The notes under the pieces: generated by a model
Seen by the model: only the letters and a program-made list of their open reading frames with translations
Told to the model about the DNA's origin: nothing
Databases searched by the model: none
NCBI GenBank assembly: GCA_016786485.1
Contig: JAEUWD010000002.1
Span: 1 to 64,000, forward strand
Length of the DNA stretch: 64,000 nucleotides
Source: Bacteriovoracaceae bacterium
GTDB lineage: Bacteria; Bdellovibrionota; Bacteriovoracia; Bacteriovoracales; Bacteriovoracaceae
Reading direction: 5' to 3'
Shown: positions 1-64,000 of the stretch, piece after piece
How the letters are laid out: every line of letters begins with the position of its first letter
Position numbering within the stretch: the stretch's first letter is position 1
Program-made: the position numbers and the translations under genes

Positions 1-601
1 TACTAAGCTCTGGACGATCTAAGCGTGATTGATGGCCCGTTGAGTGAATTAACTCATGAAAAAATGTGCAGTAAAATTCTTCAGTAGAAACAAATCTTTG
101 CTTCTTTGGCATATTCACAAGATCCCTAAGAGGTGAATAAAAAGCACGGTCTTCCTCAAAAACAACTTCTGGAGCGTTTTTATAATTGGAAATGACTGTT
201 TCCGCTCCAGTGAGAGTTTTAATTTCTTGAGGATATTCCCAGACAATGCCCTCAGTCTGTTCAAGGTTAAAAACAGTTGTGCAGGTAAAGAAAGGACATT
301 CTTTTGTTTCAATGACTCCTTCTTCGTTTTCGACTTCTTTCTCATTCTTTGACCAATAAATAATGAGTGTTCCCTTCGATCCCTTTTTGATTTTTCCTTT
401 CAAGGCCACTGCTTGATTAAATGTCACCCAATACGGACATTCAAAATCTTTTGAAGATGTAGAAAGAGCATTAAATCCTCTATATTCTTTCTTTGTAATG
501 AAGTTTGCATTTCCTTTAAATGGTTTCTTCCATGGAACAATCCCATTATTAAGTGATTCGATAAATTGAGCAGTGATTTTTTCGTAAACAGATTGTTTCA
601 T
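1..601 (-). CDS. ardC: ArdC-family antirestriction protein (N-terminal 200 residues)
   Basis: The ATG at 601-599 follows a strong GGGGGAAGAG ribosome site, and the frame stays open to the window edge, so the C-terminus is missing. The N-terminal half (residues 1-120, starting MKQSVYEKITAQFIESL, with VPWKKPF and a YWVTFNQA segment) is the ssDNA-binding domain typical of ArdC/DUF1738. From about residue 150 a zincin-like peptidase domain begins, and the zinc motif FHELIHSTGHQSRL is visible just before the edge. ArdC proteins of conjugative plasmids protect incoming single-stranded DNA from restriction, which fits its place near one end of this element. The hairpin at 621-637 lies just upstream of the start. 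Confidence 0.9.
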   Translation of the reverse strand, partial: MKQSVYEKITAQFIESLNNGIVPWKKPFKGNANFITKKEYRGFNALSTSSKDFECPYWVTFNQAVALKGKIKKGSKGTLIIYWSKNEKEVENEEGVIETKECPFFTCTTVFNLEQTEGIVWEYPQEIKTLTGAETVISNYKNAPEVVFEEDRAFYSPLRDLVNMPKKQRFVSTEEFYCTFFHELIHSTGHQSRLDRPELS

Positions 602-620
602 TCTCTTCCCCCGTATGTTG

Positions 621-637
621 TTTTTGTAAAACAAAAA
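621..637. repeat. Short perfect hairpin in the ardC leader
   Basis: TTTTTGT (621-627) and ACAAAAA (631-637) are exact inverted copies with a 3-nt loop. The dyad lies about 20 nt upstream of the ardC start and just above its ribosome site, so it may be an operator or an attenuating hairpin. Only the symmetry itself is seen. Confidence 0.5.
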
Positions 638-642
638 ACTAA

Positions 643-780
643 GCCGTTTCCCTCATAGAGGCAGATCCTTACGAGCGAGGGACAATTCCATAAGAAAATT
701 GGGGGCAGACCGTAGGGGGAACCGATTTTGTTATGGAATTTTCAGGAGGGAGTAATAGAAATTTCCCGTAGGGAAACGGC
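643..780. repeat. Nested long inverted repeat (structured RNA or oriT candidate)
   Basis: Outer arms GCCGTTTCCCT (643-653) and AGGGAAACGGC (770-780) are perfect 11-bp inverted copies. Inside them, 684-702 pairs with 722-740 with one G/G mismatch, including AATTCCATAA against TTATGGAATT. The remaining loop is G-rich (703-721). Such nested symmetry in a gene-free gap next to ardC suits a structured RNA, a transfer origin or an end region of the element. Its function is unknown. Confidence 0.55.
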
Positions 781-932
781 AAAGAAAATAAAGAGATTGA
801 TGAGTGCCTGTGTGCGAGGAGTCTGAGTGGACACGAAGTCGCCCGAAAACGACGAAGACCGATGGACACAAAGAAAACAAAAGAATTACTTCAATTAGAT
901 TTATTATCTAGTCATATTTTGTAATATTCAAT

Positions 933-961
933 GCTTTGGTATCAAATATAGATACCAAAGC
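933..961. repeat. Perfect hairpin downstream of the glycosyltransferase fragment
   Basis: The 11-bp arms at 933-943 and 951-961 (core CTTTGGTATC / GATACCAAAG) are exact inverted copies around a 7-nt loop. It lies 12 bp after the minus-strand stop at 973. No T-run follows on that strand, so a standard intrinsic terminator is doubtful; an operator or RNA-stabilising hairpin is possible. Confidence 0.5.
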
Positions 962-972
962 GCGCAAACGAA

Positions 973-1950
973 CTAATAAATATTTTCCATCTTATTTAAA
1001 ATCACATTCAATTTCGACCTCTGCTGCTCTAAAGAAAAGCTCACAGCTCTCGAATTTACGCGTCCTATATCTTCACGCAATTCTTTGGACAAAATTAAAT
1101 CTTTAAGGGCCGAGGAAAATGAATCTGTTGTAAATGGGGAAAGTATGAATCTTCGTCCTTCGTCTACTAGAATCTCACTCGCTCCTACGGTAGAAGTCGT
1201 TATCACTGGAAGACCACATCCCATTGCTTCAATAACAACTCTACCAAACTCTTCTATATAAGCAGGAAGAACAAAAATATCTATTGCATTATAATAATTT
1301 TGAATGTCTTCCATCTCACCATCAAATGTTAAGTAGTGATAATCAGTAGATACTCTATCCTTACCAACAACACGAAAATCGGCCATTTCTCTTATATGAT
1401 CAGGCAGACTTTTTATTGCACCTATGAAGCGATCCAGGCCTCGTTTTTTAAAATTCCCCGAGGTTACAAGAGCGACAACGACCTTATTTGGTAAGTTAAA
1501 TTTTCTGCGAAACTCTGCCCTTTCTTCATCTGACTTCCTATAAAAGACATTTGAGTCTAGCATTGGATAAATCACTTCAATTTTGTCACTGCTAATACCA
1601 AAGCGTTTTATCAAGTCTTCTTTCATCATCCGAGAGTTCGCGATTACAAATTGAAATTTTCCACTATTCAGAATATTTCCATGAATAATCGCCATTTCAT
1701 TGTCTTTACTAAGCTTTTGCTTATAAATTAATTCATTCGCTAAAAAAACACTGTTATGCAAAGTTAATATATCTTGTTCGAGTATATCTCCATGACCGAT
1801 TATCACATCGGGACGAATCATCCATTTAAGTATACTCACTTGAAAATTAAACCAGTTTCTTCTTCTCAGACCTGTTCTTTTAACCCAAGGAAGCAGCCTA
1901 TAAGGTGTTACTCCTGTAGTGTTCACAATAAAACTTCCGCTTTCTTTCAC
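973..1950 (-). pseudogene. Glycosyltransferase family 4, 5'-truncated by a transposon
   Basis: The reading frame encodes the C-terminal two thirds of a GT-B glycosyltransferase of the group 1/GT4 type. VIYPMLDSNVF, the GNFKKRGLDRFI segment and the donor-binding EEFGRVVIEAMGCGLPVI (E-x7-E motif) are clear. The usual N-terminal Rossmann half (start, glycine-rich loop, first about 60-100 residues) is absent. The border of the transposon end at 1914/1915 falls inside the frame, so the first 12 apparent codons (GTG start at 1950) are transposon sequence. The frame begins inside the stop codon of the last transposase gene, so some translation by coupling is possible. Enzyme activity is unlikely. 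It would have used an NDP-sugar in surface polysaccharide synthesis. Confidence 0.8.
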
Positions 1951-1969
1951 ACATTTCCCCTTACACCTC
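1915..1969 (+). repeat. Left terminal inverted repeat of the transposon
   Basis: It starts TGTAGTGTT at 1915 and carries the inner block CTTACACCTC at 1960-1969. It overlaps the last codons of DDE protein 2. The matching right end has the same two blocks in the same order, 7 bp further apart. Confidence 0.75.
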
Positions 1970-2999
1970 GGTTAATGTTAATCAACTCAAGTTCAGACAA
2001 CATCGTAAATACTGCGTTTCGTTTCATCATCACTGCACAACGCTTTTCATGACGTTCATCGATGAGATTCAGCTCTTTCATACACATCAAATAAAACGTT
2101 TCACGATCAATTTTATCATGGAAGCTTTTTAGCTCAACCTCTAATTCTTTTGCCGTTTTGTACCCTTTACTCATTCTAGGCCTGCATGCGTTTATAGTTT
2201 CAGCTGCTTTAGTTATGCGTTCAAACCCTTCATTAATACTTTCAAGGACAACCATTTTACCAAGCAGAGAAGCCTTTTTTAGCTCATACATCGCCCTTTC
2301 AGCGGCAGCATTATGCTGTGGAACCCTGGGCACTGACTTCAAATGTACGACTTGTTCATCCCTTAAGAATTCTTTTAATTCTTTGCCGATATAGGCCGAT
2401 CCATTATCAGTCATCCACACCAATGGTAGCGCTCTTGCTTTCTTCATATCCTGGAGTTGATTCAGAACATCTTTCTCTGTTGCTGTTACTCCAACCTGGA
2501 TGCCTACTGTTTTCAGTGTAGCTCTATCTTTTATAACCTGGGCCTCGATAGCTTTTCCTTTTAATCTCCCAATGTGCGTTCCATCCTGTGACCAAATAAC
2601 ATCTTTACGCAAAACCTGTATTGAAGTTCTGTTGTGCTTTAAAAATTCTGACTTTATTTTTCTTTCGCGAGCTTTGATTCGAGCCACGAACTCATTTACT
2701 AATCTTCGCTGAACTTTTCCTTTCAGAACTGAGTAAACTGCAGGGCCCCCAGCATTTCCCTGTCGCTTCAATTCCCTAGACACAAGTATTAAAGCATTTC
2801 TTCTTTGTTTAGTTGTATAAGTAGGCCTCCCAATTTTAGGAGACCTACCTTCAAGTGCTTTTCTTTTCCAGTTACGTAACGTTCGAGAACTAACTCCGAG
2901 ACTACTCGCTAGCTTTTTTTGAGGAAGACCTCTTTTTTCGAGCAACATCTTGCCGATCTTTTCCGTTAACTTTTTTGGATAGCGCTTCTCGTTCTGCAT
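1947..2999 (-). CDS. DDE transposase/integrase 2 of the transposon
   Basis: This 350-residue protein has an N-terminal helix-turn-helix (about residues 25-50, LASSLGVSSRTLRNWK) and a retroviral-type integrase core. The catalytic triad is visible as SQDGTH (D139), MTDNGSAY (D198) and HNAAAERAMYELK (E234), with the canonical D-35-E spacing. I chose the ATG at 2999 because GAAGGAAAG precedes it; a TTG five codons upstream is also open. It overlaps the preceding gene by 98 bp and ends in the left transposon end. It is clearly different from the first integrase of the same unit, so it may be a second catalytic subunit rather than a duplicate. Confidence 0.85.
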   Translation of the reverse strand: MQNEKRYPKKLTEKIGKMLLEKRGLPQKKLASSLGVSSRTLRNWKRKALEGRSPKIGRPTYTTKQRRNALILVSRELKRQGNAGGPAVYSVLKGKVQRRLVNEFVARIKARERKIKSEFLKHNRTSIQVLRKDVIWSQDGTHIGRLKGKAIEAQVIKDRATLKTVGIQVGVTATEKDVLNQLQDMKKARALPLVWMTDNGSAYIGKELKEFLRDEQVVHLKSVPRVPQHNAAAERAMYELKKASLLGKMVVLESINEGFERITKAAETINACRPRMSKGYKTAKELEVELKSFHDKIDRETFYLMCMKELNLIDERHEKRCAVMMKRNAVFTMLSELELININRGVRGNV

Positions 3000-3450
3000 T
3001 TCTTTCCTTCTCAAGTTCCGCTTCGTACGTAACCTGTTTACATCCTGGCATCTCTCTTAGAATGCTAATCAGTCGGTCCTGCATCGCGATCGTTTTCTCC
3101 AACTCGGCAATCTTCTTCAAAAGATATTTCGGATCTTCGTCCCTGTTCATAATCACTCCCTTCATTTTCACTTTCGGCTGAACTAGAAGGCCCGCTAACA
3201 TCCCCGAGACTGCTAGCTGAGACAGCTGCCAAACTCGAATGGGTGGAATGTTCAATCTCTTCGCTGCTTCTTCCTTCGAGATTTTCCCCACCCAATATTC
3301 CATGATCACAACACCAGTCTGCTGGGCCTTGTTCTTCTCTTCCTGAGTCGAGTGTAGCCATAGAGCTTTCACTGGTAGTGCTGGCCTCAGAGGAAGCGAA
3401 AGTCCTTTCTTTCGACCGCGTTTCTTCTTTTCGATTTGTAGTTCGTTCAT
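2902..3450 (-). CDS. Small HTH/coiled-coil transposition accessory protein
   Basis: This 182-residue basic protein lies between the two integrase genes and overlaps both. It has a lysine/arginine-rich start (KKKRGRKKG, AT-hook-like), a helix-turn-helix-like segment at about residues 50-85 (ISKEEAAKRLNIPPIRVWQL), a predicted coiled coil (about 108-140, LLKKIAELEKTIAMQDRLIS) and a lysine-rich tail. The ATG at 3450 has a good AGGAGA site 7 nt upstream, so it is translated on its own. It is probably a DNA-binding helper, by analogy with small partner proteins of other multi-gene insertion sequences. No family is recognised. Confidence 0.7.
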   Translation of the reverse strand: MNELQIEKKKRGRKKGLSLPLRPALPVKALWLHSTQEEKNKAQQTGVVIMEYWVGKISKEEAAKRLNIPPIRVWQLSQLAVSGMLAGLLVQPKVKMKGVIMNRDEDPKYLLKKIAELEKTIAMQDRLISILREMPGCKQVTYEAELEKERNAEREALSKKVNGKDRQDVARKKRSSSKKASE

Positions 3451-4777
3451 AATTATCTCCTAAAATTGTTTTTTTATGGCCAAAATTCTCATAGCTAATT
3501 TCATCAATCCCATTTGGTGTTTGAAGAACAAGCTTTCCAGATTCCCCATGAAGACTAAGTGGCTGATCACCGATCTGACCAATAATGAACACTGGCGTTC
3601 TTGGTGTTTCATCAATGGCCAATCTGATTGCATTTTTCTCCATCATTTCCTCAAGCACCTTTCTTACTTCATCTTCAACTCCAAAGAATCGATCTGCAGG
3701 GACCATCCCGTCTAAACCCTGATGAGGTCTGAAGTGATTATAGTGATTCACAAAGTGCTCGAATCTATCTTGGGCATCCTTTAGATCCTGAGGCTTAGCT
3801 CTTGTCCAAAACTCTTTAGAAACAGTTTCCCAAAAGCGTTCGCATTTTCCTAATGTTTGAGGATGATGGCTTCTAGAGACGACGTGCTTTATACCTTCTT
3901 TATCGAGGAGTTTTTGAAAATCACCTTTTCCTCGCCAAGTAAAGTATTGTCGGCCTTGATCAGTTAAAACTTCTTCAGGTTTTCCAAATTTTTGAACACC
4001 ATTTAGAAGACAATCAACAACAAATTGACCAGTTTGTTTGAGCTGTAAATTCCAGGCGACGATGTATCGGCTGTGATCATCCATAAAGACAGTTAAATAG
4101 ACTCGTTGACTATGACGGGCCAAAACGTAGCTCGTAATATCGGATTGCCAAAGCTGCATTGGATTCGCTCTCTCAAAATGCCTTATTTGATCAGCACCAC
4201 GACGACGTTTCTTTTCCACTTTCACGAGTGGAATCTCTTGTTCATCAAGAGTCTTTTTAATTGTTCCTGCCGAGACTTTTAAACCTTTAAATCGTGCCAA
4301 GAAGTCGCGGACTTTCCTGAGACCAAATTGAGGATTCTCCATCTTCGTTTTTGTGATTTCTGCTTTTAAAAAGTCTTTGATACCTGAAGGACCTCTTTTC
4401 TTAGGAGCATCTTTAAAATCCATTCGCTCTAAGCCTTGTGGACCTTTTTCTTTGTATATCCTTAACCAAATTCGAATGCTGTTCTCTGAGGCCAATCCCC
4501 AAACTTTGGCGAATTGGCTTAAAGGCATTCCACTCTTAAAAAATGCTTCTACTGTTTGCCTTCTAAGATCCGGATTATGAGGACCGCCTTTTCGTTTAGC
4601 ATGTTGTGAATCTGTGTTGGCATGATTCACCCAGTTTGCGAACGTGCTGTTTCCAATTCCTTTGCTCTTGCTGAACGCATAGATTGATTGACCTGAAGCT
4701 CTATACTCATCAATGAGCTGAGCTTTTAAGGCATCGTCGTAGAATGTACGAGCACGTCTAGATTTTTCTTCAGACAC
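3065..4777 (-). CDS. DDE transposase/integrase 1 of the transposon (IS481-like core)
   Basis: The GTG at 4777 has GGAGG five bases upstream; an in-frame TTG four codons earlier has no such site. Two helix-turn-helix domains fill residues 10-125, and an rve integrase core follows with QSDIT (D213), LTDQGRQ (D273) and GKCERFWE (E313), ending HFRPHQGL. This is IS481/IS3-like. A small beta-rich domain follows to about residue 435. The last 130 residues are read out of frame across the next gene, are serine/glutamate-rich and look non-native, so the working protein may end near 3470, where a run of seven A occurs (minus strand). It is first in the three-gene operon. Confidence 0.85.
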   Translation of the reverse strand: MSEEKSRRARTFYDDALKAQLIDEYRASGQSIYAFSKSKGIGNSTFANWVNHANTDSQHAKRKGGPHNPDLRRQTVEAFFKSGMPLSQFAKVWGLASENSIRIWLRIYKEKGPQGLERMDFKDAPKKRGPSGIKDFLKAEITKTKMENPQFGLRKVRDFLARFKGLKVSAGTIKKTLDEQEIPLVKVEKKRRRGADQIRHFERANPMQLWQSDITSYVLARHSQRVYLTVFMDDHSRYIVAWNLQLKQTGQFVVDCLLNGVQKFGKPEEVLTDQGRQYFTWRGKGDFQKLLDKEGIKHVVSRSHHPQTLGKCERFWETVSKEFWTRAKPQDLKDAQDRFEHFVNHYNHFRPHQGLDGMVPADRFFGVEDEVRKVLEEMMEKNAIRLAIDETPRTPVFIIGQIGDQPLSLHGESGKLVLQTPNGIDEISYENFGHKKTILGDNYERTTNRKEETRSKERTFASSEASTTSESSMATLDSGREEQGPADWCCDHGILGGENLEGRSSEEIEHSTHSSLAAVSASSLGDVSGPSSSAESENEGSDYEQGRRSEISFEEDCRVGENDRDAGPTD

Positions 4778-4816
4778 GGAACCCTCCAATTACCGACACA
4801 AACGATCGGTGAAAAA

Positions 4817-4878
4817 GAGGTGTAAGAAATATATGTGATTAGATTAAAATAGAGGAAAGTTTTTTGTTAAACACTACA
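4817..4878 (-). repeat. Right terminal inverted repeat of the transposon
   Basis: Read inward on the minus strand it begins TGTAGTGTTTAACAAAAAAC and ends at the CTTACACCTC block (4826-4817), matching the left end. Its outermost bases supply the stop codon of the neighbouring His-rich gene. Confidence 0.75.
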
Positions 4879-5086
4879 CGTGACAACCTTCATGCTTATT
4901 ATTTGAAGAATGTTCGTGGGCAGATGTTTCATTATCTGATTTCTTATTTTTTTCATTTGAAACATGATGGTCATGATCACACTCAGTTTCAACAACAGGG
5001 ACATCAAAATGACTCACGTCCGCCACTACCGTAGTGGCTACACCAAACAAGAACAAAAATAATAGCGGTACGTATTTCCAGTTCAT
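4874..5086 (-). pseudogene. Histidine-rich exported peptide, 3' end cut by the transposon
   Basis: The ATG at 5086 starts a 70-residue product with a clear signal peptide (MNWKYVPLLFLFLFGVATTV) and a mature part rich in His, Asp and Glu (ECDHDHHV, AHEHSS, HEGCHV), as in periplasmic metal-binding proteins. An upstream TTG (5125) is possible but would spoil the signal peptide. The stop codon TAG lies inside the terminal repeat of the transposon, so the original C-terminus is lost. The metal-binding role is inferred from composition and from nearby metal genes. Confidence 0.55.
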
Positions 5087-5227
5087 TTTGAGAGTTAGAG
5101 TATAGTATCTAGTAAAAGAAATCAAGTATTCACTAAAGTCATTGAAATTAATACCTTATATCGCTACGATCAATAGGATCAATTAAGCCGGTCATCAAAA
5201 AAATTTTTGAATCTTCAACTGTTTACC

Positions 5228-6472
5228 CTAAATCACAAAAACGGCGGCAAAGCCACCACCAGTAGTTCTAAAATTTGTAGTCTGACCTGAGTAAAGTCGT
5301 GATGCAAAGAGAATAACTTCACCATCATAGCTGTATGCCCTAATGTCCTGCTTTAGCTCTAATTCCTTACCATCTTTTTCAATGATGCGTATTCCAGGGA
5401 GGGCCAATCTCTGGGCAACGTACCGAGAGAGCCTCATCTCTTCCCAAACCTTATGAGTAAGCTTATCCCCTCTATAAGTGGCCTTACTTCCATATCCTTT
5501 TGATGGTTTAAAAAAATAATCTCTTCTTTGAGACCAAAGATCCGAACGATTTGCTTCTGTCATTTTTATTGTTCTAGGAATGCCTTTTAACAAAAGCTCT
5601 TTTGTCTTTGTACTGACCTTGAGGCTATCTAACTCATTTACTGAAGTGAAGATTTCTAGGTTCTCTTTATCGGCGTATAAGGCATGATGATGAGGATTAG
5701 GGGTTATAACAACTTCATTTCCTAAGTAAGCATCTCTAATTTTTGAATAAACTCCATTCTCAAAATAAAAATCAGTAGACCGATTATATATCAAGTCGAT
5801 TTTAGTATTTTCAAACCAAAGTGCTCCCTCTTTATGCTCAATAAGCCTTGGGTCGAGAATAAAAATATTTATTCCCTTTTCTTTAAAAAGTTTTGAAAAC
5901 AATTCAAACTCTGGATACAAGTACTGTTCCGTCGGATTCTCATCCATTATTGCAATAACTTTTAAACTTTGATCCTTCCTCTGAAGTCGCCATTCCTTCA
6001 TGAAAATATCAAACAAGCTGTCTTGTACTTTATCTAATTCAATAGGGAAAACCGCACCTGAGCAACATGAGTGCTGAGCTTTGGCCAAAATCAAATTAAG
6101 AAAAGCTCCTCCAGCATTTGTATTAATCTCGATCAGTTTTGGGCCATCTTCGGTCAAATGAAAATCATACCCCATGAAGACACCTTTAGTCCCAAAGTCC
6201 ATCCTTGCCACTTCAGAAGTGTTCTCCAAAACTTTCTTTTGAAAAGTAGGGCTCTGAATAATTTCTTCGATTGCAAATATCGTATTTTGAATTTGTTTCA
6301 CTTCTTCTTGTGAAAGAAAAATAGCAACATTTGAAAACAGATTCGGTCTTTCGCGTATTAAATCTTTAAGTAAAGGGGAATCCCCTAAGACATTAAATAA
6401 AACCTCTTTGTCTAAGGTTTTGCAGAGACAACTCTTGTTCACATTTTCTACTTCAGAAGTGCACTTATTCAT
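5228..6472 (-). CDS. ATP-grasp-like ligase of unknown substrate
   Basis: This 414-residue soluble protein has hallmarks of an ATP-grasp fold. KLIEINTNAGGAF (about residues 112-124) resembles the acidic metal/ATP motif, and FFKPSKGYGSKAT (about 322-334) looks like the lysine/glycine-rich ATP loop. The motif order (acidic motif first) suggests a circularly permuted ATP-grasp like the glutathionylspermidine synthase group. The N-terminus has a Cys cluster (CLCKT). It follows the aldehyde dehydrogenase gene by 3 bp and is probably the last gene of that operon. The substrate is not known; a carboxylate-amine ligase acting on a product of the two upstream enzymes is conceivable. Confidence 0.6.
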   Translation of the reverse strand: MNKCTSEVENVNKSCLCKTLDKEVLFNVLGDSPLLKDLIRERPNLFSNVAIFLSQEEVKQIQNTIFAIEEIIQSPTFQKKVLENTSEVARMDFGTKGVFMGYDFHLTEDGPKLIEINTNAGGAFLNLILAKAQHSCCSGAVFPIELDKVQDSLFDIFMKEWRLQRKDQSLKVIAIMDENPTEQYLYPEFELFSKLFKEKGINIFILDPRLIEHKEGALWFENTKIDLIYNRSTDFYFENGVYSKIRDAYLGNEVVITPNPHHHALYADKENLEIFTSVNELDSLKVSTKTKELLLKGIPRTIKMTEANRSDLWSQRRDYFFKPSKGYGSKATYRGDKLTHKVWEEMRLSRYVAQRLALPGIRIIEKDGKELELKQDIRAYSYDGEVILFASRLYSGQTTNFRTTGGGFAAVFVI

Positions 6473-6475
6473 AGA

Positions 6476-7864
6476 TTAAACTTTTGTATTAAAGACAATC
6501 ATCTTGTCTTCGGTCATGTCTTTCATTGTATATGGAATGCCCCCTACTCCATATCCAGACTCTTTTCTGCCCGCAAATGGCATCCAATCCGTCCTAAATG
6601 CCGTGTGGTCATTAATCATAACAGTCGAGGCATTCAAAAATTTTGCTGCATACATTGCAATATTAATGTCGCTAGAAATAACACTCGATTGAAATGCATA
6701 AGGAAGTGAGTTTGCTTTTTCAATCACATCATTAAGATCATCATATTCAAAAACACAAGTCACTGGCCCAAATATTTCAAGTTGCGCAACTTTTGAAGTA
6801 AGAGAAGGATTAACAAGTATTGCAGGTTTCATTGTCGTATCACTTAAACGACATCCTCCATACATCTTTGTACCTTCAGCAATTGACTCCTGAATCCACG
6901 AAATGACTCTATCTAATTCTTTAGGACTAATAAGAGGCCCTACTTCCGTAGTTTTATCCAATGGATTTCCCACCGTAAGCTTCTCAATCCTTTCGCTGAA
7001 TTTTTTTATGAACTCTGATGAGACATCTTTATGAACAAAAATTCTTTGGACTGATACACAAACTTGCCCAGCATGATAATAACCACCTTTCGTAACAGCC
7101 TCAATTGCCTGACTTAAATCTGCACTTTTATCAATGATGACAGGTGCAGCCCCTCCATGTTCAAGAGCACAACGCGCACCAGGCGCAAGCTTACTTCTCA
7201 AGTACCAGCCAACTTTTGCTGATCCGATGAAGCTTAGGAAAGATACTCTTCTATCTGTTACTAACAGCTCTGCCAAAGAATTATCATCAGTAATAAATGT
7301 TTGGCACCATTCCTCAGGTAGACCGGCCTCTATGAACATTTTCACCAATTCCAAGCATGATAAGGGAGTCGCAGCAGCGGGCTTCACGATAACGGGACAT
7401 CCAACTGCGATGGCCGGGGAAATTTGATGAACAATAAGATTTAAAGGATGGTTAAAGGCAGAGATAGCAGCAACAATGCCGATTGGCTCTTTAGTAGTAA
7501 AGGCCAATCGACCTAAACTTGCAGGAGTCATCCCCATAGGAATCTCCTTCCCTGAAAAATTTCTTAGCTCTTCAGCTGCATTTCTGAGTCCATCAGCGGC
7601 CCTAATCACTTCAACTATAGCATCAGAAAAAGGCTTCCCACCTTCTTTAGCTATCAAAACTGCCAAATCCTCTCTTCGAGATTCCACCTGATCTGCTACT
7701 TTCAAAAGGATTCGCTTTCTCTCAGGAAGAGGAATCCATGACCTTCTATCTTTGAATACTTCTTCAGCATGCTGGAGCTTCTTCTCAAGTGACTCTCTGT
7801 CATCCATTGGAATCTCAGCAATTTGGGTTCTGTCATATGCTTGATACACCTTCAACATTTTCAT
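6476..7864 (-). CDS. NAD(P)-dependent aldehyde dehydrogenase
   Basis: This 462-residue protein has the full ALDH superfamily layout: the NAD-binding segment SAFNHPLNLIVHQISPA, the Gly-rich FIGSAKVG, the base Glu in LEHGGAAPV (about 242) and the nucleophile Cys in HAGQVCVSVQR (about 276). It ends with the conserved MPFAGRKESGYGVGG. It oxidises an aldehyde to the acid (or CoA ester); it looks closest to the succinate-semialdehyde/phosphonoacetaldehyde-type group, but the substrate cannot be read from sequence. It starts 11 bp after the acetolactate-synthase-like gene, with a GGAAG site, so the two are probably co-transcribed. Confidence 0.85.
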   Translation of the reverse strand: MKMLKVYQAYDRTQIAEIPMDDRESLEKKLQHAEEVFKDRRSWIPLPERKRILLKVADQVESRREDLAVLIAKEGGKPFSDAIVEVIRAADGLRNAAEELRNFSGKEIPMGMTPASLGRLAFTTKEPIGIVAAISAFNHPLNLIVHQISPAIAVGCPVIVKPAAATPLSCLELVKMFIEAGLPEEWCQTFITDDNSLAELLVTDRRVSFLSFIGSAKVGWYLRSKLAPGARCALEHGGAAPVIIDKSADLSQAIEAVTKGGYYHAGQVCVSVQRIFVHKDVSSEFIKKFSERIEKLTVGNPLDKTTEVGPLISPKELDRVISWIQESIAEGTKMYGGCRLSDTTMKPAILVNPSLTSKVAQLEIFGPVTCVFEYDDLNDVIEKANSLPYAFQSSVISSDINIAMYAAKFLNASTVMINDHTAFRTDWMPFAGRKESGYGVGGIPYTMKDMTEDKMIVFNTKV

Positions 7865-7875
7865 ATATCGCTTCC

Positions 7876-9513
7876 TTAATTTCCTAAGAACCTTTTCTGC
7901 AATTCATCAACCAGAACTTTTTTATTTTCTGAATAATCAATTGGAACTATGACTAACTGAACTCCACCTTCTAAAAATGCTTTTTCCATTGTTGTCTTTA
8001 ATAAAGAAATGTCTTCAACTCTATGTCCTTTTGCCCCGTAAGCTTCGGCATATTTCACAAAGTCTGGGTTCTTAAATGTCATTCCAAAATCAGGAAAATC
8101 ATCTACGGACTGTTTCCAACGGATCATTCCATATGCTCCGTCATCCAGAATAAGAACAACTAGATTTAATTTCAAACGGACCGCAGTTTCCAACTCTTGG
8201 CTATTCATCATAAAGCCTCCATCCCCACAAACTGCCATAACGCGTGTATTTGGGTAAAGCATTGAAGCCATCATGGCCGAAGGGAGTCCAGCGCCCATTG
8301 TTGCAAGAGCATTATCTAAAAGAAGTGTGTTGGCCTTTTTAGTTCTATAATTTCTAGCAAACCAAATTTTATACATACCATTATCAAGAGCAACAATTCC
8401 ATCGGCTGGCATAACTTGTCTTACATCATGAACAATTCGCTGCGGAGTGAAGCGATCTTCTGTCGCTCTATCAGCAAGGTGATCAAGAATTTTTTCTCTT
8501 AATGGAAGAAGTGCTTCTGCATTGGGAACCATCCCTTCAAGTCTATCACCTAAGAGCTTTAAAGAAGGCCCTACATTTCCAACAACTTCTACCTGAGGAA
8601 AATAAACTTGTTCAACAGTAGCTGGTTGATAACCGATGTGAACGACAATAGGACCTTTGTCATTCATTTTAAATGGTGGCTTTTCTATTGTATCATGTCC
8701 AATTGCAATAATGACGTCAGCTTGTTCTATTGCCTCATGTACATAGTCTTTCTCTGAAAGAGCAGCAGTACCTATATATAAATTTGTATCACCAGATACA
8801 GTACCTTTTCCCATTTGTGTCGTAAAATATGGGATTTTCATTCTCGTAACGAAGTCTTTAAGTTCGTGGCTACATCTCGGTCTTGAAGTTGCCGCCCCAA
8901 GCATAATAAGTGGTCTTTTTGCTTTTTTGATGACTTCAGCTGCACTATCAATTGATTTCAAGCTGGCAACAGGTAACTCAATTGAATGTGGCTGAATAAG
9001 CTCAACATTTTTAACTTCTTCAGCTGCTATATCTTCTGGAAGTTCCAAATGCACAGGACCTGGTCTCTCTTCTTGTGCCACTCTAAAAGCTTCCCTCACA
9101 ATCGTTGGTATCATGGCAGCAGAAACAATCTGACGAGAAAGTTTTGTTAACGGCTTCATAGTTGCTACTGTGTCTACCATCTGAAATCTTGCCTGAGCAG
9201 ATGATAAGATTCCTTTCTGTCCAGTAAGCATAATCAGAGGCATCGCTCCTAATAGAGAATAGGCTGCTCCAGTGGATAAATTAAGTGCCCCAGGCCCTAA
9301 AGTCGTTATACAAACCCCTGGCTTCCCAGTTAATCTCCCGTAAGTGGCTGCCATAAACGCGGCTGCCTGCTCATGTCGAGTTAGAACTAGCTCGATCTTA
9401 GAATTACGAATTGATTCAACAACATCTAAATTTTCTTCACCTGGAATTCCAAATATCTTATCAACCCCTTCATTTTCTAATGCTTTAATCAATAGATCTG
9501 AACCCTTAATCAT
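7876..9513 (-). CDS. Acetolactate-synthase-like ThDP enzyme
   Basis: The ATG at 9513 has GGAGGT five bases upstream and gives a 545-residue protein; an in-frame upstream start would extend it by 12 residues without a ribosome site. It has the three-domain ThDP fold: FGIPGEEN, the catalytic glutamate in LTRHEQAAAF, GVCITTLGPGALN, a central domain (about 190-340), and the ThDP-binding GDGGFMMNSQELETA...LNLVVLILDD segment near residue 430. The family condenses two 2-oxoacids, usually pyruvate, into acetolactate. No small regulatory subunit gene follows, so a catabolic/AlsS-like or specialised role with the adjacent aldehyde dehydrogenase is more likely than branched-chain amino acid synthesis. 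It is divergent from dmeR. Confidence 0.85.
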   Translation of the reverse strand: MIKGSDLLIKALENEGVDKIFGIPGEENLDVVESIRNSKIELVLTRHEQAAAFMAATYGRLTGKPGVCITTLGPGALNLSTGAAYSLLGAMPLIMLTGQKGILSSAQARFQMVDTVATMKPLTKLSRQIVSAAMIPTIVREAFRVAQEERPGPVHLELPEDIAAEEVKNVELIQPHSIELPVASLKSIDSAAEVIKKAKRPLIMLGAATSRPRCSHELKDFVTRMKIPYFTTQMGKGTVSGDTNLYIGTAALSEKDYVHEAIEQADVIIAIGHDTIEKPPFKMNDKGPIVVHIGYQPATVEQVYFPQVEVVGNVGPSLKLLGDRLEGMVPNAEALLPLREKILDHLADRATEDRFTPQRIVHDVRQVMPADGIVALDNGMYKIWFARNYRTKKANTLLLDNALATMGAGLPSAMMASMLYPNTRVMAVCGDGGFMMNSQELETAVRLKLNLVVLILDDGAYGMIRWKQSVDDFPDFGMTFKNPDFVKYAEAYGAKGHRVEDISLLKTTMEKAFLEGGVQLVIVPIDYSENKKVLVDELQKRFLGN

Positions 9514-9560
9514 AATAACCTCCGAAACTTGAGAGAATTTTTTACCCACTTTTAATATAC

Positions 9561-9570
9561 ACCCATGGGT
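9561..9570. promoter_or_regulatory. Palindrome upstream of the acetolactate-synthase-like operon
   Basis: ACCCATGGGT is a perfect 10-bp palindrome flanked by AT-rich TATAC and ATT. It resembles the G/C-tract-with-AT-flanks design of CsoR/RcnR/DmeR operators. It lies on the minus-strand operon side of the divergent region, so DmeR might also control the ThDP-enzyme operon. This is inference. Confidence 0.35.
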
Positions 9571-9571
9571 A

Positions 9572-9600
9572 TTGACTTTACAACCATAGCATAGTATACT
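9572..9600 (+). promoter_or_regulatory. dmeRF promoter
   Basis: TTGACT (9572-9577) and TATACT (9595-9600) are separated by 17 bp. Transcription would begin near 9607, four bases before the dmeR ATG, so the mRNA would be almost leaderless. No ribosome site is present upstream of that ATG. Confidence 0.7.
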
Positions 9601-9613
9601 CCCCTATACTATG
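9590..9613. promoter_or_regulatory. DmeR operator
   Basis: CATAGTATA (9590-9598) and TATACTATG (9605-9613) are perfect inverted arms around CTCCCC. A C/G tract framed by an AT-rich inverted repeat is the known operator style of RcnR/CsoR-type regulators. It covers the -10 box, the start point and the dmeR start codon, so binding would block transcription. Confidence 0.7.
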
Positions 9614-9883
9614 AAACATTCAATCTCAGACAAAAAAAAATTAATTACAAGAATTAACCGCATCAAGGGGCAACTTGCAGCATTGTCCACCGCTGTAGAA
9701 GCGGAGGACGACTGTTATAAGGTCATGCAACTTCTTGCTTCATGCCGTGGAGCCATGAACGGGCTTATGACTGATATAGTAAATAGCCATATCAAGGATC
9801 ATGTCGTTAAGGCTGCAACCAAGCAGGACGCATCTGATGCTGGAGATGAACTAATCGAAATTTTAGGGAGCTTTTTAAAATGA
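9611..9883 (+). CDS. dmeR: DmeR-type metal-sensing repressor (CsoR/RcnR family)
   Basis: The 90-residue all-helical protein matches the CsoR/RcnR/FrmR family in length and pattern (KKKLITRINRIKGQ, then CRGAMNGLM and SHIKDHV). His3, the Cys in EDDCYKV (about 35) and the His pair in NSHIKDHV correspond to the RcnR/DmeR nickel-cobalt ligands. The stop overlaps the start of the dmeF-like gene (ATGA), as in dmeRF operons of other proteobacteria. It should repress its own operon until Co(II) or Ni(II) binds. The operator at 9590-9613 covers its promoter and start codon, and translation is probably leaderless. Confidence 0.85.
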   Translation: MKHSISDKKKLITRINRIKGQLAALSTAVEAEDDCYKVMQLLASCRGAMNGLMTDIVNSHIKDHVVKAATKQDASDAGDELIEILGSFLK

Positions 9884-10836
9884 AAACAAACGCACTTGCA
9901 CACTGTAACCAAGCTGACGAATTGGCCGTTGATTTCGAAGAAATCGAGCGGAACGAAAGAAGGACTCTTTGGGCAGTTTTTCTAACCTTTGGGATGATGA
10001 TTCTTGAAATTGCAGCTGGATACTGGACTGGCTCTATGGCACTCTTAGCAGATGGATACCATATGGCTTCTCACGCTGGTGCTCTCGGCATTTCCTTCTT
10101 CGTTTATAAACTCACAAAATCAGAATCCATTAAGTCACGACTCTCTTTTGGGTCAGGTAAACTCCTTCCTTTAGGTGCTTACACAAGTGCGATTGGTTTA
10201 GGGGCAATGTCAGTTTGGATGGTCGTAGAATCCGTTGAAAGGTTGATGAATCCTTCAACGATTCAATTCAATCAGGCCATCGCTATTACAGTCCTTGGAT
10301 TGGCAGTAAACGTATTAACTGCCTTCATTTTAGGGTCCGGTGGCCATAAACATAGTCACGCGCATGGAGACGACCACAACCATGATCATGGGTCTCACGA
10401 TCACAGTCATGAAAAAGTAAAAGTTGAAGATCACAACCACAAGAGTGCTCTTTTCCATGTTATTGCTGATGCACTAACATCAGTATTGGCCCTCATTGCA
10501 CTTATTGCAGGTAAGTATTTTGGTATCAGTTGGCTAGATCCTCTGATGGGTGTGCTTGGAGCAGTCGTGATTCTTAAATGGGCCTATACTCTACTGAAAG
10601 ACACAGCCTGGGAACTTCTTGATGGTCACCCAAAAAGCTTCTCTCTAAAAGAAGTTAAAGAAACAATCGAAGCAACTGCAGCTAAGGTTATTGACCTTCA
10701 CATCTGGAAAGTTGGTCCAGGAAACCATGCAGTGAAACTTGTAGTAATAAACGAACAAAGATATGGTTCTGAATATTACAAACAGTATTTCCCAAAACAC
10801 CTAGGTTCCGTTCATATGGTGGTTGAAGAAAGGTAG
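9880..10836 (+). CDS. dmeF: DmeF-like cation diffusion facilitator (Co/Ni efflux)
   Basis: This 318-residue inner-membrane CDF protein has six predicted membrane segments. TM2 carries the metal-site pattern LLADGYHMASH, and TM5 matches with FHVIADALTSV. Between TM4 and TM5 is a long His/Asp loop (HKHSHAHGDDHNHDHG...), typical of DmeF/CzcD-type exporters. The C-terminal cytoplasmic domain (about 235-318) has VIDLHIWKVGPGNHAVKL. It exports divalent metals from the cytoplasm using the proton gradient. The start overlaps the dmeR stop by four bases, so the pair is translationally coupled. The pairing favours cobalt/nickel over zinc. Confidence 0.88.
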   Translation: MKTNALAHCNQADELAVDFEEIERNERRTLWAVFLTFGMMILEIAAGYWTGSMALLADGYHMASHAGALGISFFVYKLTKSESIKSRLSFGSGKLLPLGAYTSAIGLGAMSVWMVVESVERLMNPSTIQFNQAIAITVLGLAVNVLTAFILGSGGHKHSHAHGDDHNHDHGSHDHSHEKVKVEDHNHKSALFHVIADALTSVLALIALIAGKYFGISWLDPLMGVLGAVVILKWAYTLLKDTAWELLDGHPKSFSLKEVKETIEATAAKVIDLHIWKVGPGNHAVKLVVINEQRYGSEYYKQYFPKHLGSVHMVVEER

Positions 10837-10842
10837 TATTTA

Positions 10843-12144
10843 CTGAAATCCTCTCTAGCTTTTAAACTTTTACTCGGCCGATTTCTCACGCGATCTGGAG
10901 ATCAAGCGTGGGATTTCGCCGTTCCTATTGTTCTTCTTAAAATTCTCCCTGGGCACTTAAAAATTGCAGCTTTGTATTATTTGTTGATCAAATTTTTAAG
11001 TGCAGTCCTCATTCCTCGTGTTGCCTCCGTAATCGACTCTAAGGAGAGAATAAGTGTTGCTCGACTAGGTCTGGGCCTTCAATTTCTTGGAGTTCTATTA
11101 AGCGCGATTAGTATCTACATACTCCATTCGTTTGCTGGTACGAATCCAACATTTGAGGACGAGACCTTTCTTGGTATATTCACTTTTATGGTCTTTAGCG
11201 GGTTACTTGGTACTCTTGGTTCAAGCTTAATGGATATTTCTATTGCAAATGATGTAGCCCCTTCTCTCTTTTCAGGACATGACTTAGTTCAGTTTAATAG
11301 TCGGTTCAGGCAAGTTGATCTAATTACCGAAGTAGGCTCTCCAGTCATTGCGGGTATTCTTCTTGCATTCTCGACTCTTTCGTTGCCATTAACTGGTTTT
11401 TTAATCATCGTACTTTGGAATTTAATTTCCTTTATTCCCGAATTACTTATTCTTCATTCTGTTTTTAATGAAAGAGCTGATTTAAAATTCAAATTACTTT
11501 CCTCATCAAATGACATAAAAAAGTCTTTCCTTCAAAAACTTCTTGATGGTTGGAAGTCATTTTTAAAGCAATCAGTCTCACCTGTTATTATCGCTAGCTC
11601 TCTATTATGGCTTTCAGTCTTGAGTCCACATGGTGTTCTACTAACAGCTTTCTTAAATGATGGATGGAAGATTCCAGAATGGACGATTGGGATATTTCGA
11701 AGTTCTGGAGCATTTTTTGGGCTGGCAGCAACAGCTGTGTTTCCTTTTGCTCTTAGATTCATGAATCTCCGCAAAGCATCTGCCTTATTTTTAACCTTTC
11801 AGGCGCTCATGGTGCTTGGAGCATATTTGATGCTTCATCTTGAGATTGAAATTGGACAATATAGCTTTCTCCTTTTAATCTTGTTTTCAAGAATTGGTCT
11901 TTACGGATTTGGATTGGGAGAAGTTCAAATAAGACAGGAAGAAGTTCCCCAACTAGTGAGGGGCGAAGTAAATGGGTTTGCGAATGCACTGAATGGGATT
12001 TCAACTCTGATTCTATTTTCTCTTGGGACAGTTCTTTCCTCGACAAAGGACTTTAAATACTTGGTCCTATTTTCTGTCATAAGTGTCTGGGTGGCCTTAT
12101 TAGTTTATTTAAGATGGATGAACAAGAGTGAACTAGGGCCCTAA
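10843..12144 (+). CDS. Ferroportin-like (SLC40/IREG1) metal exporter
   Basis: Twelve hydrophobic segments and an N-terminus reading LLGRFLTRSGDQAWDFAVPI resemble the ferroportin family, including the known Bdellovibrio homologue. The conserved N-terminal helix lies upstream of the first standard start codon (TTG at 10972), so translation must begin earlier. The frame opens right after the dmeF stop (10836), and the best candidate is a CTG at 10843 preceded by AGAAAGG. The length (433 residues from CTG) is normal for the family. Ferroportins export Fe(II), Co and Ni, so this fits with DmeF. Substrate and start are inferred; the coding of residues from about 10850 is seen. Confidence 0.75.
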   Translation: MKSSLAFKLLLGRFLTRSGDQAWDFAVPIVLLKILPGHLKIAALYYLLIKFLSAVLIPRVASVIDSKERISVARLGLGLQFLGVLLSAISIYILHSFAGTNPTFEDETFLGIFTFMVFSGLLGTLGSSLMDISIANDVAPSLFSGHDLVQFNSRFRQVDLITEVGSPVIAGILLAFSTLSLPLTGFLIIVLWNLISFIPELLILHSVFNERADLKFKLLSSSNDIKKSFLQKLLDGWKSFLKQSVSPVIIASSLLWLSVLSPHGVLLTAFLNDGWKIPEWTIGIFRSSGAFFGLAATAVFPFALRFMNLRKASALFLTFQALMVLGAYLMLHLEIEIGQYSFLLLILFSRIGLYGFGLGEVQIRQEEVPQLVRGEVNGFANALNGISTLILFSLGTVLSSTKDFKYLVLFSVISVWVALLVYLRWMNKSELGP

Positions 12145-12160
12145 AATTAAAGCCCTAGTT
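12131..12160. terminator. Hairpin at the end of the ferroportin-like gene
   Basis: AACTAGGGC (12131-12139) and GCCCTAGTT (12152-12160) form a perfect 9-bp stem that spans the stop codon at 12142. It lies between two converging genes and may stop both, although no strong T-run follows. Confidence 0.55.
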
Positions 12161-12171
12161 CTTGAAATCTA

Positions 12172-12927
12172 TTATCTTTTTTTACTAGCGTAATTTCTCA
12201 TGATATTTTCGCAATCTTTGAGATCATCCGCACTTAGCTCGAATGTAGACTTTCCTCCAATTCTTTTCTCTAGTTCCTCAAAAAGTTCAAAGTCAATGAA
12301 GGGGGTTACTTTCCCTGATTGATACTCTCGCTCTTTTTCATTATATAAACCATCAAACGTTTGATCGCGAAACCAAGACTGACGATTTTTTTCTTCGAGT
12401 TTTTTCTGAGTACCTTCTCCTGGATGTCTCTCAAGAAACTCAAAGAACATTCCACTTGATTTCATACCTGGGAAAAACCATTCTCCAGAGAAAACTTGGA
12501 TCAAATCCTCCGCAGCATCATTTAAAATTGGTGTTACAAAATTTACACCTAAAGACAAAGCATGTTCATGAAATGATAAAAGATCTGGAGTACGAAGAGC
12601 AATATGTTGCCAGTGTGCCGCGGCGTTATGACTATCAAGCATATCGCGCACATGTGATGGTCGAGATTTTGGCTCCGAAGGTTGAACAACAGCAACAATA
12701 GTGTTCATCAACTCTCGTGGAGTTTCATCGGCTTTTCCTAACATCAAAGCGTACGTCATTGACTTCTCACCTTGACCTGCCTCCCACTCCTTACGTTTAT
12801 CATAGAGAATGTCGGCTGCCTGAACACCAAAGACAGTACGAAAAATCGTATAAGCGACTGAGTAGAGTCTTGGCTGGAGTAAAAGAGTCATATGGTCGAC
12901 TTGAAAATTTAAGTAGCTTTGTTTCAT
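12172..12927 (-). CDS. VOC-superfamily protein, 4-hydroxyphenylpyruvate dioxygenase-like
   Basis: The ATG at 12927 has GGAGAGGA six bases upstream and gives 251 residues. Two betaalphabetabetabeta units are suggested by metal-ligand positions: His in NFQVDHMTLLL (about 12), His in HWQHIALRT (about 108) and Glu in GMFFEFLERH (about 160), the 2-His-1-Glu iron site of HPPD-like dioxygenases. It is shorter than true HPPD (about 350) and lacks the usual C-terminal helix sequence, so substrate and activity are open. It is the last gene after the MMPL transporter operon, 49 bp downstream of the outer-membrane protein gene. Confidence 0.6.
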   Translation of the reverse strand: MKQSYLNFQVDHMTLLLQPRLYSVAYTIFRTVFGVQAADILYDKRKEWEAGQGEKSMTYALMLGKADETPRELMNTIVAVVQPSEPKSRPSHVRDMLDSHNAAAHWQHIALRTPDLLSFHEHALSLGVNFVTPILNDAAEDLIQVFSGEWFFPGMKSSGMFFEFLERHPGEGTQKKLEEKNRQSWFRDQTFDGLYNEKEREYQSGKVTPFIDFELFEELEKRIGGKSTFELSADDLKDCENIMRNYASKKR

Positions 12928-12976
12928 TTGTGTCCTCTCCGTAAAAAATAAATACTCATCTTTTAACATAGAAAAA

Positions 12977-14269
12977 TTAGAATAACCATCTGACTTCTGT
13001 AAAGCCAGAAGACATATCTTTCATACGACCAAAAAGCGTTGCTTCAGGTCCGTAATAGTATTCATATCCAATTGCCCCACGAAACGTATCGGAGAATGAA
13101 TATGTAATTTTTGGTCGTAGGAATCCATAGGATTCGTCATAAAACCAATTAATGAGAGTGACTTCACTCTCAAGTGTTTCATTGAAGGCCTTGTGATTTA
13201 ATCTCAATGTTGCTCCACTGAAATTTTCTTTGAGCTGATTATTAAAAATACCCACATATAAAGCAGTCGCCTGATCAGCAGGATTTGAAAAAGAATCAGG
13301 ATCTTTGAAATCGACAGTGTGCCTAAAGAGATACTGAAGATTCACATTGAATACGCCATCAAAAGTTCTTTCGATACCAACTACAGCAAAAATATTTGAG
13401 TTTTTGATAGTAGGATCATTTCCATTTGAATCCTTTGTTTTAGTATAAGCAACTTCACCTCGTAAGCCGTAGTCACCGACAGGTACAGCAATGTCCATCC
13501 CAACCACATGGATAGGATTAAAATCAAGCTTGAATGCTTGAGACTGAGCAGTCATGGAAGCCACTTTAATGTCCGGACCTCTGTCAATTGTATGAGAATA
13601 AGAAACAGACCAATCTACACTCCCAGAATGATCAAGTTTGAATCCAAACTGCTGCTCTCGATTTTTTGGAAGCCCGTAGCCAATTTCAACCCCTTGAGGC
13701 AATTTTCCAATTGGATACTCTGGTTGTCTCCATTCCGGTTGCCAAAGACCAACAAGACGATAGTTATCCATGTTATAAGCAATCTGAGTTGCAAATGTTC
13801 CTAATCTCTGGTCCTCATCATCAGTAACAAGTAGATTATAGTTTCGAGAACTAAAAACGTCTGTGGGATTAACCTTATCAGCACGACCCCAAACAGTAAT
13901 GAATCTACCGGCCTTGAAATCGAAATTCCCTACGGTTCTCTCTAAGTAGGCTTCTCGTAAATCATCATCCGTGTCAGTGTTTCGAGTTAAATTTTGTCCT
14001 TGAATTCGGTAATCAAATACTGAACTGAAGCCATAGAATTCTTGTGGTCTAGCATTCAGCCAAAGCCCATTCACAAGATAACCATAATCATTCAACCCTG
14101 ATTTATCATGCTCAAAACCTGCAGCACGCAGTGACCCCGTCAACCCCAGAGCGTCCTTTATAGAAGGACGCTCTTCTTGTGAAAAAGCAGAAGTGGAAAG
14201 AGCAGCAACCCCGAAAAGGAAAGCAAAAATTTTACCTCTTTTCAAGAGAGCGTGTTGTAAAGACCGCAT
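12977..14269 (-). CDS. DUF1302-like outer-membrane beta-barrel protein
   Basis: The 430-residue protein has a signal peptide (about residues 12-30, IFAFLFGVAALSTSAFSQEE) and alternating beta-strand character to a C-terminal aromatic (VRWLF), as in outer-membrane barrels. DLREAYLER, AGRFITVWGRADKVNPTDVF and DEDQRLG are typical of DUF1302-type proteins that occur with MMPL/RND exporters. The start overlaps the end of the preceding gene by 38 bp, with GGAG six bases before the ATG. It probably forms the outer-membrane part of the lipid transport system encoded upstream. Confidence 0.7.
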   Translation of the reverse strand: MRSLQHALLKRGKIFAFLFGVAALSTSAFSQEERPSIKDALGLTGSLRAAGFEHDKSGLNDYGYLVNGLWLNARPQEFYGFSSVFDYRIQGQNLTRNTDTDDDLREAYLERTVGNFDFKAGRFITVWGRADKVNPTDVFSSRNYNLLVTDDEDQRLGTFATQIAYNMDNYRLVGLWQPEWRQPEYPIGKLPQGVEIGYGLPKNREQQFGFKLDHSGSVDWSVSYSHTIDRGPDIKVASMTAQSQAFKLDFNPIHVVGMDIAVPVGDYGLRGEVAYTKTKDSNGNDPTIKNSNIFAVVGIERTFDGVFNVNLQYLFRHTVDFKDPDSFSNPADQATALYVGIFNNQLKENFSGATLRLNHKAFNETLESEVTLINWFYDESYGFLRPKITYSFSDTFRGAIGYEYYYGPEATLFGRMKDMSSGFTEVRWLF

Positions 14270-15023
14270 CTGACACTCCAGTGTTCACTTTGTAGTTCTT
14301 AAATTCGATAATCGTTTTGTGACCAGTTTCAACATTAGATGCTTCTTGAATCATAGGCGCCCATTTGTTGGCTTTTTCATCAAGCTTCTTTAAATCTCTT
14401 GATGAATATTTTTTTAAAAGTTTTCCGTTTAAATCATAAGATTCTCCCGAAATTGCAATTGAAGAATCCTTTTCAATGCAGTTAACTCTTTTTGAAACCC
14501 CATACGTTGAAGATATAGCCGCATCTTTTGCGGTTGATTCAATTAGCCAACATGCTTTTCCGTCTACAGTATCTTCTTTAACGAACTTATGGTTCCAGTC
14601 TTCAACCTTGTATCCAATGATGTCTCCATATGAGAAATCCGTTCCAGCAAAAGCATCTTTCTTATTACTGGCCACCAGTCTTCTGACTTTTTTCAAGGCC
14701 GGTAGATAAATCCAGATGTCATCTTCCTTATCAGAGTGTTCAACAAGAAGATTTTTTGTTCCCTTCACATCAGAAGGGCTGTTAAAGGTAACGAGTCTTT
14801 GGTTATCAGTCGTTCCTGGAATGAGTTTAGTCAATCCAGACGACTCTCTTACGCGCTCTTTCCCATCTTTATTAATAAGTCTCATCGACTGATCAGCAGT
14901 TGAATCAGTAAATTTTGAAGTCATAAAATTCTTCTTCATGATTTCATCCGCCGAAGGAGCTTCTGCAAAAGAAAGTGAAGATACAAGAGTCATAGAAATG
15001 GCCACAAGTTTAAGATTTTTCAT
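14232..15023 (-). CDS. Periplasmic LolA-like outer-membrane lipoprotein-sorting protein
   Basis: This 263-residue protein starts with a signal peptide (MKNLKLVAISMTLVSSLSFA). It then shows the pattern of the LolA-like family found beside MMPL transporters: an ADEIMKKNF start, DIWIYLPALKKVRRLVASNK and FSYGDIIGYKVEDWNHK. Such proteins bind a hydrophobic substrate in the periplasm between an inner-membrane RND pump and the outer membrane. It starts 3 bp after the pump gene, so the two are co-translated. Confidence 0.75.
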   Translation of the reverse strand: MKNLKLVAISMTLVSSLSFAEAPSADEIMKKNFMTSKFTDSTADQSMRLINKDGKERVRESSGLTKLIPGTTDNQRLVTFNSPSDVKGTKNLLVEHSDKEDDIWIYLPALKKVRRLVASNKKDAFAGTDFSYGDIIGYKVEDWNHKFVKEDTVDGKACWLIESTAKDAAISSTYGVSKRVNCIEKDSSIAISGESYDLNGKLLKKYSSRDLKKLDEKANKWAPMIQEASNVETGHKTIIEFKNYKVNTGVSDAVFTTRSLEKR

Positions 15024-15026
15024 AAA

Positions 15027-17366
15027 TTATTTCCCCTTTTTAGAATCAAAAATATATTTAGGTCGTAAAGACAGAATCAATGCTGGGAATACAGTCAATG
15101 CAGAGAATGAACTGACCAGCATTGCAAGAGCAATTAAGAATCCCATCCAGATATGCATCGTAAATCCGAAAGAAAACATTAGAACTCCGAATCCTCCAGC
15201 AACAGCCGTACTTACGAAAATTGCAGCTTTACCAGCTGACTTGAACGATTTTTCAATTGCAACGTTCTCATCATCGTAGTTTTTAAGTTCTTCCTTCATT
15301 CTATAACTCATATAGATCCCATAATCGGCACCAATTCCTACGGCCATGGCACTCACAAGAGCTGTTGAAATCATGAGAGGGATTCCAGTAAGCCCCATAA
15401 TTCCGAAGTTAACAAAAACTGCAGCAATCAGAGGAATAAGAATAAAGATCCCAGCAGCAAACGAACGGAAAACGATTGAAGAAACAAGAAAAACAGCTCC
15501 CATAATTTGGAGAATGTTCAAAATTTTCTCACGAACGATAATTTCATTCTGTGCTACGCCGCTTGCAGTTCCACCTCCGATATCTACCTTGACAGTAGAT
15601 GGAAGAACCTCTTTAGCATAAGCAAGAGTTTTTTTGGCCAAAGCATCTACAAGTGTTGAGTCATCTTTTTTCATAAAAACTGAAATCAACGCTTTTTGAT
15701 AGTCATTATCAACAAAGTTGTCGAAATCCCCAGGCTCACCCGAAGATGAATAGAGGAATAAATACTGGGCCACAAGATCAGAACTTTCAGGAACACGGTA
15801 CATAGCTGGATCATCAGCATGCATTGATTTGTTCATCTGTTTCATGAAATCAACAAACGACACCGTTTTTCCGACAATTTCGTCTTTCTTTAAGAATTCT
15901 TGGATTTTCTCCATTCCCTTTAAAACTTCTGGATTCTTAATACCATCAACATCCCCAGCATCGATCACGAATTGGAGAATATTTGTTCCGGCCATTCTTT
16001 CGTTAAGCTTGTCATCATCCAAACGAAATTGAACGTTCTTAGAGAAGTTCTCTTTCCCAGAATTGTTAACGACTAGGAAATACCCTCCAAGAGATAGTCC
16101 TACAACTAACAAACTGGCCACAGCATAAATCTGCTTTCTTTTATGAGAAACGAGGTAAAACAGTTTTTCAATTAATGAATCCCAAACCGTATGTTGCTTC
16201 TCTCTTTCAAACTCCTTTTTACCAGGAGGTGGCAAGATACAACGAAGAGCTGGAATAAATGTTAATTCAAGAACTAAAGCGGCGGCAACTCCAGCAGCGG
16301 AGAAGAGACCAAATGTTCGAATAGATTTAATATCAAAAATAACGAGAGATAAGAAACCGAGTGCCGCAACCGTACACGCTGCAACCATAACATTTCCAAC
16401 TTTAGACAACGCGATTCGAACGGCTTCTTCATTCATCTCTTTCGGAGACATATTAGGATTATTGGTTTTTAATTTGGCAAATTCTTCATAATACCGTTTC
16501 AAAATCTGTACAGCGTGACCAGCGGCGATAGCGAGAATCATAATAGGTGTCGAAGCATTAAATACATCCATTGACTGACCTAGCAATGCTAGAACACCAA
16601 GTGCCCAAATAACTGCGAGGATGGCCGTGACAAGTGGTAGGATCAGTGCCTGAACAGTTCTAAAAGCTTCATAATGGATAATACCGATGATAACTAATGC
16701 AATTAAGAAGAATAACCCCATACGAGATGAGAACATTTCTAAGTTTGCTAAGAAAACTACAATCCCTCCTGTTGCAAAATCAACAGTCCCGTCTTTCTCT
16801 GGAGCAATGATATTATTAATGTAGTCATTGATTGGCGTGTATCCACCAGGGATCTTCGTAAACTCAGCAACAATTGAAGTTGTTTTCTGATCTGCAGAAA
16901 CTAAAAGATCGTTAAAGACAGGGTTTGTTGCGACAGCTTCTTTAATTTTTTCAACATCTTCTGGAGATTTGGGTTCTGACTCCATAATCTGTTGTACGAT
17001 CATCCCCTCTTCATTCCCCGTAATCGCCTTGGTTTTTCTTGAAGCTAAAGAATTGATGTTATTCTTAACTACGCCAGGGGCTTCAGTGATTTTGTCAGTA
17101 ATTCTCTTTACTTTTCCAAGTATCTTTTCATCATAAACTGTACCATTTTTGGCAGTAATTCCAATGATTGCCGAATACTTATTACCAAATACTTTTTCAA
17201 TAAGATTGTTTGTGGCCACATAAGGATGATTCTGAGGAAGAACATCATCAGTGTCTAAAACAATTTTCAACTCTCTGAGCTGAGTCATTAATCCTAAAGT
17301 AACTAGGACAGAGAGAAACATCACTGCCTTTCGATACTTTATAACAAATTTAATCCAACTTTCCAT
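15027..17366 (-). CDS. MMPL/RND-family inner-membrane exporter
   Basis: The 779-residue protein shows the RND superfamily plan: TM1 at the N-terminus, a first periplasmic domain (about 35-215), TM2-6 (about 215-375, including GIIHYEAFRTVQALILPLVT), a cytoplasmic linker, TM7 (about 415-435), a second periplasmic domain and TM8-12 (about 620-770, with GIGADYGIYMSYRMKEEL). It is single-gene MMPL/HpnN-like rather than tripartite AcrB-like. It probably moves lipids or hydrophobic compounds with the LolA-like and DUF1302-like partners encoded just after it. A good GAAGAGGT site precedes the ATG. A perfect 7-2-7 dyad at 17386-17401 sits in its promoter region. Confidence 0.8.
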   Translation of the reverse strand: MESWIKFVIKYRKAVMFLSVLVTLGLMTQLRELKIVLDTDDVLPQNHPYVATNNLIEKVFGNKYSAIIGITAKNGTVYDEKILGKVKRITDKITEAPGVVKNNINSLASRKTKAITGNEEGMIVQQIMESEPKSPEDVEKIKEAVATNPVFNDLLVSADQKTTSIVAEFTKIPGGYTPINDYINNIIAPEKDGTVDFATGGIVVFLANLEMFSSRMGLFFLIALVIIGIIHYEAFRTVQALILPLVTAILAVIWALGVLALLGQSMDVFNASTPIMILAIAAGHAVQILKRYYEEFAKLKTNNPNMSPKEMNEEAVRIALSKVGNVMVAACTVAALGFLSLVIFDIKSIRTFGLFSAAGVAAALVLELTFIPALRCILPPPGKKEFEREKQHTVWDSLIEKLFYLVSHKRKQIYAVASLLVVGLSLGGYFLVVNNSGKENFSKNVQFRLDDDKLNERMAGTNILQFVIDAGDVDGIKNPEVLKGMEKIQEFLKKDEIVGKTVSFVDFMKQMNKSMHADDPAMYRVPESSDLVAQYLFLYSSSGEPGDFDNFVDNDYQKALISVFMKKDDSTLVDALAKKTLAYAKEVLPSTVKVDIGGGTASGVAQNEIIVREKILNILQIMGAVFLVSSIVFRSFAAGIFILIPLIAAVFVNFGIMGLTGIPLMISTALVSAMAVGIGADYGIYMSYRMKEELKNYDDENVAIEKSFKSAGKAAIFVSTAVAGGFGVLMFSFGFTMHIWMGFLIALAMLVSSFSALTVFPALILSLRPKYIFDSKKGK

Positions 17367-17385
17367 ATAACCTCTTCACTTAGAT

Positions 17386-17401
17386 GACTGAACCTTCAGT
17401 C
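17386..17401. promoter_or_regulatory. TetR-type operator candidate for the MMPL operon
   Basis: GACTGAA (17386-17392) and TTCAGTC (17395-17401) are exact inverted arms around CC, 20 bp upstream of the transporter start. Such compact dyads are typical TetR/FadR-family sites before MMPL operons. No TetR-like gene is seen in the window, so the regulator may be encoded elsewhere. Confidence 0.5.
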
Positions 17402-17420
17402 GTTAATTCAATTTTTATAT

Positions 17421-17810
17421 TTAATGGCAACTTAACTCTTCCAGGATTGGGCAATCAGGTCGATTATCACCCTGGCAATTTTTAACAAGATGATTGAGTG
17501 TTTTTAACATTTCTTGAGTCTCTTTAAGCTTTTTTTCGAGTTCATCAATATGTTTAGTTGCAATATTCTTAACCTGTGAACTTGATCTTCCTTTGTTTCT
17601 CCATAGGCCAACAAGCTGTTTGATGTCCTTCATAGAAAACCCTAGCTCTCTTGACCGCTTAACAAATTTCAAAATGTGTACGTCATTTTCTGAATACTGA
17701 CGATAGCCAGCATCAGATCTCGAAGCCTTCGGAATAATTCCTTGTTCTTCATAACGTCTCACCATTTTGCTGCTTATATCAGCTCGCTTTGAAACTTCTC
17801 CAATGTTCAT
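17421..17810 (-). CDS. cueR: CueR-like copper-responsive MerR regulator
   Basis: The 129-residue protein has the MerR-type winged helix (MNIGEVSKRADISSKMVRRY, about 1-70), a long dimerisation helix, and the metal loop CQGDNRPDCPIL near residue 112, with the two Cys spaced as in CueR. Its start overlaps the stop of the copper ATPase gene by one base (TAATG), so it is translated with it. It should activate promoters with a 19-bp spacer when Cu(I) binds. Four such promoters are visible in this window (20034-20064, 20122-20152, 20178-20208, 25075-25105). Confidence 0.88.
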   Translation of the reverse strand: MNIGEVSKRADISSKMVRRYEEQGIIPKASRSDAGYRQYSENDVHILKFVKRSRELGFSMKDIKQLVGLWRNKGRSSSQVKNIATKHIDELEKKLKETQEMLKTLNHLVKNCQGDNRPDCPILEELSCH

Positions 17811-20014
17811 TACAGATCTCCTTTACTAATTACGGATTTCCAGTTTTTTAATAATAATGAATTTGTAACAACGCTTACTGAACTCAAGGCCATCGCTGCA
17901 CCAGCAACAACTGGGCTCAAATATCCAAATGCAGCAAGAGGTATACCGATTATGTTATAAACAAAGGCCCAAAAAAGGTTCTGCTTTATTTTCGTATATG
18001 TTCTTCTTGATACAGAAACGGCATCAGGAATGAGGAGAGGATTTCCTCTCATTAGAGTGATTCCTGCCGTATGCATGGCCACATCTGTCCCTGTCGACAT
18101 CGCCATCCCTACATGGGCAGCAGCAAGTGCTGGAGCATCGTTAATACCATCTCCAATCATGCCTACAATTTCTCCATTTTTTCTAAGTTCTTGAATCACT
18201 TCTGCTTTATGTTCAGGAAGAACCTCAGCCCTTACCTCATCTATACCCAGTTCTTGGGCAACAGCATAAGCACTTCCCTTATTATCCCCAGTCAACATGA
18301 CAGTCTTGATTCCAAGTTTTTTGAGTTCTTCAATAGTTTTCTTCGAAGATCCTTTAATCATGTCACTAAAACTAATTAACCCAATAACCTTATTATTTTC
18401 TACATCAATAAGATAAGAAACAGTTTCTCCAACTACCTCTCTCTCTTCTGTAAATTGAAGAGTCTCGCCTTCAAATATATTTAGACCTTGAATAACTCTT
18501 TTGCTTCCTACAATATAATGGCGTCCTTCAATCGTCGCTTCAAGTCCTCTTCCAGGTAAAGCTTTTATTGATTCTGCATGACCAGGAACAATATTTTTCT
18601 TGCGAGCTTCATCAATGATTGCCTTAGCAAGTGGATGCTCACTTCCATTTTGAATCGTCGCTAAAACACTTAGTACTTCCGTGAGTGGTCTATCAATGGC
18701 CACAAGTTTTTTCACCTGTGGCTTCCCTTCTGTTAATGTTCCTGTTTTATCAAATGCAATAGTTGTTAAAGAATGAGCAACCTCTAAGCTTTCAGCATCT
18801 TTAATAAGTATTCCTGCTCTGGCCGCTGCTCCAGTCCCCACCATAATTGAGGTTGGTGTAGCTAGGCCAAGAGCACACGGACAAGCGATCACAAGTACAG
18901 ACACTCCATGAATAATTGCCATCTCCCAATCATGAGAAATAAATCCTGTGATTAGAACTGTTAAAGCGGTTATTATAATTACGGCTGGAACGAAGACAGC
19001 ACTTACTTTATCCACTAGCCTCTGAATCGGAGCTTTAACTGCTTGAGCATCTTCAATGAGCCTAATAATCCTAGAAAGCATAGTTTCTTTGCCAGTGGCT
19101 GTTACTTCAACAATGATAAGTCCTTCCCCGTTGACCGATCCTCCAACAATTTTATCAGATTCTTGTTTGCTTACTGGTAAGCTTTCTCCCGTTATAAGAG
19201 ACTCATCAACATGCGTTTTTCCTTTTTGAATTACTCCATCAACGGGGATTCTTTCACCCGGTCTAATGATCACTCTATCCGCCAGTCTTACTTTCTCCAC
19301 AGGTACTTCAATTTCGATATTATCTTTCAAAACTCTGGCCATAGAAGGGCGAAGATTTTGTAATGCTCTGATAGCCTCCGACGTTTGTGTCTTGGCCTTA
19401 CTTTCTAAGTATTTTCCGAGTAAGACTAAAGTGATAATGACAGATGAACCTTCAAAATATAGATGAGGCATTTGATGCTCTAAGTGATCCAGACCTTTCA
19501 GCATAAGATAGAGACTCAAGCTATATGCAGCTGTCGTTCCTAGAGCAACTAACAACTCCATATTACCAGTTCTGGCCTTAATCGCTCCCCATGCAGATTT
19601 ATAAAATCTCCAACCGATAAAAAACTGAACTGGAGTAGCCAGAGCAAGTTGTATCCATGCATTTGGCATAAGATTTATGCCAAATGGATCAAAAATCATT
19701 GGTAATACGAGAGGAAGAGTTAATACAGAAGCTATAATGATAAGAATCTTCTCTTGCCTTAAGCGCTCTTCATTAGAATTCTTTGCGGGACTTTCATCAC
19801 TCACAAGAGAAGCTTCATAACCAGCATTTTTAATAAGATTCACGATTTCTGAAGCTTCTAATTTTGAAGCTTCATAGTGGACATTCGCTTTCTCCGTAGC
19901 AAGGTTAACCGATGCTGATAACACGCCAGAATTCTTTTTTAGAACTTTCTCTATTCGACCTACGCATGAAGCACAAGTCATTCCTTTAATATCTAGATCA
20001 ATACTTTGTTGCAT
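17810..20014 (-). CDS. copA: Cu(I)-exporting P1B-type ATPase CopA
   Basis: The 734-residue protein has one N-terminal HMA domain (GMTCASCVGRIEKVL), eight predicted membrane helices, the transmembrane metal motif [10 protein letters not shown], the phosphorylation motif DKTGTLTEGK, the nucleotide-binding SEHPLAKAI and the hinge [11 protein letters not shown]. It pumps Cu(I) out of the cytoplasm. I chose the ATG at 20014 (AAGGA 7 bases upstream), because an upstream ATG at 20035 overlaps the -10 box of the promoter and would not be transcribed. It is followed by cueR with a one-base overlap, giving a self-regulating operon. Confidence 0.92.
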   Translation of the reverse strand: MQQSIDLDIKGMTCASCVGRIEKVLKKNSGVLSASVNLATEKANVHYEASKLEASEIVNLIKNAGYEASLVSDESPAKNSNEERLRQEKILIIIASVLTLPLVLPMIFDPFGINLMPNAWIQLALATPVQFFIGWRFYKSAWGAIKARTGNMELLVALGTTAAYSLSLYLMLKGLDHLEHQMPHLYFEGSSVIITLVLLGKYLESKAKTQTSEAIRALQNLRPSMARVLKDNIEIEVPVEKVRLADRVIIRPGERIPVDGVIQKGKTHVDESLITGESLPVSKQESDKIVGGSVNGEGLIIVEVTATGKETMLSRIIRLIEDAQAVKAPIQRLVDKVSAVFVPAVIIITALTVLITGFISHDWEMAIIHGVSVLVIACPCALGLATPTSIMVGTGAAARAGILIKDAESLEVAHSLTTIAFDKTGTLTEGKPQVKKLVAIDRPLTEVLSVLATIQNGSEHPLAKAIIDEARKKNIVPGHAESIKALPGRGLEATIEGRHYIVGSKRVIQGLNIFEGETLQFTEEREVVGETVSYLIDVENNKVIGLISFSDMIKGSSKKTIEELKKLGIKTVMLTGDNKGSAYAVAQELGIDEVRAEVLPEHKAEVIQELRKNGEIVGMIGDGINDAPALAAAHVGMAMSTGTDVAMHTAGITLMRGNPLLIPDAVSVSRRTYTKIKQNLFWAFVYNIIGIPLAAFGYLSPVVAGAAMALSSVSVVTNSLLLKNWKSVISKGDL

Positions 20015-20033
20015 AAAATAATCCTTTGTAGGC

Positions 20034-20064
20034 ATCGTAAACCTTCCCCTCTAGGTAAGGTCAA
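20034..20064 (-). promoter_or_regulatory. CueR-type promoter of copA-cueR (proximal)
   Basis: On the minus strand TTGACC (20064-20059) and TACGAT (20039-20034) are 19 bp apart. The spacer carries the dyad ACCTTAC...GGAAGGT (20041-20061). A long spacer with this dyad is diagnostic of MerR-family activation. It sets the transcription start near 20027, upstream of the chosen ATG. Confidence 0.8.
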
Positions 20065-20121
20065 GTGCCAAATATCTAAATATTAACCATTTTTTAGACG
20101 CACCTTTTAAAACCTTCCCAA

Positions 20122-20152
20122 ATCATAAACCTTCCCCTCGTGGCAACCTCAA
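20122..20152 (-). promoter_or_regulatory. Second, distal CueR-type promoter of copA
   Basis: On the minus strand TTGAGG (20152-20147) and TATGAT (20127-20122) are again 19 bp apart. The -10-proximal half-site GGAAGGT is kept, while the other half is degenerate. It lies in tandem 88 bp upstream of the proximal promoter, with the same orientation. Confidence 0.6.
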
Positions 20153-20177
20153 GCATTTATTTTATGAAAAAAACCGA

Positions 20178-20208
20178 TTGACCTTACTCTAGGGGGAAGG
20201 CTCAGAAT
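20178..20208 (+). promoter_or_regulatory. CueR-type promoter of the chaperone operon
   Basis: TTGACC (20178-20183) and CAGAAT (20203-20208) are 19 bp apart, and the spacer carries ACCTTAC...GGAAGGC. It faces away from the copA promoters, so the region is a divergent copper-controlled control region. Confidence 0.75.
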
Positions 20209-20237
20209 TAGGCAAAGTACAACGAAGGAGAATATGT

Positions 20238-20468
20238 ATGTACAATTTTAAAGTTCAATCCATGACGTGTATGAGCTGTTTTCATAATATTGAAGAATCT
20301 CTTAAGGAATTTGATCCAACAATTAAAGCTTCAGCGGATATTAAGACTAAGACAGTGACTGTAGAATCAACTCAAACTTATGAGAAAATCAAAGAAATCA
20401 TAGAAGAAGAAGCAGGCTATCCAGTTTGTGAAGACAAGCCTTCATGTTGCGGCTCAAAAGCTGTGTAA
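20238..20468 (+). CDS. CopZ-like copper chaperone (HMA domain)
   Basis: This 76-residue cytoplasmic protein has a single heavy-metal-associated domain with the Cu-binding MTCMSC at residues 9-14. The C-terminal tail has three extra cysteines (VCEDKPSCCGSK), which is unusual for CopZ. GAAGGAG lies upstream of the ATG. It probably carries Cu(I) to the CopA pump encoded divergently. It is the first gene behind the CueR-type promoter at 20178-20208. Confidence 0.8.
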   Translation: MYNFKVQSMTCMSCFHNIEESLKEFDPTIKASADIKTKTVTVESTQTYEKIKEIIEEEAGYPVCEDKPSCCGSKAV

Positions 20469-20479
20469 TAAGGGGCCAA

Positions 20480-21118
20480 ATGCTTAAGCGACTATTCGGA
20501 TTAATTACTTTACTCCTATCAACTTCTGTTATGTCCCATCCTGTAATCTATAAAGGAGGAACAGTAGTTTCCTCCTTTAACATGAGTAGCTACAGTGACA
20601 ACCAGCTTCTTTACTCATTTTCTTCTCGATGGGCGACAGGGTTAAATCACTGGAGATTTACGAAGGATCAACAAAATACAGAGATTGGCCTCGCTCGCCT
20701 GAATTATCTTTTATGGAGAAGAAATACCGAGGATTCTCAGGCGAACATTTACCTGCTTTCTGGAGCTGGAATGATGGATTCGGAAATAGATAAAAAATCC
20801 ACTGCAGTCGCATTCATGAGCGGCTTTGAAGCCGATTGGGAAACTCGGACTCTTTATACGGCCCTCAAACACTACCAATTTAATAGCCCTGCTACTTCAG
20901 ATCTAACGATGACCCAAGCAAGAATCGGTTTCTCACCATTTGAATCAGATTTTGAAAACCTACAATCATGGTTCATGCTTCAGGCCATGTATATGCCTGA
21001 AATCGAGAAAAAAATAATTCTGACTCCCATGCTAAGATTTTTTTATAAAAACGTTCTTTGGGAGTTTGGATCGAGTACTAGGGGTGAATGGATGTTAAAT
21101 CTGATGGTCCATTATTAA
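20480..21118 (+). CDS. Predicted outer-membrane or periplasmic protein of the copper operon
   Basis: The ATG at 20480 has AGGGG just upstream and opens a 212-residue protein with a signal peptide (MLKRLFGLITLLLSTSVMSH). A longer frame from 20444 overlaps the chaperone gene but spoils the signal peptide. The mature part alternates hydrophobic and polar residues with many aromatics and ends LMVHY, which suggests a small beta-barrel. I do not recognise a family. It lies 11 bp after the chaperone gene and should be copper-induced with it. Confidence 0.6.
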   Translation: MLKRLFGLITLLLSTSVMSHPVIYKGGTVVSSFNMSSYSDNQLLYSFSSRWATGLNHWRFTKDQQNTEIGLARLNYLLWRRNTEDSQANIYLLSGAGMMDSEIDKKSTAVAFMSGFEADWETRTLYTALKHYQFNSPATSDLTMTQARIGFSPFESDFENLQSWFMLQAMYMPEIEKKIILTPMLRFFYKNVLWEFGSSTRGEWMLNLMVHY

Positions 21119-21171
21119 AAATGTCACAAATGGGAATTTAAAACGTCCTACTAAGTATAAGGAGAGAAAGT

Positions 21172-21450
21172 ATGAAATATGCAACAATTCTAGTTATGAC
21201 GTCTTTATTATCAATTCAGGCATATGCGGCTGAAATTAATGTTAAAGTAAGCGGCATGGTCTGCTCAATGTGTGCCCAAGGAATTCAAAAGAAATTTTCC
21301 AATGAAAAATCTGTTGAAAAGATCAAAGTAAATCTTGATAACAAACTTGTTCAAATTCTAACGAAAGATGGCCAAAATATTTCGGATGAAAAAATCAAAG
21401 AACTAATATCAGAAGCAGGTTACAATGTTGCAGAAATTGAAAGGAAGTAA
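21172..21450 (+). CDS. Periplasmic HMA-domain metal-binding protein (MerP-like)
   Basis: The 92-residue product has a signal peptide (MKYATILVMTSLLSIQAYAA) and one HMA domain with VSGMVCSMCAQGIQKKF (metal-binding CxxC). Length and layout match MerP-like periplasmic chaperones. The gene for a MerT-like membrane protein overlaps its 3' end by 26 bp, as expected for a partner pair. In this copper-controlled cluster the likely ligand is copper rather than mercury; no merA or merR (mercury type) gene is seen. AAGGAG precedes the ATG. Confidence 0.8.
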   Translation: MKYATILVMTSLLSIQAYAAEINVKVSGMVCSMCAQGIQKKFSNEKSVEKIKVNLDNKLVQILTKDGQNISDEKIKELISEAGYNVAEIERK

Positions 21451-21802
21451 ATTTGCAAGTTGGCTTGGATTATTTAGTTCCCTAGGTACTCTTCTCTGCT
21501 GTGCTATCCCCGCCACCCTCGTCATACTAGGCTTTGGTGCTACTTTAGCGTCCTTCCTTGGAAACTTTCCTCAGCTAATTTGGCTGTCAGAGAATAAAGG
21601 AATCGTATTCGGCACTAGCTTATTCATGCTTTCTGTTTCTTATATTGCTCAAAAATATTCACAAAGTCAGGTTTGCCCCATTGATCGAAAAGAAGATTGT
21701 GAGAAAACTAAAGACTGGTCTAAACCGCTTTTCAAAATTTCACTCATTATAAATTTAATTGGCATTTTTTATGCTTATGTCCTACCCAAACTTATGAACT
21801 AA
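21425..21802 (+). CDS. MerT-like small membrane transporter
   Basis: This 125-residue protein has three predicted membrane helices. The first contains LLCCAIPATLVILGFGA, a vicinal Cys pair as in MerT, and a Cys-containing loop follows (SQVCPIDRKEDC). MerT-type proteins take a metal from a periplasmic HMA protein into the cytoplasm. The gene overlaps the MerP-like gene. Import beside copper exporters would seem contradictory unless copper is delivered to the CopA or CopZ proteins, so the role is uncertain. Confidence 0.65.
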   Translation: MLQKLKGSKFASWLGLFSSLGTLLCCAIPATLVILGFGATLASFLGNFPQLIWLSENKGIVFGTSLFMLSVSYIAQKYSQSQVCPIDRKEDCEKTKDWSKPLFKISLIINLIGIFYAYVLPKLMN

Positions 21803-21810
21803 GGAGTTTT

Positions 21811-22212
21811 ATGAAGTTTCTCATTACATCTATGGTATTCTTATCCTTTTCAGCTTTTGCTCACAATCTCAAAACGGGATCTTATGTCGAGATGCAAGAC
21901 AAACTTGCTTCTGATGACTTTCAAGGGGCGATGAAGATTCAGAAACAAATCTGTGAAAAAGAACTCGATGAGAAGCATAAAAAAGAATACCAAGATTGCG
22001 GTAAAAAGTTTAAGGATATCAAAGATATTCGTGAGTCGTTCAAAAGTCTTTCTGAGTTCTATATTAAGCATGGAGACACTAAAGAAATTGATGGTCTCCT
22101 AGTTGCTTATTGCCCGATGGCAAAAGCGAAATGGATTCAAAAGAAAGGATCAATTCGAAATCCATACTACGGGAAATCAATGCTTGACTGTGGTGGAGAA
22201 GTAGATAAGTAA
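21811..22212 (+). CDS. Exported DUF3347-like protein of copper clusters
   Basis: This 133-residue protein has a signal peptide (MKFLITSMVFLSFSAFA) and a helical body. The C-terminal pattern CPMAKAKWIQKKGSIRNPYYG followed by MLDCGG resembles the DUF3347 signature found with CusB and copper-binding proteins. AAGGAG lies seven bases upstream. It is the last gene of the plus-strand copper operon and is followed by the hairpin at 22231-22258. A periplasmic copper-binding role is inferred from family context. Confidence 0.65.
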   Translation: MKFLITSMVFLSFSAFAHNLKTGSYVEMQDKLASDDFQGAMKIQKQICEKELDEKHKKEYQDCGKKFKDIKDIRESFKSLSEFYIKHGDTKEIDGLLVAYCPMAKAKWIQKKGSIRNPYYGKSMLDCGGEVDK

Positions 22213-22230
22213 TTTTTTGTTTTTTAAGAC

Positions 22231-22258
22231 GACCCATCAGCAATTTAACTGATGGGTC
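22231..22258. terminator. Terminator between converging copper operons
   Basis: GACCCATCAG (22231-22240) and CTGATGGGTC (22249-22258) form a perfect 10-bp stem with a short loop, followed by TTTAG on the plus strand. It lies 18 bp after the DUF3347-like gene and 9 bp from the stop of the opposite ATPase gene, so it may serve both. Confidence 0.75.
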
Positions 22259-22267
22259 TTTAGTTCC

Positions 22268-24634
22268 TTAATCATCCAAATCAGAATGTCTTAGTCGTAG
22301 TGAATTTCCAATTACAGAAACTGAACTTAAGCTCATAGCGAGGCTGGCCAGCATTGGACTTAGTAATATTCCAAACGCTGGATATAAAACTCCAGCAGCT
22401 AAAGGTACTCCTAGTGCATTGTAGCCAAAGGCGAAAAGAAGATTTTGTCGAATATTTTTCATCGTCATTATGCTTAATCGATGCGCTCTTTGAATACCAA
22501 CTAAATCCCCCTTAACAAGCGTCACCCCAGCACTTTCAATAGCGACATCTGCTCCTGTCCCCATCGCAATTCCGACATCGGCTTGTGCTAATGAAGGAGC
22601 ATCGTTAATACCATCTCCGGCCATTGCGACTTTTTTCCCTTCTTTTTGCAGTTTTTTTATAACTTCATGCTTTTGGTCTGGAAGAACTTCAGCAATAACT
22701 TTATCAATGCCAAGCTCTCGCCCAACAACATCAGCGGTATTCTTGTTGTCTCCAGTAAGCATCACAACCTCAATACCTTTCGAATGAAAATACTGAATAG
22801 CTGGTTTTGAAGATTCTTTAATTGGATCTTTCACAGAAATTACTCCGGCAGGTGATCCATCAATCGCAACAAGCATAACTCCTTGACCTTCAGACTGAAG
22901 TACTTTGGCCATCTCCACTAATGTGGTCGAATCGACTCCATTACTTTCTAAAAGCTTCCTATTCCCTACAAGAACTTTTTTTCCTTGGACTATTCCAGAA
23001 ATTCCCATTCCTGTAACAGAGTTGAAATTCGAAACTTCGGCCAAAACTAATTTTTTCTCTTCAGCACCGGCTACAATCGCTTCTGCCAGTGGATGCTCAC
23101 TTGATTTCTCTAATGCTGCTGATAATGCTAAAACATCATCTTCAGCATATCCGTTGACTGTTTGTACAACTGAAAATTTTGGTTTACCTAAAGTTAAAGT
23201 GCCTGTTTTATCAACTACAAGAGTGTTGATTTTCTCTAGTCTTTCTAAGGCTTCTGCATTTTTTACTAAAACGCCATGAGTAGCACCTTTACCAACTCCT
23301 ACCATAATGGACATTGGGGTTGCTAGGCCAAGAGCACATGGGCAAGCAATAATCAAAACCGCCACTGCATTGACGATAGCATAGGTCAGCCTTGGTTCTG
23401 GACCTATGAAGTACCAAATACAAGCAGTGATAATAGAAATAAGAACGACGGCAGGAACAAAGTATGATGATACTGTATCAGCAAGTTTTTGAATTGGAGT
23501 TCTGCTACGTTGCGCTTGCGATACCATTTTCACGATCTGAGATAATAAAGTATCTGAGCCTACCTTAGTCGCTTTCATGATAAACGAGCCTGTGGAATTG
23601 ATAGTGGCTCCAGTAACCTTATCGCCTACTTCTTTTTCGACAGGAACGGGTTCTCCCGAAATCATCGATTCGTCTATGACACTTTGACCTTCTGTGATGA
23701 CTCCATCAACAGGAACTTTTTCTCCTGGGCGTACTCTAAGGAGATCGTTTTCTTTAATCAGATCAATTGAAACATCCTCTTCCTTACCGTCAGCTGTTAC
23801 CCTTCTCGCTGTTTTTGGGGCCAGCTCAAGAAGTGACCTAATAGCATTTCCAGTTTGACTTCTCGCCCGTAGCTCAAGAACTTGTCCCAATAAAACGAGT
23901 GTAATAATCACGGCCGAAGCTTCGTAGTATAAAGGAACCATTCCTCCATGAAATCTCATACTTTCAGGAAAAAAATCTGGTACGAAAGTCGCAAAGACAC
24001 TAAATATGTAAGCGACACCTGTGCCTATAGCAATCAGGGTAAACATATTAAGATTTCTTGTTTTAATAGAATCCCATCCTCTTTCAAAAAACGGAATTCC
24101 GGCCCATAAAACAACAGGTGATGCCATAAGTAACTGAAGGCCTGCATACAACCAATGTGGCATGGCATGCTGAACAGGCTGCCCTGGGATAAGATCCGAC
24201 ATGGCCAAGAATAGAAGTGGCACCGACAAAAATACACTCACCTTAAAACGCTTAGTAAAGTCAACTAACTCAGGATTCTCTTCATCATCTAAACTAATTT
24301 CTTCTGGCTCCAAGGCCATTCCACAAATTGGACAATTGCCTGGTCCTTTTTGACGAACTTCAGGATGCATAGGACATGTGTAGATTTTTGCCTTATCAGC
24401 TTCAGAAACTACACTTTTTTGATTTTCTTTATGTAGATATGTATGAGGTGATAAATCAAATTTGCCTTTGCACTTTATGCTACAAAAGAAATAATCCTTG
24501 CCATGAAAATTAGTTTTTCCGCCCTTTGCTGTTTCAGGATTAACCTTCATTCCGCATACCGGATCAGTTACTTCACTTGTATCCCCTGCACTCCCACAAC
24601 TATGACCATGATGTCCTGAATGATTATGTTCCAT
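22268..24634 (-). CDS. Second copper P1B-type ATPase with YHS and HMBD zinc-ribbon-like domains
   Basis: The 788-residue protein starts with a His-rich tail ([10 protein letters not shown]), then a YHS domain ([10 protein letters not shown]...[10 protein letters not shown], about 24-70) and a heavy-metal-binding domain ([20 protein letters not shown], about 85-110). The P-type ATPase core follows, with [29 protein letters not shown] and [11 protein letters not shown]. The CPC motif marks Cu(I) transport. The N-terminus differs from the first CopA, so this pump may receive copper from another source or work at another rate. AGAGAGG precedes the ATG. It follows the small periplasmic protein gene by 15 bp, under the promoter at 25075-25105. 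Confidence 0.88.
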
Positions 24635-24649
24635 TGTTGAACCTCTCTA

Positions 24650-25045
24650 CTATTTGGCCATAAGTGGAGTTTTGTAGGTAGCAATGCTTCCTTTTTTAGA
24701 ATCACGAACAGCCTTAATTTCGATTGTTCCTTCTTTTTGAAGATCTACCCCACCCTCAAAAGAACATAAGAAATAATCTTTGCTCTTCTCACACGAAGCC
24801 TTAGTTTTATGGTGTCCTGAAAATGTTACTTCAACGCTAGAGTTAGCAGTCACAGGATTTTTGAAATTCATATCTAAAAGATAAACCTTCAATTTATTCG
24901 CCCCTTCTGCTTTAGCCTCAGTATGAAATGGGCCCGGCATTCTGATCTCTCCGCCATTGGGTCCTGGTTTATTCATTCCATGAGCAAAAACTAAAGAAAA
25001 ATTCAGCATTAATCCTAGAAACAAAGAACTTTTAAAAGCTTTCAT
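24650..25045 (-). CDS. Exported protein of the second copper operon
   Basis: This 131-residue protein has a signal peptide (MKAFKSSLFLGLMLNFSLVF, cleavage near FAHG). The mature start HGMNKPGPNGGEIRMPG resembles N-terminal segments of periplasmic metal-efflux partners, and the rest is beta-rich with two Cys (KASCEK, FLCSF). No named family is recognised. AGGAGG lies upstream of the ATG. A CueR-type promoter lies 30 bp upstream, so it is first in a copper-induced operon with the ATPase gene. Confidence 0.6.
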   Translation of the reverse strand: MKAFKSSLFLGLMLNFSLVFAHGMNKPGPNGGEIRMPGPFHTEAKAEGANKLKVYLLDMNFKNPVTANSSVEVTFSGHHKTKASCEKSKDYFLCSFEGGVDLQKEGTIEIKAVRDSKKGSIATYKTPLMAK

Positions 25046-25074
25046 ATATCCTCCTCGAAAGTATCATTGGTTAA

Positions 25075-25105
25075 ACTCTAAGCCTTCCCTTACGGGTAAG
25101 GTCAA
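25075..25105 (-). promoter_or_regulatory. CueR-type promoter of the second copper operon
   Basis: On the minus strand TTGACC (25105-25100) and TAGAGT (25080-25075) are 19 bp apart. The spacer dyad is CCTTAC...GGAAGG, almost the same as in the copA promoter. Confidence 0.8.
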
Positions 25106-25463
25106 CATATAAAAAAATATCAACAATTATAAAATCTTAGCCCTGACTAAAATAGGATGACAATAACGCGCATTAATAAGTATGCACCTTCAAAGTCGTC
25201 CAACAAAACTTAGTAGGTCTTTAAATTCAGAAACTCAAGGACCCCTGTGATACAGTTCACTTAATAATTAGTGTCTTCATTATTTATTAAGTGGTGGAAT
25301 GTTTGAGGCTATAACAACAGTAATAAGTAGACTTCAAGACATACGATTAAAAACGAAAGCCGTTACTTACTACAGCTTTGGTAAGAAGCTCTCAGAATCT
25401 GGCAAAGATTCACTCCCACCTCATTGAGCAGGTAAGCTAGAGACATAGGTAAATCAATAGAAA
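25106..25463. other. 358-bp region with one small open frame
   Basis: No gene longer than about 45 codons is supported. The only candidate is the 42-codon frame at 25299-25427. The rest (25106-25298) is AT-rich and I see no clear dyad or promoter in it. Confidence 0.5.
25299..25427 (+). CDS. Small hypothetical protein (42 residues)
   Basis: An ATG at 25299 opens 42 codons rich in Lys, Ser and Thr (MFEAITTVISRLQDIRLKTK then AVTYYSFGKKLSESGK). Only a weak GTGG lies upstream. Either a tiny gene or the remnant of a larger one; no function is suggested. Confidence 0.25.
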   Translation: MFEAITTVISRLQDIRLKTKAVTYYSFGKKLSESGKDSLPPH

Positions 25464-25676
25464 CTAACGTCTTTTAAACAACTCTAGTATATCAACTTTT
25501 AGAACCCTTGCTATTTCTTCAAGGGTATCAAGTTTCATATTAGGGAAAGTACTCGCTTCAACCTTTTGAATATACCTCACACTAACATCGAGCTTTTCAG
25601 CAAATTCCTCTTGGGTCATTTGCTCTTTCCTGATTCTCTTCAAATTTTTAGAAACTCTTTTTCGTAATGCTGACAT
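25464..25676 (-). CDS. XRE-family helix-turn-helix regulator
   Basis: This 70-residue protein is essentially one XRE domain (LKRIRKEQMTQEEFAEKLDV, then SVRYIQKVEAS and LDTLEEIARVLKVDILELF). Proteins of this size and type are typical element-borne repressors. Two direct-repeat copies of ACCTG-N4-TTC-N-GG lie just upstream (25687-25701 and 25737-25751) and are probable binding sites. It is divergent from the receiver-domain gene at 25838. Confidence 0.75.
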   Translation of the reverse strand: MSALRKRVSKNLKRIRKEQMTQEEFAEKLDVSVRYIQKVEASTFPNMKLDTLEEIARVLKVDILELFKRR

Positions 25677-25686
25677 TTCTACCCGT

Positions 25687-25751
25687 ACCTGTGGATTCGG
25701 GTAAATTTTCTCACTGACTATCGTTTACAAACACGAACCTGCAAGTTCAGG
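25687..25751. promoter_or_regulatory. Direct-repeat operator in front of the XRE gene
   Basis: ACCTGTGGATTCGGG (25687-25701) and ACCTGCAAGTTCAGG (25737-25751) share ACCTG-N4-TTC-N-GG, 50 bp apart and in the same orientation. The first sits at the start of the XRE gene. They may be sites for autoregulation and for control of the divergent receiver gene. Confidence 0.45.
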
Positions 25752-25837
25752 ATATAATTTGAAAAAGATACGAATCAAGAAAACTTATATTTTAGAAAAT
25801 TCCTAGTTATGTTAACCTCCTACAAAAAAGGTCTGGT

Positions 25838-26191
25838 ATGTTGAAAAATCTAAAAATTCTATTGGTTGAGGATGACTTCGACTTAAGAAGTATATTCTCA
25901 AGCCAATTAAAAAACCTAAATAGTACACTTTATGTTGCCCAATCGGGGAATGAAGCTATTAAACTCTTGGAAACCGGTCTTAGTCTTGATTGTATAATAT
26001 CTGACTATTCAATGCCAAATGGTGATGGTGCCGCACTATTGAGATATGTGGCCTCAACTGGGTGCTCATTACCATTTATTTTTTTTACTAACGATATTGA
26101 TCCTGAAATTCCTGTTAAGTATGAAAAGTTTTTGGGAACGGTTCATAAGCTTCAATTCGACGAGCTTGTGAACGTAATCAAAACGATCTAA
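25838..26191 (+). CDS. Stand-alone response-regulator receiver domain
   Basis: This 117-residue protein is a single receiver domain, with LLVEDDFDLR (acidic pair at 11-13), the phospho-acceptor Asp56 in IISDYSMPNGDG, FFTND near 86 and the conserved Lys region near VHKL. It has no output domain. Such single-domain regulators pass phosphate in a relay or bind a partner. No kinase gene is adjacent; the hybrid kinase at 31493-33508 in the same element is a possible partner. Confidence 0.8.
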   Translation: MLKNLKILLVEDDFDLRSIFSSQLKNLNSTLYVAQSGNEAIKLLETGLSLDCIISDYSMPNGDGAALLRYVASTGCSLPFIFFTNDIDPEIPVKYEKFLGTVHKLQFDELVNVIKTI

Positions 26192-26220
26192 TGGAATGTT
26201 CTTTAAAAGATCATATTTCT

Positions 26221-27171
26221 TCACTTGGAAGAAACTTTTTTTGCTTTTGGTTTCTTTATGGCCTGTGGTCTCGTTCCAAAATTTCCATGAAGATTGTAGA
26301 TAAAATGATAAATCGCAACTCTCTTAGCTGAAATCGGACACAAATGATAGGAGCAGTAGATATTTACATAGTTCTTATCCTCGGTTAGCAGGAATGAATC
26401 AGAATTATCATTAATAAATGTTGCCGATCCTTTAACATATTTAGTGACATAGTCAGACCATATATTGGAATGAGAATCATTCGCCATAAAGACAAACCCT
26501 GATTCAGTTTCTGAAAGAAAATAGTTTAGGCACTGATCCACTGGATTATTCGATTTATTAGACCACAGCTTATACTCGCCTACATAATTTGTAACTTCAC
26601 CTGATTTCTTAAACTTTAAGTCGGACCTGCCATCCTTTCCAATAGACTCTAACTCTACTTCAAAAGCTGGATATAAAATTCTGGCCCCTACTAACTGATA
26701 TTGAACTTCTTTAGTTCTAATTTCGATGGGAACAATCGGCAAAACATCAAGGGTTTTAACCTGAGAAGCAATCAGCTTTAAATATTCTCTATCAGAAGCC
26801 TTAACCGTATCATCGATCCTTTCACTAATAATACTTCTCCATTCGTCCACAAATTTTATAAGATCTAATACTTTATAAAACGAGAAGTTTTCAGTTTTCT
26901 TAGAATGTTCACAAAAGATACAATACTCAGAATCTAAAAGAGGACTCTCACAATCACTACACCCCTCTAACTCTTCAGATTCTGAAATTATTTTCTTATC
27001 AATTAGAATGTCCATGAACATTTCAGGATCATCTTCAGAGCTGACAATATCAATTAATCTCCGTTTTAGAATATAGTTTCCTACACCGTGAGATTTTATG
27101 ACTCTTGCAAGTTCAATAACCTGATCGTTAGATCCCTGCAACTCATCTAGTATGATGGATAATTCTACCAA
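26221..27171 (-). CDS. Predicted PD-(D/E)XK nuclease-like protein with a zinc ribbon
   Basis: This 316-residue protein has a CxxC...CxxC zinc knuckle at about 71-90 (GCSDCESPLL...YCIFC). In the C-terminal half is a pattern that fits a restriction-endonuclease-like core: GRSDLKF (about 192-198, Asp), then YVGEYKLW (about 207-214, E-x-K), followed by DQCLNYF. The C-terminal tail is lysine-rich. The TTG start at 27171 has GAGGT six bases upstream and overlaps the 3' end of the preceding gene by 29 bp, so the two are a translationally coupled pair. No known family is recognised. A role in defence or element stability is inference from context. Confidence 0.55.
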   Translation of the reverse strand: MVELSIILDELQGSNDQVIELARVIKSHGVGNYILKRRLIDIVSSEDDPEMFMDILIDKKIISESEELEGCSDCESPLLDSEYCIFCEHSKKTENFSFYKVLDLIKFVDEWRSIISERIDDTVKASDREYLKLIASQVKTLDVLPIVPIEIRTKEVQYQLVGARILYPAFEVELESIGKDGRSDLKFKKSGEVTNYVGEYKLWSNKSNNPVDQCLNYFLSETESGFVFMANDSHSNIWSDYVTKYVKGSATFINDNSDSFLLTEDKNYVNIYCSYHLCPISAKRVAIYHFIYNLHGNFGTRPQAIKKPKAKKVSSK

Positions 27172-28165
27172 GTATATACCTCACTCTATCTTCGGTTTGT
27201 ATTCCATAAACAAGAAGGCTATTAGATTTAGAATCAATCGTAGTATGCACTTCTTTTTCAAGCCCTTCATCGTCATCAACTTTCCAAAAGAAATTTCCAT
27301 AAGTTGAAGCATACTTGTTTTTCATCGCCTTACTCGCATCTAATAATTCCCTATCAACTTCAATTCCATGCTTTTTATCGCGGGATTGTAGAGATTGCTT
27401 CCCACCAGATTGAGTCTCTTGATTGAATTTTTTTGTAGAGACTTCCCCTGAGTCTTTAATATTAGCAATACATTTTCTAATATCGAGTTTTGACCAACTC
27501 TTCGCAGGAATTTTTAGAATACTTTCGATTGATTGAAGAACATGTCTTCTACCATTATCATATGTAGATTTATTTTCGGCCTGTGAAACCCTTACCATCA
27601 TCTGACCAGTCAAGAGATTCCAATCAAATATTAGAATCCCCCTCGATTGGTGAGATTTCCATGCTCTGTACTCTAAGCCACTATCTTTATCAATATAATC
27701 CTCACCCTCATACCTTGAATAAAAAACTCTTCTTTCTGCCCAAATAAGGGACAACCTTTTTCCTTCATCAAGAGTTACCTTAAAAAGTTCAAAACCATTT
27801 TTTCCTGGCATGAACAAAGGTCTTGATTCGTTTAGCCTCAAATCAATCTCTTCTTTAATTAGAATTTTCTGCAGAGATTCAAAATTCAACTTTTTAAAAT
27901 CTGCCCGAATTTCGGGTAGCGATCTGAATAAGAAGATATGCTGTCTTCCCCATTCTTGAACTTTATTTACAAAGTTATAAAGATGCTCTTTATGAGTTTT
28001 GTTTTTTGCAACGTCATCTAAAATGACCCCAATTATATCTTCTTTCGTGCTTGTTGATTCAATCTCTATTTGTAGTTCTTGCTTTCCATACTTATAGAGA
28101 ATTGGACGAGTAATTGAATTGAGAATATCTATAAGCAATTGCTGTTCAATTTGATCCATCTTCAT
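27143..28165 (-). CDS. Unrecognised protein, partner of the nuclease-like protein
   Basis: This protein of about 340 residues has no signal peptide or membrane segment. It has a helical N-terminal part (about 1-120), a mixed central part with LSLIWAERRVFYSRY and GILIFDWNLLTGQM (about 150-205), and a polar Lys/Gln/Ser-rich stretch (about 245-280). I place the start at the ATG at 28165 (AAGGTGG upstream); the ATG at 28159 is equally possible, and an upstream TTG is less so. It is first of a two-gene unit with the nuclease-like gene. The function is unknown; the central beta-rich section may be a sensing or ligand-binding fold. Confidence 0.55.
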   Translation of the reverse strand: MKMDQIEQQLLIDILNSITRPILYKYGKQELQIEIESTSTKEDIIGVILDDVAKNKTHKEHLYNFVNKVQEWGRQHIFLFRSLPEIRADFKKLNFESLQKILIKEEIDLRLNESRPLFMPGKNGFELFKVTLDEGKRLSLIWAERRVFYSRYEGEDYIDKDSGLEYRAWKSHQSRGILIFDWNLLTGQMMVRVSQAENKSTYDNGRRHVLQSIESILKIPAKSWSKLDIRKCIANIKDSGEVSTKKFNQETQSGGKQSLQSRDKKHGIEVDRELLDASKAMKNKYASTYGNFFWKVDDDEGLEKEVHTTIDSKSNSLLVYGIQTEDRVRYILGRIIHHTR

Positions 28166-28355
28166 TTGCCACCTTTTCAATTTAACTTCATGGTACGGAT
28201 TGATCGGAACAACGAATAAAAAGCCTTACATAAGATTTCTTAATTATATCTAGGCGATAGTAGAATGGATTTCATTTGATGGTGCTATCCTTTAGAGATA
28301 GTAATGGGGCGTACTTGACTGCCGTGGAACAACTGACATAATTGTATCCAAAGGT

Positions 28356-28380
28356 GTACAGTGACTTATTGAGACTGTAC
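28356..28380. repeat. Inverted repeat upstream of the HNH gene
   Basis: GTACAGT (28356-28362) and ACTGTAC (28374-28380) are exact inverted arms with an 11-nt gap, 31 bp before the HNH gene start. Possibly an operator for it or for the divergent pair. Confidence 0.4.
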
Positions 28381-28410
28381 AAGACTATCTGAAATTCAAA
28401 AGGTCTCATT

Positions 28411-29448
28411 TTGAACGAAATAGATATAAATGATTACACAGAAGTTAAAGAGTGCTCTTTTGAAGGTGAACATTACTCTGTTCGTAACAATGGGGCTATT
28501 CTTCGTCACTCAGCTGAAGGTAAAAGAGCCCGCTTAAATGATAATCAATGGACATTCGGAAAAGAAAACAAGCAAAATGGATATTTAACCATCTCCACCG
28601 TTAGAGTTCACCGAATTGTGGCCACCGCCTTTCATGGTGAGCCACCTGATCTTAATTATGTCGTAGATCATATTGATTCAAATCGCCAGAACAATCGGCC
28701 TGAAAATTTAAGATGGCTAACTCGATTAGAAAACTCTTTAAAAAATCCATTCACTCGAAAAAAGATTGAATATCTATGCGGTAGTATTGAAGCTTTTTTA
28801 GAGAACCCAGCAATGCTTAATAACCACCAACTAGAGCCAAATTATTCATGGATGCGTACAGTGACAAAAGAAGAAGCACTCAACTGCAAAAATCGAATGA
28901 CAATTTGGGCAACTCAAGAAAATAAGATATTTAAACCTAAAATGGTTTCAAAACGTCATTCTTCATCTTTTGGAAAACGAGCATTTTTACCACTCAATAA
29001 GTTTGAAGTAGGTTTTCCTAGAGAACCTGGCCTTGATATTAGCAAAACACTATGGGCAGCAACGTATATGTTTGCCCCTTCGTATTTTCCTCTTTGCCCT
29101 GAAACCTTCACAGGTGATCATCTCCAAGAATATTTTAACAATATCAAACCAGGTGAAGTTTTTGCTTATACACAAAAATACGAGGAGCATCCTGAACTAT
29201 ACTTTTCTTTAAAGGTTCTTAGGGCTTCCATTCAAAAAGAACAAAAAACGATAGTGGTCCTATGTGAAAGAACAGATCATCGCTGGGGAGTAGTTGGTAT
29301 AGAAATCTATAATAAGAATCAATGGTTTATTCACCATAACTTTGGAGTTTATAACCTCAAAGAAGTAGCAGAACAAAGATTTACTGAAGCTCAAAGCATC
29401 CCTGTAAATCAATATTTTACTGAAGGCTATAGACACTCTCGCGATTAA
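28411..29448 (+). CDS. HNH endonuclease-domain protein
   Basis: This 345-residue protein carries an HNH nuclease domain in its first third: VRVHRIVATAFHG (about 70-82), then VVDHIDSNRQNNRPENLRWL (about 91-110), as in homing-type/NUMOD HNH proteins. The remaining 230 residues are not recognised and form a separate domain with several Trp and Phe. Translation starts at TTG 28411 (AAAAGG eight bases upstream). It is divergent from the nuclease-like pair, sharing a 245-bp control region. It could be a selfish nuclease, a restriction enzyme or part of a defence island. Confidence 0.75.
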   Translation: MNEIDINDYTEVKECSFEGEHYSVRNNGAILRHSAEGKRARLNDNQWTFGKENKQNGYLTISTVRVHRIVATAFHGEPPDLNYVVDHIDSNRQNNRPENLRWLTRLENSLKNPFTRKKIEYLCGSIEAFLENPAMLNNHQLEPNYSWMRTVTKEEALNCKNRMTIWATQENKIFKPKMVSKRHSSSFGKRAFLPLNKFEVGFPREPGLDISKTLWAATYMFAPSYFPLCPETFTGDHLQEYFNNIKPGEVFAYTQKYEEHPELYFSLKVLRASIQKEQKTIVVLCERTDHRWGVVGIEIYNKNQWFIHHNFGVYNLKEVAEQRFTEAQSIPVNQYFTEGYRHSRD

Positions 29449-29560
29449 ATATTTTTGTCTATAGCATGTGGGCAATTCATCAGCCAGCCATTCAGTATTT
29501 AAATATTACCATCTTTAGGAACGAAGGAGATTTTTTGATCTTCGCCTAATCATATACATG

Positions 29561-29770
29561 TCATTCCTCAATCAAGTCGGAAATTTTACACTCCAAAACT
29601 TCGGCCCATTTTATTAGAGTATTTAAAGTAGGATTGAACCCCTTCTTAAAGTATCGAGCGGAATTAGAAGTTTGAACACCTAGTCTTTTTGAAAATTCGT
29701 ACTTACTCATCCCCTTGGCCTTTAACGCCTTCTCAAGATTAAGGTTAGGTTTCTTATTATTATTAGACAT
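29561..29770 (-). CDS. Small XRE-family regulator
   Basis: This 69-residue protein is a single helix-turn-helix domain (GMSKYEFSKRLGVQTSNSAR, then NTLIKWAEVLECKISDLIEE), with a short basic Asn/Lys tail in front. It is divergent from another XRE regulator at 29842. The 71 bp between them contain several TAGCTAT motifs, which suggests a small two-repressor switch. Confidence 0.75.
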   Translation of the reverse strand: MSNNNKKPNLNLEKALKAKGMSKYEFSKRLGVQTSNSARYFKKGFNPTLNTLIKWAEVLECKISDLIEE

Positions 29771-29841
29771 TTAGCTATTCTAAAGCATAGCTATCTCATG
29801 CTATAGACTATTTTTAAAAATAGCTATATTATATAATAGTC
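29771..29841. promoter_or_regulatory. Divergent control region with TAGCTAT repeats
   Basis: TAGCTAT occurs at 29771-29777, near 29787-29793 and near 29819-29825. ATAGC...GCTAT also forms an inverted repeat (29786-29801). A TATAAT box at 29831-29836 lies six bases before the ATG at 29842, so the rightward mRNA is probably leaderless. Confidence 0.5.
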
Positions 29842-30156
29842 ATGAAAAATACAGAAAAACATCTTCTATTAGCTAAAAATCTCATCCTGGAGTGTAAAAA
29901 GAAAGGAATAACCCTTACAAGTTTGGCTCGTCTTAGTGGGATAAGTCAGCCGACCCTACATGGATGGAGCACTGGTCGATCAGTTAAAAAGATAGAAGAT
30001 TTAGTCCGAGTTTGTAATGTGCTTGAGGTTAGCCTCTACGAAATACTATTCGGCATAGTAGATCCGCATAATAAGCCTTCTGATATTTTACATGAGGTTT
30101 ACTTTGATGAAATCCAAGTCATCGTTAAACGAATAAATAAAGGAAAAGAACAATGA
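29842..30156 (+). CDS. XRE-family regulator with C-terminal extension
   Basis: The N-terminal 65 residues form a helix-turn-helix domain (GITLTSLARLSGISQPTLHG, then VRVCNVLEVSLYEILF). A 40-residue tail follows (FDEIQVIVKRINKGKEQ) that may mediate dimerisation. The ATG directly follows a TATAAT box, and no ribosome site is present, so it is likely leaderless. The stop overlaps the lipoprotein gene start by four bases (ATGA). It may control the lipoprotein operon behind it and the divergent XRE gene. Confidence 0.75.
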   Translation: MKNTEKHLLLAKNLILECKKKGITLTSLARLSGISQPTLHGWSTGRSVKKIEDLVRVCNVLEVSLYEILFGIVDPHNKPSDILHEVYFDEIQVIVKRINKGKEQ

Positions 30157-30998
30157 AACTAATATTACTTGCAACAGTCCTAATTTTAACTGGATGCTCT
30201 TCTAATCGTCTTGTTATTGAGAAAGAAGTTCCGCCAAGAGTTTCACTTCCTAGGAATCTTAGGACCATTGAAATTCAGAATATTTCTGGAAGAGATACAG
30301 AAAACTTGCAGGCAGCACTGGCCCAAGTATTATCTCAACAGACCGACTTCAAAGTTATCTACTCTCAAAATACTGAAGAGTTGATTGATGCAAAACTTAG
30401 AGGAAATAGAAATCGCCAGAGCTATCCTCAAGCTGATTTGATTATTCGGGGTCAGGCACAAGAATCTATAGAAAGGAGAATTAAAGATGGTTTCACTCAG
30501 TTTGCTGTAACTTCAAGACTTTATCTGCAACTTATAAAAGCTGATTCTGGTGAAGTCGTACTCTCAGACTACTTCGTAGGAACATCTCTATCAAACATTT
30601 ATCTAAAAAATTCAAATACAACTTATGACAGTTTTACTGATGCCTTATTTTCTGCTCGGAATGTTGCTTTAGACAAATTTATCTCTCAATTCACACCTCA
30701 AAAGAAATGGGAAGAAATTGAGCTTATTCCATACAAAGAGACAAAAAAATTCGATGAAGTAAAAAATCTCATAAGCTACGGTAAACTTGATATCGCAAAA
30801 GAAAAAATAAGTGACCACATCCGAAACTGTTCAGATGATACGGAAAAGGGAAAAGCTTTTTTTACTCTTGCAGTAGTTGAGTCTCTTCTAGGGAATACTG
30901 ATACGGCCAAAGCGAATATCTTAAAATCAAATGAGCTTTATCCAAGCGAAGTTAGTATGAGTTATTTGGCAGACATTGAAAAAGGAAATACTAAATGA
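30153..30998 (+). CDS. Lipoprotein of unknown function
   Basis: This 281-residue protein begins with a lipoprotein signal (MKLILLATVLILTGCSSN, lipobox LTGC). Residues 35-190 resemble the LPS-assembly/GNA1162-like periplasmic fold only loosely (LRTIEIQNISG, DLIIRGQAQESIERR, TSRLYLQLIKADSGEVV). The C-terminal third is helical and TPR-like (AFFTLAVVESLLGNTDTAKA). AGGAAAAG precedes the ATG. It is coupled to the XRE gene before it and to the small membrane protein after it (four-base overlaps). Location, probably an outer-membrane lipoprotein, is inferred. Confidence 0.65.
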   Translation: MKLILLATVLILTGCSSNRLVIEKEVPPRVSLPRNLRTIEIQNISGRDTENLQAALAQVLSQQTDFKVIYSQNTEELIDAKLRGNRNRQSYPQADLIIRGQAQESIERRIKDGFTQFAVTSRLYLQLIKADSGEVVLSDYFVGTSLSNIYLKNSNTTYDSFTDALFSARNVALDKFISQFTPQKKWEEIELIPYKETKKFDEVKNLISYGKLDIAKEKISDHIRNCSDDTEKGKAFFTLAVVESLLGNTDTAKANILKSNELYPSEVSMSYLADIEKGNTK

Positions 30999-31195
30999 AC
31001 AATACAAATTCGAGTCCATTTAATGATTGGATGCTATTGCTAGGAATCGTGCTTCTTCTAGGCTTAGTACTTTATGGAGTGTCTAAGATGATGTGGAAAA
31101 TCGTCAAATTTGCTTCAAGAAGAAGGCTTCGTCCAGTAAAGGTTGTTGATATGACAAACGTCATTTTACTAAATCAGTACCGACAAAAAGTGTAA
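30995..31195 (+). CDS. Small single-span membrane protein
   Basis: This 66-residue protein has one hydrophobic helix (about 12-33, WMLLLGIVLLLGLVLYGVSK) followed by a basic segment (KFASRRRLRPVKVV), so the C-terminus is probably cytoplasmic. It overlaps the lipoprotein gene by four bases. No family is recognised. Confidence 0.55.
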   Translation: MNNTNSSPFNDWMLLLGIVLLLGLVLYGVSKMMWKIVKFASRRRLRPVKVVDMTNVILLNQYRQKV

Positions 31196-31197
31196 TA

Positions 31198-31498
31198 ATG
31201 GGTAAAAAATCATTCCCTATGATTGACATCTTATCAGTCATAACAGACAAGCGTTGTGGAACGATGAATGGTATTTATCGCATCTTGGAATTCTTTTTTT
31301 CAACGCCACGTTTATACGCATGAATTTCCCGAACTAATACCAAAAGCCAGTGAATTGATCATCAAGAAGTATCCTCCTCTAGCTAAAATTAATGGGAATC
31401 GCTTAACACGCGAAAACTCTAAGTCCTGGATTGAAAATCAACTTCTAAGCATTCAGCAAGATTCTTTGACTTTCAAACCTACTCCCCAATATTTATAG
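31198..31498 (+). pseudogene. Small conserved protein gene split by a frameshift at a T7 run
   Basis: The frame from ATG 31198 reads MGKKSFPMIDILSVITDKRC and GIYRILEFF, then stops at 31324. The +1 frame continues smoothly as VYTHEFPELIPKASELIIKK to the stop at 31498. The two parts join at a run of seven T (31294-31300). Together they resemble a small conserved phage/plasmid protein with a D-I-L-S-V start and a G-x-Y-x-I-L core (I recall it as DUF7736-like; not checked). It is either a decayed gene, a sequencing error or a programmed slippage site. Confidence 0.55.
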
Positions 31499-33508
31499 AA
31501 AAGGAAATTCTTTCCCTTGAATTTTTTGTATATATGATGGAAGTGAAATCGAATTTTGCTCTTGGCCAGTGGTTAAAATAATGTTCTGAAAACCTAAGTC
31601 AGCCGCCTTTTGGGCAACTTCTACCCCATTCGTTTTTTCTGAAAGTTCATAATCTATATAAATTGGAGTATTTTTATTTTGGATAGACAGTAAGAGTTTA
31701 AAAAATTCAAAGGACGTATAACAACTAAGGATCTCAACCCCCTTCCTCTCTGCTTCTATTCTCCAATTCAAATGGTTTATCTCTTCATCATCTAAAAGAA
31801 GAATGACTTTTTCATCTAGCACTGGCCTTACGCCAATCGAACTAAGAGCAGACTTCGGAATTACATTTGGTATCAAATTAGCTTCAATCGAACTTAAGTC
31901 TGTCCCTGTGACAAGATAAAAATCGAAATCTGCTCCAAAAGATTTAATCTTTTTATAACAATCTACTCCATTAAGAGGAGAGGCTCCGAAATCATAATCG
32001 CTAAAAACAATATAGCGCGTATTAAAATCAAGTTCAGGAATTTCCTCAACACTAGAATAGTATTCAACTTTATTTGGAATATCTCTAAGGACTCTTTTCC
32101 AGTGAATGTGAATTAGCTTTTCATCATCGGCTACAATGACTTTCGTCCCTCCTCTAATCTGAATTGTTCCGTTCTCAATTACATTAAAGCATAAAGGCAA
32201 TGTGATTTTCACGACTGTTCCAATTCCGAGTTTAGATCTAATCTCAAAATCACCACTGTGATCTTTGGAAAATTTTTGAGTTGAAGATAATCCGATACCA
32301 GATCCTTCAGGTTTTTCTGATGACATCTTTCCTGAAAGAATCATTTCCAATTTTTTTTGTTCAATTCCTACTCCTGAATCTTCCACTTTAATCACGGCTG
32401 ATCTACCATTAACCTCAAGATTAATTTTGATTACATTTCTCTTATTTTCAGAAGCTTCAACAGCATTGTTGATTAGATTTGAAAGGCATCTTCCAAGATC
32501 ACCTAGAACAACATCAACAGTAATACGATTTATGTCTGACCTTTGATAAATAATGCTTATATTTGGAAGCTCTCTATATTCAGCTCTTTTTTCATCCACG
32601 ATGTCTTGGATGTACTCACCCAGCTCCACCTTAGACTTAGTGATGTTTTTCCCCTGAGATAGCTCTGAAATTATTGCAGAAAGCCTCTCGGTAGCTTTCT
32701 GTAATAAACTTTTGTCGTTACTAGCAATCTGAATACGATTTAAACCAGCCTTAATAGCCGTCAGTGGCGACTTACTATCATGTGCCACACGCTTGGCCAA
32801 TACTTCTCTTTCAATGGCTCGTGCATGAGTAACACGTTCTTCCTCTGCTTCCTTAATCTTTTTGTAACTTTCAACGATTTTAGACTGAATATCGAGGTAT
32901 TCTTTAGACTCAATTGAATCATCCAGCTTACCCGAATAAATTACGGATAATAACTTATGCAAATCTGGTTTTAAATACTTTAGCCAGAATATAAGAATAA
33001 ACGACATATTAAATAAAAATGAAGCGACAATTGCAAAAAAAACAAGACCAATTTCTTTTGACGTAACAAAAGGACTACTCAAAGACTTACCCAGCTTTAA
33101 ATATCCTAGGACGTAATTATTCATTTTCACAGGAACAAAGGAATAAACATCCTTGTGGTTTGGCTTTAAACAAATTTGGATAGAATTATCACTCTTCCTA
33201 CAACCCAGTTCCATTTTATGAATGATTTGTGGTACCGACTCTGGATTTAAAAATTCAACATCACTTACCCCATTCAATTCTAATAATTCATAAGCGATAA
33301 GATTTCTCGCTGTTTCATTGTTCATTTTATGCTGTAAAGCTACACCTTCAAGAATCTTCTGATCTACCTTCGTTAAACTTTGAATAATTGAAGGTGGCAA
33401 TGATTGTTCTTTATTTTTATAAATATAATAACCAAACACAATCAATCCAAGAATCTGGATCAGGAGGCTTAATCCTAAAAACTTCAATAGTCGTTTTGCT
33501 AAACTCAT
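31493..33508 (-). CDS. Hybrid sensor histidine kinase with two receiver domains
   Basis: This 671-residue protein has TM1 (about 9-30), a periplasmic domain (about 31-150) and TM2 (about 153-178). The dimerisation/phospho-acceptor helix follows with His243 (VAHDSKSPLTAIKAG), then the ATPase domain (NLINNAVEAS, VEDSGVGI, GSGIGLSST). Two receiver-like domains come last, at about 456-550 (FSDYDFG, Asp504) and 567-665 (YIDYELS, Asp619). It is the last gene of the eight-gene operon and overlaps the binding-protein gene (ATGA), so the periplasmic binding protein probably presents ligand to it. Phosphate likely passes to the NtrC-type regulator or to the receiver protein at 39304. Confidence 0.85.
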   Translation of the reverse strand: MSLAKRLLKFLGLSLLIQILGLIVFGYYIYKNKEQSLPPSIIQSLTKVDQKILEGVALQHKMNNETARNLIAYELLELNGVSDVEFLNPESVPQIIHKMELGCRKSDNSIQICLKPNHKDVYSFVPVKMNNYVLGYLKLGKSLSSPFVTSKEIGLVFFAIVASFLFNMSFILIFWLKYLKPDLHKLLSVIYSGKLDDSIESKEYLDIQSKIVESYKKIKEAEEERVTHARAIEREVLAKRVAHDSKSPLTAIKAGLNRIQIASNDKSLLQKATERLSAIISELSQGKNITKSKVELGEYIQDIVDEKRAEYRELPNISIIYQRSDINRITVDVVLGDLGRCLSNLINNAVEASENKRNVIKINLEVNGRSAVIKVEDSGVGIEQKKLEMILSGKMSSEKPEGSGIGLSSTQKFSKDHSGDFEIRSKLGIGTVVKITLPLCFNVIENGTIQIRGGTKVIVADDEKLIHIHWKRVLRDIPNKVEYYSSVEEIPELDFNTRYIVFSDYDFGASPLNGVDCYKKIKSFGADFDFYLVTGTDLSSIEANLIPNVIPKSALSSIGVRPVLDEKVILLLDDEEINHLNWRIEAERKGVEILSCYTSFEFFKLLLSIQNKNTPIYIDYELSEKTNGVEVAQKAADLGFQNIILTTGQEQNSISLPSYIQKIQGKEFPFL

Positions 33509-34617
33509 TTCATACTCTCATATCCGTTTTTGGACACCCTAATCAAAAATTTCTTTTCCGACACTACTTTAAATCTCGGATTAACTACAAGTGTCCCAGC
33601 TCCGATAAATTGATTTGTAGTTTTAGAAAAGTAGTCTATGATGGTAGCAGAATCCATCTTCTCTACTTGGCCAACAATGCTTGAAAGAAAACGAACTGAG
33701 TCATAGGTATCTACACTGATAAGCATTGGCTTTTTCTTGAATTGTTTCTCATATTTAATGGAGAATGCCAGGAAGCTCTTAGAGTTATCGCAAGAACAGT
33801 TTTGTCTCGAAAAATAAGCCTCAATATCTTTGTTCTTTAAAAAGTTCAAATATGCTGGCAGCTCACTCGAACCAAAATACTTAGTACCAATAAGAATGGG
33901 CATTTTCTGAGTTTTACTCTCAGATAGTTCATCTGTAATCTTGGCAGCAATAAGCGACCTCGTTAAAAGTATTACATAATCCCAATTTTTAATCTCTTTA
34001 TGAACTTTCAAAAACTCCGAAATATCATGAGTCTGTTCTATGACATTTAGATAAGTAACATTGTTTGTTCTATTTTTAAGTAAAGGCTCAATAGCTTTTT
34101 TATACTCTAACATTTCAGAACGATCTGACGCTGTAATAACAAGGACTCGATCTTCTCTTTTCATTTTATAAGGGATTTTTTCAAAAAGATGTCCTAAAAG
34201 CATTTCAGCATTAGGTTGGATTGTTCTCAGATAGTTCGTCTTTTCAAAACGATCCTGCGGATCACCATAAATGGATAAGGTAAGGATAGGATTTAATGCC
34301 AAATCGTCTTCAATGGCTAAGAGATCATTCCCTGTCGAGAATCCAAGTATCGCATCACATCCTGCCTTCCTCATAATCTGCAGTTCATTAAGTGCCGCCA
34401 GAGCCGTAACATCGTAATAGTGTACTTCCAGCTCAATTTTTTCTTGAACTTTTGAAGGAAGCTCGTTTATCGCTAATCTGGCCCCATTAACAAATGCTTC
34501 ACCATAATTAGGAATTGTTTTTTCAGTTGATCCAGCCAAGCAGATTTTTAGCTTCTGATCATTGGCATAAGATAACTGAACATAGATAAGAACCAGGAAT
34601 ATGCTTAGTATTCTCAT
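33505..34617 (-). CDS. Periplasmic amino-acid-type binding protein (Peripla_BP_6-like)
   Basis: The ATG at 34617 (AAGGAT upstream) gives 370 residues with a signal peptide (MRILSIFLVLIYVQLSYAND). It shows the type-I periplasmic binding fold: KICLAGSTEKTIPNYGEAF, GARLAINELP, CDAILGFSTGNDLL, then DRVLVITASDRSEM and DYVILLTRSLIAAK in the second lobe, as in Leu/Ile/Val-binding proteins. No ABC transporter genes accompany it; instead a histidine kinase gene follows with overlap, so it probably acts as a sensory receptor. The ligand may be an amino acid or a derivative. Confidence 0.75.
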   Translation of the reverse strand: MRILSIFLVLIYVQLSYANDQKLKICLAGSTEKTIPNYGEAFVNGARLAINELPSKVQEKIELEVHYYDVTALAALNELQIMRKAGCDAILGFSTGNDLLAIEDDLALNPILTLSIYGDPQDRFEKTNYLRTIQPNAEMLLGHLFEKIPYKMKREDRVLVITASDRSEMLEYKKAIEPLLKNRTNNVTYLNVIEQTHDISEFLKVHKEIKNWDYVILLTRSLIAAKITDELSESKTQKMPILIGTKYFGSSELPAYLNFLKNKDIEAYFSRQNCSCDNSKSFLAFSIKYEKQFKKKPMLISVDTYDSVRFLSSIVGQVEKMDSATIIDYFSKTTNQFIGAGTLVVNPRFKVVSEKKFLIRVSKNGYESMK

Positions 34618-34928
34618 ATAAATATCCTTGCCCCCATATAAAGAGCTGTTCCCAAGAATATACTCATCAAAGAATTTCCCTTTACCCATTGAACAGTGAA
34701 AACGACCATTCCAACGGTCAACCGTAGCAGGTATTCGTTGGTAAAAGAAAAATCCCGATAACAATAAATAATAAGAAAGAAGATGATGAGATCACCCAAA
34801 TGGTTTTTAATAAAACCGAAATTAAGAAGTTTCTCTAGTTGCTCACGGAAGATCAAAGGAATGAGCCTCGTTGCTTGGGTCGCTAGAATCAGTGCTGTCG
34901 CAAAGGATATTTTATCAAAATTATCCAT
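34614..34928 (-). CDS. azlD: AzlD-like branched-chain amino acid exporter subunit
   Basis: This small protein (about 104 residues) has four hydrophobic segments and the family start FATALILATQATRLIPLIF. The ATG at 34928 has GGAG six bases upstream; an ATG at 34940 is also open. It overlaps the AzlC gene before it and the binding-protein gene after it. AzlCD exports branched-chain amino acids and analogues across the inner membrane. Confidence 0.8.
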   Translation of the reverse strand: MDNFDKISFATALILATQATRLIPLIFREQLEKLLNFGFIKNHLGDLIIFFLIIYCYRDFSFTNEYLLRLTVGMVVFTVQWVKGNSLMSIFLGTALYMGARIFI

Positions 34929-35478
34929 GACATTCTCCACGATTTGCTAATTTTGATTTCAATGCACTGGAGAAAATCACAATAAATAAGGCAACGAGAG
35001 AAAAATCAGCTCCTTTAATATACCCCAGAGCCTGAGCGGGAACGAGTGCTCCTAAGGTACAACCTAATACCCAATAAAAATGATTGAGGCCAAAAACTTT
35101 TATCCAATCAGAGGTCGATAAATTTCTTGATGAATAGACATTTGTCATACCGTAATTTTCGTCTGTCAGTGCCGAAAAAAGATAAACTCTTCCTACGCTT
35201 TTCTTCCAAGAGTTGAGATGTTTGAGGCCATAAAATATATGCCTGATATTTAAAAGAAAAATTGTTGTGCATAGGAATACCCAAGAGAAGGCAGGTTGAT
35301 AAAACTGGAGGGCAATAAACTGTGCCGCACCTGCGAAGCAAAATAGAGCAATTAAAAAAGCTTCTAATGCTGAGCCACCCTTTCCCGCAAATAAAACACC
35401 AAAGGTAAACCCTAGAGAAAGATACCCAAAAGCAACAGGCAAAGAGTTTGTGAAAATTTCTTTCCATCTTATGGGCAT
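34921..35478 (-). CDS. azlC: AzlC-like branched-chain amino acid exporter subunit
   Basis: About 185 residues with five to six membrane helices. The N-terminal SLPVAFGYLSLGFTFGVLFA, AFCFAGAAQFIAL-like (FCFAGAAQFIAL) and LLNIRHIFYGL motifs are classic for AzlC. It is shorter than typical members (about 230), mainly at the C-terminus. GGAGG lies upstream of ATG 35478; a GTG at 35487 is less likely. It forms the transporter with the AzlD protein encoded next. In this operon it may export a small signal rather than serve amino acid balance. Confidence 0.82.
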   Translation of the reverse strand: MPIRWKEIFTNSLPVAFGYLSLGFTFGVLFAGKGGSALEAFLIALFCFAGAAQFIALQFYQPAFSWVFLCTTIFLLNIRHIFYGLKHLNSWKKSVGRVYLFSALTDENYGMTNVYSSRNLSTSDWIKVFGLNHFYWVLGCTLGALVPAQALGYIKGADFSLVALFIVIFSSALKSKLANRGECHG

Positions 35479-36218
35479 GGAGTCCACCCTCCATCTACTG
35501 GAATAGATGCACCATTAACAAATGAAGACTCATCACTCAAAAGAAATCCTGCGACAGCTGCGATTTCTTCAGGTCTTCCAAATCGCCCCATAGGTATTTG
35601 ACCAATGAGTTTATCGGAATAGGCTTGCTTAGTGATGCCTTGTTTACTTGAAACTCCATCAATGACCTCAAGGAGCCTTTCTGTCTCAGTGTAACCAGGG
35701 AGTACGTTATTGACTGTAATATTGAACTTTCCAAACTCCTTAGAGAGAGTCTTAGACCAATTCAACATAGCTCCTCTTAACGTATTTGAGACTCCCATAT
35801 TTTCGAGGGGAATTCTTGCCGTAACTGAAATGATATTAACAATTCTTCCCCCACCATTTTGTTTCATCTTAGGCAACACGGCTTTCGCTAATTCGTCAGA
35901 CGGGAACAGATGAGTTTCAAAAGTCTTTAAATAATCTTCTTTAGTTGTACTGTCAGCAGGCCCAGTTGCTGGCCCGGAAGCATTATTCACGACACCCCAT
36001 ATATTGTTCTGAGAAATAGATGCAAAAACCTCCGCTCGTTTCACGCTGTCTGATAAATCTAAAATTAGATGCTGATAGTTCTTATGAGATAATACTTCCT
36101 CGCGAATTTCTTTATTTGAACGAGAAATGCCGATAACATTAAAGCCACGAGAAATTAAATTTTTGACAAGAGATGCCCCGATGCCTTTACTCGCCCCACA
36201 CACTACTACTGTTTTCAT
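35469..36218 (-). CDS. Short-chain dehydrogenase/reductase lacking the YxxxK pair
   Basis: This 249-residue Rossmann enzyme has the NAD(P) motif CGASKGIGASLV, NNASG and the C-terminal NNVLPGYTETERL and VDGGW. Where most SDRs have Tyr-x-x-x-Lys, it has SNTLRGAMLNWSK, so the usual catalytic Tyr and Lys are Ser and Arg. An SDR subgroup with SN-x-x-R at this place exists, and its chemistry is less clear. GGGAG lies upstream of ATG 36218. It is coupled to the HExxH gene before and to AzlC after it. Confidence 0.8.
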   Translation of the reverse strand: MKTVVVCGASKGIGASLVKNLISRGFNVIGISRSNKEIREEVLSHKNYQHLILDLSDSVKRAEVFASISQNNIWGVVNNASGPATGPADSTTKEDYLKTFETHLFPSDELAKAVLPKMKQNGGGRIVNIISVTARIPLENMGVSNTLRGAMLNWSKTLSKEFGKFNITVNNVLPGYTETERLLEVIDGVSSKQGITKQAYSDKLIGQIPMGRFGRPEEIAAVAGFLLSDESSFVNGASIPVDGGWTPCP

Positions 36219-37240
36219 ACAAACTCCCAAAATCTACGATAGTTTTCAAACTGACTGTCTATATCACCAAGATAATTTCTTACAAAGTCATTAAGGTAAG
36301 TCCTACGTTCAATGACTGATTGAAGTTTTAAAGACTCCATTTCTGCTGAATGGATAATCGAAATAAGTTCATTCACTTCTTTTTTCAGTAGTTCAAGGCT
36401 TAGCCCAAGAAAAAAGTTTTTTTCTTGAAGGTATTTCCAAAAAAACACTGAAGAAATGGCATCAAAATTCGTCCTCTCCCTGAAAAGAGGATATGCCATC
36501 AACCTCTCTGCAAACACATAGAGGGCAGTAAGTTCTGCTTCCTTGCTTCCATTCTGAAGACAGTATTGAATAACTCCAAGATCAGCTCTTAGTTCTTCCA
36601 TTGCCGCAGAATACTTCCCTGATTTTTCTTTCAAATATGTCGGAATAGGCATTGGGCCTTTTCTGTGAGACTGCTCATGAATGTGAACCCAGTTGGCAAT
36701 AAGTTCATAAGTTTTCGCACTGTCAGTCATTAAGACTTCCTGGAAAAAATTTTTAAACCGTGAGTTATTTAAGAATGGCCGTGTATGTTGAAAATGTCTC
36801 TGTGAAAATTTATTTACGAAGTAGTAAACCGGATCTTTTTCTTGTGCTTCTCTTCCTCTGAAGTTTTCTGGAAAGATTGCAACGACTTGAGGATTAGATA
36901 TCCCCTCAGTTCCTTCTTTTTGAACAACACATCGAATGTGCTTAAAAGTAGAATCTAAATGAAGAGATGGCTGAACACTAATAATCTCACTATACTCAAC
37001 ACTGAGATAGGGATGGTAAGCACAGCTAAAATTCCCATAGATGACATTTTCTTTTTCTGAGATTTCTTTAAAGATTTTTTTATTACCAAGATTCTGACAA
37101 ATATCCTCATAAATCTTTTCAAGGATAACTGAGTCGTCTTTCTTATACTGAAGAAAATCTACCGCCTCTTGCAATCCCTCTGCTATAGCGTATCTTCTTA
37201 CCATGCTAACTGCTTCTAAAATTTCTCCCATAGCTATCAT
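36215..37240 (-). CDS. HExxH metallohydrolase-like protein
   Basis: This 341-residue soluble protein has a gluzincin-like site: VHIHEQSHRKGPMPI (about 187-201, HExxH) followed about 30 residues later by EELRADLG (the third ligand region). This resembles DUF6421/M49-like proteins. No signal peptide is seen, so it is cytoplasmic. The ATG at 37240 overlaps the stop of the preceding gene; the ATG at 37231 has better ribosome-site spacing. It may release or modify an amino acid or peptide that the downstream enzymes and exporter handle; this is inference. Confidence 0.6.
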   Translation of the reverse strand: MIAMGEILEAVSMVRRYAIAEGLQEAVDFLQYKKDDSVILEKIYEDICQNLGNKKIFKEISEKENVIYGNFSCAYHPYLSVEYSEIISVQPSLHLDSTFKHIRCVVQKEGTEGISNPQVVAIFPENFRGREAQEKDPVYYFVNKFSQRHFQHTRPFLNNSRFKNFFQEVLMTDSAKTYELIANWVHIHEQSHRKGPMPIPTYLKEKSGKYSAAMEELRADLGVIQYCLQNGSKEAELTALYVFAERLMAYPLFRERTNFDAISSVFFWKYLQEKNFFLGLSLELLKKEVNELISIIHSAEMESLKLQSVIERRTYLNDFVRNYLGDIDSQFENYRRFWEFV

Positions 37241-37737
37241 CCTCTGAGTCTTTCAGACTCTTCTATTTCATTAAGAAAAGAATCCACTTCGATCTTTTCA
37301 TCAATCAAAATGTCATATAGTTCAGCTGGAATCTGGTTCATCAATATTTTTCTTACTGGTATTTGGGATGTGATTTGACCTAACCAATAGATCAGTCTAT
37401 TTGAAGTCTTATCGACATACCAAAAATAAACTGCTTTTTCTGAAGAGCTTTCTTTACTAAGATTCTGTTCACAGATCGTTAGAGCCTTAAGTCTATCAGC
37501 TCTTTCTTGGCCAATGAGTTTTATCGCTTCGTCTTTGTCTTTCACAATAACAAGTAATTCACCACTATAATCACGGTACTGTTCTCTTGAAGTATTTATC
37601 ATTGTAATGACTGTTTCATGGATCGCTCCATACCCCTCTTTTGGCTGAACTCTACCTTGTTCAAGATTTTGAACCATCAAATTTATGTTATGGAACTTTC
37701 CAGTAGTATTATGTTTGAATTTTTCCATTGAGATCAT
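37237..37737 (-). CDS. Unrecognised 166-residue protein of the signalling operon
   Basis: A soluble alpha/beta protein with GELLVIVKDKDEAIKLIG (about 59-76) and a conserved-looking VYFWYVDKTSNRLIYWLGQI stretch (about 101-120). GGAG lies eight bases before the ATG. The gene overlaps both neighbours (NtrC-type regulator upstream, HExxH protein downstream). No family is recognised. Its place between regulator and hydrolase suggests it works with the latter. Confidence 0.55.
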   Translation of the reverse strand: MISMEKFKHNTTGKFHNINLMVQNLEQGRVQPKEGYGAIHETVITMINTSREQYRDYSGELLVIVKDKDEAIKLIGQERADRLKALTICEQNLSKESSSEKAVYFWYVDKTSNRLIYWLGQITSQIPVRKILMNQIPAELYDILIDEKIEVDSFLNEIEESERLRG

Positions 37738-39095
37738 TATTGTAGCTCCATAGAAGATTCAATCTCGGTAACGCCATTATTCAATTTTTTCTTCTTGTTT
37801 CGTCCATAGTATGTCGCTGTAGAAATTTTGAGTTCTTCAATTGCCTTTCTTTTAACCCCACCATTTTTATCTACCGAATATTGCATCATGCTATTTTTCA
37901 TTAATTCCAAAAAACTCTCTAATCCAATTTGCTTCGCTAATTCATAGTGTTTCGAAGTAATAATTCCTTCATCTTCTTTGGAACCATTCAAAATCTTGTT
38001 CACATCTCCTACTGTAATTCTACCAGGGGATGATCTTGAAACAATCTCAGCAAATCGAATTGCTTCTCTGAGGTTCCCTGGCCAACTATAATTGAGAAGT
38101 GCTTCCTCTGCCTCTTTTGAGATAACAACCTTTCTCATTTCAGAAATTTTCTTTTTAATTGTAGGAATAATATCTTCAATCCTTTCTCTGAGAGGAAGGA
38201 GCCTTACTCGGAATCCACAAATCCTTTGGTATAAATCAAATCTGAATTTTCCTTGCTTTACTAGTTCATCCAAATTATCCCAACCTCCACAAATAAGAGA
38301 AAAATCAGATTTCACTTCTTTGTCAGAGTTTACCGCGTAGAATTTCTTTTCTTCTAATGCTTTGAGGAGCTTAATTTGCATAGCCTCTGGCATACTCCCA
38401 ACCTCATCAAGGAACAGGGTTCCCCCATTAGCGAGCATCAACTTCCCTTCTGCGGATTCTACTGCTCCAGAATAAGCCCCTTTTCCATAACCGAACAGCT
38501 CCGCTTCTAGTAACTCTTTGCTAATCGCTCCACAATTTAACTGAATGAACTTTCCAGTTCTTTTTGAAAGCCGATGAATTCCTTCTGCAAGAAAAGTTTT
38601 GCCAGAACCTGTTTCTCCACTGATATATAGAGGAACTTTTGTAGAAATGAACGGAGTAATGGATTCAATGATCTCTTTTTGGATTGGATTCTTAGTAGGA
38701 TAAATCTCAGTCGTAAGAATACTTCCATTAAAACTATTTTTCCCTAAAAGATATTTCGTAAGTGTTTCGCTAACATGACTATCTTCATTTCCCTTAGCAT
38801 AAAAGTCCTTACATCCGAGATCATAAGCTTTATCAACTGTTTCATCTTCAGAGTAAGAAGACATTACTACAGAGTAGATTCCTCTTTTTACTGCTACAGG
38901 AATTAACTTCAAGCCCATTAACTCGTCGCTATCATCTAAACGCAAGTCAATGAAAGCAATATCTATGACTTTCGTTTCAAGAATCTTTTTGGCATCAAAA
39001 AAATTATCGGCTTCATAAACCTCAAAATTTTTTTGAAATTGTTGCTTAATCGCAAATCTCGCCAACTTCTCGTCATCAACAATTAAAATTCTCAT
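37737..39095 (-). CDS. NtrC-type sigma-54-dependent response regulator
   Basis: This 452-residue protein has a receiver domain (1-115, IVDDEK, phospho-acceptor Asp50 in IAFIDLRL). The AAA+ domain carries GETGSGKT (160-167), the sigma-54-contact loop GAYSGA (206-211, usually GAFTGA), Walker B GGTLFLDE and the arginine region RFDLYQRI. The C-terminal Fis-like helix-turn-helix is at about 410-435. It is the first gene of the operon ending in the histidine kinase. Two promoters in the window have paired palindromes and -24/-12 boxes (39118-39270 and 58981-59137) and are its likely targets, one of them beside its own gene. Confidence 0.9.
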   Translation of the reverse strand: MRILIVDDEKLARFAIKQQFQKNFEVYEADNFFDAKKILETKVIDIAFIDLRLDDSDELMGLKLIPVAVKRGIYSVVMSSYSEDETVDKAYDLGCKDFYAKGNEDSHVSETLTKYLLGKNSFNGSILTTEIYPTKNPIQKEIIESITPFISTKVPLYISGETGSGKTFLAEGIHRLSKRTGKFIQLNCGAISKELLEAELFGYGKGAYSGAVESAEGKLMLANGGTLFLDEVGSMPEAMQIKLLKALEEKKFYAVNSDKEVKSDFSLICGGWDNLDELVKQGKFRFDLYQRICGFRVRLLPLRERIEDIIPTIKKKISEMRKVVISKEAEEALLNYSWPGNLREAIRFAEIVSRSSPGRITVGDVNKILNGSKEDEGIITSKHYELAKQIGLESFLELMKNSMMQYSVDKNGGVKRKAIEELKISTATYYGRNKKKKLNNGVTEIESSMELQ

Positions 39096-39117
39096 TATTA
39101 GCCAACCTTGCCCAATG

Positions 39118-39155
39118 CTTTCGCTGCGAAAGCCAGAATACTTTCTGCTCGAAAG
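39118..39155. promoter_or_regulatory. Paired upstream activator sites of the conjugation operon
   Basis: CTTTCGCTGCGAAAG (39118-39132) and CTTTCTGCTCGAAAG (39141-39155) share CTTTC-N5-GAAAG with centres 23 bp apart. They lie 131 and 108 bp before the GG of the -24 box at 39256. The same pair recurs at 58981-59017. They are probable binding sites of the adjacent NtrC-type regulator and lie 23 bp from its own start codon. Confidence 0.7.
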
Positions 39156-39253
39156 CGTTTTAGTACACTACAAAGACTGTGTAAAGCCCCATTATTTACA
39201 CTAATCCATTGAAATTTTTACATTCTCTTCAAAAAAAGTATCACTTCGCGAAC

Positions 39254-39270
39254 TTGGCCTCAGGCCTGCT
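39254..39270 (+). promoter_or_regulatory. Sigma-54 (-24/-12) promoter of the conjugation operon
   Basis: TTGGCCT...CTGCT has GG (39256-39257) and GC (39268-39269) separated by exactly 10 bases, as sigma-54 requires. It lies 34 bp before the receiver gene that opens the tra operon. Confidence 0.6.
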
Positions 39271-39303
39271 TTAAGAGAAATCAACGACACAAAGGAGTCA
39301 GCA

Positions 39304-39873
39304 ATGTTTGAAATAGAAAAAAACAGAATTCAAGTAGAAGTGATGACCAAGATGGATGAAGTTAAAGCCTGCCAGGCCAAAGAAAATAATAGCAAGGGCT
39401 TTCTTTCTAAATTTCTAAAACCATTTGCCGAGAACCAACAACCAGAAACAGGCCTCAAGGTTTTGGTCTGTGAGGATGACAAACTTCAACGTCTTATTCT
39501 TAAAAAGTCTCTTGAGAAAAGAGGGATTGAAGCAATATTTTCGGAAACACCAGTCAGAGTTCTGAATCAAAATTATTTAAAAAATTTCGATTTTGTTATT
39601 ACAGACAATCGGATGCCATACATGACAGGTACTCAGTTCACAGAGTATGTGGAAGAGGAACTTAATCTTGAGCTCCCGATGTATATGTTAAGTGGCGATT
39701 CATACTTAAAACACGAACTTCCAATTACCAAGGTTCGCCGTGGTATTTTTGAAAAATTCGAAAAACTTGAAAAAGTTTTGGACGAGATTTTTGATGATTT
39801 CAAGAATTATAAAAAAGAGATTAAGCAGCGAGAAGAGTCATCTATAAACTTCAACTCGACTGTCTCAGCCTAA
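39304..39873 (+). CDS. Receiver-domain protein opening the conjugation operon
   Basis: This 189-residue protein has an N-terminal extension of about 50 residues, a receiver domain (about 51-150, LVCEDDKLQR, Asp101 in VITDNRMPYMTG) and a charged helical tail without a DNA-binding domain. AAGGAG lies seven bases before the ATG. It is the first gene behind the sigma-54 promoter and only a few bases from the transfer genes. It may feed back on the hybrid kinase or act as a phosphate sink or timing device for transfer. Confidence 0.8.
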   Translation: MFEIEKNRIQVEVMTKMDEVKACQAKENNSKGFLSKFLKPFAENQQPETGLKVLVCEDDKLQRLILKKSLEKRGIEAIFSETPVRVLNQNYLKNFDFVITDNRMPYMTGTQFTEYVEEELNLELPMYMLSGDSYLKHELPITKVRRGIFEKFEKLEKVLDEIFDDFKNYKKEIKQREESSINFNSTVSA

Positions 39874-39894
39874 TAGGTGAATAGGAACTCGGCT

Positions 39895-40665
39895 ATGAAA
39901 ATTTTAATTTTACTTCTGATCTCTATGGATGTTTTTGCAGCAACAGCAAATACTCTCTCAGGTAATAACCTCCTTCCCACACCTACAAAACAAGAGATTG
40001 AGAGGAGTGCTGAAAAAATTAAGATCCCATCAGGAGTGAAAATTTCAGATTCATGGCTCCCTTATCTTAACCCCGCCTTTGAAGAATTTTGGACAGAAGG
40101 CAATCATCGTCCTGATGCTGGCTTCGTTCTCTTTGCACGAAACCCATCAGTAGATAATGCTAAGCTCTGGCTTCTTCGTATGGAAACAAAGGCAAAGCAT
40201 CTTGAAGTGATGTTTGATTCTATAGCTAAAGCCCAACAGGAACTTATTAAGTCTGGGATTTTGAAAGACAGATATGGAGTTTTAGCAAAGGCAAAATCAC
40301 TTCCTACTCCAGCAATAAAACAAACTTTGAACAAGGAGGGCATGGCGGAAATAGAAATTTTTTTCTTATTTAGCTCGTCATGCTCTCACTGTAAAAAATT
40401 GGCCTCTACTCTTAAAGGTTTTTCAAATGTAAGTCCCCTCCAGGTTGATGAGACAAAAAGTCTCTTTCACTTTGAGGGGCTTCCCTCAAGCGAGTTGGCT
40501 ACAGATAGTACAAAGAATGAGTATCTAGCCTCAGGAGAAGTCCCTGTACTGGTACTGCATGACCCAAAAACAAAAACTGTAAATATTCTAAAAGGGAATA
40601 GGCCCCAAGAAGAAATTCTCCTTGCCATGGCATCCCTTATTAACAACCGAGGAGAAAATAAATGA
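39895..40665 (+). CDS. TraF/TrbC-like thioredoxin-fold conjugation protein
   Basis: The ATG at 39895 gives 256 residues with a signal peptide (MKILILLLISMDVFAATANT); an upstream GTG (39877) is also open. The C-terminal part has a thioredoxin-like FFLFSSSCSHCKKLASTL with a CxxC pair and a cis-Pro-like EVPVLVL. Proteins of this kind (TraF, TrbC of F-type systems) act in the periplasm in disulfide formation or pilus assembly. It overlaps the pilin-like gene that follows (ATGA). Confidence 0.7.
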   Translation: MKILILLLISMDVFAATANTLSGNNLLPTPTKQEIERSAEKIKIPSGVKISDSWLPYLNPAFEEFWTEGNHRPDAGFVLFARNPSVDNAKLWLLRMETKAKHLEVMFDSIAKAQQELIKSGILKDRYGVLAKAKSLPTPAIKQTLNKEGMAEIEIFFLFSSSCSHCKKLASTLKGFSNVSPLQVDETKSLFHFEGLPSSELATDSTKNEYLASGEVPVLVLHDPKTKTVNILKGNRPQEEILLAMASLINNRGENK

Positions 40666-40946
40666 GAGCAAGTTTAGCAACAATGATGCTTGTCATGTCT
40701 GAAAAATCTATTGCGTGGTCAGTTCCATTCTCACCCTCACCCGAGCTAACGAAGACAACAGATCACCAGGCAACCATTCAGTTTACTATGTGGGCATTAA
40801 AGGCATTTTGCATCACCGCTTGTATCGTTCTTCTTTTTGGAGCTTCAAAGAGCTTTACATCTGAGAACTACACCCAAGCGATACTCAGTTCTTTAGGAGC
40901 TGTTATCGCAGGGGGAGCAACAATCTACGCTCTCCCACTAAGTTAA
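40662..40946 (+). CDS. Pilin-like two-span membrane protein
   Basis: This 94-residue protein has two hydrophobic helices (about 46-64 and 73-92), the second reading AILSSLGAVIAGGATIYALP, a layout close to VirB2/TraA pilins. GGAG precedes the ATG. It is followed by a second protein of similar layout, so one may be the pilin and the other a paralogue or minor subunit. Confidence 0.6.
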   Translation: MRASLATMMLVMSEKSIAWSVPFSPSPELTKTTDHQATIQFTMWALKAFCITACIVLLFGASKSFTSENYTQAILSSLGAVIAGGATIYALPLS

Positions 40947-40981
40947 TTTCTAACTTAGATCACTTCATTTAGGAGGCTTTT

Positions 40982-41332
40982 ATGATGGGTATGGCCCAGA
41001 AATGGTATTGGTATATCTTTTTTTCTCTCTTCTCTCTTTTTCTTTTTGATCAAGGAACGGCTCATGCACAGACTTGTTCTGGTCAATCTTCAATGACAAG
41101 AGCCTGCATCCAAAATCCTGAAGGATTACTTGCAGGAAATGAAAAAGCAACCAAAGCCGTCACCATGGCGAACTGGCTTCTCAGTGCAGTCGCCCTTGGG
41201 GCAACAATCGTTTTCTTAATTAAAGGCAGCAAAAAACTTAGTGACGATGACTACATCGGAAGTGCTGGGCCCTTTATGGGTGCTCTTGTAAGTGGACTCA
41301 CTATTTATCTAGCTGGCTCAATAGCCCTTTAA
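40982..41332 (+). CDS. TraA/VirB2-like pilin
   Basis: This 116-residue protein has a signal peptide (cleavage near TAHAQT), then a mature part of about 85 residues with two hydrophobic helices separated by a charged turn (KGSKKLSDDDYIGS), the standard conjugative pilin topology. AGGAGG lies upstream. It sits directly before the TraL-like gene, the usual pilin position in F-type clusters. Confidence 0.7.
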   Translation: MMGMAQKWYWYIFFSLFSLFLFDQGTAHAQTCSGQSSMTRACIQNPEGLLAGNEKATKAVTMANWLLSAVALGATIVFLIKGSKKLSDDDYIGSAGPFMGALVSGLTIYLAGSIAL

Positions 41333-41339
41333 GGAAAAT

Positions 41340-41657
41340 ATGTACGATTATTCAAAAAGTGAAATTCATAAAATTGAGAATGTAGAACATGAGATTCATA
41401 TCTTAGGTGTAAAAGTCCCTGCGATGCCCTGGTGTATCTATATCTTCCTTGGCTTTCTCATCATCAATCCCTTTCTCGCTTTCCTTGTGACCTTTGCCTT
41501 TATTGGAATTGTCAGGAAGTTTTATTTTGCTGAAAAGGCAGGAACACCCATCGAGTACCAAGGGTGGTTTATTAAACTTTCTAACTCTCTTCCTCTAATC
41601 AAAGATCTTTTCCCTTCTCTGGATCATCTAAGTCAATCGGAGGTTTATCGTGATTAA
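41340..41657 (+). CDS. traL: TraL-like conjugation protein
   Basis: A short protein of 105 residues with a hydrophobic hairpin (about 30-58, CIYIFLGFLIINPFLAFLVT). Size and position between the pilin and TraE match TraL (VirB3-like) of F-type systems. It overlaps the TraE gene by 8 bp. AAGGAA precedes the start. Confidence 0.65.
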   Translation: MYDYSKSEIHKIENVEHEIHILGVKVPAMPWCIYIFLGFLIINPFLAFLVTFAFIGIVRKFYFAEKAGTPIEYQGWFIKLSNSLPLIKDLFPSLDHLSQSEVYRD

Positions 41658-42405
41658 ATCTATTAAAGGATATTTTGATAAACTTATCCTTTCTCCTGCC
41701 ACGAAGTCAGGCTCATGGCTGGATCAAAATCTAGGCCTTAAGGCAGAAAATCATCTTCTGCGTTCAATTCTCATATTAGTCATAATGGTTATGATCACAA
41801 ATGCGATTACATCTATCACTTTTGGATTCCAGCTCATGAAAGGGGTGAACTCCCAAAAACTTGTTCTCGTCCCTGGAATCCATCGGAAACTTGTTATCCC
41901 TGCTGAAGCCTATCTGTCAGATACCTACATCAGAGCCGTTTCAAAACGAGTCGTTGAGCTTCTTGAGCAGTGGACTTATGAGAGCATCGAGGACTCTTAT
42001 CAGGAGTTGTTCAAAGAATATTATGATCATGGCCTGACCCAACTCACAAAGGCCAACCTCATGGCTTCAAATTTCGTTCAAAAGATCATGGAGCACAAGA
42101 TGGTCAGCACTTTCCAGTTTGACTGGAAAAGAAGTGAATTTCGTTGGTGTGAACAGATTCAACGTGCTTGTGCCATCGTGATTGGAAAAAGAAGACTCTA
42201 TATCAATAACAATGAACCATTTGCAGAGAAAGAAGTTGCTTACCTCATCATCTCAAGCGGCGTTTATCCAGATGAAAATAATCCCTTCGCTGTTCGTCTG
42301 ACAAGACTCATCGTCGATGACTCAAGTGAATCACCTTATATGAATATTAAGGCCCAATTTGATGCCGCTTTATCAGGAGTTTTACCAGATGCGAACAAAA
42401 AATAG
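41650..42405 (+). CDS. traE: TraE-like (VirB8-type) conjugation protein
   Basis: This 251-residue protein has one N-terminal membrane helix (about 38-60) and a periplasmic NTF2-like domain, with LVPGIHRKLVIPAEAYLSDT resembling TraE. The GTG start has GGAGG eight bases upstream. It forms part of the inner-membrane bridge of the secretion channel. Its 3' end overlaps the TraK-like gene. Confidence 0.75.
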   Translation: MIKSIKGYFDKLILSPATKSGSWLDQNLGLKAENHLLRSILILVIMVMITNAITSITFGFQLMKGVNSQKLVLVPGIHRKLVIPAEAYLSDTYIRAVSKRVVELLEQWTYESIEDSYQELFKEYYDHGLTQLTKANLMASNFVQKIMEHKMVSTFQFDWKRSEFRWCEQIQRACAIVIGKRRLYINNNEPFAEKEVAYLIISSGVYPDENNPFAVRLTRLIVDDSSESPYMNIKAQFDAALSGVLPDANKK

Positions 42406-43177
42406 TTTCATCACACTGATCTTTATGTGTCTCACTATTAAGGTCATGGCCTTTGAACAGGTTCATTATGGCGACGGAGCAAAAGATGTTGTTGTAAATT
42501 CTCAAGAGCCATCACTTTTGATGTTTCCTTCCCCACCAATTGCCAGAGTATGCCATCCTTCGGGTGTTGTTGATTTTTTCCCAATTGAGGAAAGTGGGAA
42601 TGAAATGAATCCGACTCTTAGTTCAGTAGAATGGAACTTGAACCAGAGTAAAACGATAAGTGATAGCACCGAAAGGATGCTTAAACTTCGTCCCTACCAA
42701 GATTCGCAAGTAACACTTTGTGACATCAAACTTGCTAATAGTGAAACAGTTACCCTCAGATTTAAAACTTCTTCACTTATCAAAAGACCCTCTATTGAAT
42801 TTGTGAATGTTTTCTCGAATCAAGCTAAAAACATCAAGAAGTACGATAATGATTCCCTTGAGATCTTCCAGAAACTGCTTTCAGGAGGTGAACTATTCAA
42901 CTTCTACGATATGACGACTTCAAAAGATGACCCCATCTTAAAAACGACAGTCCTTGCCAAATACGCGGTTACATATATTGGAACAGATCGGGAAAAATAT
43001 AAAGTCTGGAAGGTTAGAGTCTCTCCTAAAGCTAAGGCCATAACTGAGTCCAAGCTGAAGAATGTTAAATTAAATCAGATTCATTTTTCAGCTTGGAAAA
43101 AGGGGAAGGAACTTTATCTCTTCATCTTGAGTTCAAATGACATTTCAACAGAAGAACTTATGGAGAAACTACCATGA
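42389..43177 (+). CDS. traK: TraK-like (VirB9-type) secretin-like protein
   Basis: The ATG at 42389 (AGGAG upstream) gives 262 residues with a signal peptide (SFITLIFMCLTIKVMAFEQ). The beta-rich periplasmic domain, with VTLRFKTSS and the C-terminal YKVWKVRVSPKAKA, fits TraK/VirB9, the outer-membrane-core component. It sits between TraE and TraB as in F. An upstream ATG at 42359 would lose the signal peptide. Confidence 0.65.
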   Translation: MRTKNSFITLIFMCLTIKVMAFEQVHYGDGAKDVVVNSQEPSLLMFPSPPIARVCHPSGVVDFFPIEESGNEMNPTLSSVEWNLNQSKTISDSTERMLKLRPYQDSQVTLCDIKLANSETVTLRFKTSSLIKRPSIEFVNVFSNQAKNIKKYDNDSLEIFQKLLSGGELFNFYDMTTSKDDPILKTTVLAKYAVTYIGTDREKYKVWKVRVSPKAKAITESKLKNVKLNQIHFSAWKKGKELYLFILSSNDISTEELMEKLP

Positions 43178-44292
43178 GAAGTTTGATCATTATTGGATTC
43201 CATCTCATTGCTTTAAATGTATTGGCCCAGACATCTCCTAATGGTGATTCTATCTCATCAGATCAGGTCACTCCCAAACTCATGAAAGATGAAGAGAAGA
43301 GTATCCCAGAAGATCGAGTCCTGCCCAATATCTCTTTAAAAGATCATTTCCTTAAAAAGAGCATTGAGGAATCTCGCAAGATTCTTGAAAATCCCTCTGC
43401 TCCTATCAAAGAAAATCATAAAACTGAACCTCAACAAGAAATGATTTCTGAGGTCGATTCTATTTCTCCACCATCTATTGATGAAGTCCATGTCATCTCA
43501 GCGGCTCCGCAGTTTCCTAGCTATGAAGACCAGAATGACGTTAGGATTTTTAAAAGAAACCTTCGCTATGTTCCTGGTAACGAAATCCCTAAAACGATCA
43601 CTCTTCCAAGCGGCTCGTCTGCTCTTGCAACCCTCTTAAGCGGTGTTGAAATATCCTCTGAGGAGAAATCTATTGATGTTCGACTAGACTATGCTTTCTT
43701 AGGGCCAAACAAAGCGATTGTTGAACTTACTGGCTGTATTGCATGGGTAAAGCTCTCAGGAGACTACAGCACTGAACGTCTTTTTGGTAAGGCCTACTCA
43801 ATCTCTTGCCGTTCACCTAATGGAAAAACCTTTGATCTTCCAATCATGGCCCATGTGAAAGATGAAAGAGATGAATACCTTGGCATTAAAGGCAAGCTCA
43901 TTGCCAATGGAAAACTTGCAGCAGCAGCATTGTCTTTTCTTAGAGATGGAACAACTGCCTTTGGCGAAGCCATGGCAAAGTCTCAAACCAATACCGAGGT
44001 CGTGGGTGGTGGAATATCTGGAACAACCGCCACGGGGACGAATGTTTCTGGCAATAAAGACAGCTACATAATCGGTCAGACTGCCGCAGGAGCTTCTGGA
44101 AAATTTCTTAATTGGTGGGTGGATTATTATACCAAACTTTCACCAACTATTGCCGTCCCACCAGGAACGAAAATCTACCTAAGTGTAGAAGGCGAAGTTC
44201 AAATTCCTGAAATATTTTTTGTCAATAATCAATCATCAACTCGAATCAATACTAACGATTCGATCAAACTTCAGCACAAGGAGCTACCATGA
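43174..44292 (+). CDS. traB: TraB-like (VirB10-type) core scaffold protein
   Basis: This 372-residue protein has a signal-like N-terminus, a proline-rich periplasmic linker (about 60-130), and a C-terminal beta-barrel domain with LPSGSSALATLLSGVEI, VELTGCIAWVKLSGDY and PPGTKIYLSVEGEV, the typical TraB/VirB10 features. It spans the envelope and links inner- and outer-membrane parts of the channel. A glycine/threonine-rich loop lies at about 275-300. Confidence 0.8.
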   Translation: MRSLIIIGFHLIALNVLAQTSPNGDSISSDQVTPKLMKDEEKSIPEDRVLPNISLKDHFLKKSIEESRKILENPSAPIKENHKTEPQQEMISEVDSISPPSIDEVHVISAAPQFPSYEDQNDVRIFKRNLRYVPGNEIPKTITLPSGSSALATLLSGVEISSEEKSIDVRLDYAFLGPNKAIVELTGCIAWVKLSGDYSTERLFGKAYSISCRSPNGKTFDLPIMAHVKDERDEYLGIKGKLIANGKLAAAALSFLRDGTTAFGEAMAKSQTNTEVVGGGISGTTATGTNVSGNKDSYIIGQTAAGASGKFLNWWVDYYTKLSPTIAVPPGTKIYLSVEGEVQIPEIFFVNNQSSTRINTNDSIKLQHKELP

Positions 44293-45011
44293 AAACACTT
44301 ATTCTCTCATTATTTGTCCTATCAGCCTGCACGTCTCTTCCTAAAGGCGATCTTCAACTCAAAAAAATGATGCTTGATGATCAACCCCGTGAACCAAGAG
44401 GTGGAATTTCCTACGTCCATGCAGGAAGACCTCTTTATGTGGAAAGTACCTCTTATCCTTATCTGCTTCCAGACGGACATATCTCAATGGAAGGAAAACT
44501 TTTAGTCTATGTAGGCAGGGAAGAACTCTCTCTTAATGAACTACTCCCAACTCAAAAGGAAGAGGAGACACAAGAAAAGCAGATTACTCCCGAGATTAAA
44601 GAACCGTCGCCCTTTATTCGTGAAGTAGGCGGCCCCCGTCATGCCCAAGCCGAGTCCATTATTTTCCCAAAGACTCCAGGAACAGAAACCTTCGCTGACT
44701 TTCTTAAGCTCCAAGAGGCTTCGATTAAAGAGAAAGATAAACGATTTGTTAATCACTTCAAATGTGCAAGGCCGAAAATTACCCAAAATGGAAACTGTGA
44801 TCAACTTCAAGTCGAATTCGATCTGACTAAATGCTTTGGTTCTCCTTTTATCAAAACTGGCCATAAAGTGAGTTGCAACCAAGACGAGGCCCTATTTGGT
44901 GTGAGACTAAACAATGTCAGATACCGAGTTTCAACAATCCGTCCTCCATTGCCTGTTAAAGGGCAATGGAATCTTAAATCACAAATTCAAGTGACATTTT
45001 ATAAACCATAG
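44289..45011 (+). CDS. traV: TraV-like outer-membrane lipoprotein
   Basis: This 240-residue protein starts with a lipoprotein signal (LFVLSACTSLPKG, lipobox LSAC). Two to three cysteines follow in the C-terminal part. Its position after TraB and before the TraC ATPase matches TraV (VirB7-like). It is longer than F TraV (171). AAGGAG precedes the ATG, which overlaps the TraB stop. Confidence 0.65.
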   Translation: MKTLILSLFVLSACTSLPKGDLQLKKMMLDDQPREPRGGISYVHAGRPLYVESTSYPYLLPDGHISMEGKLLVYVGREELSLNELLPTQKEEETQEKQITPEIKEPSPFIREVGGPRHAQAESIIFPKTPGTETFADFLKLQEASIKEKDKRFVNHFKCARPKITQNGNCDQLQVEFDLTKCFGSPFIKTGHKVSCNQDEALFGVRLNNVRYRVSTIRPPLPVKGQWNLKSQIQVTFYKP

Positions 45012-45015
45012 GAAA

Positions 45016-47604
45016 ATGAATATGCTTACTGAGACACTTCAAAAATTTAATCTTTCATCATTCAAAACATCCAAAAATTATCTTAAAGCTTCTGAGGATC
45101 TTCCTGATAGCTTTTCAGAAAAGCATATCGAGCTTCGCGATTTTTCACCTGACAATGTCGTCATTCTGAAAAATGGTGATTTAGGTGTCATTTATGAAAT
45201 TAACGGTGTCTATGATGAAATCCTAGACCAAGAAGGTCTAATAGAAAAACTCCATTCATTCATGAAGGGATTCAGAAGTGTCGGGACTGGTATTCCTTCG
45301 CATTTAAGCCTTCGCAATACCACTATTCAACTTATACACAAACAGCGGGAGATAAAAACTCCCCCTCAAAAACATCACTTTAGCGATACAAACGTTGGAA
45401 GGATTCTTCAGGAAGAGGAAGAAGAACTTTTTAAACGTGGATTAGTGAGAAGAAACTTTTTTATCACGATTCGTTACTCCCCTGAAATTAAGACTAAAAA
45501 AAATTCTGACTTCCTCAGCAGTCTAATCAATCCTTTAAGATCAAGTTTTATAAGATCCCAAAATGATCATTTAGATGAGTTCTTAAAGATTTATGAAACT
45601 TTCAGTAATGAACTTACAAACTTTGAACGTCATTTCCCAATTGGTTTTGCTTTAAAAAGGCTCACTCGCCTTGAGTCTCTGAAAGTAATTCAAAATATGC
45701 TTTTTGCTGGCGAAGATAAATTTCTCTTTGATGGTGAAGATTCCATCGAAAAAACACTCTATTCTCCTGCTTATGAGGACAAAGGAAGCCTTCTCACTTC
45801 CCCACAATCAGAAAAGTCAATTTGCTCTTATCGCCTTGAACAACTTCCAAAGGGTTATTCTTTTGGCAGATTCCGTCACTTCATAGATTCCATTCCCTAT
45901 AAAAACTTCGATCTTGTTTGGATTTTTTCTCACGGAAGCAAAGAAGTCACAAAAGACCTTATTGCACGAGAAACTTTCTATGGAAGAAAGAAAACCACTG
46001 ATGTTGAGTTTCAAGAATTTGTGTCTTTTAGAAGCAATATTGACCCTCAACATCCTCACGGCTCTCAATCAATTAGACTCCTTATTTATAATCCTGCACA
46101 AGATAAAGAGGGTCTTCTTGAATCTCTTGCTCAAGACTATATTGGAGCAAGACTCGTCAAAGAGAGTCAAATTCAAACTCATTTGTTTGTTACGTCACTC
46201 CCTCTGAATTGTAGGGCCGAAGCGAACAAACTAAAGGGTATCTCACGCAAGATCAGGCTAGAGAACGCTCTAGCCTTCTTGCCTCTTTACCAAGGGCCAG
46301 AGGACTCCCACGGAATCCGTTACTATGCTTCACGAAATTGGACTCCTACCAGAGTTGACTATTTTGCTGGTGAGGGAAATAAAATCACTTCTGTTTTGGG
46401 AATGTCCCGTGGTGGTAAATCCGTCCTTACGAATAACCTGATTTTAGAATTTATTGAAAAGAATCCTGAAGGTATTGTCCGAATCATTGACGTTAAAACG
46501 TCTTATCTCAAGCTTTGTGACCTCCTTGGTGGAAAAATCATTCAGTTTTCAGAAGAAAAACTGAAAGAAAGCTGCTACTCACCATTTGCCTTGGGGGAAA
46601 ACTATGACATGGACGATATTGAAGCGATTTTCCTTCTTATTTCCACTGCCATTATCCAAAAGAATCCTGGTATCAGATTCTCAGCTGTACATACAGAATT
46701 ATTGAGAGAAGCCTTAAAGATTGCCTATAACTCAAATCTAACAACCAAAACTAAATTTGGAAAAACTGAATCAGCACCTCATCCTATCTGGGATGATATT
46801 CTTGCATCACTTCCTCAGGCTGTAACGACTCTGACAAGTTCTGGTGTTCAAGGAGCCGAACAAGCGAATAAAGACATTGCTCTTTGGTCAGTAAATCTTT
46901 ATCAAACAGGACAGTTCGGATTTATTTTCAATCGCTATGAAAATACATCTGAACAAAGTCATGACAAGAAGATTCTTGTTTATGATCTTGATGGAAATAA
47001 TGATGAGGTACTTCGCCAAATTTCAGCAATGATGGCGTTTGTTAAGATTACGCGTGATCTTGCAAAACTTCCAACTTCAGTCCCTAAGCTCATCATCTTT
47101 GAAGAGTTTGGAATCTTACTTAATGGAGATGATGAAGCACAAAAGCTCAACGAGCAAAATATCCGTCTGATTGTAAAGACAACTGCCAAGCTCAATGCTC
47201 AACCCATCGCTATTACCAACAATGTAGATGATTTTGCTGTCAAACCCGCTGGAGTCTCTTTTTGGGAACTTTCGACCATCAAGATTTTTCTTCCTCTAGG
47301 TTCAATGTTTGAGAACGCTAAGAAAGCATGGTCAGGTCAGTTCAATGAAGCCTTCTGGCAAATTCTTAAATCCCTTAAAAAAGAAGTTGAGTATAAGCGA
47401 AGCTCAATCCTTGTTTACTCAGAGAATGATACTGCTCCCTATATTGGGTCTTTTTACCTCATCCTTTCAAGTTTCATTGATGCTCTGACAACTTCATCAG
47501 GTTCTCAAATGAATCTATACAAAGGCCTTAAACAGAAAGGCCTATCTCCCTCTGAGTGCCTAAGTTACATGAAAGAATTTCACCCATTTGGAAAAGGACT
47601 TTAA
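45016..47604 (+). CDS. traC: TraC-like (VirB4-type) conjugation ATPase
   Basis: This 862-residue cytoplasmic ATPase has an N-terminal TraC-type domain (about 30-440) and a C-terminal RecA-like domain with the Walker A variant VLGMSRGGKSVLTNN (about 455-468) and Walker B LIIFEEFG. VRIIDVKTSYLKL follows Walker A as in VirB4/TraC. It powers pilus assembly and substrate transfer. The gene has AGGA upstream and follows TraV by a few bases. Confidence 0.85.
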   Translation: MNMLTETLQKFNLSSFKTSKNYLKASEDLPDSFSEKHIELRDFSPDNVVILKNGDLGVIYEINGVYDEILDQEGLIEKLHSFMKGFRSVGTGIPSHLSLRNTTIQLIHKQREIKTPPQKHHFSDTNVGRILQEEEEELFKRGLVRRNFFITIRYSPEIKTKKNSDFLSSLINPLRSSFIRSQNDHLDEFLKIYETFSNELTNFERHFPIGFALKRLTRLESLKVIQNMLFAGEDKFLFDGEDSIEKTLYSPAYEDKGSLLTSPQSEKSICSYRLEQLPKGYSFGRFRHFIDSIPYKNFDLVWIFSHGSKEVTKDLIARETFYGRKKTTDVEFQEFVSFRSNIDPQHPHGSQSIRLLIYNPAQDKEGLLESLAQDYIGARLVKESQIQTHLFVTSLPLNCRAEANKLKGISRKIRLENALAFLPLYQGPEDSHGIRYYASRNWTPTRVDYFAGEGNKITSVLGMSRGGKSVLTNNLILEFIEKNPEGIVRIIDVKTSYLKLCDLLGGKIIQFSEEKLKESCYSPFALGENYDMDDIEAIFLLISTAIIQKNPGIRFSAVHTELLREALKIAYNSNLTTKTKFGKTESAPHPIWDDILASLPQAVTTLTSSGVQGAEQANKDIALWSVNLYQTGQFGFIFNRYENTSEQSHDKKILVYDLDGNNDEVLRQISAMMAFVKITRDLAKLPTSVPKLIIFEEFGILLNGDDEAQKLNEQNIRLIVKTTAKLNAQPIAITNNVDDFAVKPAGVSFWELSTIKIFLPLGSMFENAKKAWSGQFNEAFWQILKSLKKEVEYKRSSILVYSENDTAPYIGSFYLILSSFIDALTTSSGSQMNLYKGLKQKGLSPSECLSYMKEFHPFGKGL

Positions 47605-47605
47605 A

Positions 47606-49072
47606 ATGAGACTCATAGACGTTGCTCTTTTCTTTCTACTTGGGACAATTTTTACTGATCTCTCCCATGCAAAGCCTCGCTCTCGATACGAAGGTGGAAA
47701 TCGCATTGTTGCACCTTTCGGATTTAGAACTCGTCAACCTCCCTCAGGAAGTTCAATAAGACTTCTCGACGTTAAAATTGGTCTTCAAGCTCAACAAGTT
47801 TGTGGCTATACAGATTGGACTACAGCTCAACTTCATCTTCCTAAGCAACTTCTCTCTAAGCAGTATTGGAAAAATGTTGGAGATAGAGTCTATCGTCAGG
47901 CCCAACAAGCAGTCATGGATTTAAGTGGTGCTCTCCCTTCGATGCTTGCCTGCAACGTCAGCCCTACGTTTTGTCACGTTTTTAACCAGTCAGAACTGAT
48001 GGCCGCTTTTGAAACCGACTTAACATTTGATACCTGTCAAATGCTTGATGGCATTGGAAATGCGACTGCTCCAGCAAACAGTCAACTCCGTCGCTGTATT
48101 CAGAATATGACTTCTAAAGGCCGATCTCCTAGTGAGGCCCGTGAAATGTGTATCAATGGACAAAATCGAAATGGCTCAGAACCGCCTTCTAAAGAAGATA
48201 AACTAAATAACTCTTCAAATCTTGCTGACTCGACTGATGAGTTTAACATGGAAAGATTCATCAATTCTCTATTTCCAACTTCGGTCAATACCAGAAATGG
48301 AACTTATTACATGAACTCGGGAGGACATCTGTACTCTCGAAAATCCAAGACAAAAGAGTTCATGACAACCCTCTTCCCAGGAATCACTGTACGAAATAGT
48401 GCAACTGTTATTAACGGTGGCACGTTTCAGCCAAATATCGACGTGGAATATGCAAAAATGACAGTGCAAACACGAGACTTCATCCTTGAGTCAGTGCGAG
48501 AGCTCCACCGATGGACTAGACAAGGCTATTCTCCAAGGGAAGCCATTAAAAGATCGGAACATCTATGGCTGAATAAGAAGCAATGGGAAAAAGACAAAGA
48601 CCCGTCCCCTCTTCACCGTCCAACGAATGATGGGAGTGAACCGTCTTTTATCATCACCCCTGACCAACTTCTTTTACTTGTTCCGTTAGTTGATAACTCT
48701 AATCCCAATCAAGCTGGCGAACTTTTAGACCTCTCAGCAGATAGACTTTCTTCATCTGCGGCGTTTGTAAAACTGACTGATCGCTTCTCCGACATTCTCA
48801 CCCTGAGCTTAGATAAATGTAAAAAAGATCCCGAAGTCCAGAACTCCGTCGCTCAAAGAAACTGCGACCTCATCATTGAAACAGCAAAGGCAAATCTTCA
48901 GGCCCTTTCATACAAGCGAGAAGCAGAGGAAAGTGCCATAAGAGCACATCAACTGATCGCTCAGATGGTGGCCGAAGAACAAAAAAGACAGCTTGGAATT
49001 TCAAACCAAGATACAGGCAAAGAACTAGAACAAGCTCCAAAAGCTTCCATCAAGGTTCCAGGAAAGGATTAA
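47606..49072 (+). CDS. TraH-like pilus-assembly protein
   Basis: The ATG at 47606 (AAGGA upstream) gives 488 residues with a signal peptide (MRLIDVALFFLLGTIFTDLS). A cysteine-containing region (SMLACNVSPTFCHVF, DTCQMLDGIG) and long C-terminal helices fit a periplasmic TraH-type protein of F pilus assembly. The assignment rests mostly on position (after TraC, before TraG/TraU types) and on the Cys pattern. Confidence 0.5.
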   Translation: MRLIDVALFFLLGTIFTDLSHAKPRSRYEGGNRIVAPFGFRTRQPPSGSSIRLLDVKIGLQAQQVCGYTDWTTAQLHLPKQLLSKQYWKNVGDRVYRQAQQAVMDLSGALPSMLACNVSPTFCHVFNQSELMAAFETDLTFDTCQMLDGIGNATAPANSQLRRCIQNMTSKGRSPSEAREMCINGQNRNGSEPPSKEDKLNNSSNLADSTDEFNMERFINSLFPTSVNTRNGTYYMNSGGHLYSRKSKTKEFMTTLFPGITVRNSATVINGGTFQPNIDVEYAKMTVQTRDFILESVRELHRWTRQGYSPREAIKRSEHLWLNKKQWEKDKDPSPLHRPTNDGSEPSFIITPDQLLLLVPLVDNSNPNQAGELLDLSADRLSSSAAFVKLTDRFSDILTLSLDKCKKDPEVQNSVAQRNCDLIIETAKANLQALSYKREAEESAIRAHQLIAQMVAEEQKRQLGISNQDTGKELEQAPKASIKVPGKD

Positions 49073-49073
49073 A

Positions 49074-50699
49074 ATGATTCCTAACGATACCGCCCTCGCT
49101 TCGTTTGTCAGAGATTTTGGTGATAGTGCCATGACTGTCATGGTCACAACATTTTACGAAGCTCCGTTGGTAAAACTTATCATCTATGCCACGGGTGTCG
49201 TTATGTTTGTTCTCGCTGGGCATTCTATCCACCGTGGTCATTTTTCAAAGTTTATCGGTGTGTTTTGGTTTTCATGGATCGCTATAGTGCCAGTAAACCA
49301 AAAGCCAATGCTCTATGTCGCTATCAATAGCTTTTCCGAGCTTTCAACAGATCTTCTTCATAAGTTCACCTATAACCTTCTGACAAGTTTTGGAACGAAG
49401 AATAGTGTGCCTCCAGGCTTTGTTTTTAATGTCATCAATCGCTCATCTCTAGCTGAAATCACAGACCAAGACTTAAAAGATAATGTCCGTTTTCTTATTA
49501 GTAACTGCATCCCAAGTGCAAATAATCTTGAAGGTAAGCCTTTCAGTGCCAATGATCTTTTCAGTGTGAAGGTCAAATCTTCGAGTAAAACTGGCATATC
49601 TGCCTCTGAAGCCCTGGAATATAACTTTGACCCAAATCTTTTGAAGGTAAGAACTTTTGACGTTGATGGAGTAAATACCAACTGCTTTGATCTCTTGAAC
49701 TCCACTCTTCATGGTGTCAGGTCACACTTACGTTCAAAAGATTTAACAAGACAAGAACAAGATCCAAGCAAGATTAATGAAACGAACGGAAGAGAATCTT
49801 CTGATTATAAAAAGATCAACGAATTTTCCTTAAACCTTGCCCAAGCAAGCTCCATCCATAAGCAAGTGGTCAAAGACTATTTCCCAGAGGCCAGCACCTC
49901 CATGTTTGACACGATTGATGGAACTGTCGCCGCCTCTACAAGCGATGCAAATTTTCTAACAGGTGTATCACTTGCTATTATGAATACTCCCAAGGCAATT
50001 GCAAGAAGTCTAAATGTCGATGGTGTTTTGAGTAATGCCTCAAAACTTCATGACATCAACGAGAAGATTTTAAATCTCCCTTATTACACTTCTTACCTTC
50101 AAGTGATACTTAAAGTGATTGCTCCACTGGCCATCCTAACGATGTTTTTTGGAACAATGAAATGGATTAAGTATTGGTCACTAAGCTGGTCGTTGAGTTT
50201 AGTCTTACCATGGTTCTTGTATATCTCGCGAACGATCTCAAACTCCATTCTCATGTGGACACTAAAACTTGATGAACTGGCCCCAAAAGAATCTTACGCT
50301 TCTAACTACCTTCTTCATGGAATTAGCTTCGATGCCACTTCAAAAGTTCTTGAAGACACCTCACGCATGATGAGTGTTTTTCTTCAATGTGAGTTGGCCC
50401 TTTGGGGCAGTTTATTTGTTGTCATCCCATTCTCTTCTTGGCTCGTAGGACAAGCTGGAAACTTTGTTAATCGCATGGGTTCATCTGTGGCAGGGACTGC
50501 TGGAGGAACTGTGGTTCGTGCAGGAACAGACAAGCTTCTTAAATCCGCTACGGCAAAAGCTGGAGCACAAATTGGAAGTATCTTCGGCCCAGTTGGAACT
50601 GTTGCAGGGACTGCCGCCTCTGCTCTTGCCCAAAACGTAACAGAAAGAAACACTCAAAAGGATTCAAATGAGACATCTCATTCTTCACCTCTTAATTAG
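49074..50699 (+). CDS. TraG-N-like mating-pair membrane protein
   Basis: This 541-residue protein has hydrophobic segments near 30-75, 350-400 and 435-465, and a large periplasmic loop (about 90-330). The end is rich in Ala, Gly and Thr (SSVAGTAGGTVVRAGTDK). This matches the N-terminal part of TraG, the inner-membrane mating-pair formation protein, without its long C-terminal domain. AAGGAT precedes the ATG. It overlaps the TraU-like gene by 32 bp. Confidence 0.55.
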   Translation: MIPNDTALASFVRDFGDSAMTVMVTTFYEAPLVKLIIYATGVVMFVLAGHSIHRGHFSKFIGVFWFSWIAIVPVNQKPMLYVAINSFSELSTDLLHKFTYNLLTSFGTKNSVPPGFVFNVINRSSLAEITDQDLKDNVRFLISNCIPSANNLEGKPFSANDLFSVKVKSSSKTGISASEALEYNFDPNLLKVRTFDVDGVNTNCFDLLNSTLHGVRSHLRSKDLTRQEQDPSKINETNGRESSDYKKINEFSLNLAQASSIHKQVVKDYFPEASTSMFDTIDGTVAASTSDANFLTGVSLAIMNTPKAIARSLNVDGVLSNASKLHDINEKILNLPYYTSYLQVILKVIAPLAILTMFFGTMKWIKYWSLSWSLSLVLPWFLYISRTISNSILMWTLKLDELAPKESYASNYLLHGISFDATSKVLEDTSRMMSVFLQCELALWGSLFVVIPFSSWLVGQAGNFVNRMGSSVAGTAGGTVVRAGTDKLLKSATAKAGAQIGSIFGPVGTVAGTAASALAQNVTERNTQKDSNETSHSSPLN

Positions 50700-52533
50700 T
50701 TTAATTGGAGTACAAGTAAGTTTGGCCAATGAAATCATTGGAGCAAACGAACTAGCGAATGATGCTCGAAAAATCATTCGTAATCTTGGTCTTAACTGCG
50801 GCCAGCCTCAAAACTATTCTCAATTCGTCAGTGAAGTGAAGTCCCTTGTGGGAGGGATAGGCAAGGTTGCAACAGAATTTTCACTTCAAGTTGGAATGAA
50901 AAAAGATTTCCCATCCGTGTGTCATGTTCTGACTCAAAATCAACTTAACTCCTACTCAGAGGGCACTCATAGCTCAAACTCTTCCCCATGTATCATGAGG
51001 AAGTTTGGGAAATGTCTTAAAAGAAAACATATCAAAAAACAAAGGCCAATGCCTTCTTACTGGTGGCCCAAGTATTTTATTGAAGTCACTGAAAAAGGTA
51101 ATGACCCCCATCAAGCCTTTGCTGGTGGAAATAATCTCCTTTTCACATTGAATCGAAGCCTCGCTGAAAATCTCTCTTCACTCATTGATGGAAATGGAGC
51201 TGTCACACTTACTTCTTATGTAATGGGTGGTTCCTCCCTTCTCTCAACAATTGGAGTAAAAACTGGCGAAGTAAATACCTCAGAACTAATGAAGGCCACT
51301 GCTCTCACTCCACTTGAAAAAATGAGATTTCGTGGTTCTCATGCAAAAACTCAAACAACCTATGATGTGAATATCTGGCCTGTAGCGAACTCAAAAACCC
51401 TGGCCAGTCACTTAACGGTTTGTGGGCCTGATCTTGTCCGCCAAGGCAAGCACCCTGGTGGTTACTCATGGTCAATGGAAGGAATACCCATGACCTGTCC
51501 TGTGGCCATGTCTAATGATGCCTTTGCTTATTGGGACACGGGAATGCTGGACTATATTGACCCAGAAATTGTCTCAGGTATGGTTCTGGCCAGTAATCCC
51601 CTATCTTGTGGAATCGCTCAGGCCAGCAAAGCCTTCTCAGAAATGGGATCTCAAAATGGGAACAAAATTGGCGACCAGAAGGCCATTTCAGGGCAGCTAT
51701 CATCAGTTGGGGGAAATGATCAGAAAAGTCTCCAAAACTGTTCCTGGCCAATCTTAGGCACTGCTGAGGCCATAGCGAAGAAGTCCCTTAGTCTTGCCAA
51801 CCTTAAAAAGTGGAAAGACCTTAAATGCACCCTCTGGGGAAGCATTGCACCACGGATTTCGGCCTCAACTTATGCTTCGGACTATTCTTTTGCCAATACT
51901 GCCCTCAAGTTCAAACTTCTCTCCCATGAAATGTTCGGTATTCCTCGTGGTGAACAAGAACGCTGGAGTCTTGCCTATCCTTGGGAAGGAAAAGGGTCTT
52001 CGGCTTCATCAGCTCTAGGAAGCCTAGCAAAACTCAAAGATTCATTGGGTAGTGGGAGCAATGAAGTCTTAAAACAAAATGGTATCGAGGTTAAAGGCGA
52101 TACCTCATCATCAAGTCGTTCAGAATCACTACTTATTTCAGGTAGCCCACTACTCGTTAATTCATCCATTACAGGTAAATACGTTCAAGATCGGATTGCC
52201 CAACACGGTAAAGAGTTTGCCTACATTGGAGCTATGACGGCAACTGGTTCGGCCCCTTTTTTAGCAGCAGAGCTTACTCGAATGAAATCGGCCCAACTCG
52301 GAAAAGGGAATGCTCTATCGGGAGATAGAAGAATCTATACTATCTGGGAAAAAGTCTCTTGTGTTGCTCAATCAACAAAAGTCACCGAACAAGTCAAACC
52401 TCTACCTTCAGTAACTTTCTATGACTCCTGCACAAGTGCTGTAAGGTTTGAAGTTTATAAATACGTTCAACTCAAACTCCTCAGACGAATTTGTAACTCG
52501 TTTGGAGAAACGGAGGGAAAGCCGTGGTTGTAA
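50668..52533 (+). CDS. TraU-like conjugation protein
   Basis: This 621-residue exported protein has a signal peptide (MRHLILHLLISLIGVQVSLA) and several cysteines. The segment KCTLWGSIAPRISASTYASD (about 385-405) resembles the WG-x-PR pattern of TraU, and MPSYWWPKYFIEVTEKG lies in the N-terminal half. It is longer than F TraU (330), so an extra or fused domain is likely. AAGGA precedes the ATG. Confidence 0.55.
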   Translation: MRHLILHLLISLIGVQVSLANEIIGANELANDARKIIRNLGLNCGQPQNYSQFVSEVKSLVGGIGKVATEFSLQVGMKKDFPSVCHVLTQNQLNSYSEGTHSSNSSPCIMRKFGKCLKRKHIKKQRPMPSYWWPKYFIEVTEKGNDPHQAFAGGNNLLFTLNRSLAENLSSLIDGNGAVTLTSYVMGGSSLLSTIGVKTGEVNTSELMKATALTPLEKMRFRGSHAKTQTTYDVNIWPVANSKTLASHLTVCGPDLVRQGKHPGGYSWSMEGIPMTCPVAMSNDAFAYWDTGMLDYIDPEIVSGMVLASNPLSCGIAQASKAFSEMGSQNGNKIGDQKAISGQLSSVGGNDQKSLQNCSWPILGTAEAIAKKSLSLANLKKWKDLKCTLWGSIAPRISASTYASDYSFANTALKFKLLSHEMFGIPRGEQERWSLAYPWEGKGSSASSALGSLAKLKDSLGSGSNEVLKQNGIEVKGDTSSSSRSESLLISGSPLLVNSSITGKYVQDRIAQHGKEFAYIGAMTATGSAPFLAAELTRMKSAQLGKGNALSGDRRIYTIWEKVSCVAQSTKVTEQVKPLPSVTFYDSCTSAVRFEVYKYVQLKLLRRICNSFGETEGKPWL

Positions 52534-53744
52534 AAAACTCGTATCTCACAATCGCTAAAGCGAATACTTCTGATGATGTGATCGAAAAGAAAGATTTTTT
52601 CTCTATGACTTGGAAGAAAATTTTTGCTGAGGCCAATGAGAATAAAGCCAGCGACATTCACGTTCAACAGTTTGAAAATTTCATCAGAGTAAAACTAAGA
52701 ATCCTTGGAGACTTGTGTATATCTCAAGAAATTACTGAAACAGAAGAAGTCCGAACAACGCTTATAAACCGACTTAAGGCCATCTGTCACTTTGAACTCA
52801 ATATCAATGATGAAGCTCAGGACAGATCATTTAGTCTTAAAGTCACTAACAGTCGCTATCGCGGAGTGGTGACTCCAGGAATATTTGGAGAGAATTTTGT
52901 CTTCCGTATTATCCGAGAAGAAGAACTTCCGACAATCAAGAATTGCCTCCTTCCTCCGCAGATAGAAAAAGACCTCCTCTATGCCATAAATCGCAAGCAA
53001 GGTTTTATCTGTATCACAGGCCCAACAGGGTCAGGAAAAAGTACGACTCTTCAAGCAACCCTAATGGAGATTGCAAGAATTAAGAAAAATGTCATCACCA
53101 TTGAAGATCCCGTAGAGAGAATTATACCTGATACTGTTCAGCAGCAGATTTCTCACAAGCTCACTTGGTCTAAGGCCATTAAAGCGGCCATGAGACAAGA
53201 TCCTGATGTGATTTTGATTGGAGAGATTCGAGATAGAGAATCGGCTTCCCTCGCTCTTGAAGCCGCTCAAACAGGCCATCTCGTTTTATCTACCCTTCAT
53301 ACCAATGATGTATCAGGAATTGTTGATCGACTCATAGGACTAGGAGTTGATCGAAAATTGATTGCAGACAATCTTCTTTTTATTTCTGCTCAAAGACTTG
53401 TTCAAAAAATTTGTTCCTCGTGCAGACAACCGAACAAACTTGGAGGTTACGATCAAGGTCATGGCTGCTCTCAATGTGAAACCTCAAAGATTAAAGGAAT
53501 CATCGGGAGACAACCTATAGTTGAATACTCACTTCACCCAGACCCAAAAAGTATTCTCAATTTCAACAAGCAGGAATTTAAGCAGACTCAATTAAAAACA
53601 AGTCTCTATTCAGAAGCCTTAAGACTTTCACAAGAAGGGATTATTTCTACTGATGAAGCAAATCAATGGGAAGAAAAAGACTTATGGGAAACAAAACAAA
53701 ACCCACGCCAAAATCAAGAAGCTGGACAACTAAGCATACAGTAA
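52524..53744 (+). CDS. GspE/PilB-type secretion ATPase in the conjugation operon
   Basis: This 406-residue ATPase has an N-terminal NDI-type domain (ASDIHVQQFENFIRVKLRI), Walker A ITGPTGSGKSTTL (about 175-187), the Asp box ITIEDPVERI, Walker B DPDVILIGEIRD and the His box TGHLVLSTLHTND. A tetracysteine motif follows (CSSCRQP...CSQCET). These are marks of type II secretion/type IV pilus ATPases. F-type transfer systems normally have no such ATPase. The GTG start has GGAGG upstream and overlaps the TraU-like gene. Confidence 0.85.
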   Translation: MVVKNSYLTIAKANTSDDVIEKKDFFSMTWKKIFAEANENKASDIHVQQFENFIRVKLRILGDLCISQEITETEEVRTTLINRLKAICHFELNINDEAQDRSFSLKVTNSRYRGVVTPGIFGENFVFRIIREEELPTIKNCLLPPQIEKDLLYAINRKQGFICITGPTGSGKSTTLQATLMEIARIKKNVITIEDPVERIIPDTVQQQISHKLTWSKAIKAAMRQDPDVILIGEIRDRESASLALEAAQTGHLVLSTLHTNDVSGIVDRLIGLGVDRKLIADNLLFISAQRLVQKICSSCRQPNKLGGYDQGHGCSQCETSKIKGIIGRQPIVEYSLHPDPKSILNFNKQEFKQTQLKTSLYSEALRLSQEGIISTDEANQWEEKDLWETKQNPRQNQEAGQLSIQ

Positions 53745-56338
53745 TCTTCTCATTACTCATTGCTATCATTTGTCTTATCTATAAAAATCCTTTTTTAGGA
53801 AAGGAATATTTATCTCTTATTTATAATTGCCCACTCCAGACCCTATGGAACACCATTCTCATTTACATAGCGGTTTATGCGTTCATTAAAGTCTGGGTTC
53901 TCCCTGTTTGGAGATTCATTTTTGCCGACACTCAAAAACTTGGACAGAAAATTGAGTGGTATAACGAAAACTTTAAACATCTCACTCCTGACACAAAAGA
54001 ATTATTCATACAAAGATGGAGTATTATTCTAGTTCTAAGTCTTTTCTTATATTTTCTAAGCCTTCTTCCATTCACCCTATTTCAGAAATACTTTTTGAGT
54101 TTTTCCACTCCGTACTCTTGGTCTCAAGAGGCTATACATATCCGCTATACGGTTTCTCTTATATGGATAAAAGCTCTAAAACATCTTTCTCTTTTAACGA
54201 TCTATTTTTGGATAATTTCACTCTTTGAAGGTCGCTCTCGTATCATTGCCAGGCTCTTAACAAAGTATGATTCCTACAAAGACTCAATTGCATGGAAAGT
54301 TCCTCTACCTGAAATTCCTTGGGATAAATATTCCCCCACATTAGAACTATGCCTCTTTAGTCAATTCATCACCAAGGTGGGAGAACCTGCGACTCAAGAA
54401 ACATCTTACGAAAAATGGATTCCAAGAAAAGAGGCCGGACTGGTCACAAATACTCTTGGTATTGCCCCAACAGGAGGTGGTAAAACATCGTCGTTAATTA
54501 AACCGACCATTGAGCAAGCTATCCTCTGGCAAAATGATAGACCAGAATTAAAAGCAAGTGTGGCCGTTTACGATCCGAAGGGAGAACTTACCGAATATGC
54601 TGTAGAAATAGCGAAAAAGGCCAACAGGGAGAATGATCTTTGTGTTCTCTCACTTAAAAGCCTCAACAACATCAACCCTCTTCAAGTGAATAATATCTGG
54701 GATGGTCAAACATCTTGGCGAATATCTGGATGGATTATTTCGGCGTGGCAGAACTTCCAAGGAAAATCCTCACCTGAACCATATTGGGAAAATCAAAACT
54801 ACCTACTTGTAAGAAATCTACTCGTTCTTCTCTACCTTGATAAAGGAAATAACGTAGGGATGTATGACATCTCTAAGATGCTAGGCCCGTCTTCAACTGG
54901 TTGTTTCATAAAGCAAGACAAAACAAAAACTCTGACAGAGTTTGGAACATGGGTCTTTAAGGCCTATATCATGACTCTCTTGGCGAAGTCAGAAGAAGAA
55001 GCAATCTCCGACCTCATTGATGAATATGAACTTAAACCCATAAAACTTTCTCAAATGACATCTGAAATTTTTAAAGACACTGAAAAAAGACTAGAGCAAT
55101 GGAAGGAAACCTATCAATCCCAAAGGAAGATGTACCATCAAAATACAAGCATTGAGCTAAGAGAGATTTTAAATAAAGGCGAACAAGCTAAAGGCCAACA
55201 AGACCTTTTGAAATGTCGTCATGATTATCTCGAAAAATTAAAAGAATTGGTCAATAAAGACATGGCAGAAAAGTTTAAAGATAAAAAGATGGAACCACAA
55301 GATTTTGCCAAGACCCATCTCATTCAGTCAGCTCAAGAATTAAAAGAAAAACTTGAGGCCGATCTTAAAGAAGAAATCCCAAGAGAGACTGCCTTCCAAA
55401 TAATTAAAGATGCTTGTGAGTGGTTGATCAAAACTTGGAGCCAAATGCCTCCTGAGAATAGAGCAAACATCGTTTCTAACATGGAACCTTTTCTCAAGAT
55501 GTTCGAGACTCCAGAAGTGCGACGATCATTGTCTCCTTCCACTCCCCAGATTAATTTCGATCAGATCATAACTGAAGGTTCTATCGTTATTCCAAGTTTT
55601 CCAGGAATTGAAATCGGTGATTCTCTTGCTGATGCCATTGTCACTCTCATAAAGGCAAGATGGCAGTATGCAGTTCTTTCTAACCCTCAATCGAATAGAG
55701 TGAAATTTCAGATTGTGGATGAAGCTCAGAGGGTGATTACTTTCGGAGAAGGTCGAAACGCAGGAGATTTTGAGTATCTTGAACTTTCACGAAGTTTTGG
55801 CGGCATCACTCTTATGACAACTCAATCCATTTCTGCTTTAAGGGCCAAAGCACCACGCGAAGCAGATTGGGAGAAAATTCATGGGGTCATAAGATCTATT
55901 ATTTGCTTTGCCACAAACGACAGTAAAACCATTCGATTCATTCAGGACATTGCAGGGAAAAGGGTAAAAGAAAGAGTCTCTAAGACCGTTCTCGAAGGGG
56001 CCAATGCCCCAGAGCTTGATATGATTTCAGAGAAGTATAAAGGTGATTCATCTCTAAGCGTTTCTTTTACGACATCTCAGTCATTAGAAGACTTTATTCA
56101 ATCAAGCGACATTCAAGGAGCAAAGGCCTTTACTGGAATAGCTATCCTCTTTGATGGACTTAAATCTGAGATTATCAAGGTTGCCTTCAAACCCACCTTC
56201 TGGCCGGACAGGAGAGATAAGTGGGCCCTTATGGAAAAACTTCTCTTTCAAAGCAACAACAGGGACTCTAAAAAATATCCTCTACAAACTAATGCTATTG
56301 AAAATTTGTTCCCTCAACACGAACCAAAGGAGGCCTAG
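53684..56338 (+). CDS. VirD4/TraD-type coupling protein
   Basis: This protein of about 884 residues has N-terminal membrane helices (about 20-40, 55-75, 110-190) and a cytoplasmic ATPase with LGIAPTGGGKTSSL (Walker A) and KFQIVDEAQRVITFGEG plus the LMTTQSISAL motif near the C-terminus. A charged helical insertion (about 430-580) lies between the two. It links the relaxase-DNA complex to the channel. An ATG at 53666 is open as well. The gene overlaps the GspE-type gene by 61 bp. Confidence 0.85.
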   Translation: MGNKTKPTPKSRSWTTKHTVIFSLLIAIICLIYKNPFLGKEYLSLIYNCPLQTLWNTILIYIAVYAFIKVWVLPVWRFIFADTQKLGQKIEWYNENFKHLTPDTKELFIQRWSIILVLSLFLYFLSLLPFTLFQKYFLSFSTPYSWSQEAIHIRYTVSLIWIKALKHLSLLTIYFWIISLFEGRSRIIARLLTKYDSYKDSIAWKVPLPEIPWDKYSPTLELCLFSQFITKVGEPATQETSYEKWIPRKEAGLVTNTLGIAPTGGGKTSSLIKPTIEQAILWQNDRPELKASVAVYDPKGELTEYAVEIAKKANRENDLCVLSLKSLNNINPLQVNNIWDGQTSWRISGWIISAWQNFQGKSSPEPYWENQNYLLVRNLLVLLYLDKGNNVGMYDISKMLGPSSTGCFIKQDKTKTLTEFGTWVFKAYIMTLLAKSEEEAISDLIDEYELKPIKLSQMTSEIFKDTEKRLEQWKETYQSQRKMYHQNTSIELREILNKGEQAKGQQDLLKCRHDYLEKLKELVNKDMAEKFKDKKMEPQDFAKTHLIQSAQELKEKLEADLKEEIPRETAFQIIKDACEWLIKTWSQMPPENRANIVSNMEPFLKMFETPEVRRSLSPSTPQINFDQIITEGSIVIPSFPGIEIGDSLADAIVTLIKARWQYAVLSNPQSNRVKFQIVDEAQRVITFGEGRNAGDFEYLELSRSFGGITLMTTQSISALRAKAPREADWEKIHGVIRSIICFATNDSKTIRFIQDIAGKRVKERVSKTVLEGANAPELDMISEKYKGDSSLSVSFTTSQSLEDFIQSSDIQGAKAFTGIAILFDGLKSEIIKVAFKPTFWPDRRDKWALMEKLLFQSNNRDSKKYPLQTNAIENLFPQHEPKEA

Positions 56339-56341
56339 TAG

Positions 56342-58657
56342 ATGAACCTACAAAACATCAATAGACAGATTCTTAAAGTAGAACAAACAAATTCTCAAGA
56401 TAACAATCTTGAACAAAAACTAGCAAGAGAGTTATTCAAGTCACAGCATGAAAAAAAGCTTAGACCTCAAGAAAAAGCTGACCTTCTAACGCTAAGATTG
56501 TCTCCGGATGCCGAAAAACACTTTTCTCCTGAACGAATCAAACATCTCCGCACCCTAGAACATCTCGTAACCAATGAAGAGCTGCTAAGTTCCATTATTC
56601 CAAACAAACACTATTTTTTTCTTTCTGAACTACGAGAGAAAAAACTTCGCTCAGAAGAATCCATTCTCGATTGGGCAAAAGGATACGGTCTAAATAAGAA
56701 GGATGTTCAGAATCTAAGAGAGCAAGGATTTGTTGATTATCTTGACGACTATGAAGAATATTCCAAAGAAAATCTAATAAGAAGAGGATTTCTTAGTTCT
56801 CTAACTGAATCTCAAAAGTCACTTCTTAAATCTCTATCAGGGACAGAAGCAATATTGGATGCTCAAAATCCCGAATTAATAAAACTAAAGAACAAAGGAC
56901 ATCTGGATATTCTGACACAAAGTGAGCAGAGCTTCTTAAAAAATGGAGCAAACATTGAAAAACTCAGCAACTATAATCTTTCTCTTCCTGATTATTTCCG
57001 ACTAAAAAAACGTATTGAGTTCCATACAAAAGGAGAAGTGAAATTTGTCGATGATTCAGAACTTACCATTAAAGAAAAAGAATTTATCACAAGCTTCATG
57101 GCGACTGGTTCTAAAGAAAGTATAGAGTTCAGCAAAGACCATGCTCAAAAACTCATTCAGAGAGTTGAAAAGTTCACAGGTAAAGAGATTAAAAATATTG
57201 ATTACACTGTTTCTGTCAATCTTAGTGATATTCACGATATTACCGCAAAAGTTTTTTACCGTGAAAGTTCTCCTATTCTCTCTTTTCGAGAAAAGCTCAT
57301 CCTTGATTATGATCTTTATACTTCATCAAAAGATGCCTCTATCTATCTGAGAGGACAGGCCAATGAACATCTTTCAAAAAGAGAATTTGATCGCTATACC
57401 GAAATCCTGGCATCGAAAGACCTTTCTTTCCTTAAATTTATACCAAACAACGCTCAATTAGCCTTTTTGCGAAGAATTCATGGTCGAAATGCTGACCAAG
57501 AACTTGCTATGAAAATAGGAAAAGATGATTTTGGCCTGGATAAAGATGCCGTTTACCATATCTTATTAAACCAATTTACTTCCACTCAAAATGGTTTTTA
57601 TAAAAACGAATGGATCGAGCCAAAATCAATTGAAAATGCAAGAATTTGGCAGGCAACCCTGGAACGATACTCTTTTGAAGATTCTATAAAAATTCTTTCA
57701 GCACTTAAAATTGAAGAACCAAGCTTATCATTAAAACTACTGTTAAAAGATAATTATCTCATCTATCCACAACAAAAGATTGAAGACTTCAATTTATTTC
57801 TCAAGGTTCACTTCAAAGAACCTTTGTCGATGTCTGAAACTGCTAGGCTCACTCACCTAAGAGAGAATGGCGTTCACCCTGAACTTAACTACTCCTTCTT
57901 ATCAGAAGACCATGCTTCGTGGAATATGAAAGCGGCAAAGAAGCAGGCCTTCATTCAGTATTTTACGAAAAGATACCAGGTAGATATAAAAGTCTTAGAT
58001 TTTATCAATAAATTTAAACAGGTCACTCACGAACAACTTCTTAAGCTTGGGTTATCTGAAGGTGAAATTGATAGATACGTTCGAGGGATTGCCAATGATG
58101 ACATTCCATTTGGCGGAAAGCTTCTGAATCGTCATACACTTAATACTCCTAAAGGAAATATCATTTACTATTCTATTCAACATCAAGGAATAGTCTCTGG
58201 CAGGAGCCTCCTTGAAACTCGGATAGGAAAAGAATTTATTGCTCAAAGGCCTCAACAGCGTCAGGATCTTCTTTTCCATGACCTCAAGGTTGTTGATTGT
58301 GTCCTTCTTGTCAAAAAAGAACTTGAAGAGAAAGGCTATAAAATTCTCGAAGTGAAAAATGAATCTTCTCAATATTCAGATGCAAAAGCTGGAAAAGATA
58401 ATAACTGGAGAAAAGATGGGCCAAGTTTTATGGATGCTGTTCTGATTGTAGAAGAACCCATTGCTGAAGCTCTTTCTATCTCAGGAGGAGGTACAAGCAC
58501 AATTGCAGTCGAATATGGAAATTACACGAATGAAAGGATGATGAGTAAAATTGAAAACTCTAACTTTGATCAAGCTTTTGTTTTCTCTAACCAGACCTTT
58601 CAACAGAAGTATTCCAATCTCAACATAACAAAAAATGTTATTTTCAGGTCAATTTGA
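56342..58657 (+). CDS. Putative relaxase with a Replic_Relax/MOBC-like C-terminus
   Basis: This 771-residue soluble protein has a long helical N-terminal part with repeated leucine-rich segments (about 20-480). A winged-helix-like section follows (about 535-625, VLDFINKFKQVTHEQLLKLG). The C-terminus has HDLKVVDCVLLVKKELEEKG, then SFMDAVLIVEE and IAVEYGNYT (about 640-730), the pattern of the replication-relaxation family (CloDF13 MobC) with a restriction-nuclease-like core (D...E-x). GGAGG precedes the ATG. No classical relaxase is seen in the window, so this is the best candidate to nick oriT. Confidence 0.6.
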   Translation: MNLQNINRQILKVEQTNSQDNNLEQKLARELFKSQHEKKLRPQEKADLLTLRLSPDAEKHFSPERIKHLRTLEHLVTNEELLSSIIPNKHYFFLSELREKKLRSEESILDWAKGYGLNKKDVQNLREQGFVDYLDDYEEYSKENLIRRGFLSSLTESQKSLLKSLSGTEAILDAQNPELIKLKNKGHLDILTQSEQSFLKNGANIEKLSNYNLSLPDYFRLKKRIEFHTKGEVKFVDDSELTIKEKEFITSFMATGSKESIEFSKDHAQKLIQRVEKFTGKEIKNIDYTVSVNLSDIHDITAKVFYRESSPILSFREKLILDYDLYTSSKDASIYLRGQANEHLSKREFDRYTEILASKDLSFLKFIPNNAQLAFLRRIHGRNADQELAMKIGKDDFGLDKDAVYHILLNQFTSTQNGFYKNEWIEPKSIENARIWQATLERYSFEDSIKILSALKIEEPSLSLKLLLKDNYLIYPQQKIEDFNLFLKVHFKEPLSMSETARLTHLRENGVHPELNYSFLSEDHASWNMKAAKKQAFIQYFTKRYQVDIKVLDFINKFKQVTHEQLLKLGLSEGEIDRYVRGIANDDIPFGGKLLNRHTLNTPKGNIIYYSIQHQGIVSGRSLLETRIGKEFIAQRPQQRQDLLFHDLKVVDCVLLVKKELEEKGYKILEVKNESSQYSDAKAGKDNNWRKDGPSFMDAVLIVEEPIAEALSISGGGTSTIAVEYGNYTNERMMSKIENSNFDQAFVFSNQTFQQKYSNLNITKNVIFRSI

Positions 58658-58659
58658 AT

Positions 58660-58692
58660 TTGGGCCAGGTAGATCATCCTACTCTGGCCCAA
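58660..58692. terminator. Terminator at the end of the conjugation operon
   Basis: TTGGGCCAG (58660-58668) and CTGGCCCAA (58684-58692) form a strong stem with an inner GTAG/CTAC extension, followed by TTATTTTATT on the plus strand. It sits between two converging genes. Confidence 0.85.
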
Positions 58693-58697
58693 TTATT

Positions 58698-58958
58698 TTA
58701 TTGTTCAGTTGAATTACGTTTACGTCCTCGTCTAGCACCTTTCCCTGAAGCTAAAAACTCATTGAACCCTTCAACCTGTCCAGTAGCTTTCATAAGCTCC
58801 TCAAAAATATCTTCTTCGGCAATTAACTCATCCGTAGCCTTGTCTTTATTAATGAACTCCACAAGTTTAGAGAATTTTTCAAAATCTGCTAGGTAAACTT
58901 TGAAAGTTAATTCTTTGGGTTGATGTTTTGCTTTAAGCTCTAAAAAATTTAACTCCAT
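58698..58958 (-). CDS. Small basic-tailed protein beside the excision promoter
   Basis: This 86-residue acidic/helical protein (FKVYLADFEKFSKLVEFINK, EDIFEELMKATGQVEGF) ends in a basic tail (GKGARRGRKRNSTEQ). GGAG precedes the ATG. It is divergent from the excisionase-like gene, and the paired activator sites at 58981-59017 begin 23 bp from its start, just as the other pair lies 23 bp from the NtrC-type gene. A DNA-binding or modulator role is possible; no family is recognised. Confidence 0.5.
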   Translation of the reverse strand: MELNFLELKAKHQPKELTFKVYLADFEKFSKLVEFINKDKATDELIAEEDIFEELMKATGQVEGFNEFLASGKGARRGRKRNSTEQ

Positions 58959-58980
58959 CTTGTTTTCTCCTCTTCAAATA

Positions 58981-59017
58981 CTTTCTTTGCGAAAGTGTTA
59001 GTGTTTCGCATAGAAAG
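58981..59017. promoter_or_regulatory. Paired upstream activator sites of the excision/integration genes
   Basis: CTTTCTTTGCGAAAG (58981-58995) and GTTTCGCATAGAAAG (59003-59017, the inverted form with one mismatch) have centres 22 bp apart. They lie 135 and 113 bp before the GG of the -24 box at 59123. Sequence, spacing and distance match the pair at 39118-39155. Confidence 0.7.
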
Positions 59018-59120
59018 TTTGTTTTTTTACATTGCTACCCATTCTTTTCTTTTCAATTCATTTTTCATCTAATTTTTCATCACTTACAAACGCCTTTCCT
59101 TTCAGAAACTTACACGCTCA

Positions 59121-59137
59121 TTGGCATCTCCTTTGTA
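59121..59137 (+). promoter_or_regulatory. Sigma-54 (-24/-12) promoter of the excisionase-integrase genes
   Basis: TTGGCATCTCCTTTGTA has a good -24 box (TTGGCA) and a -12 box TTTGT, with GG and GT 10 bases apart (GT instead of GC). It lies about 50 bp before the excisionase-like start. Confidence 0.55.
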
Positions 59138-59187
59138 ATAGTTCTCTTGTGACTTTTTTATTTTTTGAAAAATCACAAGGAGTAATT

Positions 59188-59421
59188 TTGGAAATGACAT
59201 TGCAACCAGAAGGCCAACAAGAAGAGTATTTAGACATCAATCAAGCAGCTCAATTTTTGAATGTGAAAGTTTCAAAAATAAGGAGAGAAGTTTTTCTTAA
59301 GAGAATTAAGCACTACAAGTTCGGGGCCTTGCTCCGATTCAAGAAAATCCATCTTGTCGAATGGGTAAACTCGCAATTTCAAGAAGCTAGAAACTCGGTG
59401 ACCAGGTATCAAATCCAGTAA
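59188..59421 (+). CDS. Excisionase-like MerR/HTH_17 DNA-binding protein
   Basis: The TTG at 59188 has AAGGAG five bases upstream (ATG 59194 is the alternative) and gives about 77 residues. EYLDINQAAQFLNVKVSKIR then REVFLKRIKHYKFGALLRF is the winged-helix pattern of excisionases. The frame is open further upstream, but that part overlaps the promoter and has no start signal. It precedes the integrase gene by about 45 bp and probably directs excision. Confidence 0.75.
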   Translation: MEMTLQPEGQQEEYLDINQAAQFLNVKVSKIRREVFLKRIKHYKFGALLRFKKIHLVEWVNSQFQEARNSVTRYQIQ

Positions 59422-59467
59422 GATTGTGTTAGAATGGCCCCAAGCTGTTCTTTGACAATTAAATAGG

Positions 59468-60652
59468 GTGGAAGTTGGTCACAAGGCTAAGGAGCCTTGT
59501 GTGGAGACGATTAGAAGTAAAAATAAAATCAGCTACCGAGAAACAGTTTACATCGACGGTGTAAGAAATCGCAGTCCTACGTTTGATAAGAAGTCCGATG
59601 CCAAAGCTTGGAAGAATGAAATACTTTCTCAACGAGAAAAAGCAAAAGCGTTAGGTAGTAAGTTTAAAGTTGTAGAAAAGGTGAAATTCATCACTTTTGC
59701 TGAAAATTGGGTTGAAAACAAAATCAAGCCCCAACGTTCAAAATCAACTTATAATCGCTACTCAAATGTTATTAAAAATCATTTTTCTGAGCGGTTTAAG
59801 GATCTTTATTTAAATGATTTAAACACAGATCATGCAGATCAATTAGTTCAATCCTTGCTTGAAGATGGCCATGTCAATAAAGGCGTAAACGACATTCTTC
59901 AGATTTTTAAAAGCATTTTCAAAGAAGCTAAAAAGAAAAAGAAAATCAGTGAAAATCCATTTGAAGACTATGCTCAGCTTAAGCTTATTGAAATGCCTCC
60001 TGCTTACTGGAACTCAAATGAGATCAATCAATTCTTAACTTCAGAAAAAGAACATCATCTTTATCCAGTCTATGTGGTCGCACTAAACACTGGAATGAGG
60101 CGTGGTGAACTTGCTGGACTGGCCTGGGACATGATTGACTTCAGCAGAAATATGATCCAAGTAAGCCGCATCAGAGATCGTTACGGGCTACGCAGAACAA
60201 CTAAAACAGGTGTTGCTAGACACATACCTATGAACCCTGTCGTTCGTGCAATTCTTTTGGAAATGTCGCGTAGAAAGACAAGCTCAACGATCTATTTTGA
60301 CGATAAAGGAAAACCTGTTCATCTTGTATTCCCCAACGCTGAAAGCGATGGAGTAATGTGCGTTCATCATCTTTATAGAGACTTTCAAAGAGCACAGGAA
60401 AGAGCGGAAATCGAACAGATAATTCGCTTCCACGACCTGCGTCATACCTTTGCAAGTCATTTTATGATGAATGGCGGCAACATCTATGATCTACAAAAAG
60501 TAATGGGACATACTAAAACAGAGATGACTCAAATCTACGCTCACTTGTCTCCTCAACATCTGGCCGGTGTGACAAGCGTTGTGAGCTTTGGTGATCCATT
60601 GTTAGGAAAAGTAGCCCAAATCCAGCCCAACGGGCTTTTAGAAGTGATCTGA
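59468..60652 (+). CDS. int: Tyrosine-recombinase integrase
   Basis: This 394-residue protein has an N-terminal arm-binding part (about 15-55), a core-binding SAM-like domain (about 72-165) and a catalytic domain. The catalytic residues are visible: Arg211 in NTGMRRGEL, His322 and Arg325 in FHDLRHTFASH, His348 in VMGHTKTEM and the nucleophile Tyr357 in TQIYAHLS. It integrates and excises the element. Its gene lies 120 bp from the tRNA-like core at 60773. The ATG/GTG context is weak (AGGGTGGAAG), so the exact start is uncertain by a few codons. Confidence 0.92.
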   Translation: MEVGHKAKEPCVETIRSKNKISYRETVYIDGVRNRSPTFDKKSDAKAWKNEILSQREKAKALGSKFKVVEKVKFITFAENWVENKIKPQRSKSTYNRYSNVIKNHFSERFKDLYLNDLNTDHADQLVQSLLEDGHVNKGVNDILQIFKSIFKEAKKKKKISENPFEDYAQLKLIEMPPAYWNSNEINQFLTSEKEHHLYPVYVVALNTGMRRGELAGLAWDMIDFSRNMIQVSRIRDRYGLRRTTKTGVARHIPMNPVVRAILLEMSRRKTSSTIYFDDKGKPVHLVFPNAESDGVMCVHHLYRDFQRAQERAEIEQIIRFHDLRHTFASHFMMNGGNIYDLQKVMGHTKTEMTQIYAHLSPQHLAGVTSVVSFGDPLLGKVAQIQPNGLLEVI

Positions 60653-60720
60653 AGTTGCATTGATTGGAAAAAATCTCGGAAGAAAAAATCTCTTTAACTC
60701 ACTAAAATTAAAGGCAAAAA

Positions 60721-60750
60721 AAAAGCCATCGGCGCGAGACGATGGCTTTT
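60721..60750. terminator. Terminator behind the integrase gene
   Basis: AAAAGCCATCG (60721-60731) and CGATGGCTTTT (60740-60750) form a perfect 11-bp stem with an A-run before and a T-run at the end of the stem, so it should work in both directions. Confidence 0.9.
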
Positions 60751-60771
60751 AAAACTCTCACACTTTTATAA

Positions 60772-61545
60772 GTGGTGCCCAGTGAGGGAATAAAATCACA
60801 ACATCAATTATATCCAAAAGAAGAAAAACCTTTTGTCGTCAATGTCCTTAATGTTTTAAAACCAGCAGCGGGCGAAAAAACACTACTTAATCTGGACGAA
60901 GTCGAAACCATCTTACATGAACTTGGGCATGGACTTCATACTCTTTTTTCTAAAGTAAAATACGCGAGTCATACAGGCACTCACACGCCACGTGACTTCG
61001 TCGAGGTTCCTTCGACCTTTATGGAAAACTTCTTATATGAGCGTGAATTCCTAGATATGGTAGGAAAACATTTTGTAAGTGGTGAAAAAATTCCAAATGA
61101 CTTAATCGAAAAAATTGTTAAAGCACGGAACAATTTAGCTGGCACTGGTTTATTTCGCCAAGTTAATTATTCTCTACTCGATATGTACTGGCATGGAACA
61201 AATGGGGTCAACATCCAAGATATTAAAAAACTTGAAGATGAGGTTTTTTATCGCAATGCCTACGATATTGAGAATAATAACTCTCTTGTTTCAACTAATT
61301 TTAGCCATATTTTTGAGGGCGGCTATGCCGCTGGTTACTATAGCTACAAATGGTCCGATGCCATCCAAGCCAATATCTTAAATAAATTCAAAGAGGCGGG
61401 AATGTTTAATCAAGAAAACGCGAAACGGTATCGCGAACTGCTACTCTCTAAAGGCGGGAGTATTGATCACTTAGAAAATCTCATGCTCTATCTTGAGAAA
61501 GAATTAGATCCGGATGCACTTTTAAAACTCTACAATTTAAAATAA
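60772..61545 (+). pseudogene. M3-family peptidase, C-terminal part only
   Basis: The frame encodes 257 residues of a thimet-oligopeptidase/Dcp-like M3 metallopeptidase: VVNVLNVLKPAAGEKTLL, the zinc motif HELGHGLHTLF, TGTHTPRDFVEVPSTFMENF (downstream ligand Glu) and the C-terminal GGYAAGYYSYKWS. Members are normally about 600-700 residues, so the N-terminal half is missing. The frame runs into the tRNA-like core at its 5' end and a stop lies just before it, so the gene was probably cut by integration of the element. Confidence 0.85.
60773..60791 (-). other. Attachment core: 3' end of a tRNA gene (T-loop to CCA)
   Basis: On the minus strand ATTCCCTCACTGGGCACCA fits tRNA positions 58-76: the end of the T-loop, a T-stem 3' strand CCCTC, a 7-base acceptor strand ACTGGGC, discriminator A and CCA. 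The rest of the tRNA is absent on both sides. This is a classic tyrosine-integrase core, here joined to a peptidase gene rather than to a tRNA body. Confidence 0.7.
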
Positions 61546-63255
61546 TTATTTTTTCGATAACTCATAAAGCTTATAGTATTCACCTTTAAGTTTTATGAGT
61601 TCGTCATGTGTTCCCTCTTCAACTTTACGACCTTCTTTCATGACTACGATCTTGTCGTAGTTTTGTATGGTCGAAAGCCTATGAGCAACGGCTATTACCG
61701 TTTTATCGCCGGCCACTTGCTCCAGGGCCTTTTGCACGATTTTTTCCGATTCGTTATCAAGTGCTGAAGTGGCTTCATCAAAAAGTAGAATCGGTGAGTT
61801 TTTTAAAAAGGCACGAGCAATAGTTAAACGTTGCGCCTGACCACCTGATAACCTCATTCCCCGATCGCCAATAATTGTCTCAATGCCTTGTGGAAGATCC
61901 TGAATAAAATCAGCGGCGTAAGAAATGCGCAAGCCTTCGTTAATCTCGTCTTCGCTTAAATTCTTACCGACACAAATATTCTCGCGAACAGTATCATTAA
62001 AAAGAAAAACATCCTGAGTCACTAAAGAAAACTGCTCACGTAAACTGTGCAGCTTAATTTGAGGCAATGGCTTAGCATCAATAAGAATTTCGCCTTTCTG
62101 TATATTATAAAGGCGCAAAAGCAGTGAAATCAAAGTTGATTTTCCAGAACCAGAAAGTCCAACAAGCCCAATTTTTTGGCCCTTCTTAATTTGTAAACTA
62201 AAGTCTTTTAGAACTTCATTGTCACCATAGCTAAAACTGATATTTTTAAACTCTATTCCTTGTGAAAAATTCTCAATAACTTCATTGCCCTGATCAGTTT
62301 CGTCGGGCTTTTCTAAAATTTGCAGGATGCGTTCACCTGCGGCGACAGCTTGATTGATTTTTACGTTAGCATGAGAAAACTTTCTTACGGGATCCATAAA
62401 AAGCGCCAGGGCCGCCACAAAACTCATAAAGCCACCCGTAGTAAGTTCACCACTGACGATACGATGATGAGCAAAGATAACAACTCCGCCAAAACCTAGT
62501 GCTCCAACTAATTCAATTAAAGGATGGGAATGCTCTTCCACTTTTAAAAAGTCCTTAAACTTACGCATATAAGCTTTGGTTGCTCGATTAAATCTTAAAT
62601 TAATATAATTTTGCAAATTGAAGGCCTTGATGATTTTTTGCCCCATGATACCTTCAGCAATTTCATGATTAATATTGGCCGATTCTTCACGTATACCTAA
62701 TTCATGATGTCTTAATTTTTTTCCAGTTTTATCAAAAATTAGAATAAAAAAAGGCGATACAATCAGAATAACGATAGTGAGCTGCCAGTCTTGATAAAAG
62801 GCTACTCCTAAAAGTCCCATAGCAGTTAGTGGCTCACGTATTAAATCAATAATATTTCTAAAACCTTGTGAAAACTGATTTGTATCTGCCATCGTTATCG
62901 AGATGATTTTTCCTTGTTTAGTTTGACCAAAAAAACTTACCGGTAGCGTTTGCAATTTTTTGGTTAGAGCGGAACGCAAATCATTTGTAATCGATTCAAC
63001 GACACTCTTAACATAATAAAAATGCGTGAAACGAATTGGGTAATTCAGAATCGCTAAGCCTATTAAGATAAAACCCATCTGGTATGCCGTCTCTGCTCCC
63101 GATTCCGGGGTGAAGCCTTCATCAATAATCTTTTTTACAAAATAAGCTTCATATGACTTTATTGCGGCCATAGGAATTGACATGGCCACCCCAACGAGAG
63201 CACGCCGCCAGTATTTCATCAAGAATGGTTTTAAAAAGCGTAATAATTTTTTCAT
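61546..63255 (-). CDS. MsbA-like ABC exporter (fused membrane and ATPase domains)
   Basis: About 569 residues with six membrane helices (about 10-320) and one nucleotide-binding domain: Walker A GLVGLSGSGKSTLI, signature RLSGGQAQRL, Walker B PILLFDEATSALD and the H-loop VIAVAHRLST. This is the half-transporter plan of lipid A/lipid flippases such as MsbA; multidrug export is the alternative. Start choice is uncertain: ATG 63255 starts at MKKLLRFLKPF, while ATG 63288 adds 11 residues; neither has a clear ribosome site. It is divergent from the GmhB-like gene, so the two may form an LPS-related locus. This is chromosomal DNA outside the element. Confidence 0.85.
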   Translation of the reverse strand: MKKLLRFLKPFLMKYWRRALVGVAMSIPMAAIKSYEAYFVKKIIDEGFTPESGAETAYQMGFILIGLAILNYPIRFTHFYYVKSVVESITNDLRSALTKKLQTLPVSFFGQTKQGKIISITMADTNQFSQGFRNIIDLIREPLTAMGLLGVAFYQDWQLTIVILIVSPFFILIFDKTGKKLRHHELGIREESANINHEIAEGIMGQKIIKAFNLQNYINLRFNRATKAYMRKFKDFLKVEEHSHPLIELVGALGFGGVVIFAHHRIVSGELTTGGFMSFVAALALFMDPVRKFSHANVKINQAVAAGERILQILEKPDETDQGNEVIENFSQGIEFKNISFSYGDNEVLKDFSLQIKKGQKIGLVGLSGSGKSTLISLLLRLYNIQKGEILIDAKPLPQIKLHSLREQFSLVTQDVFLFNDTVRENICVGKNLSEDEINEGLRISYAADFIQDLPQGIETIIGDRGMRLSGGQAQRLTIARAFLKNSPILLFDEATSALDNESEKIVQKALEQVAGDKTVIAVAHRLSTIQNYDKIVVMKEGRKVEEGTHDELIKLKGEYYKLYELSKK

Positions 63256-63301
63256 CTGCTTTACATGATACTTTTTAAGCAAAATCATGTAAAACTAAAT
63301 T

Positions 63302-63811
63302 ATGAAGGCGATTTTCCTCGATCGAGACGGCACCATTATTCATGACGGCGGCTATCTCTATAAACCTACCGAAATAAAATATTTTTCTGATACCTTTGAC
63401 GTTCTTAAAAAACTACAAAACTTAGGTTACGCGCTTTTCATGGTAACGAATCAATCAGGTGTCGCAAAAAAAATGTTCTGCGAAGCCGATATCATCAAGG
63501 TTTATAATAAAATTCAATCAGATCTTAAGGCGCAAGGAATAAAGCCTTTTGTGGAAATGGCCTATTGCCCCCATGGCCCGGAAGATGATTGCGCCTGTCG
63601 CAAACCTAAATCCAAAATGATTGATGATTTGGTGGCCAAATGGAAAATCGATAAAAAAAACAGCGTTATGGTCGGTGATAAATTAATTGATGCTGAATGT
63701 GGTAAAAATGCCGGCATTCACGGCGTAGTCCTAGGTCAAGATTCAAAAGATTACCCTTCAGTAAAAAACCTGACTGAATTTTATGAATGGCTAAAAAAGC
63801 ATCTGGGTTGA
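63302..63811 (+). CDS. gmhB: GmhB-like heptose-bisphosphate phosphatase (HAD family)
   Basis: This 169-residue protein has the HAD motifs FLDRDGTII (nucleophile Asp), MVTNQSGVAK and MVGDKLIDAE, plus the GmhB-type zinc site CPHGPEDDCACRKPKS. It removes the 7-phosphate of D-glycero-D-manno-heptose 1,7-bisphosphate in the synthesis of LPS core heptose. Length and motifs are normal. The gene is divergent from the MsbA-like exporter, and its 3' end overlaps the opposite partial gene at 63791. Confidence 0.88.
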   Translation: MKAIFLDRDGTIIHDGGYLYKPTEIKYFSDTFDVLKKLQNLGYALFMVTNQSGVAKKMFCEADIIKVYNKIQSDLKAQGIKPFVEMAYCPHGPEDDCACRKPKSKMIDDLVAKWKIDKKNSVMVGDKLIDAECGKNAGIHGVVLGQDSKDYPSVKNLTEFYEWLKKHLG

Positions 63812-64000
63812 TTTAAATTTATTGAGTTCAAAATGAAATTGAAACGATAAGTAACGCAATAATATTTTCGACCAATCGTAATGACTTAATTCAAATTTTC
63901 CAATCTCGGCGTAAGGAACTCGCAAGGCGCGAATCATAAAGTGACGAATACCTTGGGCGTCCATATCACTACTAAATTCTATTTGCTCTTGGCTTAAACA
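63791..64000 (-). CDS. C-terminal end of an unassigned protein (perhaps RecO-like)
   Basis: A minus-strand frame of 69 codons is open from the window edge to a TAG at 63791. It reads FMIRALRVPYAEIGKFEL, then KILLRYLSFQFHFELN near its C-terminus. The hydrophobic/aromatic end loosely resembles RecO C-termini, but the evidence is weak. The N-terminal part lies outside the window. Confidence 0.4.
   Translation of the reverse strand, partial: CLSQEQIEFSSDMDAQGIRHFMIRALRVPYAEIGKFELSHYDWSKILLRYLSFQFHFELNKFKSTQMLF

Follow-up and report, generated by a model that had tools for sequence, protein, structure and literature searches.

To our knowledge, nearly all insertion sequences rely on one catalytic protein that acts on two ends. 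Tn7 and other systems with heteromeric transposases combine two or more catalytic proteins in one element, and the TnsA and TnsB pair of Tn7 provides the precedent for such a heteromer, although TnsA has a restriction-endonuclease fold rather than an RNase-H fold. Elements of the IS66 group carry three overlapping genes (tnpA, tnpB and tnpC), which encode small helper proteins and a single DDE protein. IS3 elements use their two ends asymmetrically during copy-out/paste-in transposition.

Known DDE enzymes also leave a characteristic trace at their target sites. Specifically, they make staggered joins, and the repair of the resulting gaps leaves a target duplication, which measures 2-15 bp, mostly 6 bp, in IS481 and 3-5 bp in IS3 (PMC10045372). 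In IS3, a frameshift joins orfA and orfB into a single catalytic protein, OrfAB (PMC6350997).

The element described here was found in the window, the whole stretch of 64,000 nucleotides that was analysed, which comes from a Bacteriovoracaceae bacterium (contig JAEUWD010000002.1, GCA_016786485.1) belonging to the predatory-type bacteria of the phylum Bdellovibrionota, and it encodes two different DDE proteins together with a small third protein. No report of an insertion sequence with two different DDE proteins was found in the open-access literature searched.

Layout and distribution of the element

The whole element spans positions 1915..4878 of the window (2,964 bp), with all of its genes on the minus strand. 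Its ends, TGTAGTGTT and AACACTACA, fall exactly at 1915 and 4878, are inverted and of the TGT...ACA type, and form 22-nt arms that are 82% complementary. The left end (TGTAGTGTTTAACAAAAAACTTTCC, 4854..4878, minus strand), which precedes gene A, follows the left-end consensus of the family, and the right end behind gene C (GGAAGTTTTATTGTGAACACTACA, 1915..1938, minus strand) follows the right-end consensus; read inward on the other strand, the latter is TGTAGTGTTCACAATAAAACTTCC. Between the ends lie genes A, B and C and nothing else of size, and a promoter and terminator scan returned nothing above shuffles. Gene A (3065..4789, 574 aa) encodes N-terminal HTH regions and an rve/DDE core, followed by an acidic tail whose coding sequence overprints gene B. 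Gene B (2902..3450, 182 aa), which has an AGGAG before its ATG, encodes a basic protein with a helical HTH-like region and a coiled coil. Gene C (1947..3014) is 355 aa long from a TTG, or 350 aa from an ATG at 2999, and encodes an HTH followed by a DD35E RNase-H domain. The preliminary description had seen in this region a single 2.96-kb unit with matching ends and three overlapping genes, including a small HTH/coiled-coil protein, and this picture is confirmed by the exact placement of the ends, by the recurrence of ends of the same type at 16 loci and by the three overlapping minus-strand frames with B as the helical member.

The same layout is present at 15 other loci. Altogether, 14 of the 368 genomes of the phylum carry the element, which adds up to 16 loci, almost all of them from metagenome assemblies. 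It measures 2,730-3,044 bp where both ends lie on the contig; the L095 contig starts 4 nt into the left end, and L098 has no right end. Profiles of B and C match the same 16 loci, A is also found at all of them, and neither the order of the genes nor their relative frames vary, with A in frame +2 and C in frame +1 relative to B. Among 192 relatives, the close A matches (480 bits or more) and the C matches (E<1e-37) fall on the same nine loci, the window included, and the next A match scores 169 bits. That genes, order, frames, catalytic triads and end type all recur in the same form across these 16 loci is more than chance would produce.

The preliminary description had asked whether the three genes always move together with these ends. 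They do so at all 16 loci, and the case that would speak against a single unit, the two DDE genes mostly apart and with their own ends, was sought and not found among close relatives. Specifically, no close relative of B or C without the rest of the element was detected in the 368 genomes of the phylum, and in one further genome (G103) all that is left is a decayed remnant, with a piece of C directly behind a piece of A. These data bear on the idea that one insertion sequence has been inserted in or beside another, for which the distant relationship of the two DDE proteins might be cited. However, order, frames and outer ends are the same at 16/16 loci, there are no inner ends, and the nearest single-gene relative of A, a 411-aa protein (L110), is just 32-40% identical. 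Because the order and frames are fixed, the triads are kept and no separate close relative of B or C was found in these genomes, the element is not one insertion sequence inserted into another; we regard that explanation as scarcely credible and have rejected it.

In a wider scan of genome contigs, a search with C alone found nothing, and one with the C alignment recovered eight loci, all from Bdellovibrionota, with patterns that were too strict to catch the L095-L100 loci. Viral contigs gave no match to A, B or C, phages gave none to C and plasmids none to B; A and C brought up only distant DDE proteins on plasmids.

Two DDE proteins and an overprinted helper gene

The Pfam rve family matches both A (E=2.8e-21) and C (E=4.8e-9), and each protein contains a complete acidic triad, D217/D277/E317 in A (spacings 60/40) and D144/D203/E239 in C (spacings 59/36). 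Two such triads had been reported before with residue numbers that were 4 (A) and 5 (C) lower, owing to a later start codon; the spacings agree. All 16 loci retain the three acidic residues of both proteins, with C of L038 read in two frames, even as the columns of C outside the triad drift to 29-44% identity. C is disrupted at two of the 16 loci, by a frameshift in L038 and by one internal TAG in L039, and at L098 it is cut by the contig end. Between L032 and L038, the observed/expected ratio of nonsynonymous changes, calculated with no multiple-hit correction, is 0.39 for the A core, 0.51 for B and 0.54 for C, so that by this measure the A core, B and C are under purifying selection. From the conserved residues, catalysis by both A and C appears plausible.

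The two proteins are only distant kin. A single pair among all A-C comparisons reaches blastp E<1e-3, and a profile of C finds the A proteins with a best E=5e-10. In the window copy, A scores 201 bits against the IS481 model and 155.5 bits against the IS3 model of NCBIfam, and C scores 75 bits against IS3, its best match by bits, and 70 bits against IS481, all of which lie under the curated cut-offs of 224 bits for IS481 (NF033577) and 160 bits for IS3 (NF033516). A clearly descends from the IS481/IS3 side of the DDE tree. C, in turn, is predicted to fold as a second, distant DD35E protein with an RNase-H fold of the retroviral-integrase/IstA/TnsB type. In its AlphaFold2 model (mean pLDDT 88.6), a helical N-terminus of HTH type precedes an RNase-H core, and the best-scoring structures are those of retroviral integrases, IstA of IS21 and TnsB (VIA Z 15-17), in a list whose composition does not exclude families absent from it.

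Comparison with described families gives a mixed picture. The element shares the TGT...ACA ends with IS481, and the alignment of A covers almost the full length of the transposase model of that family, but it differs from this family in its two additional conserved genes, the second DDE protein and the acidic overprinted tail; IS481 membership also presupposes a single transposase, whereas three conserved genes are present here at 16/16 loci. With IS3 it has in common the overlapping genes and the HTH in front of a DDE protein, and IS3 is the second best match of A, but here two putatively catalytic proteins are encoded by separate genes. By these membership tests, namely scores under the cut-offs, three genes and no target duplication (0/10 loci, see below), the element is not a member of IS481 or IS3 as defined. 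The N-terminus of A matches IS66 TnpA accessory models (31 bits), and the NCBIfam scan reported no match of IS66 TnpC to A or C. Unlike Tn7, the element is only 3 kb long, has no cargo and lacks any gene like TnsC, TnsD or TnsE.

No known family was found for gene B, for which Pfam gave nothing credible. The protein is basic. Its helical structure model is of moderate quality (mean pLDDT 71), shows four confidently placed helices (residues 27-88) and a further helix that forms a coiled coil (residues 107-133), and has no significant fold match (best E 0.7). The overlap of A and B (3065..3450, minus strand), where the A tail and B are read in two different frames, consists mostly of A's own C-terminal tail running in another frame over B. 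The A frame is open across 299-650 nt of B at 16/16 loci, whereas shuffles of synonymous codons that preserve B leave it open in just 0-7% of cases, depending on the locus. The tail is acidic at every locus, with a net charge of -8 to -46, unlike the A core, B and C, which are all basic, and its charge lies below the mean of the B-preserving shuffles at 16/16 loci (z -1.7 to -5.0). L036 and L037 hold identical copies, so that the loci do not count as 16 independent cases. Replacement changes show no reduction within the tail (observed/expected 1.09-1.16 in 5/5 pairs), and thus openness and charge seem to be kept rather than the exact sequence. The overprinted A tail and B form a long dual-coded stretch that is unusually clear for a bacterial mobile element.

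The three genes overlap, each in a frame of its own, and a programmed frameshift that fuses A to B was considered for the window copy. It is unsupported there, since a TAG stands in the B frame shortly before the ATG and B has its own start with the AGGAG 6 nt upstream. At some other loci no good ribosome site precedes B, and an A-to-B fusion is possible there.

Ends, flanks and target sites

The two ends of the element differ in a consistent way. The left-end consensus is TGT..NGTGTAAC(A/G)AAA...TTTCC and the right-end consensus TGT.GTGNNCAC...TTCC, and over the first 26 nt the similarity is 17.2 between left ends and 16.4 between right ends, as against 13.8 between the left and right ends of the same element. 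In the window genome, each end is present once at up to two mismatches. The consistent left/right difference across the family is the sole hint at an earlier suggestion, that A and C work as a heteromer or divide the recognition of the ends between them; unequal ends are common also in elements with one transposase.

The earlier proposal to compare copies for target duplications was followed, and none turned up: with boundaries taken exactly, no direct repeat of between 2 and 39 nt was present at any of the ten loci, out of 16, that have two flanks (L032, L037, L086, L095, L098 and L100, each lacking one flank, were left out). By contrast, the same rule applied to IS3-type copies in genome G183 found a duplication in 7/7 cases, of 3 nt in six and of 4 nt in one. 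With shifted boundaries, one 4-nt match appeared at 3/10 loci, a rate that for this small sample was called similar to that of cross-paired controls (7/90), and these candidates were dismissed, as none is an exact-boundary match.

In the window, the left flank (4879..5125, minus strand) is the reading frame of a small, His-rich, secreted-type protein that runs into the element, and the right flank (973..1914, minus strand) encodes a GT4-like glycosyltransferase without its N-terminal part. At L035, a cation-efflux gene on the left is cut after profile position 66 and a tyrosine recombinase lies on the right; at L034, PKD domains on the left face an unmatched frame of 763 aa on the right. Wherever a judgement could be made, the two flanks do not resemble the halves of a single gene; at several loci the flanking frames are too short to judge. 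The missing C-terminal part of the cut cation-efflux gene was found nowhere else in its genome (G054, 81% complete), and a search for the lost half of a DUF3800-like flank in G084 gave one sub-threshold match (E=0.28). Further copies of the ends at contig edges in G084, G097 and G242 allow 15 within-genome pairings of left and right flanks from different copies, none of which shares 2 nt or more, so that replicative inversion receives no positive support from them.

Unmatched flanks and missing duplications together form the pattern of a replicative, deletion-forming element (10/10 loci, 0/15 pairings, with flanks compared for this element only), and the same combination would be expected of IS6/IS26-like elements, judging from PMC7986276. 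However, IS26-type elements are short and have one transposase gene, and no sequence relation to them was found. As DDE joins produce duplications and ten loci show none, the absence points either to later loss, for example through replicative intramolecular deletions, or to an unusual join; we tentatively favour deletion-forming replicative events as the cause. A more trivial reading is that metagenome assemblies have joined unrelated sequences at a repeat. Several contigs do start or stop inside the element or precisely at its boundary (L032, L037, L086, L095, L100, L102-L105, L107, L109), the L086 contig being the element plus one further base, and hence copies do confuse assemblers. But duplications are missing at 10/10 two-flank loci, some of them on long contigs (105 kb for G247:C10, 131 kb for G208:C10 and at least 64 kb for the window contig), the flanks of different copies in one genome fail to pair as well, and the window genome holds each end just once. 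We therefore consider an assembly artefact quite improbable.

A candidate two-enzyme transposition system

We lean modestly towards a model in which the element represents a transposon family with a heteromeric transposase, made of A and C and assembled by B, that leaves deletions or rearrangements alongside. In this model, the roughly 3-kb Bdellovibrionota transposons would encode their transposition machinery as three parts in a single operon of overlapping genes. The IS481/IS3-like A and the shorter C, a DD35E protein with an HTH in front, would each supply an active site to one mixed transpososome, most likely with one protein for each of the consistently different ends, by analogy with the unequal ends of copy-out/paste-in elements. 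B, with its basic HTH/coiled-coil character, could bind DNA and bridge A and C, and the acidic A tail, encoded by the same DNA as B, may hold B or C or mask basic surfaces, thereby tying their dosage together. Transposition or its aftermath would often remove adjoining DNA by replicative intramolecular events of the IS6/IS26 or Mu-like type, and this would account for the absence of target duplications.

Three features suggest such a mixed transpososome with A and C at one end each: both triads are conserved, the ends are unequal and a helper protein, B, is encoded. A limit of the model is that two conserved triads by themselves do not establish two catalytic roles. The broken C genes at two of 16 loci count against it, as do the unconserved sequence of the A tail and the partly conflicting gene trees: trees of A, B and C agree only in part (5-6 of 12 splits in common, with some supported conflict over the position of L034). 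In favour of the model, the trees of A and C have 6/12 splits in common, compared with at most four in permutations.

Two other divisions of labour can be weighed against the mixed transpososome. A might be the sole transposase, with C and B as regulators or target selectors and the triad of C retained for DNA binding or metal-dependent folding. This would fit the better match of A to IS481 and IS3 (201 and 155 bits, compared with 70 and 75 for C), the stronger constraint on A (0.39 vs 0.54) and the fact that the broken gene at 2/16 loci is C, but it sits poorly with a C triad that persists at 16/16 loci amid so much drift, since a purely structural role would rarely keep all three acidic residues; we judge it unlikely. 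Alternatively, strands rather than ends could be divided, as in Tn7, with one DDE protein cutting and joining the transferred 3' strands and the other cutting the 5' strands in a cut-and-paste reaction. Two different catalytic proteins with two triads, and the alignment of C with TnsB chains too, are compatible with this scheme. However, C has an RNase-H fold like A and unlike TnsA, neither a TnsA endonuclease gene nor a TnsC-type AAA+ ATPase gene lies between the window ends, where there are only A, B and C, and cut-and-paste should still leave a target duplication, of which there is no sign. A Tn7-like division is accordingly rather improbable.

A stricter form of the heteromeric model is less likely than not: an obligate two-enzyme DDE transposase with one of two diverged RNase-H proteins per end (or strand), an HTH/coiled-coil bridge and an acidic tail overprinted on the gene for that bridge. 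The element would then insert with no target duplication and would lose target DNA in the process. A compact element with two conserved DDE proteins would offer a direct way of studying how two active sites divide between ends and strands, and if it deletes neighbouring DNA on moving, this matters for genome change in these bacteria.

Right-end dyad and an additional left-end copy

Within the right end of the transposon, that is, the end behind gene C, all loci carry a short GTGNNCAC dyad, the outer bases of which are conserved while the middle is variable. An HTH protein that acts as a dimer, for example the 182-aa HTH/coiled-coil protein B, might bind at this dyad. At one of the 16 element loci, L096, a second copy of the left end's first 20 nt lies at position 8670 (numbered in the orientation of the element), 640 bp past the right end and in the same orientation as the left end itself.

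Genes flanking the element

As judged by eye across the 16 loci, the genes on the left flank are mostly co-directional with the element and read into it, and those on the right flank mostly point away from it, thereby keeping the direction of the left-flank genes. Several of the flanking genes, also by eye, encode large secreted repeat or RHS-like proteins. At L095 (genome G242), three or more small secreted-type genes, related to one another, follow in a row to the right of the element, downstream of C.

Related and control elements

Genome G103 holds a remnant of the A/B/C transposon family with an internal deletion (L111, 2498-3292), in which a fragment of A is directly joined to a fragment of C. 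The IS3-type control element, with ends TGATCTGTACCCC..., is present in seven near-identical copies on contig C1 of genome G183 (L113-L119), which are accompanied by duplications of 3-4 bp. In at least six of the seven copies, the two flanks are mutually complementary, as though each of these copies lay within the loop of an intrinsic terminator.

Follow-up and report, generated by a model that had tools for sequence, protein, structure and literature searches.

Paired operators and -24/-12 boxes before the transfer and excision genes of an integrated element suggest joint control by one NtrC-type regulator

The F-type transfer operon (tra) and the excisionase-integrase genes (xis-int) of an integrated element in a Bacteriovoracaceae genome are each preceded by the same arrangement, a pair of CTTTC-N5-GAAAG palindromes followed by a -24/-12 box. 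We consider it very probable that the two pairs are binding sites for an element-borne regulator of the NtrC type, which from there activates sigma-54 RNA polymerase at each promoter. The original prediction that one two-component activator serves excision and conjugation alike gains support from comparative genomics, from a genome-wide test in a relative of the element and from the presence of rpoN; binding of the regulator and dependence on sigma-54 are what we infer from these. The features discussed below, in the window (the stretch of 64,000 nucleotides that we analysed), are collected in Table 1.

Results

Operator Pairs and Boxes in the Window

Two palindrome pairs with their boxes are present at 39118-39270 and 58981-59137, as had been predicted, the first before the F-type transfer operon and the second before xis-int. 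Remeasured from the centres of the proximal and distal palindromes to the GG of the box, the distances agree with those first given: 108/131 bp at tra and 113/135 bp at xis. The palindrome centres are 23 bp apart in the tra pair and 22 bp apart in the xis pair. Three of the four palindromes are exact, but the fourth has one mismatch. Likewise, both boxes could be located, but only the tra box fits the sigma-54 consensus TGGCAC-N5-TTGCW with GG and GC 12 bp apart, whereas in the xis box GT replaces GC at -12. The activator gene was expected between the two sites; instead, it adjoins the first site on the left and is divergent from tra. The regulator gene and the 86-aa gene divergent from xis both begin close to the same operators, which are 15-53 bp upstream of their start codons (30 and 52 bp for the 86-aa gene). 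A sigma-70-like match, TTTACA-18-TACATT, is found before tra at 39195-39224. A box overlapping the xis start (59188) scores higher than the xis box listed in the table, but was rejected as it is not conserved.

Table 1. Features of the element in the window; operators are predicted.
Feature	Position	Strand	Remarks
Hybrid histidine kinase, two C-terminal receiver-like domains	31493-33508	-	HATPase_c 4.5e-18; last operon gene; presumed cognate sensor
Periplasmic binding protein	33505-34764	-	Peripla_BP_6 6.4e-5, below curated cut-off; presumed ligand-sensing partner
AzlD	34614-34940	-	Pfam; amino-acid exporter type
AzlC	34921-35487	-	Pfam; amino-acid exporter type
SDR oxidoreductase	35469-36230	-	Pfam
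341-aa protein, variable middle	36215-37240	-	Weak DUF6421 match
166-aa protein adjoining regulator	37237-37737	-	Invariant His in HxxxGKFxxI
NtrC-type response regulator	37737-39095	-	Sigma54_activat 7.3e-51, Response_reg 1.3e-12; presumed activator of both promoters
Operator 1, tra promoter	39118-39132	.	CTTTCGCTGCGAAAG
Operator 2, tra promoter	39141-39155	.	CTTTCTGCTCGAAAG
Sigma-54 -24/-12 box, tra operon	39254-39270	+	TTGGCCTCAGGCCTGCT; aligns with GTGGCACAGGGCTTGCT of G114/G115
Stand-alone receiver-domain protein, first tra operon gene	39304-39873	+	Response_reg 1.7e-11; conserved in G114/G115
F-type type IV secretion/transfer operon	39877-58657	+	TraF-, TraE-, TraB-, TraC-, PilT/VirB11-, VirD4-like
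86-aa gene divergent from xis	58698-58958	-	Homologue in G114/G115 65% identical
Operator 1, xis promoter	58981-58995	.	CTTTCTTTGCGAAAG
Operator 2, xis promoter	59003-59017	.	GTTTCGCATAGAAAG, one mismatch
Sigma-54 -24/-12-like box, xis-int	59121-59137	+	TTGGCATCTCCTTTGTA, GT at -12; conserved in G115/G114
Xis, excisionase-type HTH_17 protein	59194-59421	+	HTH_17 5.2e-8
Tyrosine integrase	59468-60652	+	Phage_integrase 3.3e-29
22-bp repeat TAGCCCAAATCCAGCCCAACGG	60612-60633	+	Second copy at element's left end, contig C15
Right element end (attR region)	60765-60784	.	At 3' part of interrupted M3 peptidase gene

Rarity of the Operator Pair

Genome-wide tests took the form of pattern searches. Single palindromes are about as frequent as chance would give, with 12 occurrences in the genome versus 9 for a reversed-pattern control; the pair is found only at these two places in 2.98 Mb. 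A slightly narrower pair pattern matched just four other places (L004-L007) in 129 genomes of the order, or roughly 0.4 Gb, which puts the expectation at about 0.03 per genome; all four are within coding sequence and are ascribed to chance. By themselves the -24/-12 boxes are weak evidence, with shuffle p values of 0.026 for the tra box and 0.03-0.05 for the same xis box in relatives, and the case therefore rests on conservation.

We also compared 17 other integrases related to that of the window, several of them with a recognisable Xis. The operator pair is absent at 17 of the 17, and a single high-scoring -24/-12-like box was found among them, at L093; it lies inside the end of a reading frame, is not accompanied by the operator pair and was rejected. 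Both features, the operator pair and the box, are present at all three integrase loci that are linked to the regulator.

Conservation in a Diverged Relative

Relatives of the element were sought through its TraC-like ATPase in 369 genomes of the phylum. The ATPases of G115 and G114, two genomes of another genus, are about 77% identical to that of the window, and that of G119 about 44%. The element in G114 and G115 is collinear with the window's, with identities of 61-84% for the transfer genes from 39877 on, 52% for the regulator, 81-82% for Xis and 59% for the integrase. Because these two genomes carry nearly the same element, we count them as one independent comparison. The intergenic regions have diverged from those of the window at many positions, and both promoters have been kept. 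The tra box is near-perfect in the relative (GTGGCACAGGGCTTGCT), and the xis box, TTGGCATC[TC]CCCTTGTA, is among the best-conserved stretches of its intergenic region, held at 113-114 bp from the proximal operator across the window and the relative. The operators of G115 read TTCGTATCGAA/TTCGATACGAA at tra and TTCGCTACGAA/TTCGTTACGAA at xis; in the relative their centres are 115/137 bp and 114/134 bp from the GG. Symmetry, spacing and boxes are thus retained despite diverged sequence.

Inclusion of the relative refined the operator motif to TTCGNNNCGAA. Pairs of this motif occur at exactly two places per genome in G114 and G115, upstream of tra and of xis, and the same search of the two whole genomes gave no control matches. 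The motif was refined on the same two promoters, but nothing in that refinement predetermined the absence of further sites from 2.6 and 3.5 Mb. Within each element, pairs with at most two mismatches are confined to the tra and xis sites, the next-best pairs having five. The diverged relative is an out-of-sample test of the operator pairs and boxes at the tra and xis promoters.

The Regulator and Its Kin

In an alignment, residues D50, S79 and K101 of the regulator's receiver domain are conserved, and the AAA+ domain carries the Walker motifs. The GAFTGA loop reads GAYSGA in the window, a double variant; it is GAFTGA in G115 and in L013, an Elusimicrobia contig, and GAFSGA in G119. GAFSGA is one of the variants for which retained activity is expected (PMC4641369), and PspF tolerates the F-to-Y exchange in this loop (PMC2941729). 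The C-terminal region gave no match to a Pfam HTH family; when compared with full-length NtrX and FleQ, the regulator profile extends its alignment through their C-terminal region, and it also matches LuxO structures. AlphaFold with single-sequence input returned a pLDDT of 35, and the model was not used. RpoN is encoded once in the genome (Sigma54_DBD 1.4e-62 at C29:68243-68722). In a plasmid collection, matches to the regulator reach only about 31% (for example, on Manganitrophus plasmids, which lack tra genes), and no relative of TraC was found in the collection.

The regulators of the T4SS elements and those of loci in genus g36 form the top-scoring NtrC-type group of the phylum, set apart from the rest. 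The genes divergent from the regulator in g36 are not transfer genes. An outward-facing -24/-12 box is located 150-172 bp from the regulator start codon at five of the eight g36 loci (L057, L059, L060, L061 and L062); it is absent in L058 and L063, and weak and more distant in L056. Most of these loci have TTTC/GAAA-type sites about 20-50 bp upstream of the regulator start. The regulator-operator-box layout is absent from nineteen lower-ranking NtrC-type loci (best score 12). The recurrence of this layout beside genes that are not for conjugation suggests that the element recruited a host-type signalling module.

The comparison with G119 covers its tra promoter, xis-int lying outside the contig stretch that was read. 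Its tra box, CTGGCACACCCATTGCC, is 169 bp from the regulator start codon, and the promoter has its own, different palindrome, TCACCGTTTACGGTGA. The maximum-likelihood tree groups the regulators of the window and of G115/G114 together and places that of G119 with L061 in another well-supported clade. The tra genes of G119 are homologous to those of the window; given the different clade of its regulator, the regulator seems to have been swapped while the promoter design persisted. In L013, TraC-type T4SS genes and the gene of a related regulator diverge from a stretch that contains a strong -24/-12 box (ATGGCACTCCGATTGCT).

Transfer Genes and Element Ends

The transfer operon, whose last gene encodes 771 aa, gave matches to TraC (TIGR02746, 1.8e-35), TraE, TraB, TraD/VirD4, TraF, TrbI, T2SSE and T4SS-DNA_transf. 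It is collinear in G114/G115 and mostly so in G119. No relaxase family was matched among the proteins scanned, which represent part of the element's genes, and the assignment of conjugative ability therefore rests on the T4SS and the coupling protein. An M3 peptidase gene is split between C15:7276-7872 (profile positions 3-205) and 60817-61533 of the window (213-455). This split gene and the shared 22-bp repeat indicate that the element spans C15:1-~7267 and C65:1-~60780, which gives a length of at least 68 kb provided that both contig stretches belong to it throughout. The repeat is probably an arm-type site of the integrase. CCCAGT was considered as an exact six-base crossover core and dropped, the rejoined M3 gene being out of frame; by inspection, joining the left ...CCCAG to the right TGGTGCCC... 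would preserve the frame. No tRNA target was found in the window. The element thus has an integrase and excisionase, a T4SS with coupling protein, and two ends in an interrupted target, as expected of an integrative and conjugative element (ICE).

The Regulator Operon

The regulator is the first gene of an operon of overlapping reading frames that runs from 39095 to 31493, followed in order by the genes for the 166-aa protein, the 341-aa protein, the SDR oxidoreductase, AzlC, AzlD, the periplasmic binding protein and the hybrid kinase. The open reading frame of the binding protein overlaps the kinase start, and its true start is inside the frame. H243 and the receiver Asp of the kinase are conserved in the kinases at the same operon position in G115, G114 and G119; in G115 and G119, as in the window, the kinase gene comes after one for a binding protein. 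In these two genomes the ends of the operon are kept (the regulator at one, the binding protein and kinase at the other) and the middle genes are replaced, by cupin, EamA and SAH-hydrolase-like genes in G115 and by cupin, haem-oxygenase-like, amino-acid permease and gamma-glutamyl cyclotransferase-like (GGCT-like) genes in G119. In the L056 cassette of genus g36, a G119-type middle (permease 76%) accompanies a regulator that falls in the broader clade of the window's regulator. Homologues of the 166-aa protein come after the regulator in most cassettes. This protein is possibly a phosphotransferase; as it matches nothing in Pfam or the PDB, we keep the histidine-phosphotransferase identity as a lead only.

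Discussion

We propose that the binding protein and the hybrid kinase respond to a small molecule by phosphorylating the regulator, whose dimers would occupy the two TTTCGNNNCGAAA-type operators of each pair, separated by two helical turns. The activator would thereby assemble about 110-137 bp ahead of two sigma-54 promoters, where it would remodel sigma-54 RNA polymerase, one promoter leading to the F-type transfer operon and the other to xis-int. Since a single activator would drive both promoters, as we infer from the conserved sites and their geometry, excision and conjugation would be switched on together. The bound regulator would also limit its own gene and the 86-aa gene; the closeness of the operators to the start codons of these two genes makes such restraint probable, and autoregulation of the regulator is likely.

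An alternative explanation is that the regulator directly activates tra only, that the xis site mainly serves the 86-aa gene, and that xis-int is transcribed from a sigma-70 or read-through promoter. The xis box is the weaker of the two, with its GT at -12, and its significance in shuffles is marginal. However, its high conservation and the constant distance to the proximal operator make this explanation unlikely, and a search upstream of xis-int found no sigma-70-like match. Slightly less probable again is that some other protein, such as a repressor like the 86-aa protein, binds the palindromes and silences tra and xis, the boxes being incidental. The 86-aa gene also adjoins operators, and some operators have perfect arms of 5-8 bp, as in classical repressors. 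Nevertheless, a repressor acting on these promoters would not usually have its sites 108-137 bp upstream of the box, the regulator-operator-box layout persists in relatives of the regulator where both the 86-aa gene and xis are missing, and the G119 regulator, which belongs to another clade, faces a different palindrome. Lone palindromes and lone boxes turn up often where a genome is AT-rich, but the chance placement of two unrelated palindromes beside GG/GC dinucleotides is already refuted by a pair that is unique in the genome and recurs exactly at the same two promoters of the relative.

Joint activation by the regulator would be of consequence for the element, as ICEs must match excision to the assembly of the transfer machine, and one activator with sites at both promoters would lock the two together. 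It would also add conjugation and excision to the list of sigma-54 outputs. The operator motif is a falsifiable prediction, and the circuit gives a handle on the inducing signal. More tentatively, and with considerable doubt, the regulator operon might be a self-contained chemical signalling cassette. The enzymes in its middle would synthesise a signal for the exporter to release, the binding protein and kinase would detect this signal, and the regulator would respond by launching excision and transfer, the signal-making genes differing between elements; such a role of the middle genes is speculation. If true, control of conjugation through the sensing of partners or kin would form a new class, with a signalling cassette that shares parts with host cassettes regulating other divergent genes.

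In most studied ICEs, repressors, SOS, peptides or AHLs coordinate excision with transfer. SXT/R391 (SetR-SetCD), ICEBs1 (RapI-PhrI-ImmR) and ICEMlSym (TraR-FseA) all coordinate the two, but through repressor/SOS, peptide-phosphatase and AHL control, respectively, and we know of no sigma-54 promoters in these circuits. A literature search, thin on subscription papers, found no published case in which sigma-54 directly controls both operons. The regulator resembles the bacterial enhancer-binding proteins (bEBPs) NtrC1, NtrX, FlrC and ZraR in its combination of receiver, AAA+ and presumed HTH regions, predicted paired upstream dimer sites and -24/-12 promoters; it differs in the GAYSGA loop and in its presumed targets, genes for conjugation and excision on a mobile element. 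The input may be of the quorum type, since the presumed sensor looks like a binding protein with a hybrid kinase and shares its operon with enzyme and transporter genes that vary. In the Vibrio LuxPQ sensor a hybrid kinase is likewise joined by a periplasmic binding protein (PMC5394107), and in LuxPQ-LuxU-LuxO, too, these stand upstream of an NtrC-type, sigma-54-dependent regulator. In contrast to that system, the output here would be tra and xis rather than small RNAs, the phosphotransferase is only a candidate, and enzyme and transporter genes share the operon.

The closest comparison is with CTnDOT, a Bacteroides conjugative transposon in which excision and transfer are under RteA/RteB control exerted by way of RteC; the domains of the key gene products of CTnDOT-type elements include Response_reg, Sigma54_activat and HTH_8 (PMC1976400, PMC10865816). 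In both cases a two-component system carried by the integrated conjugative element itself governs, or in ours is predicted to govern, its excision and transfer, and CTnDOT is thus a partial precedent for two-component control of the NtrC type. The claim that the present control is unlike those known for ICEs therefore stands for the operators directly at both promoters, but not for the use of an NtrC-type two-component system. RteB acts indirectly via RteC, in a circuit induced by tetracycline, whereas here the T4SS is F-type, the sensor is a binding protein with a hybrid kinase, and the operator pair is found directly at both promoters, which would make an intermediate of the RteC type unnecessary.

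Discussion

Features discussed, with positions in the window
Feature	Position	Remarks
Transposase/integrase-like genes	1947-4789	near contig end
Metal-transporter cargo	17421-25045	two P-type ATPases, MerR-type regulator, heavy-metal-associated small protein; from translations
Regulator cassette	31493-39095	NtrC-type regulator, then variable enzymes and transporter, then periplasmic binding protein and hybrid kinase
Small protein adjoining regulator	37237-37737	homologues in alignment A3
Stand-alone receiver protein	39304-39873	first tra gene
Last tra-operon protein, 771 aa	56342-58657	72% in G115

The element splits an M3 peptidase gene, whose parts lie within 60765-61545 of the window and within about 7267-8700 of contig C15 in the same genome (L079). 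The left end of the element, with arm-type GCCCAAAT repeats, is found on this separate contig. The transposase/integrase-like genes at 1947-4789, near the end of the window's contig, are a likely reason for the assembly break. The same genome encodes a second integrase (C30:5289-6371), 46% identical to that of the element. One cargo P-type ATPase has a 68% identical counterpart at the G115 locus, which carries a diverged relative of the element.

The small protein adjoining the regulator could be a phosphotransferase; Pfam and PDB gave no support for this identity. The histidine of its HxxxGKFxxI motif is invariant among the homologues, as is HE. The receiver protein, kept in both G114 and G115, possibly serves as a phosphate sink or in feedback on the kinase. 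The 771-aa protein matches no known family and could be the relaxase or processing protein that is otherwise missing.

The cassette with its variable middle recurs at L016, L021, L056, L060 and L067, and its binding proteins differ in family between loci (Peripla_BP_6, ABC_sub_bind, SBP_bac_5). On contig C6 of the more distantly related G119 (L021, L022), a related transfer operon has its own, different palindrome, and the regulator beside it belongs to another clade. This suggests that the regulator was exchanged. In an Elusimicrobia MAG contig from another phylum (L013), TraC-type T4SS genes lie divergent from a related regulator, with a strong -24/-12 site.
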